Part shown: in pieces, positions 1-29,076 of the stretch
Layout: the number at the start of each line of letters is the position of its first letter
Position numbering within the stretch: the first letter of the stretch is position 1
Virus record (IMG/VR): IMGVR_UViG_3300021957_000210
Span: 1 to 29,076 of that record
Strand: one strand, 5' to 3'
From: a virus
Length of the DNA: 29,076 nucleotides
Notes under the pieces: generated by a model
Databases searched by the model: none
The model's input: only the letters and a program-made list of their open reading frames with translations
Told to the model about the DNA's origin: nothing
Translations under genes and position numbers: made by a program

Positions 1-119
1 TCGAAACTTTCTAATTCATTATTAATATCATCAATCAATCCTAAAGCTACTTTTTGTGCTTTTAAATCTACCTTGTTATTAGGCATTTTACTATATACTT
101 TTTCTAATCTACTTTTCAT
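1..119 (-). CDS. Scaffold-like protein or capsid N-terminus, cut by window edge
   Basis: An open frame starts with ATG at 119 and runs off the left edge after 39 codons. Its start (MKSRLEKVYSKMP) closely matches the start of the preceding 135-residue protein (MKSNIQKVYSKLP), and the spacing of later Lys, Val, Leu and Asp residues also agrees, so the two are paralogues. The position after a prohead protease suggests a scaffold or capsid role. If the window is circular the frame continues without a stop into the capsid ORF at the right edge. Otherwise it is a second small scaffold-like gene whose end is missing. Function is inferred from position only. Confidence 0.6.
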   Translation of the reverse strand, partial: MKSRLEKVYSKMPNNKVDLKAQKVALGLIDDINNELESF

Positions 120-132
120 AATTTATTTATTT

Positions 133-540
133 TTATAATTGTGGTATGCTTTTCATAATATCAATAGTATCTTGTAAATCATCAATGTTTTGGTCAAAAA
201 CTCCTAATGTAAAACTTGCTTCTTGAAACCCCTCAAAAGTCATAGGGTTTACACTTAATTCTCTTGCTTTTTCTTCAAAGCCAATTATAGAATTTTCTAA
301 ACCATCTTTATCGCTAACCCAAGTATCATATAAATTTACAATTGCGTTTACTTTATTCTGTAAGTCTATATAAGCCTCTACCCAATTAACCAAATCGTCA
401 TCAATTGCAGTATAACTTGCATCAGCTTTTTCTAATGAATTTTTAAGTTCTTGTGCATTTTCAAGTTCTACCTTATGTTTACCCAAGTTGTGTTTCTTTA
501 ATGGTAGTTTACTATAAACCTTTTGTATATTACTTTTCAT
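133..540 (-). CDS. Putative capsid scaffold-like protein (135 aa)
   Basis: This small acidic, helix-rich protein has no membrane segment or signal peptide. After a basic N-terminus (KVYSKLPLKK) it is dominated by Asp, Glu, Asn and hydrophobic residues in a coiled-coil-like pattern. Its ATG at 540 lies inside the last codons of the XkdF-like protease gene, implying translational coupling, and the next gene starts 14 bases beyond its stop. A small acidic helical protein between prohead protease and capsid gene is the usual place for a scaffold, but no sequence signature proves this. Its N-terminus is duplicated in the following gene. Confidence 0.5.
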   Translation of the reverse strand: MKSNIQKVYSKLPLKKHNLGKHKVELENAQELKNSLEKADASYTAIDDDLVNWVEAYIDLQNKVNAIVNLYDTWVSDKDGLENSIIGFEEKARELSVNPMTFEGFQEASFTLGVFDQNIDDLQDTIDIMKSIPQL

Positions 541-1120
541 TTATAATATCTTTAATTTTATTTAACAAAATATTCGCTTCCATATCTTCTTTATCCATCG
601 TTTTACTTTGCTCCATCTTGTCAGCGAAATATCCTTCGATGCTAAATCCTTTGACTTTTTTAGTTTTGACATATTCTTCCCATATTTTAGAATTATTAAC
701 TTTTACTGAACCCATCCAAGTTCCTACTGGTACATTTAAACCATAGTGCCTTGATTTATCTTGCTCACTCTCTACTATCCAACTCTCAACTAATGTTAAG
801 CCATTAAGTGCTTTATTATGCTCTAAAGTTGAATTGCTTTGATTTCCATTTTGTAGAAATAATTGTGATGCTTTTACTATTGTATCTTTTGAAAAATAAA
901 TATAATACTCGCCCTCTTCTCCATTTCTGTAAATAGGTTTATTAGGTATTAATAAAGCACCCATTAAGATCTGTTTATCTGCGTCAACCTCTGCAAGTTT
1001 TATCTCTTGGTTCTTTAAAGCAACAAAGTCAGATTCAATAGCTGGACTTTCTACAATAGATATAGCTTCTATTCCAGTATCCATTTCTTCCTCATCTAAT
1101 ATTAGTTCTATTATTTTCAT
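530..1120 (-). CDS. XkdF-like prohead serine protease (196 aa)
   Basis: This matches the putative phage serine protease family typified by XkdF of PBSX (Peptidase_S78_2), which trims scaffold and capsid proteins during head maturation. It shows the family's N-terminal pattern (IEAISIVESPAIESDF, residues 17-32), a candidate catalytic His101 in LEHNKAL, and a C-terminal KGFSIEGYF block with candidate nucleophile Ser160. Length is usual for the stand-alone family. It begins a head operon: a conserved late motif ends three bases before its ATG, and its end overlaps the scaffold-like gene by 11 bases. It sits after the tape measure gene rather than beside the portal, which is unusual. Catalytic residues are assigned from memory of the family. 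Confidence 0.8.
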   Translation of the reverse strand: MKIIELILDEEEMDTGIEAISIVESPAIESDFVALKNQEIKLAEVDADKQILMGALLIPNKPIYRNGEEGEYYIYFSKDTIVKASQLFLQNGNQSNSTLEHNKALNGLTLVESWIVESEQDKSRHYGLNVPVGTWMGSVKVNNSKIWEEYVKTKKVKGFSIEGYFADKMEQSKTMDKEDMEANILLNKIKDIINEK

Positions 1121-1123
1121 ATT

Positions 1124-1140
1124 TATATAACGTATTTAAT
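1124..1140 (-). promoter_or_regulatory. Late-operon motif, copy A
   Basis: The minus strand reads ATTAAATACGTTATATA, identical over 17 bases to the copy before the terminase genes. It lies in the short gap between the tape measure stop and the protease ATG and ends three bases before that ATG. If it is a -10-type promoter the transcript would be leaderless or nearly so. Confidence 0.6.
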
Positions 1141-1154
1141 TTTTAAATTTGCAT

Positions 1155-2900
1155 TTATCCACCAATAGAAGCATCATTAATAATATTTCTATCTAACTCT
1201 TGTGCAGTAGTAACCTCTCCAGATACAACATACGCTTGTATTGGTTGTTGTGATTGACCACCTATTGCATCTGCTAATTGATTTGTACCACTTGCACCTA
1301 CTATATTAAAAGCTGGTGGTAATGATGCTGGTGTTGGAGAAGATATACTTGGTGTTGGTACATCTGAACTTACTTTTGCTTTTGTTTTTGATACTGCTTT
1401 TTTAACAGAATTTATAATTCCTATTCCTTGTGCTATTGCACCAGCTATTGTAACAATATTTAAAGGGAAACCAATTTTAGAACTTTCTGCTACATTTTGA
1501 GCAGTTGCAACACCAGTTTCAGCTACTGCATTAGTTGCTTTAAATGTAATTCTTTTTAAATCCATTATCGTTTCTTGTAATGCTAATCCTTGTTTTACAA
1601 TAAGTAGTGCCTTACCTACTCCAGATTCTGCATCTGCAAATTGAGATATAGCATCAACAACCATTGCTTTATCTTTTATCTTTTGTTTCTCTAAATCACG
1701 TTCATCATCATATTGTTTTTGCAATCTATTCCACTCATCATCATTAATCTTTTTTAACCTTGCTTCTTCTTTAAGTCTTGTTTCCTCATCTTCCTCGTCA
1801 AACTCTAATTGTTGTTCTGCTAAAGCATCTCTTTTAGCTAATATTAATTGTTTTGTAACATCTGAATCTTCTCCGTAATATTTTTTAGCTAATTCTATTT
1901 GCTCATCATAATCCTCTGCAATTAGTCTTAACTTCTCTGCACGTTCCTCTGCTTCTGTATCTATTAATCCTTTTCTAATCCTCTCTATTGCAGCAGCTTT
2001 TCTTCTTTCCTCCTCTATCTCATCATTGTTGTTTTCTTCCCTTTGCTTCTTCTTTTCACTTTCATCTTGTAAAATAAAACCATCTCTCTGATTTTTTAGT
2101 CTTGCTAATTGCTTTTCCGTTTCCTCAATCGTTTTATCTGCTTCCTCTGTTACTGCTTCTGGGTCAAATATTAAACCAGCAACACCATCAATATAACCTT
2201 CAGCTAAATTAGTTGCTTCCTCTATTACACCAATCTGTGCTAAACCAGCAGTTAAAGCATCTACTGCACCTAATAGTATCGTTATAGGTAAACTTAAAAA
2301 AGCAATAATACCACTTGCTATTTTCTTATTACGTTCAGCAGCCTCAACTTGTGATTTTTTGGTTTGTTTTTGTTGTTCTAATAAAAGTTCAGTTGATGCT
2401 ATTATTTCATTTGTTTGTTGTCTTTTTAGATCTCTTATTTCCTTTTCACTCTTACCTTGTAGCTTCAATGTATTTTCCATTGAGCCAATAATATCTAATT
2501 GTTTTTGTTGTGTTGTAAGTGTATCTTGTGTGTTTAATAACAAATCCTCTTGCTCGTTACTAACTCCATCAATAAGACTTGATATCTCATCCCAATACTC
2601 TACAACTAAAGCTAATGCCACAACTAATGCACCAATACCAGTTGACACCAAAGCACTCTTCATTGCCTTACCACTTAATTTAGCAGCCTTACCTACATCA
2701 ATTAATTTTGTAGCTAATCCTCCACTATATCTGTCAAGTTCTCTTATAATAGGTTTTGCAACTGCTAAATCTGATGATATTGCTTGACCAGATTTTTTAG
2801 CACTCTTGCCGACTTCCTTAACCTTTTCGTTTAATTCATCAACCTCTTTTTGTGCTTGTTTTGTATTTGCATTTAATTCTGCTTCAATTCTTATCGCCAT
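1155..2900 (-). CDS. Tail tape measure protein (581 aa)
   Basis: This long helical protein sets tail length and is expelled during DNA delivery. The N-terminal 60 residues and residues about 240-410 are charged and coiled-coil-like. Hydrophobic stretches lie near residues 82-105, 192-226 and 475-495, and the tail is Ser/Pro-rich with an ending (VVSGEVTTAQELDRN) common in Bacteroidetes-phage tape measures. At 581 residues it would suggest a rather short siphovirus tail. The start overlaps a 46-codon gene by 10 bases. It lies after the tail-tip genes in transcription order and before the protease, the reverse of the common order. I see no lysozyme or peptidase domain. Confidence 0.8.
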   Translation of the reverse strand: MAIRIEAELNANTKQAQKEVDELNEKVKEVGKSAKKSGQAISSDLAVAKPIIRELDRYSGGLATKLIDVGKAAKLSGKAMKSALVSTGIGALVVALALVVEYWDEISSLIDGVSNEQEDLLLNTQDTLTTQQKQLDIIGSMENTLKLQGKSEKEIRDLKRQQTNEIIASTELLLEQQKQTKKSQVEAAERNKKIASGIIAFLSLPITILLGAVDALTAGLAQIGVIEEATNLAEGYIDGVAGLIFDPEAVTEEADKTIEETEKQLARLKNQRDGFILQDESEKKKQREENNNDEIEEERRKAAAIERIRKGLIDTEAEERAEKLRLIAEDYDEQIELAKKYYGEDSDVTKQLILAKRDALAEQQLEFDEEDEETRLKEEARLKKINDDEWNRLQKQYDDERDLEKQKIKDKAMVVDAISQFADAESGVGKALLIVKQGLALQETIMDLKRITFKATNAVAETGVATAQNVAESSKIGFPLNIVTIAGAIAQGIGIINSVKKAVSKTKAKVSSDVPTPSISSPTPASLPPAFNIVGASGTNQLADAIGGQSQQPIQAYVVSGEVTTAQELDRNIINDASIGG

Positions 2901-3031
2901 CTGATATTTTGTTTTAATAATTTATAACCATTTTTAATTGATAATGGCAATGCGTTTTTACCTTGTGCAATTCTTATATTCTCTGTTTCTCCATTTGCAA
3001 GTTGCAATAAGTCAATAATATTCTTTATCAT
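2891..3031 (-). CDS. Small hypothetical protein in tail operon (46 aa)
   Basis: An ATG at 3031 overlaps the stop of the 704-residue protein as ATGA, and the 46-codon frame ends 10 bases inside the start of the tape measure gene. This tight coupling on both sides is the main evidence that it is real. The product (MIKNIIDLLQLANGE...) is basic and probably helical, with no membrane segment or known motif. Given its place it may be a small tail assembly factor, but that is only inference. Confidence 0.65.
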   Translation of the reverse strand: MIKNIIDLLQLANGETENIRIAQGKNALPLSIKNGYKLLKQNIRWR

Positions 3032-5142
3032 AGTATTGTATTTAGTAATTCAAATTCTGATTTGCCATTAGTAAGATTTGTTTTTAATGAATTAATCTTA
3101 TAACTGTTTTGACCTAATTCTATTCTGTCATTTAGTTTTAAACTACTAAATATTTTATAAGGTAAATAAGCAGTTACTTTTGTTAATCTTCTTTGACTAT
3201 TAAATACATCTTGTATATAACTTTGGTATTTAGTTTTAAATAAAGTATTATCAAATTTATTATTAGCAGTATATTCATTTACCATTCTATTGAAGTGAAT
3301 GTTATCTCTACTTACTGCAAAGTTTAAACTAACACTATTTGATGGTATAAAATAACTTGTTATTGGTACTCTACCACTTGGATTTGTATTTCTAAATGAT
3401 AAATTAGTTGCTGATGTTTGCCTTATAGGATAAAACAATAATGGACTACCAAAATAAGGTTCTTGATTATCATCTACAAAATAACCATATTGAATATCTG
3501 TTACTGCACCACCATTTTCATTTCGTAATCTTTCATACAGTAAATGTTCAAAAGGTAATTCTATTGAATATGATTCACTTGGTGCATCGTATATTTCATT
3601 GTTTAACGAATAACTTAAAGAACCCCATCCAGAGTTGTTTATTTGCTCAAATTGTTTTGCTAAAATTGTACCCAATCCTTTATAAGAAAAATTAACTTCT
3701 TTAAATGGCAATGCTACATCTACAACTGATTTAGTAGTATCTAAATATTGATCTATATTTATAACTTGTGTTGATTCAGCATAATAATCATCTAATGTTT
3801 TAACAACAATAATTCCATTATCTACATAAGCAGTAAGGTTAAACATCTGAAACAAACCAGTTAAAAAATCTATTATAGACATTTTAGGTATTTGCTCAAC
3901 TATATTAAATTCTAAATCGGGAGTTGTTTGCCAAGTTGCTGCATTACTAATTTCTTGATTACCAATTAAAGTATTACTACCCTCTTGTTCCTCTATATCT
4001 AATCTCAATAAAATATTACCAGCAGCAAAAGAAATTACACTTGCTGAACCAATACTAATAACGTAAGTACCAGCTTGAGTATTAGTTTGATCAGTAAAAT
4101 CTTGGAATGTTGAGAAAGGTTGATTACCAGTAAGATTATCATATTGCCATATATCTCCAGTTCCTTGCCTTGTTATTCTTACACTATATTCTATTAAAGG
4201 TTCTACTGGTGTTAATTGTAATTTAGTTGTCCAGCTTAAATATTCTTCTGCAACTATTATTATTATACCATTTTCTGAAATTGCTGGGTATGTGTTTATA
4301 TTGCCTCCATAAACAATATCATTTAAATCTGTTACTTGCGACATAACAAAACCTCCAATAGATGGAGTTTCAACACCACCTTTTTTTCTATGTAACCATA
4401 AAAACAAATTGTTAAATTGGTCATTAGTAGCATCATTAAAAAAATCATCAGAAAAAGATATATCAGAAGCATATCCATTTGCTACTGTATATTCTGATTC
4501 TATTGCCTCAATTATTGCTTGTACTCTTATAGCGTATTTAAACTGATTCCAATTTATACCATTATCTTCATATCTAAAGTTACTATTATAAAAAACATTA
4601 GTATAATCTGCTGCTCCAATCGTATCATTATAAAACATTCTATCAGAATGTGTAATTAAAGGCACTAATATATTATTAGATGTTCCAGTAGCATAATTCT
4701 CTATACCATCTTTAATTTTTTGATAGGTGTAAAGCTGATTGTATTGTGCTAAATCTGATAATGTACTTAATTGATTATCTCCTAAAATATCTTTTAAATC
4801 TACTGTATTGCCAAAGAAAGTAATTTTGTAAGTATGTGCTAAATTGTTTTTTAAATCAACTCCATCAAGTCTTATTTTACCAATCTTAAATGGTAAGTCA
4901 TTAAGTTCTAAAGTAGCATCTTGTTTTCTTCTTGCATCAAACCCATTACTAATATGAAAATTGTAATAGTGCTTAAATATCTTGTTATTTATTTTAGATG
5001 CTGGTACTGAAAATGTCTGTGTAAATTCTGTAAATATTTTTTTTATATCCTTTACATTTTGAATTGTCTGCGTAAGAGAAACAGTTTCATCTTTAAATAG
5101 ATCTAATCTTTCAGAGCCAATGTATAATACTAATTTTTGCAT
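3028..5142 (-). CDS. Putative tail-tip / baseplate protein (704 aa)
   Basis: This large structural protein has an N-terminus (QKLVLYIGSERLDLF, then FTQTFSVPAS near residue 45) that recurs in tail-tip proteins of Bacteroidetes siphophages. It is mostly beta-rich with many aromatic and Asn residues, and has no membrane segments or enzyme motif. The gene lies between another tail protein, whose stop is directly adjacent, and a small ORF plus tape measure, so a role at the tail end in adsorption or as a hub is likely. The specific role (Tal-like or hub-like) cannot be read from sequence alone. Confidence 0.55.
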   Translation of the reverse strand: MQKLVLYIGSERLDLFKDETVSLTQTIQNVKDIKKIFTEFTQTFSVPASKINNKIFKHYYNFHISNGFDARRKQDATLELNDLPFKIGKIRLDGVDLKNNLAHTYKITFFGNTVDLKDILGDNQLSTLSDLAQYNQLYTYQKIKDGIENYATGTSNNILVPLITHSDRMFYNDTIGAADYTNVFYNSNFRYEDNGINWNQFKYAIRVQAIIEAIESEYTVANGYASDISFSDDFFNDATNDQFNNLFLWLHRKKGGVETPSIGGFVMSQVTDLNDIVYGGNINTYPAISENGIIIIVAEEYLSWTTKLQLTPVEPLIEYSVRITRQGTGDIWQYDNLTGNQPFSTFQDFTDQTNTQAGTYVISIGSASVISFAAGNILLRLDIEEQEGSNTLIGNQEISNAATWQTTPDLEFNIVEQIPKMSIIDFLTGLFQMFNLTAYVDNGIIVVKTLDDYYAESTQVINIDQYLDTTKSVVDVALPFKEVNFSYKGLGTILAKQFEQINNSGWGSLSYSLNNEIYDAPSESYSIELPFEHLLYERLRNENGGAVTDIQYGYFVDDNQEPYFGSPLLFYPIRQTSATNLSFRNTNPSGRVPITSYFIPSNSVSLNFAVSRDNIHFNRMVNEYTANNKFDNTLFKTKYQSYIQDVFNSQRRLTKVTAYLPYKIFSSLKLNDRIELGQNSYKINSLKTNLTNGKSEFELLNTIL

Positions 5143-6174
5143 CTATCGAATGTTGTTTATATAATCAAATGCTTCTTCAAAGTCTATTGTGTATTCTATT
5201 AATCTATCGTTTACAGATGTTTTAAAAGCCATAGATGAGGTTTTAACTTTTACTGGCACAACTTCATCAATACTTGGATTTGTCTTTCTTGGTCGCTCTA
5301 ACCAAACGTATTCAGATAATAGTAACTGCTCAAAGAATTGATTTGCTTGTTCGGGATAATAGCCACTACTTAAAGTAAATGTTTGTTTTGCAGTTGTGTT
5401 AAATATTTTATTAGGAGCATCACTAATAGAATATGTAGCTGGGTTGTTTGTATTTGGGTATGTTAATGTATTAGATTTAAACCCTTCATTTTTTCTACCT
5501 AATGTTTTAGTTTCTTTTAAGAAGAACCATAAGTCTTGCTGCACTCCAAACTTATTTATAAATATAATCTTTCTACCACTTCCGTATTTGGTACAATCTA
5601 TTCTTGATATTGTTGATGGATATGTTCCACCTATTGTAGTTGAACCTTGAGCAAAACCTTGAACTGATATTGAAACAACACCACCACCACTAATTGTAGT
5701 ATATGGAACTTTACCAGTAAAAGCACTTACTCCAGTAATACTCTTTGGATAATATAAATCAACTCTATCATTTGCAGTTGATGGATTGTTAGAAATTAAA
5801 TAAGAAGTAGGTGGTAACGTAGGATTAGTTCCCTCTGTAAACTCTGCATATGCTTCAAGACCAGTATCAGTAAAAACTACATTAGAACCAACTTGAGAAC
5901 CAGTACCATTTAATCCAGTCCAAAGTGATAGTGTTGTTTCTATATCAATAGTTTGTGGTACATAATTAGCATCATAGCTTATATCTAAATAATCTCGTGC
6001 AAGTTCTGATATATCAAAATTTACTGTTTTATTTCTTGGAGAGTTTTTAGTTAATGTATATCTATCAAATCCATCAATTTCTATTACACACTTTGCCGAT
6101 ATTGCACTACTGGTTAATGGTATGTTTATGTATTTAAATTGTGGACTTCTTAAAGCTATTAATGGTGTTGCCAT
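5143..6174 (-). CDS. Putative tail structural protein, distal-tail candidate (343 aa)
   Basis: The protein is beta-rich and Thr/Ser/Asn-rich, with no catalytic motif, signal or membrane segment. Its stop abuts the start of the tail-tip gene, and only four bases separate its start from the upstream completion-protein gene, so it is part of the tail operon begun at 7921. A protein of about 340 residues just before the tip protein often acts as distal tail (Dit-like) ring. I have no motif to prove this. The C-terminal segment (LIEYTIDFEEAFDYINN) resembles the end of tail-tip-adjacent proteins in related phages. Confidence 0.45.
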   Translation of the reverse strand: MATPLIALRSPQFKYINIPLTSSAISAKCVIEIDGFDRYTLTKNSPRNKTVNFDISELARDYLDISYDANYVPQTIDIETTLSLWTGLNGTGSQVGSNVVFTDTGLEAYAEFTEGTNPTLPPTSYLISNNPSTANDRVDLYYPKSITGVSAFTGKVPYTTISGGGVVSISVQGFAQGSTTIGGTYPSTISRIDCTKYGSGRKIIFINKFGVQQDLWFFLKETKTLGRKNEGFKSNTLTYPNTNNPATYSISDAPNKIFNTTAKQTFTLSSGYYPEQANQFFEQLLLSEYVWLERPRKTNPSIDEVVPVKVKTSSMAFKTSVNDRLIEYTIDFEEAFDYINNIR

Positions 6175-6178
6175 ATTT

Positions 6179-6715
6179 TTATTTTTTTTCTAAGTATATC
6201 ATTTGTGATTCTATATCTTTTGCAAATGCTTGTGACATTTTTAATTCATATTTTTTAATACCAGAATTAAATGGTTCAGAAAAGAATTTCCTTGCTTTGA
6301 TTCCTTTAAAGAAAATAGATCTTGCTATTAAAAACTTTAAAGTCTTCCTTGTTAAAAATCTACCTTTTTTATCTCTTGGTGCTAAGTTTCTTCTTATTGT
6401 CCATTGGTCAAAAGCAGATGTTGGTGGCATACCCTTTAAACCAAACTTACCTCCCTTTCTTCTATAAGAATAAGGAGATTCTCTTGTTTCTCTATAATAT
6501 GATTTAACACCTTTAACACCTCTATCTAAAAAAGTTCCGTAATCCTCCATAAGAAACTGAACTAAAATAGCATCCTCATCTACAATAGGTTTATAGGAAA
6601 TTGATTTATATAATTCTCCACCACCATTACCTTCAGATTCTAAATTATTTTTAGACTGCATAACAACATAAGCAGCATATTCCCTTATAGTTTCCTCAAG
6701 ATTATTAAATTCCAT
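6179..6715 (-). CDS. HK97-gp10-like head-tail completion protein (178 aa)
   Basis: The basic protein carries an N-terminal helix followed by a segment (FLMEDYGTFLDRGVKGVK, residues about 54-71) typical of the HK97 gp10-like completion family, in which a 'Y..F.E.G' block precedes a basic region. The middle is very rich in Arg, Lys and Gly (SYRRKGGKFGLKGMPP), suggesting contact with DNA or acidic partners. It directly follows the 156-residue putative terminator gene, sharing one base at 6715. The gene order chaperone, terminator, gp10-like, tail proteins makes sense, though family membership is by resemblance only. Confidence 0.5.
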   Translation of the reverse strand: MEFNNLEETIREYAAYVVMQSKNNLESEGNGGGELYKSISYKPIVDEDAILVQFLMEDYGTFLDRGVKGVKSYYRETRESPYSYRRKGGKFGLKGMPPTSAFDQWTIRRNLAPRDKKGRFLTRKTLKFLIARSIFFKGIKARKFFSEPFNSGIKKYELKMSQAFAKDIESQMIYLEKK

Positions 6716-7185
6716 TAACAGATGTATATATCATTATAAATTAAAACCTCCATACTTACAGACCAACCAGCTAATTGATTCTCAAACCTATCATAAAAAG
6801 GTTGTAATGATGGGTTACCCTCTAATTGGTACATATCAGTATATAAATCTCCCATCCTTAAAGTTTGGATTAATTTATTTAATACTGCTAACTGTGTGTT
6901 TAAAATATCTTGTTCATTACTATTACCAGTAAACCTATCTACTGTCAAATCCTTTGATTGATTTACCATATCACAAGCTAATACAGTAATGTTAAACCTC
7001 AACACTTGCTCCTCATCAGTTACACTCTCAACAATTATATGACCAAGAGGAAATATATCTTGCTTATTTAAATTAACATCACTTAAATCTCCAGAGGTAA
7101 CTGTGTTTATATTTATATCTAATAGTAGTTGCTCCTTAATCTTTTCAGTTAATTGGTAAAATCCTCTTATACCTTGATTGCTCAT
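6715..7185 (-). CDS. Putative tail terminator / completion protein (156 aa)
   Basis: A soluble protein of mixed alpha-beta character. An opening helix (FYQLTEKIKEQLLLD) is followed by beta-strands including DIFPLGHIIVESV and LRFNITVLACDMV, and by an end (GWSVSMEVLIYND). This pattern of helix, 'P..' strand and terminal hydrophobic strand is like tail terminator proteins that cap the tube. Its ATG overlaps the stop of the frameshift product by four bases (ATGA). Assignment is from fold pattern and position. It could equally be another neck component. Confidence 0.4.
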   Translation of the reverse strand: MSNQGIRGFYQLTEKIKEQLLLDININTVTSGDLSDVNLNKQDIFPLGHIIVESVTDEEQVLRFNITVLACDMVNQSKDLTVDRFTGNSNEQDILNTQLAVLNKLIQTLRMGDLYTDMYQLEGNPSLQPFYDRFENQLAGWSVSMEVLIYNDIYIC

Positions 7186-7921
7186 TTAAATTTCTTTTTA
7201 ATTTGTTTTGCTTCTAATTCGTTTTTCTCTTTAACATATTCCAAAGTATATAAACATTGATGTATATTTAATTTTGTGATATCTTCAAGTCTTCTAATAT
7301 CTGATTGAGCGAGTACAGAGAAAATGCTTTGAAACCATCCATACTTTCTGTTAAAGTTTGATCCAGCATCAAGGCTTCTATCTCCTCCTCCTCCAAATAA
7401 TCCGTCATAGTTTTTGACAAGTCCAGACCTAAATTCCAAAAAAAAAATATAGATGATAATACTGCATCCATTGGCATATCTAATAAATCATCTTCCTTTC
7501 CAATCTCATATTCTGATATAGTATATTTACCTTTTAGCTTTGCTATTATTGGTCTATATAAAACACTCATTGCCTTTTCCATATTCTCCCAATCTCCAAT
7601 GTAAGTATCTAAGTCTACATACTCGCCTAAAGTAAGTTCATCAAGTTGTGGATGAAATCCATATTCTTTATTGTTTATTTTAAATCTTGTTACTAAAGCT
7701 GGTTTATTATTAAACAATTTATTGATTGTGTTTGATATCATTTCTGAATCCTTAACCTTTAGAAGCATTACATCACTTGGTTTTATTTTACAAAATATTT
7801 CAATCAGTTTAACACTTAAAAACTTCTCATCTTTTATTGTAGCTTGTATGTTTAAAAATGTTTTATACTGTCTTAGAGTTATTTCGTTTAAAGTTGATGG
7901 TATGTTAATGTTTAGTTTCAT
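7182..7921 (-). CDS. Tail assembly chaperone, long product made by -1 frameshift (GT analogue, 246 aa)
   Basis: If ribosomes slip back one base on the run of ten T at 7447-7438, translation passes from Phe161 of the 217-residue protein into an overlapping 85-codon frame ending at 7182. The second frame has no ATG of its own (its first listed codon is TTG at 7439, inside the run), which argues that it is expressed only by slippage. The added tail contains a Gly-rich turn (LFGGGGDRSL), then a helical segment (QSDIRRLEDITKLNIHQC) and a charged helix ending in Lys, like the C-terminal part of GT-type chaperones that bind tail tube and tape measure. The stop overlaps the next gene's ATG. Confidence 0.75.
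7268..7921 (-). CDS. Tail assembly chaperone, short product (G analogue, 217 aa)
   Basis: The zero-frame product starts at the ATG three bases beyond late motif B. It opens with beta-like KLNINIPSTLNEITLRQYK, has a compact middle (DELTLGEYVDLDTYIG, residues 94-109), and ends in an acidic helical tail (YLEEEEIEALMLDQ). This is the usual form of the short tail chaperone that coats the tape measure before tube assembly. Residues 159-162 are FFFW, encoded by the ten-T run where the frame can change. It precedes the completion and tail-tip genes, but the tape measure comes four genes later, not immediately as in lambda. Confidence 0.7.
   Translation of the reverse strand: MKLNINIPSTLNEITLRQYKTFLNIQATIKDEKFLSVKLIEIFCKIKPSDVMLLKVKDSEMISNTINKLFNNKPALVTRFKINNKEYGFHPQLDELTLGEYVDLDTYIGDWENMEKAMSVLYRPIIAKLKGKYTISEYEIGKEDDLLDMPMDAVLSSIFFFWNLGLDLSKTMTDYLEEEEIEALMLDQTLTESMDGFKAFSLYSLNQILEDLKISQN
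7438..7447 (-). promoter_or_regulatory. Slippery run of ten T for -1 ribosomal frameshift
   Basis: On the minus strand the zero-frame codons read ATA TTT TTT TTT TGG. A slip of one base back puts TTG GAA TTT AGG next and opens the 85-codon downstream frame. The heptamer T TTT TTT is a classic slippery sequence. Whether a stimulatory structure follows was not determined. Transcript slippage on the homopolymer is an alternative route to the same product. Confidence 0.75.
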
Positions 7922-7924
7922 ATC

Positions 7925-7941
7925 TATATAACGTTTTTAAT
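7925..7941 (-). promoter_or_regulatory. Late-operon motif, copy B
   Basis: The minus strand reads ATTAAAAACGTTATATA, one base different from copies A and C. It ends three bases before the tail chaperone ATG at 7921 and follows a strong terminator at 7970-7998, so it is well placed to start the tail operon. Confidence 0.6.
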
Positions 7942-7969
7942 TTGGTTTTTTATAGTACATAAAGATAAT

Positions 7970-7998
7970 AAAAAAAGGCATACATTTCTGCATACCTT
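7970..7998 (-). terminator. Intrinsic terminator with GAAA tetraloop
   Basis: A 10-bp stem (AAGGTATGCA pairing with TGTATGCCTT, two G-U pairs) closes a GAAA tetraloop and is followed by seven T on the minus strand. It lies after the small zinc-ribbon gene and just before late motif B, separating the two units. Confidence 0.85.
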
Positions 7999-8023
7999 AA
8001 TTCATCCTTAACACTAACTTAAA

Positions 8024-8149
8024 TTATCTCATACTGCTCTCAAAACATTTGCTGCAACAGTATTGTTTATCTTCTTCCATATCTGCACCACATTCGTAAC
8101 ATTCATATTCTGATTGCTCGTGTGGATTTAAAAAATCATCCCAACTCAT
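8024..8149 (-). CDS. Small zinc-ribbon protein (41 aa)
   Basis: The 41-codon frame encodes an acidic peptide with two cysteine pairs, CYEC (residues 17-20) and CCSKC (31-35), about 11 residues apart, as in a single zinc ribbon. Its ATG overlaps the previous gene's stop as ATGA, and a strong terminator follows its own stop. Such mini-proteins often bind nucleic acid or a host protein, and an acidic one is more likely to target a protein. No specific function is recognised. It is expressed from an early-type promoter although it sits between packaging and tail genes. Confidence 0.7.
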   Translation of the reverse strand: MSWDDFLNPHEQSEYECYECGADMEEDKQYCCSKCFESSMR

Positions 8150-8280
8150 ATCTTTACAATTTTAATATCTCCGTTAACGTAATGCTCTGCTTTTATTCCA
8201 GTCTTTAATTTAACAACCTTGTAAGGCTTTATATTGTGACTGATTAATCTTTGTTCGTAAAATAATTTTAATGCTCTCAT
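8146..8280 (-). CDS. Small basic hypothetical protein (44 aa)
   Basis: A short basic peptide (MRALKLFYEQRLISHN...) with alternating Lys and hydrophobic residues suggesting beta-strands, and no membrane segment. It starts with ATG at 8280 after the early leader AAAACAGAAACTATG and has a promoter candidate 22 bases upstream. The stop overlaps the next ATG (ATGA), coupling it to the zinc-ribbon gene. The function is unknown. Promoter, leader and coupling support that it is expressed. Confidence 0.65.
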   Translation of the reverse strand: MRALKLFYEQRLISHNIKPYKVVKLKTGIKAEHYVNGDIKIVKI

Positions 8281-8302
8281 AGTTTCTGTTTTAAATTGAA
8301 CT

Positions 8303-8334
8303 GCAATATATATATTAATTACCTTATAAACAAA
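8303..8334 (-). promoter_or_regulatory. Early-type promoter, copy 1
   Basis: On the minus strand TTTG (8334-8331) is followed after 20 bases by TATATTGC (8310-8303), close to the Bacteroidetes sigma-A pattern TTTG-N-TAnnTTTG. The upstream flank (about 8325-8345) matches the flank of the promoter at 13852-13882 in 26 of 29 positions. It drives the small operon 8280-8024. Confidence 0.6.
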
Positions 8335-8348
8335 ACTTTTAATAACTT

Positions 8349-9557
8349 TTATGAAATATAATAATTACCTCTGTTTGGATTTTGTAGCTGATACGATACT
8401 GCATAACGGATTGCATCAATTATATGATTCCAATTATCTTGTGGTGTTTTTGATTTCTTTTCTAACCAACTATAATTATTTAGTTCTTTAATCAAGTTGA
8501 TACTATTTTCTTCTACTATTAAATCATAGTCTTGTAGTAATGCTATTCCATAAGTAATAGATCCTTGACCTTTGATTGCCTTTACAATATTACAACCCTT
8601 TGCTTTTAATTCATATAGTAATCTTGGTTCAGCACTATCTCCTACTATTAAATCTGTTCCAGCGTGTTTTAAGTTCAGTTCAGATATTTGTGATGTGGTA
8701 AGACCTTTAAGATAAAAACATTCCTTTAGATAGATTATTTTATTATTTACATCTATGTTAGTTTCTACTAATGTATTCTCATCTGATGCAAATCCATAAT
8801 CTTGTCCATAGACTGAAACACCTACTCTTTTAAATTGTCCTACTTTCCAATTTGAGAATATAACACCTTCTGCTTTTTGTAACCAACCACCCAGCATTTG
8901 GTGCTTATACTTTTCTGGTCTACGTCTTTTAATGTTCTCTATCTGCTCTAAATAACTTTTTGATAGATTATCTATGTTATCTAAATAAGTGGTGTGTATG
9001 TACGTTGTATTGTCTTTGGTTACGTTGCTACCATCCATTACTCCCTTGTCCTCAAAGAATCTTGTATATATCCAATGTTCTTTTGTAACTGGGTTTAAAA
9101 TAAGTATTATTCTATTCTGTTTTTTAAGATTTCTAACTGATAAATCTATCTTGTCAAATATGTTTTCATTTGTGAGTTCTTCTGCTTCATCCATTACCCA
9201 AGTTGTAACGTTTGCTAAAGATTTCAAATTTGCAGATTGGTCGCCCGATGAGGTTCTAATTCCTTTAAAGATTATCTTGCTTCCCGATAGCTTATTTATA
9301 ATTTCATCTTTTGTTATATGAAAATGGTCTTGTATGTTTAAGGTTTCTATCTTGTCTAAAAACTCTGGTATAATAGAAATGTAAGCAGATGATAAAGTAA
9401 GCCTTGTAAATAATATTGTATGCCCAGCTTCAAAAGTAAGCATCATCAATAATGTATTTATCGAATATGATTTACTTGAACCTCTACCTCCAGTTACTAT
9501 AAAATACCTTGAATCGCTTTTTTGTAATGGTTTAAATTTACTATTAAGTTCTATCAT
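8349..9557 (-). CDS. terL: Terminase large subunit, PBSX type (402 aa)
   Basis: This is the ATP-driven DNA-packaging motor and nuclease. Residues 20-30 hold the Walker A motif VTGGRGSSKS, and TTWVMDEAEEL (118-128) is Walker B with Asp123 and catalytic Glu124. The C-terminal half has nuclease-fold features (GQDYGFASDENTLVE, LIVGDSAEPRL and DNWNHIIDAIRYAV) whose aspartates would hold metal ions. Length is normal for the PBSX-type family. It overlaps the end of the methyltransferase gene by 14 bases and belongs to an operon led by the small terminase. The portal gene does not follow it, which is unusual. Confidence 0.95.
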   Translation of the reverse strand: MIELNSKFKPLQKSDSRYFIVTGGRGSSKSYSINTLLMMLTFEAGHTILFTRLTLSSAYISIIPEFLDKIETLNIQDHFHITKDEIINKLSGSKIIFKGIRTSSGDQSANLKSLANVTTWVMDEAEELTNENIFDKIDLSVRNLKKQNRIILILNPVTKEHWIYTRFFEDKGVMDGSNVTKDNTTYIHTTYLDNIDNLSKSYLEQIENIKRRRPEKYKHQMLGGWLQKAEGVIFSNWKVGQFKRVGVSVYGQDYGFASDENTLVETNIDVNNKIIYLKECFYLKGLTTSQISELNLKHAGTDLIVGDSAEPRLLYELKAKGCNIVKAIKGQGSITYGIALLQDYDLIVEENSINLIKELNNYSWLEKKSKTPQDNWNHIIDAIRYAVSYQLQNPNRGNYYIS

Positions 9558-10197
9558 TTGCTTTTACAATATCCTCACATAGTTGTTGTGGTATTTTAGA
9601 TCTATTATAATTTCCTTTTAATCCTTGTGTTCCAGTTCTACTCCCTCTTGGTGCTATTTCGTGATGACAGTATTTATTTCCATTAAAACATTTTTCTCTT
9701 GGTTTCCATCCGTTAGTATTAAATAAAGGATTCCAAATATTATTACTCCAAATGTCAGTAGGCTTTGCTCTTGTATCTCCATACTTACAATACCATACAG
9801 TTGTTCTTGGTAAACCTTTAACAATATTTAACTTTCTTAATTTACCTCTTGGATTCTCCATAAACCAATTTAAATTAGGATTTAAAAGATTAAAGTAATT
9901 AATAATTTTTAAAGTTGATTTTACATATTCAACTCCTTTTAAAGCATTATCTGATTTTGGAGTATTATTTTTATTCCAATGTTTACCAATAGATGCAACA
10001 GAGAAGTAAGTACAAGGTGGAGATGCCCAAATGAAATCTGGAATAAAAGGAACTACACTTACATCAAATTTATTTATATCTACAACATAATTAATATTAT
10101 CAAATGGATTTATGTCAGATGAAAAAACATTATATCCTAAATCATCACATACATTACCAATCGATCTACTACCAGCAAAAAGTTCTAATACTTTCAA
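9544..10197 (-). CDS. DNA (cytosine-5) methyltransferase-like protein (217 aa)
   Basis: The SAM-binding motif I is VLELFAGSRSIG (residues 3-14), motif IV is SPPCTYFS with the catalytic Cys62, and motif VI is ENP (113-115). These identify the C5 methyltransferase fold. At 217 residues it is short, with a reduced target-recognition region. It may methylate phage DNA to evade restriction or to mark it for packaging. The gene is embedded between the small and large terminase genes with overlaps at both ends (ATGA at 10197-10194 and 14 bases with terL), so it is co-translated with them. Target sequence cannot be predicted. Confidence 0.8.
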   Translation of the reverse strand: MKVLELFAGSRSIGNVCDDLGYNVFSSDINPFDNINYVVDINKFDVSVVPFIPDFIWASPPCTYFSVASIGKHWNKNNTPKSDNALKGVEYVKSTLKIINYFNLLNPNLNWFMENPRGKLRKLNIVKGLPRTTVWYCKYGDTRAKPTDIWSNNIWNPLFNTNGWKPREKCFNGNKYCHHEIAPRGSRTGTQGLKGNYNRSKIPQQLCEDIVKANDRT

Positions 10198-10463
10198 TCT
10201 TTAAATTTAATTATATCTTTAAAGTTAATATTGAATCCATCAGATGAGGTTATGTCTACTGATTCTTTTGGCTTACCATATCTATAACCAAAATATAAAC
10301 TCATTGCTCTTGCATCTCCTTTAAATATTTGTTTGCCAAGTGTTTTAATTACCTCATCATTATCTATTAAGTTATCTAACTTTTCTATTAGCTTTAACTC
10401 ATCTGCTTTCTTTGGTCTACCAGCACCCTCTCTTGCACCTCCGTTATTTTTTCTTTTATCCAT
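10194..10463 (-). CDS. terS: Terminase small subunit candidate (89 aa)
   Basis: The N-terminus GGAREGAGRPKKADE (residues 8-22) is a basic Gly/Arg segment common to small phage DNA-binding proteins next to terminases. A helical part follows, then GDARAMSLYFGYRYGKP (residues 50-66), a block shared by small-terminase-like proteins. It is the first gene of the packaging operon, 29 bases from late motif C, and its stop overlaps the methyltransferase start. It would recognise the packaging site and recruit TerL. Identification rests on motif and position. Confidence 0.7.
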   Translation of the reverse strand: MDKRKNNGGAREGAGRPKKADELKLIEKLDNLIDNDEVIKTLGKQIFKGDARAMSLYFGYRYGKPKESVDITSSDGFNINFKDIIKFKD

Positions 10464-10491
10464 TTGAAATATTTTTGTTTAATCAATTACA

Positions 10492-10508
10492 TATATAACG
10501 TATTTAAT
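10492..10508 (-). promoter_or_regulatory. Late-operon motif, copy C
   Basis: The minus strand reads ATTAAATACGTTATATA, identical to copy A. It overlaps the last codons of the 38-residue gene and lies 29 bases before the terS ATG, the only copy with a real 5' leader to its gene. Confidence 0.6.
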
Positions 10509-10620
10509 CTATTTTTTTTCCTAACTTTAATTTAATTAGTTCTTTAAACAATTCTTTTCTTCTTTTACCTTTAGGCAAACTATCAATTAGCTGCTGCATC
10601 TTTTGTATTATCTTTTTCAT
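10504..10620 (-). CDS. Small basic hypothetical protein (38 aa)
   Basis: A 38-codon frame begins with ATG at 10620, one base beyond the stop of the 47-residue gene. The product is Lys-rich and helical (KKIIQKMQQLIDSLPKGKRR) with a Pro-Lys-Gly turn in the middle, which would suit a small nucleic-acid-binding helix pair. It ends the early block, and late motif C begins inside its last codons. No function is recognised. Tight spacing supports it being a gene. Confidence 0.5.
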   Translation of the reverse strand: MKKIIQKMQQLIDSLPKGKRRKELFKELIKLKLGKKID

Positions 10621-10621
10621 A

Positions 10622-10765
10622 TTAAAAGTCTAAAGTAAATGTTACTATAAATAATGATAGCTTTATAGTTGTATAGTTAAATTCTTCTGTTGGGTTTAAT
10701 ACTTCCCATCCTACCATAAATCTATTATGTGGATAATGTAATGCTATTTCTAATTCCCAGTCCAT
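10622..10765 (-). CDS. Small hypothetical protein (47 aa)
   Basis: The frame starts at ATG 10765, two bases after the stop of the DnaA-like gene, and encodes an acidic peptide with strands (MDWELEIALHYPHNRF, then GWEVLNPTEE and TTIKLSLFIVTFTLDF). The alternating hydrophobic end suggests beta structure rather than a membrane helix. Similar small proteins are, from memory, frequent in Bacteroidetes phages without known function. A perfect DnaA-box-like 9-mer lies within the gene. Confidence 0.6.
   Translation of the reverse strand: MDWELEIALHYPHNRFMVGWEVLNPTEEFNYTTIKLSLFIVTFTLDF
10728..10736 (-). promoter_or_regulatory. Sequence matching the DnaA box
   Basis: The minus strand reads TTATCCACA, a perfect match to the bacterial DnaA box, just downstream of a phage gene for a DnaA-domain-IV-like protein. 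It lies inside a coding region (codons for Leu-His-Tyr-Pro-His), so chance is possible. Confidence 0.3.
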
Positions 10766-10767
10766 AT

Positions 10768-11331
10768 CTATCTTGTTCCTCTTACATCTGCAACATTTGG
10801 AGAACCAACTATTACTTCTGCTTGTTCATTTCTTGCTTTCCATTTAAAACTCTTTAAGACCAAAGATGCTCTTTCATCGTATGATTCTTTTTGCTTTCTT
10901 GTAAGGCTTCTGTATTCTCTTTCGTTATTAGTTAACCCATCATCAGAAGATAGTAAGTATTTTAGTGATTCATTATGTGATACTAATTTATTATACTTTT
11001 CTTTTAATTCTGTGTATTGTTTAACTTTTTGGTATGGTGCATTTATTTGTTGTCCTAATATTTCAATTCTATAAATGTCGTGTAATCTTCTTAAATCTTT
11101 ATTTACCATTAGTTCTTCAAACATTTTTTTTGAATGTAAAACAGTTGCGTGATCTCTATTAACCATTTCTCCTATTTTCTTTAAAGACCAATGCGTTGTT
11201 TCAGTTGCTAATTTAAAATATAGTGTTCTAAACTTAACTATTTCTGCATCTCTTAATTTAACAGATATATCGTACCCAGCACATTTATCTACGTACTCTT
11301 TTATTCTTTGTAGTTCTATTTCGTGTTTCAT
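10768..11331 (-). CDS. DnaA-like DNA-binding protein (187 aa)
   Basis: Residues about 25-72 resemble domain IV of DnaA, the helix-turn-helix part that binds DnaA boxes. 'WSLKKIGEMVNRDHATVLHSKK' (split here as WSLKKIGEMV, 48-57, and NRDHATVLHSKK, 58-69) is the DnaA signature. The AAA+ ATPase domain of full DnaA is absent. The remainder is a charged helical tail of unknown role. It may bind the phage origin, recruit host replication proteins, or act as a regulator that competes with host DnaA. It is preceded one base away by the HNH gene's end region and followed by two tiny genes. Confidence 0.75.
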   Translation of the reverse strand: MKHEIELQRIKEYVDKCAGYDISVKLRDAEIVKFRTLYFKLATETTHWSLKKIGEMVNRDHATVLHSKKMFEELMVNKDLRRLHDIYRIEILGQQINAPYQKVKQYTELKEKYNKLVSHNESLKYLLSSDDGLTNNEREYRSLTRKQKESYDERASLVLKSFKWKARNEQAEVIVGSPNVADVRGTR

Positions 11332-11332
11332 A

Positions 11333-11836
11333 TTATAGTTTTTTTAATTCGTTTTGATATGCTTGTGATGCTTCTTTCTCATCTGTAAAGTATCCTATTT
11401 GTTTTCGTTTACCTTTTATTTGTATAGAGGCTACCCACTTTTTGTATGTATTACACCAAGAAACGCCAATGTATTTACTGCTTCCATTTTTACGGTCTTT
11501 AGACGTATTCTCTCTGTTCGTAATCAACTGAAGATTGTAAAGTTTATTATTTAATTTATTATTATCTATATGGTCAACTACTATTTTATTTCCACAAGGT
11601 TTATGATTTAAAAAAGCAATAGCCATTAATTGGCTTACAAGAGGTGTATGTGATTTTTTATTCTTCCTAAAATATAGTCGATAATATCCTCTACCACCAA
11701 TCATTTGTTTTATTATTCTTTCTTCCCCATAGTTTAAACTTTTAACGTTTCCCAAGTTACTTACTTGGTAACTTTCAAACTCTTTGATATCTTTCCATAC
11801 TTCTATTCCTAATCTACTTAATAGTTTTGCATTCAT
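11333..11836 (-). CDS. Homing-type HNH endonuclease with NUMOD4 and AP2 domains (167 aa)
   Basis: Three modules are visible: NUMOD4-like (EVWKDIKEFESYQVSNLG, residues 12-29), an HNH core (VVDHIDNNKLNNKLYNLQLI, about 86-105), and a C-terminal AP2-like DNA-binding domain (KYIGVSWCNTYKKWVA, 121-136, then GYFTDEKEASQAYQ). This is the standard plan of free-standing phage homing endonucleases, selfish genes that cut relatives lacking them. It sits between a methyltransferase and the DnaA-like gene with two and one bases of spacing, so its insertion did not obviously break either. No intron boundary was seen. Confidence 0.9.
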   Translation of the reverse strand: MNAKLLSRLGIEVWKDIKEFESYQVSNLGNVKSLNYGEERIIKQMIGGRGYYRLYFRKNKKSHTPLVSQLMAIAFLNHKPCGNKIVVDHIDNNKLNNKLYNLQLITNRENTSKDRKNGSSKYIGVSWCNTYKKWVASIQIKGKRKQIGYFTDEKEASQAYQNELKKL

Positions 11837-11838
11837 AT

Positions 11839-12492
11839 TTAAAATAATTCAGTTTGTTTAATATTTGATTTTTTTACAATACCTAATACAGTTTCTAATA
11901 TAGTTCTACCAGCTTCATAATCTACAAGGTTTCTTGCTATTTTATCTGTTCTTTGTTTTCCTTTATATTTAGTAAAATCGTATTGATGAAATTCACTCCA
12001 ATTTGCAACCTCGTTTTTACCTTCCATTATACTTGCTTTTCTTTCATTTAGATTATTAGGTAAATTAAAGTTTGTCCAATATAAATGCCTACCTTTTTTT
12101 TGTGCTGATATTAATGGTTCATAATAAGGTATAACATTCTCTACTATATATTTCCCTTTAAACCATTTATCTAAAAAAATAATTTCTTGATATAATTTCA
12201 TATTTGGGTAAGTTGGTACTGTTGTATTTCTTCTTGCAAACCTTGCTCTACTATGTGTTGGACAAGGTGGACTTGACCATATAAAATCAAACTCCTTGTA
12301 ATGGTCTAATAAGTATTGGTGTGCATCTGAAACTATTACTGTATCATTAGGGAAACGTTCTTGGTATAGTTTAGCAAGTTCTTCATCCCATTCAATAGCA
12401 GTTACTTCTATTTCAATACCAGCTTCTTTTGCTACTTCGTTCCACTTGTATCGGTTACCACCTAAACAAGCATATAAGTTTAGTATTTTCAT
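11839..12492 (-). CDS. DNA (cytosine-5) methyltransferase (217 aa)
   Basis: The start at 12492 is preferred over the longer frame from 12522 because it overlaps the exonuclease stop as ATGA and follows the leader AACAGAATG. Motif I (ILNLYACLGGNRY) binds SAM, motif IV (SSPPCPTHS) carries catalytic Cys77, motif VI is ENV (118-120), and a late segment (KIARNLVDYEAGRTILETVLG, split by function at residues about 186-206) fits the closing helix of the fold. It differs clearly from the second C5-like enzyme at 9544-10197. Role is probably protection from host restriction. Confidence 0.85.
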   Translation of the reverse strand: MKILNLYACLGGNRYKWNEVAKEAGIEIEVTAIEWDEELAKLYQERFPNDTVIVSDAHQYLLDHYKEFDFIWSSPPCPTHSRARFARRNTTVPTYPNMKLYQEIIFLDKWFKGKYIVENVIPYYEPLISAQKKGRHLYWTNFNLPNNLNERKASIMEGKNEVANWSEFHQYDFTKYKGKQRTDKIARNLVDYEAGRTILETVLGIVKKSNIKQTELF

Positions 12493-13202
12493 TCTGTTCT
12501 TAATTTTAATAAGTGATAGCATTCAGCATATTTTTGTCTTGCTTTGCCTTTGTATTCTTGTTTAAATAATTCGTATAGTTTTCTTGTGTATTGATATTTT
12601 GTTGTGCAGTCTGCAAAATACTTTTGTGCAAACTTAACACCTTTGCCTTTAAAGTAGTTTACATTGTCAGCAGTATCCCCTACAATACATTGCTCATAGA
12701 AATTATACATAGCCTCATCTTCTGATATATCTAAAACAACTTGGTGCTTATAATGGTAATTGTAAATCAAAGCTGGGAATTGTTTATAGTCTTTATCTAT
12801 TGATACAATCATTACCTCATCCCTACCAATATCTTCACTAATTTGTTTCCAGTACCTTGCAACCATATCATCTGTTTCTACACCATAACCAAATATAGAA
12901 TCGTATTGGTCTTTTACAAATTGGTGCATCTCGTGAAGTAATGGAGGAAGTTCTTGTTTCTTTCTATTGGCTTTGTAAACTGGTGTTATTAGTTTTCTAA
13001 AGTTTCCTTTACTTCCACTAAATGTTAATACTTTATCTATGGTATATTTTTCTTCCAAGTCATTTACAATCTTCATAAACTGTTGGTCAAACTTTGCCCT
13101 TGCATCTTCTATATCTGTATAATATTTTTCATCTTCGGGATGCTCTCGTTTTTTATAACAAGAGGCAAATATTAAACTGTCTGCATCTACTAATAATATC
13201 AT
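12489..13202 (-). CDS. FEN-like 5'-3' exonuclease (237 aa)
   Basis: The protein has the acidic metal-binding pattern of the flap endonuclease / 5' exonuclease family: Asp6 in ILLVDADSL, the trio in YGVETDDMVA (Glu109, Asp111, Asp112), IVSIDKDYKQ (Asp136, Asp138) and CIVGDTADNV (Asp176, Asp179). The last block precedes the helix-hairpin-helix start GKGVKFA. It would remove RNA primers or flaps during phage replication, or degrade host DNA. Length is usual for the phage subfamily. Its ATG follows ATAAACAGAATTATG and a stem-loop lies directly upstream. It overlaps the methyltransferase start. Confidence 0.85.
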   Translation of the reverse strand: MILLVDADSLIFASCYKKREHPEDEKYYTDIEDARAKFDQQFMKIVNDLEEKYTIDKVLTFSGSKGNFRKLITPVYKANRKKQELPPLLHEMHQFVKDQYDSIFGYGVETDDMVARYWKQISEDIGRDEVMIVSIDKDYKQFPALIYNYHYKHQVVLDISEDEAMYNFYEQCIVGDTADNVNYFKGKGVKFAQKYFADCTTKYQYTRKLYELFKQEYKGKARQKYAECYHLLKLRTE

Positions 13203-13216
13203 AATTCTGTTTATTT

Positions 13217-13293
13217 AAAAAAGGTAGGTAGCCTCCGATTATAACCATTACAACGACCAAATTTTAATTGTTAGTGGATAACTCCTACCTTTT
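13217..13293 (-). terminator. Long-loop hairpin, probable terminator or structured RNA
   Basis: A perfect 10-bp stem (AAAAGGTAGG at 13293-13284 with CCTACCTTTT at 13228-13219) is followed by T on the minus strand, as in an intrinsic terminator, but the loop is 55 bases. Inside it are a small hairpin (GTTA-TCCAC-TAAC) and a second one (TTGTAA-TGG-TTATAA), plus TTATCCACT, one base off a DnaA box. It separates the 49-residue gene from the exonuclease gene. It does not fold as a tRNA. Confidence 0.6.
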
Positions 13294-13296
13294 GCT

Positions 13297-13446
13297 TTAC
13301 TGCTTTACTGTTAACTTTAAGAAGTTACGTTCTGCTGATGCTTTTACTTGGTATGTAATAGTTACATCAGTTATATTATCATCTTGTTCTGTATAATGCT
13401 CTATTTGTTTTTTAAGACCATCCCAAATTGCTTGACTAACTTTCAT
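13297..13446 (-). CDS. Small hypothetical protein (49 aa)
   Basis: A longer frame from 13482 exists, but the internal ATG at 13446 is preferred: it overlaps the stop of the 77-residue gene by 11 bases, and the extra N-terminus (YFGFYLKKKKK) is only the other-frame reading of that gene's Glu-rich tail. The product (MKVSQAIWDGLKKQIEHYTE) is a short helix then strands (TDVTITYQVKAS, FLKLTVK). No known domain. It belongs to the small early operon from 13824. Confidence 0.55.
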   Translation of the reverse strand: MKVSQAIWDGLKKQIEHYTEQDDNITDVTITYQVKASAERNFLKLTVKQ

Positions 13447-13669
13447 CTTCTTCTTCTTCTTCAAATAAAAACCAAAATACATCTAAATTAAATTCCCCTT
13501 TACAAAGTTCAAAATAAATTGACATTGCGTGTTCTAAAGTTATTTTGCTCCAAGAAAATGTTCCAACTAATACACCATATATTGGTGTCCAAGTTGCTGG
13601 TAATTCAACTTGCTTTAATAAAATAGCATCTTGATCCTCTAATGATAATCTTTCAAATAATGTTTTCAT
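13436..13669 (-). CDS. Small acidic hypothetical protein (77 aa)
   Basis: The product has a hydrophobic, Trp- and Phe-rich middle (VELPATWTPIYGVLVGTFSW) and ends in a strongly acidic tail (FLFEEEEEDES). Small acidic early phage proteins can mimic DNA or bind host enzymes, but nothing specific shows that here. Its ATG at 13669 carries the early leader AAAAACAGAAACAATG. It is the second gene of a three-gene operon under promoter 13852-13882. Confidence 0.6.
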   Translation of the reverse strand: MKTLFERLSLEDQDAILLKQVELPATWTPIYGVLVGTFSWSKITLEHAMSIYFELCKGEFNLDVFWFLFEEEEEDES

Positions 13670-13680
13670 TGTTTCTGTTT

Positions 13681-13824
13681 TTATTTAGTTAATATTTTAT
13701 TTAAAATTACACTTGCTTGTTTATCGTTATTAGAGTTAGTATATACAAAATCTACTAATCTTGATTGTGAATAACCATTATTCCATTTGTTTTGTGCTTC
13801 TAAAAATAATTTTTGTAATTTCAT
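13681..13824 (-). CDS. Small hypothetical protein (47 aa)
   Basis: The frame starts with ATG at 13824 under the leader AAAAACAGAAACAAATG and a promoter about 28 bases upstream. The peptide is helical and mildly basic (MKLQKLFLEAQNKWNNGYSQ) with no Cys, membrane segment or recognised motif. It heads a small early operon of three tiny genes that ends at the hairpin 13217-13293. Function unknown. Confidence 0.6.
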   Translation of the reverse strand: MKLQKLFLEAQNKWNNGYSQSRLVDFVYTNSNNDKQASVILNKILTK

Positions 13825-13851
13825 TTGTTTCTGTTTTTAAATTAATATACT

Positions 13852-13882
13852 GCAATCTACAACATATGGACTTATAAACAAA
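13852..13882 (-). promoter_or_regulatory. Early-type promoter, copy 2
   Basis: On the minus strand TTTG (13882-13879) precedes TAGATTGC (13859-13852) by 19 bases, then the AACAGAAACAAATG leader. Its flank at about 13872-13900 matches the flank of the 8303-8334 promoter in 26 of 29 positions, so the two are copies of one regulatory sequence. The upstream part overlaps the end of the nuclease-like gene. Confidence 0.6.
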
Positions 13883-13886
13883 ATAT

Positions 13887-14306
13887 TTAATAACCTTTAT
13901 TTAAATTAATTCTTAAAGAATCCTTTTCATCAATCAAATAAACATCTTTCAGCAATTTTTTTTTAGTCCACATTGTAGTATCGGGACAATATTTTTTTAC
14001 TGCTGGTGGCATCTCTAAAGTATTTAAGTAAAATAAAAAGTTACCCTTTGCATCATTAACAAGATAGATCTTAATAACATCTTTATCTAAAGACATAAGA
14101 GCATCGTATTTATCTTTCTCCAGCATCTTGGTTTCATAGTGCTTCTTTCTGAATTTCATTTCAATTACACAATCATAACCTTTTTGTGTTTTACCTTTTG
14201 CATCCCACCTTTCAGAACCTTCTCCAGTCCATTCTAAATCCCATCCCTCAAAGTTTAAAAGCAGCACCATTGCTTTTTCTAATTGATGTACTTTATTTAT
14301 ACCCAT
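13887..14306 (-). CDS. PD-(D/E)XK-like putative nuclease (139 aa)
   Basis: The sequence RWDAKGKTQKGYDCVIEMKF (residues 33-52) gives Asp35 or Asp45, Glu49 and Lys51 in the D-x-E-x-K arrangement of the PD-(D/E)XK nuclease fold, with a preceding helix (KVHQLEKAMVLLLNF) and following helix (TKMLEKDKYDALMSL) and strand (VIKIYLVND). Its pattern matches the protein at 14905-15330 closely enough to be a paralogue or shared-fold relative. A resolvase or recombination nuclease role is plausible. The ATG overlaps the end of the upstream 70-residue gene. Activity is untested inference. Confidence 0.55.
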   Translation of the reverse strand: MGINKVHQLEKAMVLLLNFEGWDLEWTGEGSERWDAKGKTQKGYDCVIEMKFRKKHYETKMLEKDKYDALMSLDKDVIKIYLVNDAKGNFLFYLNTLEMPPAVKKYCPDTTMWTKKKLLKDVYLIDEKDSLRINLNKGY

Positions 14307-14505
14307 TATCCCATATTACGTTCAAATCTTTTATCCATTGCTTTATTGTTTTTGGACTGCAAGTACAAGGTTTGTAGTATTTATGTTTGTAATAGTCTGC
14401 GTGTAACTTGCAAACCAGTTCAAACTCTTGTGCAGATAAGTGTTGCTTTGTACCCATTCTAAAGTTCTCCCATTTTGCATAGTCAAGTTTTTCAAATTTT
14501 ACCAT
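14293..14505 (-). CDS. Small Cys-containing hypothetical protein (70 aa)
   Basis: A basic, Tyr- and Lys-rich protein: an opening (FEKLDYAKWENFRMG), a helix (SAQEFELVCKLHADYYKHKY), then KPCTCSPKTIKQWIKDLN, where a CTC pair precedes a helix typical of short DNA-binding folds. I recall relatives in Bacteroidetes phages without assigned function. It overlaps the 48-residue gene by seven bases and the nuclease-like gene by 14, so the group is translationally coupled. It may be a helix-turn-helix or zinc-binding partner of the nuclease. Confidence 0.6.
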   Translation of the reverse strand: MVKFEKLDYAKWENFRMGTKQHLSAQEFELVCKLHADYYKHKYYKPCTCSPKTIKQWIKDLNVIWDNGYK

Positions 14506-14645
14506 CTTTTAATTTGTATTTCGTTTAGTTTCTTTCTTCTCTTTCCACAGTTACATTCAGTCCCTCTGTACTTATGCCAAGAATCTACAAGGTATTTAAT
14601 ACCAGTATATTTTGTGATGTAATAAATAATATCTCCTAACTTCAT
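14499..14645 (-). CDS. Small basic Cys-motif protein (48 aa)
   Basis: The frame starts at ATG 14645, overlapping the stop of the membrane protein gene as ATGA, and ends seven bases inside the 70-residue gene. It has a hydrophobic start (MKLGDIIYYITKYTGIKYLV) and a basic C-terminus with CNCGKRRKK (residues 33-41), a likely half metal site. This looks like a recurrent small protein of Bacteroidetes phages. Function is unknown. Coupling at both ends supports it strongly. Confidence 0.65.
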   Translation of the reverse strand: MKLGDIIYYITKYTGIKYLVDSWHKYRGTECNCGKRRKKLNEIQIKRW

Positions 14646-14902
14646 AATAATTTAGCTGCTAATAATAATAATGTAGGTAAGAAAGTAAAGATTGCATCCA
14701 GTCCACTAACCGGACTGTAACGCATTTTAGTATCTATTATTTCTTTACCTATAGATACGAATATCATAAGACTTATAGCTTCTATAGTTGATCCCCATAT
14801 AACTAATGGCGTTGCGATTATACTTCCGTAAAAGAAGTGTAGTAGTTTGTCTGTTGGTACTGATGCCATTGCTGATAATAGCTTTTTAATTAATTGTTTC
14901 AT
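14642..14902 (-). CDS. Small membrane protein with DKxxHF motif (86 aa)
   Basis: Two or three membrane segments are visible (about residues 24-38, 43-53 and 71-86). The motif TDKLLHFFYGSII and the later IGKEIIDTKMRYSPVSGLD resemble the conserved 'DK.LHF...KE..D......D..D' pattern of a small family of bacterial and phage membrane proteins (YfiM/DUF2279-like). In those the role is not established. It lies among replication genes, not lysis genes, which argues against a simple holin. It could anchor replication to the membrane or be an exclusion protein. Both are speculation. Confidence 0.6.
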   Translation of the reverse strand: MKQLIKKLLSAMASVPTDKLLHFFYGSIIATPLVIWGSTIEAISLMIFVSIGKEIIDTKMRYSPVSGLDAIFTFLPTLLLLAAKLL

Positions 14903-14904
14903 AT

Positions 14905-15330
14905 TTATTTTAATTTATGTTCCCACATTATTGATAATTGTTTTGGGAGGTTTCTATGTAGTTTCATTATTTTAGGTTTATTATCAGACCAGTAATGTGT
15001 ATGCTCCATTAATTTATTATGTTCCGGTAACTTAATTATTTTATCTATTACTTGAGATATATTAAATACTGATACTCCATTTTCATCTACCACTATATAC
15101 ACAAATGTTTTATTCTTTAATTGTGATTGCTGGTAATTATTTGAAAGTTTCATTGTTTCAATCATTTTTGTGTTATAGGCTTTAAACCTATGTTTAACCT
15201 CAACAATAAAATCATCTCCCTCAAAATCGTAGGTGCTATATTCGTCATCAACTAATTGTATTTGTCCCTTGCATTTAGCATTCCACCAATCTCTTATTTC
15301 TTTTTCCTTTTGTTTTATTTGTGCTTTCAT
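14905..15330 (-). CDS. PD-(D/E)XK-like putative nuclease, second copy (141 aa)
   Basis: The block YDFEGDDFIVEVKHRFKAY (residues 34-52) offers Asp35 or Asp39/40, Glu44 and Lys46 of a PD-(D/E)XK active site. It continues as YNTKMIETMKL and a later strand (FVYIVVDENGVSVFNI). The order E-x-K, Arg, Tyr, TKM, then a strand of the form (I/V)-Y-(L/I)-V is the same as in the protein at 13887-14306. The N-terminus is a charged helix (KQKEKEIRDWWNAKCKG). Its ATG overlaps the stop of the sigma-like gene. A role in recombination or resolution is inferred. Confidence 0.5.
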   Translation of the reverse strand: MKAQIKQKEKEIRDWWNAKCKGQIQLVDDEYSTYDFEGDDFIVEVKHRFKAYNTKMIETMKLSNNYQQSQLKNKTFVYIVVDENGVSVFNISQVIDKIIKLPEHNKLMEHTHYWSDNKPKIMKLHRNLPKQLSIMWEHKLK

Positions 15331-15836
15331 AATAAAACTATTATTATAATTATTATTAAAAGTTTCTTTAATTTTCTTTTTACTTTGTTATAAGTGTTGT
15401 AAAGTGAGTAATAAGGTATGCCAGATTTTCTTGATAGTTCTGCTATTTTTTCCCCTCCATTAATTATTTCAAACACCTTGCGATTGTACCAATACATTTC
15501 AGATAATGAATCTGTTATTTTTTCATATTCAGAATCGTAATTAATATCCATCTGCGTATTAAAATCATTTATATTATCTTCTATATTTACAATGGTTATG
15601 TTTTTTCCTTTACGTTTTAAATCATAAAACAAAGATTTTAAGGTTTTAAATATATAGTAGTAATTTATTTCTTTACCATACATTATATCTAATCCTTTCT
15701 CCAGCTTTAATTGTATTTTAATATACATTTCTTGAACAATATCTTCAGCTATTTCTTTATCACATCCAAATGATATAACTATTTTGATCCATTCCTTGTG
15801 CTTTTTAGCAACTAAAACCATTGTTTCTTGTACCAT
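15327..15836 (-). CDS. Sigma-70-family (ECF-like) RNA polymerase sigma factor (169 aa)
   Basis: An N-terminal region (CDKEIAEDIVQEMYIKIQLK, residues 25-44) matches sigma region 2, which binds the RNA polymerase core and opens the -10 element. A C-terminal helix-turn-helix (KIAELSRKSGIPYYSLYNTYNKVKRKLKK, split at residues 130-158) fits region 4. A linker of about 40 acidic residues joins them. It would redirect host polymerase to phage promoters, and the late motif copies A-D are the obvious candidates. It ends in an odd hydrophobic tail (LLIIIIIIVLL) encoded by a simple A/T run. The gene lies in the replication operon between the ATPase and a nuclease-like gene. Confidence 0.7.
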   Translation of the reverse strand: MVQETMVLVAKKHKEWIKIVISFGCDKEIAEDIVQEMYIKIQLKLEKGLDIMYGKEINYYYIFKTLKSLFYDLKRKGKNITIVNIEDNINDFNTQMDINYDSEYEKITDSLSEMYWYNRKVFEIINGGEKIAELSRKSGIPYYSLYNTYNKVKRKLKKLLIIIIIIVLL

Positions 15837-15837
15837 A

Positions 15838-16698
15838 CTATTTTAAAGGGTCGTATAAATCATTTACTATTTGTGGCAAACCAGCATCGTTAACTTCAAA
15901 ACTAAATGTATCAAAACAATAACCTCTGCTTCTTCCACATTTAACTGTTACCCAATTTCTATTAACTGTATTTGCTTCTAACTGTATAACTGTTTCTGCT
16001 TTCTTTTCAAGTGCCGAACCTAAATGTCCAGTACCAAGTTTTGCACTACCATAATTCTGATGTATAACATTTATTATATGACAATTATACTGGGTGCTTA
16101 TTCTCATTAATGTACTAACTAACTCATTACTTTGTTCTATATTATTCACATCTGCTAATAAATCAGCTACGCCATCTACGATAACTAAAGATGGTGTATC
16201 TATTTTTTCCTTTAAGTAATATTCAATAAACTGTAAACGTTCCTTAAAACCGATTGTTCTTAATGCAAACGTATGGTATTTTTCTATTGGTATATTTGAA
16301 TCCATTAAAAAGGGTCTTGAAAATACCTTTTGTGAATGCCATAATCCTTGTTCAGTATCTATGTGAAGTAAATGCCCATTATTTCTATGCCCTTTAATAT
16401 CCCCTCCATAGATGTTAGAGCCACTTAAAAAGGCTGATGCAAGTAATGATACAAAAAATGTTTTCATAGTTTTAGGTGGTGCAGTAATTACTGATATGTT
16501 TCCAAAAGTACCCAATGCTATTGGAACTAATATATCTCCTTTACTTGATGATAATACCTTTTCTCCATAAGATAACGCAACTGGTGGGTATTCTATTTTT
16601 TTAGTTATATCTACGTGGCAATCTTGCTGAATGTATTCCATCAGCATATTATGTTCTGTTTGTTTTTCTGTTAATTCCTTTGTTTGTTTTATTCCCAT
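15838..16698 (-). CDS. RecA-fold ATPase, RepA/DnaB-like helicase candidate (286 aa)
   Basis: A P-loop lies at residues 70-81 (VITAPPKTMKTF), where the Gly before Lys of the usual GxxxxGK is Met. Walker B is LVIVDGVADLL (171-181), with a following NVIHQN (210-215) resembling the sensor His/Gln and GHLGSALEKKAETV. This order is that of AAA_25 / RepA-like hexameric replicative helicases and KaiC/RadA-like ATPases. In a phage without its own DnaB this would unwind the origin or load the host helicase. It follows a terminator and SSB and precedes the sigma-like gene by one base. Confidence 0.75.
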   Translation of the reverse strand: MGIKQTKELTEKQTEHNMLMEYIQQDCHVDITKKIEYPPVALSYGEKVLSSSKGDILVPIALGTFGNISVITAPPKTMKTFFVSLLASAFLSGSNIYGGDIKGHRNNGHLLHIDTEQGLWHSQKVFSRPFLMDSNIPIEKYHTFALRTIGFKERLQFIEYYLKEKIDTPSLVIVDGVADLLADVNNIEQSNELVSTLMRISTQYNCHIINVIHQNYGSAKLGTGHLGSALEKKAETVIQLEANTVNRNWVTVKCGRSRGYCFDTFSFEVNDAGLPQIVNDLYDPLK

Positions 16699-16711
16699 TT
16701 GTTAAATATAT

Positions 16712-16745
16712 AAAAAAAAAGGGTATAATTATAAAAACCATACCC
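16712..16745 (-). terminator. Intrinsic terminator between SSB and ATPase genes
   Basis: On the minus strand GGGTAT pairs perfectly with ATACCC across a 13-base loop and nine T follow. It lies after the SSB stop and ends 14 bases before the ATPase ATG, so it may act as a leaky attenuator inside the replication operon. Confidence 0.75.
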
Positions 16746-16767
16746 ATTTAATAAAATTGGTTAGTTA

Positions 16768-17067
16768 TTAAAATGGTAAATCCCCACTTTGTTCATCAAC
16801 TGCTACTGCAAGTTGTTCTTCTTTTTCAGCAAGTTTTACAGTTCCATCAGTCCAAACCACCTTACCATTCCCTAAATACGTTTTTGCTACTTTAGCATCA
16901 CGTTCTTCTTTAGTTTGAGAATCTGTAAAAGATACGTTATTTCCATATCTTGTTTCATCTCCAACTGATATTGTAAGATTGTAATAAACTGCTCCATCCT
17001 TTCCTTTGATGAATTTTTCTTTTGGTAATTTGTCAACTCTAATTGACCCTACGATTAATGTACTCAT
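16768..17067 (-). CDS. ssb: Single-stranded DNA-binding protein-like (99 aa)
   Basis: The protein shows an OB-fold-like strand series (TLIVGSIRVDKLPKE, YYNLTISVGDE, NNVSFTDS) and ends in an acidic linker closing with SGDLPF, the conserved C-terminal peptide by which bacterial SSBs recruit partners. At 99 residues it is shorter than typical SSB (about 110-180) and its OB fold is divergent. It lies between the recombination-associated gene and the RecA-fold ATPase, consistent with ssDNA handling during replication. The acidic tail is the strongest evidence. Confidence 0.7.
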   Translation of the reverse strand: MSTLIVGSIRVDKLPKEKFIKGKDGAVYYNLTISVGDETRYGNNVSFTDSQTKEERDAKVAKTYLGNGKVVWTDGTVKLAEKEEQLAVAVDEQSGDLPF

Positions 17068-17125
17068 AATTTATTTATTTAGTTTTGGCATTGTCAATAC
17101 ACGCAATACCTCGTGTTTAATTTTA

Positions 17126-17539
17126 TTATTTCTTTTTAAATTCTTCTGACTCATCTTCGCCAAAAATTCCCAATTCGTATAAATTACAAATCTGTAAAAC
17201 GGCTCTGCTAAAACTTCTCTTTTCTGCCATTTCCATTATATACCAACTCGAGGTGTTTCCAGTTTCGACATATTTTTTGGTTTCTTCATTCCAAGTCTTT
17301 TTTCCATACTTTGCTGACCCAAATGTTTCTATTTGCTCCTCTCCCTTAATTGCAGTCGCTTTAACGACACAAAACTCTGCCGTTGACGTTATGGCATCAT
17401 ATTTTATTTTTATGTCCTCTAACGCACTTATTTTAGATATTCCACTTCTGGTAATTATTAAATAATGTTTGTGCTGGAATACATCGTCTTTGGTTAAATT
17501 ATAACGCTTATACATTTCTACTAATTTATCTCTGTTCAT
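17126..17539 (-). CDS. Putative recombination-associated protein (137 aa)
   Basis: It has an N-terminal helix (NRDKLVEMYKRYNLTKDDVF), strands, then the block WYIMEMAEKRSFSRAVLQIC (residues 98-117), whose 'MAEKR..SRA' form recalls the conserved C-terminal helix of several phage ssDNA-annealing or ERF/Sak-like families. The tail is acidic (LGIFGEDESEEF). It lies immediately upstream of SSB, as annealing proteins often do. No direct family assignment is possible from sequence by eye, and it could instead be an accessory of unknown function. The start at 17539 follows ATATAAACAGAATG. Confidence 0.4.
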   Translation of the reverse strand: MNRDKLVEMYKRYNLTKDDVFQHKHYLIITRSGISKISALEDIKIKYDAITSTAEFCVVKATAIKGEEQIETFGSAKYGKKTWNEETKKYVETGNTSSWYIMEMAEKRSFSRAVLQICNLYELGIFGEDESEEFKKK

Positions 17540-17544
17540 TCTGT

Positions 17545-17670
17545 TTATATTAAATTGTTAATCTCAAGAACTGCCTTTAGTTCTTCTATTTTGTTTTGTA
17601 AGGCTTCTACTCTAAATTGATATTGAGTTAATAGTTCGTTTGTAGTTTGTTCTGAAAAGTTAGTTATCAT
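17545..17670 (-). CDS. Small coiled-coil protein (41 aa)
   Basis: A 41-codon frame starting at ATG 17670 overlaps the upstream stop by one base (TAATG). The peptide is a single predicted amphipathic helix (TNELLTQYQFRVEALQNKIE) with heptad-like Leu, Val and Ile spacing, suited to dimerisation. The gene that follows starts six bases after its stop. No function is recognised. It is a member of the small early operon from 17955. Confidence 0.55.
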   Translation of the reverse strand: MITNFSEQTTNELLTQYQFRVEALQNKIEELKAVLEINNLI

Positions 17671-17819
17671 TATCGTATATTTATTAATAATGATTTAACC
17701 TCAACTAATCTTTTGTATAAAGTCATTTGTGTAAACGCATCTGAATTAATAGTTGCAAACTTTAAACCTTTTTCTAAATCTTTAATTTCTGCTTTTAAAT
17801 CGTCTTTCTGTGTTCTCAT
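17670..17819 (-). CDS. Small helical hypothetical protein (49 aa)
   Basis: The ATG at 17819 carries the leader TTTAAACAGAAACAAATG, nearly identical to that at 13824. The product (MRTQKDDLKAEIKDLEKGLK) is a charged helix followed by a basic hydrophobic end (LVEVKSLLINIR), probably a coiled-coil mini-protein. Its stop overlaps the next gene's ATG as TAATG. The conserved leader and coupling make expression likely. Function unknown. Confidence 0.6.
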   Translation of the reverse strand: MRTQKDDLKAEIKDLEKGLKFATINSDAFTQMTLYKRLVEVKSLLINIR

Positions 17820-17829
17820 TTGTTTCTGT

Positions 17830-17955
17830 TTAAATTAATATTCCTAATAAATAATATACTAAACTTATTGGTAAAAAAAATGCAATACAACAAGCTATTT
17901 GTTCTCCTAAAAAAAAACAAACCTCTAAATATTTTTTTAATAATCTATTTAACAT
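17830..17955 (-). CDS. Small membrane protein (41 aa)
   Basis: A basic N-terminus (MLNRLLKKYLEVC) precedes one long hydrophobic stretch with adjacent Cys residues (IACCIAFFLPISLVYYLLGI), giving a single membrane helix with the N-terminus inside by the positive-inside rule. It is the first gene after promoter 17973-18002 and stops 11 bases before the next start. As an early membrane mini-protein it could be a superinfection or host-modulating factor, but nothing shows this. Confidence 0.55.
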   Translation of the reverse strand: MLNRLLKKYLEVCFFLGEQIACCIAFFLPISLVYYLLGILI

Positions 17956-17972
17956 ATTTTTTTAATAATACA

Positions 17973-18002
17973 CAAATATAAACAAAAAAGTTAATAAACA
18001 AA
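17973..18002 (-). promoter_or_regulatory. Bacteroidetes-type promoter for early operon
   Basis: On the minus strand TTTG (18002-17999) lies 18 bases before TATATTTG (17980-17973), a full match to the Bacteroidetes TTTG / TAnnTTTG pattern. It begins in the T-run of the preceding terminator and the first ATG is at 17955, giving a very short leader. Confidence 0.5.
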
Positions 18003-18036
18003 AAAAAAGGATATAAAATTAATTATACCCCTTTTT
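18000..18036 (-). terminator. Intrinsic terminator after NinG-like gene
   Basis: The minus strand forms an A-rich stem (GGGTATAA with TTATATCC, extended by AAAAA with TTTTT) and then continues as a run of nine T. It lies 36 bases after the NinG stop and directly before an early promoter, marking a unit boundary. Confidence 0.75.
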
Positions 18037-18072
18037 AAACAAAGTGAAAACAGAATAAGCAAATTTAGTTAT

Positions 18073-18465
18073 TTAAAAACTATCTACCAAATTTTTATAC
18101 TTTAATATCATTTCTTCTATTTCAAAGTCTGCAAACTTAACTGTTTCTTTAGCTTTAAAAAACATTGTATCAGATAACCCAACATAAAACCTTTCATCTA
18201 AATACTTTCCAAATAAGAACTGTTCGCCCCCCTTAAACATATTACAAGACACGCATTGCACTTGGCAATTCATTTCATCCCATCTTGTTGCATAATGCTT
18301 TCTACTTTGAAAATGCCCGTTCTGAAGTTTTTTCCAATGGTCTATCTTACCACAAGTAAAACAAGTTGCATTGCCAAATTCATCTGCATCTTTTAATCTT
18401 ATATATTGACTAAATACTGCATCCAGCTTTTTAACTAATTTAGATCTCGTTAATTTTTTAGCCAT
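18073..18465 (-). CDS. ninG: NinG-like recombination protein (130 aa)
   Basis: This matches the lambda NinG (Rap) family, Holliday-junction and D-loop nucleases of phage recombination. It has Cys35 and Cys38 in CFTCGK, LQNGHFQSRKHYATRWDE (residues 47-64) with His51, and CVSCNMFKGG (71-80), which together form a zinc/HNH-like fold. Length is below the lambda protein (about 200 residues) but usual for this shorter branch. It stands alone between a very AT-rich gap and a terminator, so it is probably a separate unit. Confidence 0.85.
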   Translation of the reverse strand: MAKKLTRSKLVKKLDAVFSQYIRLKDADEFGNATCFTCGKIDHWKKLQNGHFQSRKHYATRWDEMNCQVQCVSCNMFKGGEQFLFGKYLDERFYVGLSDTMFFKAKETVKFADFEIEEMILKYKNLVDSF

Positions 18466-18644
18466 TTAATTTTTTAATTTAAAATAAAAATAATAACTTT
18501 GGATTTTTTAATTACTTCAAATATATTAAATATATATATAAAAATATATTAACCAATATAAAGATATAAATATAATTCTAAAAATATATAAAAATAAAAT
18601 AATAAATATTATTAAAATAAAAATAATGATATTTGGGATATATT
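18466..18644. other. Extremely AT-rich intergenic region
   Basis: Between holin and NinG genes lies the largest true noncoding gap. From 18481 to 18640 I count only 13 G or C in 160 bases, with runs of TATA. It marks the border of late and early regions and could hold a replication origin, early promoter and late terminator. A TATATTTG element (18525-18518, minus) occurs 53 bases before the NinG ATG, but no TTTG stands at the right distance. Confidence 0.5.
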
Positions 18645-19106
18645 CTATTTTTTTTGAGATATATACTTAAATTTTTCTACTCCTCTGCTACCAAAGTAAG
18701 CAACATAAACAGTAATTAAAAGGCTTTTAAGAAGTTCAATCCATTCATTACTTACTCCAAAATCTATATTCAAAGAATCAAGTACAATTAAAATTAAAGA
18801 AGATACTGTAAGAAATATTAAAGTCATTGGTCTTGTGTTTTTAGACATCCAAGAATCACTTGACATATCAGAATCCCAGCGTTTAGATATCTCTTGCATT
18901 TCTACAATATCCATTTCAAGCAGTTTTAAGGCTTCTTCTTTATCTTTTGGTGTTATAGCACTATCTCCTTTAATAAGTTTACCTACCATACTTAAAACAC
19001 CAGCATCGGGTAATAAGTCACTTGCTGCATTTAATATATTTGGTGCAGCTATTGATAGAAATTTACCTACTCTTGTTTCTTTAAACTTCTTTTTAGGCTT
19101 ACTCAT
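18645..19106 (-). CDS. Holin, GTA-type three-transmembrane family (153 aa)
   Basis: A soluble N-terminal half (KFLSIAAPNILNAASDLLPD, then acidic helix LKLLEMDIVEMQEISKRW) leads to the conserved block SDSWMSKNTRPMTLIFLTV (about residues 82-100) and two hydrophobic spans (TLIFLTVSSLILIVLDSL and LLKSLLITVYVAYFG). This organisation fits the 'Holin of 3TMs, for gene-transfer release' family, which perforates the inner membrane for lysis. It follows the endopeptidase and a small membrane gene in one lysis cassette and overlaps the latter by eight bases. Confidence 0.8.
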   Translation of the reverse strand: MSKPKKKFKETRVGKFLSIAAPNILNAASDLLPDAGVLSMVGKLIKGDSAITPKDKEEALKLLEMDIVEMQEISKRWDSDMSSDSWMSKNTRPMTLIFLTVSSLILIVLDSLNIDFGVSNEWIELLKSLLITVYVAYFGSRGVEKFKYISQKK

Positions 19107-19254
19107 CTTTGTTTTTATAAAGTAACCACCATTTATGAATTGTATATCCGATAGTTAAAATCAGTAAAATAATTTTTAAGATCGTATCTGCGTTTGTCAT
19201 TGAGAAAATAAATGCACTAAAGTTTATTACAAGAAGTTTTATATCTGCTATCAT
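19099..19254 (-). CDS. Small lysis-cassette membrane protein (51 aa)
   Basis: A 51-codon frame starts with ATG at 19254, one base after the endopeptidase stop, and overlaps the holin start. It has a hydrophobic N-terminus (IKLLVINFSAFIFSM) and a membrane helix (TILKIILLILTIGYTI, residues 24-39) followed by a basic and aromatic tail (HKWWLLYKNK). Its size and place suggest a second holin, antiholin or spanin-like partner, without a specific motif for any. The reading frame is intact and tightly spaced, so it is very likely real. Confidence 0.65.
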   Translation of the reverse strand: MIADIKLLVINFSAFIFSMTNADTILKIILLILTIGYTIHKWWLLYKNKDE

Positions 19255-19255
19255 A

Positions 19256-19699
19256 TTAATAAGTGTAATAAACACCTCTTTTTTTAGTTACTAAAACTTG
19301 TTTCCTATTATCCTTTTCATTGTTGTAAGATACGTGAAGCCATTTAGGTTCTGAACCAAATTCCCATATAAGCTGGTCAAAGTCTAAATTGTCTTTTATG
19401 TAATGAAACATCTCAAGATTAGATTTTCCACCCATAGATGTAATATCCATTGCTTGACCTTTTAAATGAGATGAGGTTTTAGATCCTTTAATACCTTTGT
19501 TTAGTTTTTCAGATCTAAACATACTGTTAACTTTTATAGGAGCATCAACCCATTCTCTTAATGGTTCAAATATCTTTTCTGCCAATAATTCCATACTGTC
19601 AATATGTTCTTCGTTTGGCTTGTTTGCTATTTTATATTTTTTAGCATAATTAGAATAGGTTGCTTCCTTATAAGAAATGTGTTTACTAATTCTTTTCAT
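19256..19699 (-). CDS. Peptidase M15-type endolysin (147 aa)
   Basis: This is a D-alanyl-D-alanine carboxypeptidase-like muramyl endopeptidase (Peptidase M15_3). The Zn-binding set is visible: SSHLKGQAMDIT (His78, Asp85) and KWLHVSY (His122), with Glu113 in DQLIWEFG as probable catalytic base. FRSEKLNKGIKGS (61-73) is also typical. There is no signal peptide, so it needs the holin to reach the wall. It shares 14 bases with the upstream coiled-coil gene and precedes the membrane gene and holin. Confidence 0.9.
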   Translation of the reverse strand: MKRISKHISYKEATYSNYAKKYKIANKPNEEHIDSMELLAEKIFEPLREWVDAPIKVNSMFRSEKLNKGIKGSKTSSHLKGQAMDITSMGGKSNLEMFHYIKDNLDFDQLIWEFGSEPKWLHVSYNNEKDNRKQVLVTKKRGVYYTY

Positions 19700-19922
19700 C
19701 TTTTATTAATTTAAAAGAACCATCGTTTAGATCTATGGATATATTACCATATTTATTTTCCAGTTCCTTTTTATTAGCTTGTTGCTTTTGCACCAGTTCA
19801 GCAAACATATGTGATAATGTATGTGATTGAGTTTGTAATAAACCCAAATCGTGCAAAATTGCATTCTTTTTTGTTTCTTGTTCTTGTGCTTCTTTTAATT
19901 CGATTTTTGTTAATTTACCCAT
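19686..19922 (-). CDS. Small coiled-coil protein before lysis genes (78 aa)
   Basis: The sequence is helical and Gln/Glu/Lys-rich (KIELKEAQEQETKKNAILHD, then MFAELVQKQQANKKELENKY) with a short strand end (NISIDLNDGSFKLIKDE). The pattern 'helix, LG.L..Q......E....Q....L..KYG.I.IDL.DG' is one I recall from many Bacteroidetes phages, always uncharacterised. It overlaps the endolysin gene by 14 bases. It may be a chaperone or fibre-associated protein. Confidence 0.65.
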   Translation of the reverse strand: MGKLTKIELKEAQEQETKKNAILHDLGLLQTQSHTLSHMFAELVQKQQANKKELENKYGNISIDLNDGSFKLIKDEKN

Positions 19923-19941
19923 AATATTTTATTTTGATTAA

Positions 19942-19954
19942 GTATCAAAGATAC
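19942..19954. promoter_or_regulatory. Perfect inverted repeat GTATC-AAA-GATAC
   Basis: A 5-bp palindrome with a three-base spacer lies in the 42-base gap before the 78-residue coiled-coil gene. Part of it also reads TATCTTTG on the minus strand, a -7-like TAnnTTTG, but no -33 element is at the right distance. It could be an operator or chance. Confidence 0.3.
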
Positions 19955-19964
19955 AAATTAAATA

Positions 19965-20318
19965 CTATTCTCCATCTGTTGGTGGTGGCACTTCTGCACT
20001 AACTGCCCATCCTAAAAATGAATGTGCTGATTGGTCTGCTGGGTAAACCTCATAAGTACCAAAATCTAATATATCACTACTCATTATATCATAAGCCCAG
20101 CCTGGATAATAAACTGGTGGCGTTAACTCATTTCCATCTGCATCATAAGTAGCTGGTATTTCAACTATCTTTCCAATATTTACAACTGCTGCCGTTCCGT
20201 TAATGTATTGCATAGATGTAACTCCTTCATCGGTTACTTCTTCCCATACTCCTTGAGCGATTAAATAATTCTTTCCTTGTAGTTCAGTATCGAATACTGT
20301 TTTGTATATATTCATCAT
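19965..20318 (-). CDS. Hypothetical protein following fibre gene (117 aa)
   Basis: An acidic beta-rich protein with Pro- and Tyr-rich loops (IPATYDADGNELTPPVYYPG, residues 54-73) and a Pro-rich end (EVPPPTDGE). No signal or membrane segment. Its start is only one base from the stop of the 1410-residue fibre/spike gene, and a fibre chaperone or accessory tip protein is the common occupant of this place. The ATG doublet (ATGATG at 20318) leaves the exact start ambiguous by one residue. Not recognised otherwise. Confidence 0.55.
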   Translation of the reverse strand: MMNIYKTVFDTELQGKNYLIAQGVWEEVTDEGVTSMQYINGTAAVVNIGKIVEIPATYDADGNELTPPVYYPGWAYDIMSSDILDFGTYEVYPADQSAHSFLGWAVSAEVPPPTDGE

Positions 20319-20319
20319 A

Positions 20320-23300
20320 TTATATTGTTGTTAAATCTTGTAATTCTACGTCTGTTAATGCTTTTGGATAAACTTTTATATCTGTAATTCTATGTGTCAT
20401 AAAACCAGTACTTAATGCAAAATTAGATAATGTAGTGAAATTATTTGTAATAGTGTGTGTGTCTTTTAAAACACCATTAATATATGTTAATATGGTAGTT
20501 CCATTACAACTCCAAGCTATTTTTCCTCCATTTTCAAAGCTTACGCTTGTGCCTAAAAAATCTGCATCTGGAGAATAATACGGTCTAATCTTATTATTGG
20601 GTTGACCATATAATCTAAAAGGAGTCATATTATTTAATGTAGTTCCATTTGTTGAGATTCCATCATAAGCTAAATATATACTTCCAACATTACCATCAAA
20701 TAATTCGTTTACATTATTTTTTGAAGATAGTTCTTGGTTTCTTGTTACTGTTGTTCCATCTGTTGGTATGTATGAAGTTGCGTAAGAACCTTGTTCTATT
20801 TGAAATCCGTAAACCAATATATCACTTGTACTTGCTACTGCACCTCTTAAATCTAAACCACAAATTGAGGAGGTGTTTGTTTGTGTTATAGTTTTTGTAA
20901 ATCTCTGCCATTCGTTAGTGACAGTAAAAACTTCCCTTTGAGAATTATCGAATATAATACCTATTTTTTGGTCTGTGACGCCTTTAGATTTTGCATAAAA
21001 AGACGTGGTATAATCTAATCCATCCACTAATGTTAGTGTAGTTCTAAATCTTGACGAATCTGAATTACTTCCACTATTTGACGCATCGAATTGTATTCTA
21101 TCTGCATTTTGCGTACCATCTGGACTAATTGCGTAATTGCTTGTAACTATTGGTGCAACACCACTACCACTTGCAGATTTTAGCCAATAAGAATCTGCAT
21201 AATCATTCGAATACTGTAATAAATTTGTTCTCTGTGGTTCTAACAAGAATGCCTCTGCTCCAGTTGAATAATCTAATCTTGGAGTATTAGTTTCAGTTAT
21301 GTATTCTTTAACTGATACGTTGTCTATTGATATACTTGAGTTTGTTGTAGCGTTTTGAAACAAGAAAATTTGATTGGCTATGTTTTTTATATAAATTGTA
21401 TGTGTTACCCCTAAATCAGTAGGAGCAACTATAAAAGAACCACCAGCAGAATAATATTTAAAACTTGTAACTCCATTATTTTCTATTACTCGATATTGTA
21501 ATTTATAAGTTTTATTTACCGTTACAACGTTTAAAGAAGATACGCCATCCGTTGCATAAGCCAATGCAGATGATTGGGATGCTGAATTTGTAAGTGTTAG
21601 TTTACCTCCCGATATTAATACATTTGACGTTTGAGAGTACCAACCTAAAGACCAAGATGTTGTACTTGGTATACCATCAGTAGAAAAATCTCCATTAGTA
21701 ATTTCTTCTTCTCCAAACTCATTAGTGCTTTGAATTAATCCTTGTGCATTTACAAACGTAGCTTCTGAATTCCTTGTGAATATGAAATCAGTTGCTATTG
21801 TATTAAAGTCTAAATCAAACGTTGGAGCAGTTGGTGTTGGATATGTCAAACTTCTTAATTCTTCATCCGTTAACGCTTCTTTCCAAACTCCTAATGCTTT
21901 TGTGTTTCCGAAGAAATTGTTGATATTAGTGTATTCATTAAACTGCAATTTATCATATGTGTTTGGAGTAACTACATTTCCACTTAAATCTTCTCCTACT
22001 TTAATCCCATTTAACCAAAGACTGAAATTATTTAATTCCCACTTACAAGCAATTTTATTTTTGTCTAACGCATTTATAGTGCTATCCACTATATTAATAC
22101 TAATAGAACCTCCTACATAATACCTAAAAGTAATTGTTCCATTTGTATCAAACCTAAGAAACATTCTGTCTTGAGCAGTAGCACTTTCTCTTAAAGATAT
22201 AAATCTATTGCCATTATTAACAAGAGTGCTTCCCTCAAAATATAAAACTCCTTCAGAACTATTTATTAAAGAAGCATCCCCTCCGTTAGTACATAAATCT
22301 TGATTCCTTGTTTTTATAGTTCCTTCCGTTGGTATGTACGATGTGCTATAGGATTGTTGTTCTAATTGTGCTCCCCAAGCATATAAGTATTCCCCAGTTC
22401 CTACATACGCAGTTGCTTGTTTAAGGTAAAGATAAACAGTTGTTGCAGTATTTGTACTTACAAAAGAAATAGAACATCTGTACCAATCATTTCCGTAATC
22501 TTCTATTTTATGGTTAAAACCTACACCAGCACTTGTAATAGTTCCATTTTCTAAATCTACATTTGCAGCTGAAGCAGTACCACTATTAAAAACTTGAAAA
22601 TAAGCAGTTGTTAATGTTCCTTTTTTTAAGAATATAGAATACGTATGATTTCCACTATTTAATGTACTAATAGTATCTTGTATTCTATGAATATTGTTTG
22701 TTGTATCATCTATTATTTTATCTGCATTTATTGTTCCATCTGGAGATATATAATTATTACTTACTACTGATACACTTGCTTTTGACCAAGAAGCATTACT
22801 AAAATCCTCTGAATAAGGTATCAAATTAGTACTCTGTGGTTCAAATAACCAAGCACCACATCCACTATCGGGAACTACTTCTTGTCCAAGATATTCTTTT
22901 ACAGATACGTTGTCTATTCTTATGTCTTGATTATTTACTCTCCTTGTTAATGTTATTCCGTTACCTTGTCCATTCATTGTAAAGGTATAAGTATAAGTTC
23001 CACCTACACCTATTGTGGTTGCTCCAACATTATTTGCAAAATCGGATGTATTGTAATTTGTATTAACATATACACCTCCATCAATACCACTTCCTTGTAT
23101 TACATCAAATGTAATTTTGTAAGTTTTATTATTTGCAAGAGTAAATACTTGGCTTAAAGCACCCGTAGGAACTTCTATTGATGAATTTACCCAGAATGAT
23201 GTACCAGTTAAAAACCAATTAGCACTATCCGTATCAAACGAGCCATTAGTAACCAATTCACTCCCCAAAGAATCTTGGTAAGTAAAACCCGAATAGTTGA

Positions 23301-24552
23301 TACGTGGTAAGTTAGTATCATCTGTAATTTCTAATACTGATATGTTTGTTATAGAGCCATCAAAACCATTATTTGCATATATCCAACATTTATTTGTATC
23401 ATCTGCATAATATGTTTGACTAAAAGTACCATTTGTAGTAATAAAATTACCTCCAGCACCATCATAAGGATAAGTCACTTTACCCGTTGTCATATTAGAA
23501 ACAGTTATTCCAACTTTATAAGTTTTACCATTCTCAAATAAATTAGTAGATGTTCTTATAAAACCATTAAGACTTCCATCACTTATAGCTACGCCATTAC
23601 CAATACTCCAATTTGAATCTAAAACCCAATTTTGCCCGACTTCCTTTACCGAGATGTTTGTTACAGAGCCTATGAAAGCATTACTATAAAATGCAATGCG
23701 TGAATCTAAAATTGAAGATAAATATATTGTTTTAGTTCCGTTACTTGTAACACCTACTCCACTTCCTCCAACAAATCGAAATGATAAAGTTCCCGAAACA
23801 TAGTCAGAAACATCAAAAACCACCTTGTAATATGTATTAGTAGATAAACCACTAACAGTTTGTATTATATCGCCATCTGTTCCATCACTTATAGCCTTAT
23901 CCTCTCCAATACTCCAACCCGTTCCTAAAGTCCAATCTTGTCCAACCTCTTTAACGCTTACGTTGTCTATTGACATTGAGGCATTATTAGTAAATAAAAC
24001 TCCTATATATGTATTACCTCCCGTAAATTTGATATAATCAGTATATGTGCCATTTGCAGTCCTATTGGCACCACTATTATTAAGCCCATCATTCAAACCA
24101 CTTCTTACAATTCCACTTATATAATCACTTACTGTAAAGGTTATTTTATAAAATTTGCCTACGACTAAAGATGTGGATTGATATAAATATTCAGTAGATG
24201 CGTTTGTGGCAATAGCTTGACCATTTGTTATTTCAATACTTCCAGTTTTTACCCAATCACTATCTGTTGCAAAATCTCCGTTTGTAACTAACTCGCTACT
24301 CTCTTGACTAAAATTACCATTAGTAACCTCCTCTGAACCTATCTCTGAAAAATCTCCGTTCTGTACTAAATTACTTGATAGTATTTGTACATCCTCAACA
24401 AGACCTTGAGCATTAACTCTTGTAGCACTTGAATTTCTTGTAAAGTCAAAATCCCCATAAGGTGCTTCACTTGGCTTTATAGCTAAAACCTTTCCATCAT
24501 CGTAAGCAGTTGGTGTAAGGATTATCGAAGCCTTTTCTAATAAGTTTGCCAT
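20320..24552 (-). CDS. Modular receptor-binding fibre/spike protein with duplicated architecture (1410 aa)
   Basis: The largest gene. It consists of two unequal copies of one plan. Copy one begins at FTRNSSATRVNAQGL (residues 37-51), has NGDF repeats (65-93) and four jelly-roll, CBM-like modules each ending near DNVSVKE or TNISVKE (about 196-202, 299-304, 402-408, 547-553). It then has FEPQSTNLIPYS (570-581), a carbohydrate-type domain, TSYIPTEGT (737-745), a LamG-like domain (about 765-890) and KEALTDEELRSLT. Copy two repeats this with one CBM-like module (FTRNSEATFVNAQGL near 925). It would bind host surface glycans. No enzyme motif was seen. Confidence 0.7.
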   Translation of the reverse strand: MANLLEKASIILTPTAYDDGKVLAIKPSEAPYGDFDFTRNSSATRVNAQGLVEDVQILSSNLVQNGDFSEIGSEEVTNGNFSQESSELVTNGDFATDSDWVKTGSIEITNGQAIATNASTEYLYQSTSLVVGKFYKITFTVSDYISGIVRSGLNDGLNNSGANRTANGTYTDYIKFTGGNTYIGVLFTNNASMSIDNVSVKEVGQDWTLGTGWSIGEDKAISDGTDGDIIQTVSGLSTNTYYKVVFDVSDYVSGTLSFRFVGGSGVGVTSNGTKTIYLSSILDSRIAFYSNAFIGSVTNISVKEVGQNWVLDSNWSIGNGVAISDGSLNGFIRTSTNLFENGKTYKVGITVSNMTTGKVTYPYDGAGGNFITTNGTFSQTYYADDTNKCWIYANNGFDGSITNISVLEITDDTNLPRINYSGFTYQDSLGSELVTNGSFDTDSANWFLTGTSFWVNSSIEVPTGALSQVFTLANNKTYKITFDVIQGSGIDGGVYVNTNYNTSDFANNVGATTIGVGGTYTYTFTMNGQGNGITLTRRVNNQDIRIDNVSVKEYLGQEVVPDSGCGAWLFEPQSTNLIPYSEDFSNASWSKASVSVVSNNYISPDGTINADKIIDDTTNNIHRIQDTISTLNSGNHTYSIFLKKGTLTTAYFQVFNSGTASAANVDLENGTITSAGVGFNHKIEDYGNDWYRCSISFVSTNTATTVYLYLKQATAYVGTGEYLYAWGAQLEQQSYSTSYIPTEGTIKTRNQDLCTNGGDASLINSSEGVLYFEGSTLVNNGNRFISLRESATAQDRMFLRFDTNGTITFRYYVGGSISINIVDSTINALDKNKIACKWELNNFSLWLNGIKVGEDLSGNVVTPNTYDKLQFNEYTNINNFFGNTKALGVWKEALTDEELRSLTYPTPTAPTFDLDFNTIATDFIFTRNSEATFVNAQGLIQSTNEFGEEEITNGDFSTDGIPSTTSWSLGWYSQTSNVLISGGKLTLTNSASQSSALAYATDGVSSLNVVTVNKTYKLQYRVIENNGVTSFKYYSAGGSFIVAPTDLGVTHTIYIKNIANQIFLFQNATTNSSISIDNVSVKEYITETNTPRLDYSTGAEAFLLEPQRTNLLQYSNDYADSYWLKSASGSGVAPIVTSNYAISPDGTQNADRIQFDASNSGSNSDSSRFRTTLTLVDGLDYTTSFYAKSKGVTDQKIGIIFDNSQREVFTVTNEWQRFTKTITQTNTSSICGLDLRGAVASTSDILVYGFQIEQGSYATSYIPTDGTTVTRNQELSSKNNVNELFDGNVGSIYLAYDGISTNGTTLNNMTPFRLYGQPNNKIRPYYSPDADFLGTSVSFENGGKIAWSCNGTTILTYINGVLKDTHTITNNFTTLSNFALSTGFMTHRITDIKVYPKALTDVELQDLTTI

Positions 24553-24553
24553 A

Positions 24554-24751
24554 TTATTGTATATTTTCTATTGCAGTTAATGTTGCAGTTGTACAAATTT
24601 CATTCTCGAAATAATCTGCTCTTGCTTGTAAATCTAATATTAAAGCTGGTATATCACTACACCCAGCATATTGCTGATAAACAATTCCCCATCCTACATC
24701 ATTACAAGCACCTTTTCCCCACCAAGACTTTAAGTATATTTCGTTTGCCAT
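24554..24751 (-). CDS. Small hypothetical structural-region protein (65 aa)
   Basis: The product (MANEIYLKSWWGKGACNDVG) has a Gly/Trp-rich start with three Cys (residues 16, 31 and 53) and a helical end (LILDLQARADYFENEICT). It starts by sharing one base with the stop of the 35-codon gene (TAATG) and stops one base before the fibre gene ATG. Phage proteins of this type occur near fibre genes in Bacteroidetes phages, but I recognise no function. Confidence 0.6.
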   Translation of the reverse strand: MANEIYLKSWWGKGACNDVGWGIVYQQYAGCSDIPALILDLQARADYFENEICTTATLTAIENIQ

Positions 24752-24858
24752 TATTTTATTTTATTTTTTACCTTTTCTAAAAAGAGTTTTAACTTTTCAA
24801 TATTCTTTTCCTTCGGTTTTGTAACCCTCTTAACTGGTTTATCAATCAAAGTACCCAT
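24751..24858 (-). CDS. Small Lys-rich protein (35 aa)
   Basis: A 35-codon frame starts at ATG 24858 within the last codons of the adaptor gene and overlaps the next ATG as TAATG. The product is almost half Lys with hydrophobic helix positions (MGTLIDKPVKRVTKPKEKNI), so a basic amphipathic helix. Tight coupling at both ends is the only support. It could bind DNA or acidic capsid parts. Confidence 0.5.
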   Translation of the reverse strand: MGTLIDKPVKRVTKPKEKNIEKLKLFLEKVKNKIK

Positions 24859-25352
24859 CCATTAAAAGTTGCATCGTATGACGGATAAATATCATCATTT
24901 ATGTTGTTTGTATATTCGGGATATGTAGTTTGGTTAAAAGACATAAAATCTATAAATCGTCTTGAATACCATTCTGCATTTGTTCTTGCCTTTTCAACTA
25001 AAAAATCTATTTCGTTTTTATCTACTGATTGAGCGTTTTCTGATGTATGCTTAAATACTCCACCATTCTTAATTTGATATGCAGCAAATGGATAGTAATT
25101 AGATTGAGCATACCATATTAACATAGGTACAACAAAGTCATCTAAAATTGTTTTCCATCTTGCATTTTCTGGTAGATCTATATTTGGTATTGCAGCACTT
25201 AATCCATCATACATTTTTGTACCAAGAATCTGTTGTACATCTATCTCTTGTGCAATCTTAATGAACTGAACAAATTTATCAGTATCTACATTCCCATCAA
25301 GTATAGAGTTTCTTACTAAATCCGTTCTATTTATAAATAATACTGTTGCCAT
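24846..25352 (-). CDS. Head-tail adaptor-like protein (168 aa)
   Basis: A mainly helical protein (FVQFIKIAQEIDVQQILGTK, residues 27-46, then a Trp/Tyr-rich helix LIWYAQSNYYPFAAYQIKNG, 78-97, and a long helix FLVEKARTNAEWYSRRF). The pattern of an early 'QE..I..ILG..LY' helix followed by a long amphipathic helix is typical of adaptor proteins below the portal in Bacteroidetes phages (DUF6712-like). It follows the portal gene by six bases. Family naming is from memory and position. Confidence 0.6.
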   Translation of the reverse strand: MATVLFINRTDLVRNSILDGNVDTDKFVQFIKIAQEIDVQQILGTKMYDGLSAAIPNIDLPENARWKTILDDFVVPMLIWYAQSNYYPFAAYQIKNGGVFKHTSENAQSVDKNEIDFLVEKARTNAEWYSRRFIDFMSFNQTTYPEYTNNINDDIYPSYDATFNGWVL

Positions 25353-25358
25353 AGTTTC

Positions 25359-27167
25359 TTAGTTTGGGTATGCTCCTCTGTTCGGCATATCAATAGGTGC
25401 TTCTTTAGCATCTTGATACTGTTTACCTTTTGGTTCGTATTTGTTTGGTATTGAATCAACATCTTTACCTCTTGATATATATTTTTCAGTTTCGCTTTTC
25501 ATTCTATAAAGTTCCTCTTGCCAGTAATGTCCACAGTATATTCCTCCCTTATATTTAAATAGCGAATAGTTTCTACCTTTATGCCCAAAATCATTATTTA
25601 CACCTTGAAAGGAAGCATTATCAATATCTTCTTTTCTATACACAACACCCTTTGATGTTCTACCCATCATTGTTTTACAAAAATCTCTACTATTTGCAGA
25701 TGATTTTCTTTCTTGGTATGTGTATCTAATCTTATAAAATGATTTATCTAACTTACTTTCTCCATTTGGCTTTGATTTAATAAAATCAGCAAACTTTTGT
25801 ATTCTTGATAGTTTCTTTTTTATTTTAGAATTTACCCAATCCTCAATACTCTGATTGTCATCTGATATTTCTCTTGTATCAACCAATTCATATTCATCAG
25901 ATATTGTTTCGTATTTTAAGTTTTCTAAAATTAATGACGCCATCTCATCTGTTAAATCATTTTTATCATCCTTAGACATTTCAACACCAGTTTCCTCCTC
26001 AATAGTTTCATCATCTTGTAATTCCTTATCTACCTCTGTAAACTCTAATGGTTGTAACGTTGTAAAGTATAGATTTAAGCTAATTTCGTTGTATGCAAGT
26101 ATATGGTCAAAGCAATCTATTAAAAGTTCTTGAAATGGTCTTATAACTGTGTTATCCATTAAAAGAGATGCAGTCTTAATCTCCTCTGCATTGTTACCTA
26201 ATCCACTTCCATCTTTTATACCTAATAGCATTGGACTAACTATCCTATGTGCTACCATAATTTTAGATGTGCTTTCCTCACTTAAAAATTGGTATTGGTT
26301 ATGTGCATCTGATAATTGTACTGGTGTTATCTCTGCTTGTGATTCTTTATTGTCATTAAAAGCAAGTATGAATTTCCCAGCATTACTTGTTCCACTAAAC
26401 TTCTCTGCAATCTTATTTTCTATTAATTGTCTTTCTTGTTGGTTAGGAGTTCCATTGTTGAAGTTAATTAACATCGATGGACTTAAACCATTCATTATAT
26501 TGTTGAGGTGGTAATTAGATACCTCTTCCTCTAACTCTGCGTATTGTAAACCACCTTGATAATCAACTGGACTGTAATAATAGAAACCACTCTTATATGG
26601 TTTTATGTAATATATCTCAATCCCCTCTTTTGACATACCATAAGCTGGTATTCTTAATGGTTCATCTGTTCTTTTTATATTTGCCCAATCATTAAAATAA
26701 TAATAAGCTGGTATTTCTCCATCCTCATTACACTTTTCTGCCCTTAATGTTTCAATAGGCATATGCTCTAATTGAACTATCTTGCTTCTATCCTTAGAAT
26801 ATATAACTTGAATAGCACATTGTCCCATTAGTTTTAAATCATAACACAATCTTCTTACTACATCCTTTTTAAATAAAGAAACCATTTGAGCATACTCATT
26901 AGGTTTTCTATTTGAATCAGTAGCATTTAATCCTTTTCCATAAATAGCTTGGCTAATGCCATTAATAGCAGCGTTATTAGTAGGAGATCCATTGTATCTA
27001 TCAATTAGAAATTGAAAGTAGTTATTATCAGCACCATATTCAATCCAATCATTACCATTTACCTCTTTAATTTCGGGACTTGTGTAAGTGCTTAAATTAA
27101 CAAAACCAAATTCTGAAATTTTAGATGCCTTTGTAAATTGTCCTTTACTATTTCTTTGTCTTTTCAT
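25359..27167 (-). CDS. Portal protein with C-terminal Cys/His extension (602 aa)
   Basis: The N-terminal 420 residues have the pattern of PBSX/SPP1-like phage portals: WIEYGADNNYFQFLIDRYNG (residues 42-61), IKPYKSGFYYYSPVDYQGGL (187-206), and a helical middle with HRIVSPMLLGIKDGSGLGNN (about 304-323). An acidic linker (TIEEETGVEMSKDD) joins a C-terminal domain (about 474-560) with RDFCKTM (Cys497), VVYRKEDIDN and GGIYCGHYW (Cys545, His547), which resembles a Mu-gpF-like or head-morphogenesis domain. It is the DNA channel of the head. The extension makes it longer than common portals (400-500). It overlaps the 121-residue gene by four bases. Confidence 0.85.
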   Translation of the reverse strand: MKRQRNSKGQFTKASKISEFGFVNLSTYTSPEIKEVNGNDWIEYGADNNYFQFLIDRYNGSPTNNAAINGISQAIYGKGLNATDSNRKPNEYAQMVSLFKKDVVRRLCYDLKLMGQCAIQVIYSKDRSKIVQLEHMPIETLRAEKCNEDGEIPAYYYFNDWANIKRTDEPLRIPAYGMSKEGIEIYYIKPYKSGFYYYSPVDYQGGLQYAELEEEVSNYHLNNIMNGLSPSMLINFNNGTPNQQERQLIENKIAEKFSGTSNAGKFILAFNDNKESQAEITPVQLSDAHNQYQFLSEESTSKIMVAHRIVSPMLLGIKDGSGLGNNAEEIKTASLLMDNTVIRPFQELLIDCFDHILAYNEISLNLYFTTLQPLEFTEVDKELQDDETIEEETGVEMSKDDKNDLTDEMASLILENLKYETISDEYELVDTREISDDNQSIEDWVNSKIKKKLSRIQKFADFIKSKPNGESKLDKSFYKIRYTYQERKSSANSRDFCKTMMGRTSKGVVYRKEDIDNASFQGVNNDFGHKGRNYSLFKYKGGIYCGHYWQEELYRMKSETEKYISRGKDVDSIPNKYEPKGKQYQDAKEAPIDMPNRGAYPN

Positions 27168-27529
27168 ATTACTATATAAGTATTATCGTAACCATTGTAT
27201 GTTGTAAATTGACCATCATTTAAATTATAATAATCATTATTTGATTGGTCTATGTTTTGGTCAGTACAGAATATTCTATCTTTATAAATGCTATCCGTTT
27301 TATTTGAATCCGTATATAATTCAATATCATAAAAATGATTCTCCACTAAAACTGGTGCAAAGGTAATATTAAAATTAAGATAGTTTCTAGATGTAATTGC
27401 TGATGTTATTTGATAGTCTACTGTTACGTTTGTGCTATCATCTCTTATTGCCATAGTGAAAGTACCTAAATAACTTCGAGGTATCACAGATAGGCTTTGT
27501 GCAGTTGCAGATGTTGTAAGTATAATCAT
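27164..27529 (-). CDS. Hypothetical structural-region protein (121 aa)
   Basis: A beta-rich Thr/Asn/Tyr-rich protein with no signal cleavage site convincing enough (a hydrophobic-to-Ser N-terminus MIILTTSATAQS is not typical), no Cys pair and no domain I recognise. Strand-like blocks include YLGTFTMAIRD, VTVDYQITSAI and LNFNITFAPVLV. It is the first gene of the portal operon, four bases from late motif D, and overlaps the portal ATG as ATGA. Neck or tail-completion roles are possible. Confidence 0.6.
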   Translation of the reverse strand: MIILTTSATAQSLSVIPRSYLGTFTMAIRDDSTNVTVDYQITSAITSRNYLNFNITFAPVLVENHFYDIELYTDSNKTDSIYKDRIFCTDQNIDQSNNDYYNLNDGQFTTYNGYDNTYIVI

Positions 27530-27533
27530 TATA

Positions 27534-27550
27534 TATATAACGAAATAAAA
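27534..27550 (-). promoter_or_regulatory. Late-operon motif, copy D (core only)
   Basis: The minus strand reads TTTTATTTCGTTATATA, keeping the 9-base core CGTTATATA of copies A-C but not the upstream ATTAAA. It ends four bases before the ATG at 27529 and follows a terminator, so it is placed to start the portal-to-lysis operon. Confidence 0.5.
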
Positions 27551-27575
27551 CTGCTAATTTGTAAAATGGATAAGC

Positions 27576-27603
27576 AAAAAAAAAGCACCCCGTTAAGGAT
27601 GCT
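27576..27603 (-). terminator. Intrinsic terminator after tail-tube candidate
   Basis: AGCATCC pairs with GGGTGCT-type bases (one G-U pair) around a short TTAAC loop, followed by nine T on the minus strand. It ends the capsid unit before motif D starts the next. Confidence 0.85.
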
Positions 27604-27626
27604 CTAATTTTAACTAAATAAATATA

Positions 27627-28151
27627 TTATGCAGTTGGATCAATCTGTGCTGCATCTCCAACTACTGGTGCTGCTAAAAAGTAAGGTGCAGTTTCTTCCA
27701 TTGCTTCAAAAACAATAGTGAATCCACTCATATCTCCAGCTGCTGCCCCAGTTGAAATTGTTCCAGATGTGCATTCTGCTCCATTCTCTGCTCCACATAA
27801 GAAGCTATTACCATAGTAATCTTCAACTACAATATATGGTCTACCTACTGCAAGTATTTGTAATTCTTGTTGAGTTTCTGAATCCAAATAAGTTAATGTA
27901 AGATTTAAAGTTTGAGTATAAAAAGTTGTTCCAGTATCTCTACTACTTGTTACAGTAGTTTCTAAAGATGAAGTACCTTTTACATCATATTCATACCAAG
28001 TTGGTGTTCCAGTAAAAGTAGCAGTTCCACTTGCTCCTACTGTTATAGTTCCAATATCTGCATCCCCGAAGTCTGCGAAAAAAACTTTTTTTATTCCTCC
28101 GAAAGCACTTTTACAAGGTAGTTTTCTACCCGTTGTTAATGTACAAGCCAT
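27627..28151 (-). CDS. Putative major tail tube protein (174 aa)
   Basis: A Thr/Gly-rich beta protein of compact size: opening CTLTTGRKLPCKSAFGGIKK, strands GTITVGASGTATFTG, WYEYDVKGTSSLETTV, LNLTLTYLDSETQQELQI and a closing TIVFEAMEETAPYFLAAP. Such a protein abundant in Thr and Ser, next to the capsid gene, is typical of tail tube proteins, and the N-terminal Cys and Lys pattern recurs in structural proteins of related phages. It is separated from the capsid gene by a strong stem-loop and from the next operon by a terminator. A head decoration protein is an alternative. Confidence 0.5.
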   Translation of the reverse strand: MACTLTTGRKLPCKSAFGGIKKVFFADFGDADIGTITVGASGTATFTGTPTWYEYDVKGTSSLETTVTSSRDTGTTFYTQTLNLTLTYLDSETQQELQILAVGRPYIVVEDYYGNSFLCGAENGAECTSGTISTGAAAGDMSGFTIVFEAMEETAPYFLAAPVVGDAAQIDPTA

Positions 28152-28166
28152 TTGTTTTTATGATTT

Positions 28167-28206
28167 AAAAAAAAAAGGTAAGCAGATAAAACCCACCTAC
28201 CCTTTT
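28167..28206 (-). terminator. Intrinsic terminator-like hairpin after capsid gene
   Basis: On the minus strand a long stem with several G-U pairs (AAAAGGGTAGGTGGG with TCTGCTTACCTTTTT) closes a TTTTA loop, and ten T follow. It lies 21 bases past the capsid stop and before the next ATG, so transcription of the tail-tube candidate must partly read through. Confidence 0.7.
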
Positions 28207-28226
28207 CTATTGATTAATTATTAATT

Positions 28227-29076
28227 TTAAGCGTACTCTACTAAATCAGAAGCGATACCAAATTGTACTGCTGAAGTAAATCTCATTACCATTCTAACAT
28301 TATTAGAAGCATCTAAATCTGCCATATCTAAAACCTTAACCTCTTGAGTTGAGTTTAATAACCCAGTTCCGAAATAAAGATTAGAACGTTGTGCAACATA
28401 CATTTTGTTGTCAGACATTCCCGGACATACAAATATCTTAACTCCATTTACAGTTAGTGAACCATTGTTCCACCATTGAGTTCCCATATTGTTTACACCA
28501 TTTGCTCCTAATCCGTTTGCACCAAATCCTCCTAATGCTTGAACGTATAGTTTAGCTGCTTTAGTTCCCATATATAGGAATAAATCTTCCTTACCATATA
28601 ATGCTCCCGGTATAGCATCTACTACTTTAGATAATTCATCTATAATGTTTGTAGATAATAAACCACCACCTACTGCTGCTACTTGTTGTGCTGCTGGGAT
28701 ATCTCCAGCTGCTGCTGAAGCTGCAATTAGTTTTTCAAATCCATCAAAAGAGTTGTTTGCTCCAGCTGCCGTATCTCCTTGCCAAATACAAAATTCAGTA
28801 TTCTGTGCTACTTCTGATGCTACGTGAGCAATTAAAAAGTCAGAGAATTTAGGTGGTAAACTTTGTCCTAATCCGTAACCCATTGATTGTGCTTCCCAAT
28901 CGTTTACGAAGTCATACTTACATAATTGTAGGTTCACTTGTAATTCTACTGGTTCAATAATTCTTTCAGTTAATGTAATAGTTGATGTTGGACTAAAATC
29001 ACAATCAGCAGCAGTTACTAAAGCATCTGTTGATAATTTTTTAATCACTTCTTTAAAAGCAATGTTTGCCTTTACA
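28227..29076 (-). CDS. Major capsid protein, N-terminus cut by window edge
   Basis: The frame is open to the right edge. The GTG at 29048 is not a convincing start, because nine further codons upstream (VKANIAFKE) stay open and read well. The protein shows the Bacteroidetes-phage capsid pattern: KKLSTDALVTAADCDFSP near the start, LQVNLQLCKYDFVNDWEAQ, then PGALYGKEDLFLYMGTKAA, ALGGFGANGLGANG, NLYFGTGLLNS and a closing VRMVMRFTSAVQFGIASDLV. This corresponds to the HK97-type fold with capsid-forming loops. At least 282 residues are present, and an N-terminal segment is probably missing. It is followed by a terminator-like hairpin. Abundance of Gly and Ala loops is usual for capsids. Confidence 0.85.
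   Translation of the reverse strand, partial: VKANIAFKEVIKKLSTDALVTAADCDFSPTSTITLTERIIEPVELQVNLQLCKYDFVNDWEAQSMGYGLGQSLPPKFSDFLIAHVASEVAQNTEFCIWQGDTAAGANNSFDGFEKLIAASAAAGDIPAAQQVAAVGGGLLSTNIIDELSKVVDAIPGALYGKEDLFLYMGTKAAKLYVQALGGFGANGLGANGVNNMGTQWWNNGSLTVNGVKIFVCPGMSDNKMYVAQRSNLYFGTGLLNSTQEVKVLDMADLDASNNVRMVMRFTSAVQFGIASDLVEYA

Follow-up and report, generated by a model that had tools for sequence, protein, structure and literature searches.

The window, by which we mean the whole of the 29,076-base IMG/VR virus record IMGVR_UViG_3300021957_000210, carries phage genes that we identified on the minus strand. Four late units begin within it: the prohead protease (Peptidase_S78_2; 530-1120; PF14550, E 5.4e-13); a tail unit whose first gene lies at 7268-7921; a terminase unit that starts with the small-subunit gene terS (10194-10463) and includes the large-subunit gene (8349-9557); and a portal-tail fibre-lysis unit in which a small gene (27164-27529) precedes the portal gene (25359-27167; phrog_33693, E 1e-100). 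As originally predicted, the 17-base sequence ATTAAATACGTTATATA occurs on the minus strand as exact copies at 1124-1140 and 10492-10508, and with one change at 7925-7941. A further copy had been assigned to 27534-27550; its 9-base core, CGTTATATA, is present, but the core itself occupies 27534-27542, and the longer interval is the 17-base frame around it. An AAA triplet lies exactly 15 bp upstream of CGTTATATA in all four copies, which none of 100 shuffles equalled. The resulting putative late promoters, all on the minus strand and with 15 bp between their two boxes, span 1124-1152 for the protease (GCAAA at 1148-1152, CGTTATATA at 1124-1132), 7925-7953 for the tail unit (ATAAA at 7949-7953, CGTTATATA at 7925-7933), 10492-10520 for the terminase unit (GAAAA at 10516-10520, CGTTATATA at 10492-10500) and 27534-27562 for the portal-tail fibre-lysis unit (ACAAA at 27558-27562, CGTTATATA at 27534-27542). 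Minus-strand terminator-like hairpins lie just upstream of the tail-unit promoter (7975-7998) and just upstream of the portal-unit promoter, where the hairpin ends the capsid unit (27582-27605).

Allowing up to three mismatches, we found five matches to ATTAAATACGTTATATA in the window where 1.06 were expected, and none of 100 shuffles reached five. By contrast, the core CGTTATATA alone, with one mismatch allowed, was not enriched (eight found, 11.9 expected). The worry that the motif might be frequent by chance therefore holds for the core and not for the 17-base sequence, and the significance of the core comes from its position, from the second box and from its conservation in relatives. Searching for AAA-N15-CGTTATATA with no more than one mismatch gave exactly four matches in the window, all of them at late units, against an expectation of 0.57.

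We next compared 150 related IMG/VR viral loci, fetched with the sigma-like protein and the terminase large subunit as queries. Of 161 late-unit orthologs, 157 had exact ACGTTATATA in the 60 nt upstream, against none of 1,560 other gene starts. By gene, it preceded 69 of 70 tail orthologs, 81 of 83 terS orthologs, 5 of 5 protease orthologs and 2 of 3 orthologs of the portal-unit gene; no exact ACGTTATATA was observed upstream of genes inside late operons in the same scan. Over 1.33 Mb of relatives, there were 184 copies of ACGTTATATA on the gene strand and none on the opposite strand, while the reversed control gave 1 and 9. No exact copy precedes early genes, in the window or in relatives, in agreement with the original prediction. 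The protease promoter is present in nearly all complete relatives, and the portal-unit promoter occurred, with a varying spacer, in each of the 21 genomes that we compared. A near-complete relative typically carries five copies on the gene strand, of which the additional fifth one stands before the scaffold gene. The proposed rule of one copy per late unit thus stands for the four units of the window, but protease, scaffold and capsid, which had been taken as one unit, are not one: the protease has its own copy, and scaffold and capsid share the separate fifth copy in relatives. A divergent group of relatives has fewer exact copies and keeps CGTTA. Rare opposite-strand copies of CGTTATATA (minus strand, at 10254 in L006, 4446 in L023 and 4003 in L067) lie away from late unit starts and are as expected by chance.

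The window is a linear contig, not a circular genome, and lacks the fifth copy. Relatives reveal a truncated accessory gene at one contig end and a capsid gene without its N-terminus at the other. We considered a circular genome, in which the capsid frame would cross the contig ends, and rejected it because relatives show that the scaffold gene and the capsid N-terminus are missing; on this comparison, the in-frame junction is a coincidence. The ends (1-120 and 28950-29076), which lack at least 1 kb with accessory genes, scaffold and capsid N-terminus, are thus a trap for false circularity. The fifth copy is expected to lie in the missing stretch, and the closest relative, G017, carries it. 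Small neighbouring genes between protease and scaffold (133-540 and 1-119, minus strand) begin alike, with MKSNIQKVYSKLP and MKSRLEKVYSKMP, and the copy number and length of such genes differ among relatives.

The original prediction described the motif as a -10-type element only, of the kind found in T4 late promoters. This description did not survive comparison of 104 distinct promoters from 29 genomes, which we aligned on CGTTA; the AAA positions played no part in their selection. In these 29 genomes it takes a two-part form, [AG][CT]AAA-N15-CGTTATATA, with almost fixed spacing. At each of the positions -18 to -16, 99-100% of the 104 promoters have A, and [AG][CT] are the commonest letters just before them. 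CGTTA counts as the invariant heart of the -10-like box partly because it anchored the alignments. Scanning spacings of 10-20 bp on the gene strand gave 109 matches at 15 bp and 2-10 at every other spacing; the opposite strand gave 4 matches. Identity was 0.40-0.65 in the spacer and 0.97-1.00 in the AAA box, and since the spacers vary while the AAA box is constant, shared ancestry alone is insufficient as an explanation. CGTTA was absent within the tested distance at 9 of 122 unit starts, mostly of terminase or ParB-type units, and a wider scan found a bipartite copy further upstream at some of these nine. In G003, G007, G021 and similar genomes, the terminase unit begins with a ParB-like/DNA methylase fusion gene in place of terS; the late promoter has passed to this gene, and the terminase large subunit is also a different one (~30% identity).

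The architecture differs from the single promoter element read by T4 gp55 or phiEco32 gp36. The nearly fixed spacing of the two boxes is instead expected for a sigma factor with regions 2 and 4, and the late promoters share with the ECF type both the two boxes at a set distance and a -10 box of CGT type. A -35 box with AAC is typical of many, though not all, ECF promoters. The invariant part of the upstream box here is AAA rather than AAC, so we limit the claim to "ECF-like" and name no ECF group.

The early operon differs from the late units in its promoter. It holds the RecA-like, SSB and sigma genes, has no late motif, and is preceded by the host-type -7 box TATATTTG (17973-17980, minus strand), which fits the host consensus TAnnTTTG and is kept in many relatives. 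No Bacteroidetes -33/-7 pair with a -33 TTG precedes the tail, protease or terS units or the unit starting at 27529, just as the original prediction stated, and the TTTG/TAnnTTTG pair of the Bacteroidota sigma A was not found at the late motifs. Scans for sigma-70 style sequences (TTGACA/TATAAT) gave no excess over shuffles. The virus is a tailed phage of Bacteroidota, and its host is probably a marine flavobacterium. Two similar non-coding stretches of the form TTTTGTTTATAAG...TA(T/G)ATTGCAG...AAACAGAAAC (~8303-8345 and 13852-13895, minus strand) precede small genes at 8280 and 13824, one of them within the late region; their TAnnTTGC box is similar to the SM5 class in F. psychrophilum (PMC9723704).

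The sigma-like protein had been put forward as the possible reader of the motif. Its gene (15327-15836, minus strand) encodes what appears to be a two-domain, ECF-like sigma factor, in which sigma2 and sigma4 domains are joined by a linker, and comparative data strongly favour it as the reader of the late promoters; its role as a late sigma factor is our proposal. NCBIfam ECF models matched the window protein with E-values of 1e-4 to 3e-3, and members of its family with values down to 4.5e-6, all below curated cut-offs. All 20 homologues matched an ECF model, with the window protein scoring far under the curated cut-offs. TIGR02937 spans residues 16-160 of the window protein (E 0.003; best family member 8.6e-6), likewise below its curated cut-off, and Pfam Sigma70_r2 matched 15 of the 20 homologues weakly. 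About 50 columns are invariant among the twenty.

The AlphaFold model (mean pLDDT 72.5, pTM 0.47) shows two domains, both helical, with residues 83-98 between them forming a linker of low confidence, so that the predicted protein consists only of the two domains and linker that define an ECF sigma factor. With this model as the Foldseek query, the first 25 matches were nearly all ECF sigma factors (best 1.9e-4). Residues 98-165 (VIA) matched sigmaE region 4 on -35 DNA (2h27; Z 10.1, rmsd 1.5, 68 residues aligned) and residues 1-75 (VIA) matched the N-terminal part of SigR (1h3l; Z 9.5, rmsd 2.3, 71 aligned). A structural Z of ~10 can arise by chance among helical folds, and we therefore place weight on both domains matching in order and on the HMM evidence; the whole-chain TM-score is only ~0.35 because the domain orientation differs. 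A PDB sequence search with the sigma profile gave no meaningful match, and tblastn with the window sigma at E 1e-3 gave no match in 50,697 phage records. A hydrophobic C-terminal tail rich in Ile and Leu, LLIIIIIIVLL (15327-15365, minus strand), is shared by the window sigma and three homologues and is absent from the remaining aligned homologues.

We observed a second version of the same pairing in the cultured Nonlabens phages P12024L (JQ823123) and P12024S (JQ823122). Both encode a protein annotated as Sigma-70 region 2 that is 26% identical to the window sigma and whose gene sits just before the terminase genes, and both have distant homologues of the terminase, portal and protease. The promoter class is the same, but in place of 15 bp and CGTTATATA, the variant ACAAA-N14-CGTTAATA stands before seven late genes. 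Of the gene starts in the two phages, 7 of 46 and 7 of 45 have CGTTA in the preceding 22 nt, where ~1.2 would be expected, and each of the seven copies has ACAA(A) ~14 bp above CGTTA and its C 11-12 nt before the ATG. In P12024L, the seven genes start at 179, 3031, 5412, 22090, 24771, 26011 and 27612. Among the seven are the protease gene, the gene that precedes the portal gene, a terS-adjacent gene and tail genes, some of them homologues of late-unit genes of the window. Relatives with sigma factors of 47-67% identity retain the variant. Promoter and sigma factor vary together between the groups (spacing 15 or 14; CGTTATATA or CGTTAATATA), a co-occurrence that tracks shared ancestry as well as function. 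Riemerella phage CRP34 and Olleya phage Harreka_1, which have related terminases and no annotated sigma factor, contain no such motif copies. A search of phage records for the P12024L/S sigma matched only P12024L/S, and a scan of a genome collection gave one distant sigma homologue, in a Bacteroidia MAG, without the motif near ORF starts. We found no promoter study of P12024L/S in the open-access literature searched.

Taken together, position, architecture and conservation make it almost certain, from comparative genomics, that the motif copies are late promoters, and we consider it highly probable that the phage-encoded ECF-like sigma factor reads them. Early genes, the sigma gene included, would be transcribed from the host-type -7 promoter TATATTTG; the phage sigma would then join the host core RNA polymerase and direct it to five late units (terminase, tail, protease, scaffold-capsid and portal-to-lysis), at promoters composed of a -35-like [AG][CT]AAA, a 15-bp spacer and a -10-like CGTTATATA.

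The same boxes could in principle be read by an ECF-type sigma factor of the host, with the phage protein serving another role. F. psychrophilum has seven ECF sigma factors, and a CGT box lies in the -10 region of one motif class, SM6 (PMC9723704); the CGT box of the phage motif fits that ECF-type -10 region. SM6 as described there is a host regulon, however, whereas the window has phage promoters, and 119 Bacteroidia genomes show no enrichment of the bipartite motif (31 matches in all, below the reversed control). The sigma gene is retained in all 17 of 17 near-complete relatives, and in the Nonlabens phages a different phage sigma goes with a different promoter variant. We therefore regard reading by a host ECF factor as unlikely.

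It is very unlikely that the motif is instead an operator at which a phage activator works with host sigma A. The protein encoded at 10768-11331, close to terS, has a DnaA helix-turn-helix (PF08299, E 3.3e-10) and was the candidate activator. We rejected it for its patchy presence: it was detected in 8 of 17 near-complete relatives, whereas all 17 have the motif. Moreover, no sigma A -33/-7 pair stands beside the motif, and the near-fixed 15-bp spacing and the closeness to start codons suit core promoter boxes better.

That closeness is marked. The motif ends 3 nt before the start codons at 1120 and 7921 and 4 nt before that at 27529, which bears out the 3-4 bases originally noted for three copies; the start codon of terS (10463) is 28 nt away. 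Among relatives, the C of CGTTA lies 12 nt from the ATG in 49 cases, 13 in 21, 14-16 in 28 and 10 in two, one of which (G034) is a mis-set start with a true distance of 13. At terS, the C lies 32-38 nt before the ATG. A motif that so often adjoins the ATG might be a translation-initiation element of late mRNAs and no promoter, but in relatives the terS motif ends at least 24 nt before the ATG, a conserved second box (AAA) lies ~32 nt before most ATGs, and genes inside late operons lack the motif, all of which makes such an element highly improbable. That late mRNAs start well upstream at undetected promoters, with the motif a processing or other late regulatory site, is scarcely credible: all genes lie on one strand and read-through into late units is possible, but two copies are immediately preceded by the terminator-like hairpins and the two-box form has sigma-like spacing.

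If the motif is a promoter read by the phage sigma, its geometry bears on translation. In phiEco32-like phages, transcripts start 6-9 bp downstream of the element (PMC8948821). By comparison, starts ~5-8 nt past CGTTA would place the 5' ends of most late mRNAs 0 to ~6 bases before the AUG, and since the start codon usually lies 10-16 nt past the C of CGTTA, most late mRNAs would begin at the AUG or a few nucleotides from it. We lean slightly towards late mRNAs that are mostly leaderless or near-leaderless. The geometry fits the earlier suggestion of leaderless transcripts for the protease, tail, portal and scaffold units and does not fit it for terS, whose predicted leader is roughly 20 nt or more. 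In F. psychrophilum, leaderless transcripts make up only 5.5% of mRNAs with mapped leaders (PMC9723704), and 87% of the leaders predicted in F. johnsoniae are longer than 10 nt (PMC6847099). The sigma switch may also move most virion mRNAs to leaderless translation, as a combined transcription-translation switch, an idea to which we give slightly less than even chances; if true, the switch is conserved across many marine phage contigs and two cultured phages.

These results describe, in a whole group of marine Bacteroidota phages, a late regulon that is clean and predictable, in which two-box promoters go with an ECF-like sigma factor, so that late operons can be called from sequence. Bacteroidota have few genetic tools, and the phage sigma with its promoter suggests itself as a small orthogonal pair for them. 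The phylum also lacks Shine-Dalgarno signals, and the possibility of leaderless late mRNAs there can be tested. P12024L and P12024S, with their Nonlabens host, permit direct tests.

Phage-encoded late sigma factors are already known, among them T4 gp55, phiEco32 gp36 and 7-11 gp47, and come mostly from phages that infect Proteobacteria and Firmicutes. T4 gp55 promoters have TATAAATA, a T/A-rich -10-type element before late genes, and T4 late transcription uses this one element with a sliding clamp and gp33. T4 gp55 is a phage late sigma factor, as the window protein would be; the window system adds a -35-like box. Like the window, phiEco32 has a small phage sigma, gp36, and a -10-like element, tAATGTAtA, with starts 6-8 bp downstream at its middle and late promoters (PMC8948821, PMC4281155). 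In contrast to the two boxes and region-4 fold of the window system, gp36 has a single-element promoter and no region-4 homology. By analogy, the closest known system in logic is that of Salmonella phage 7-11, in which SaPh711_gp47 is, like the window protein, a phage sigma with region 4 and bipartite late promoters, early genes use the host sigma, and the closest homologues of the sigma include sigma-24 of the flavobacterium Winogradskyella (PMC8948821). Its boxes and spacing (GTAAtg-16-aCTA) and its enterobacterial host differ from ours (PMC8948821), and it was established experimentally, whereas the window system is a prediction. Our search, confined to the open-access literature, found no earlier description of these late promoters. 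What is new relative to the known systems is the phage group, the promoter class, the pairing with an ECF-like sigma factor and the start-codon geometry.
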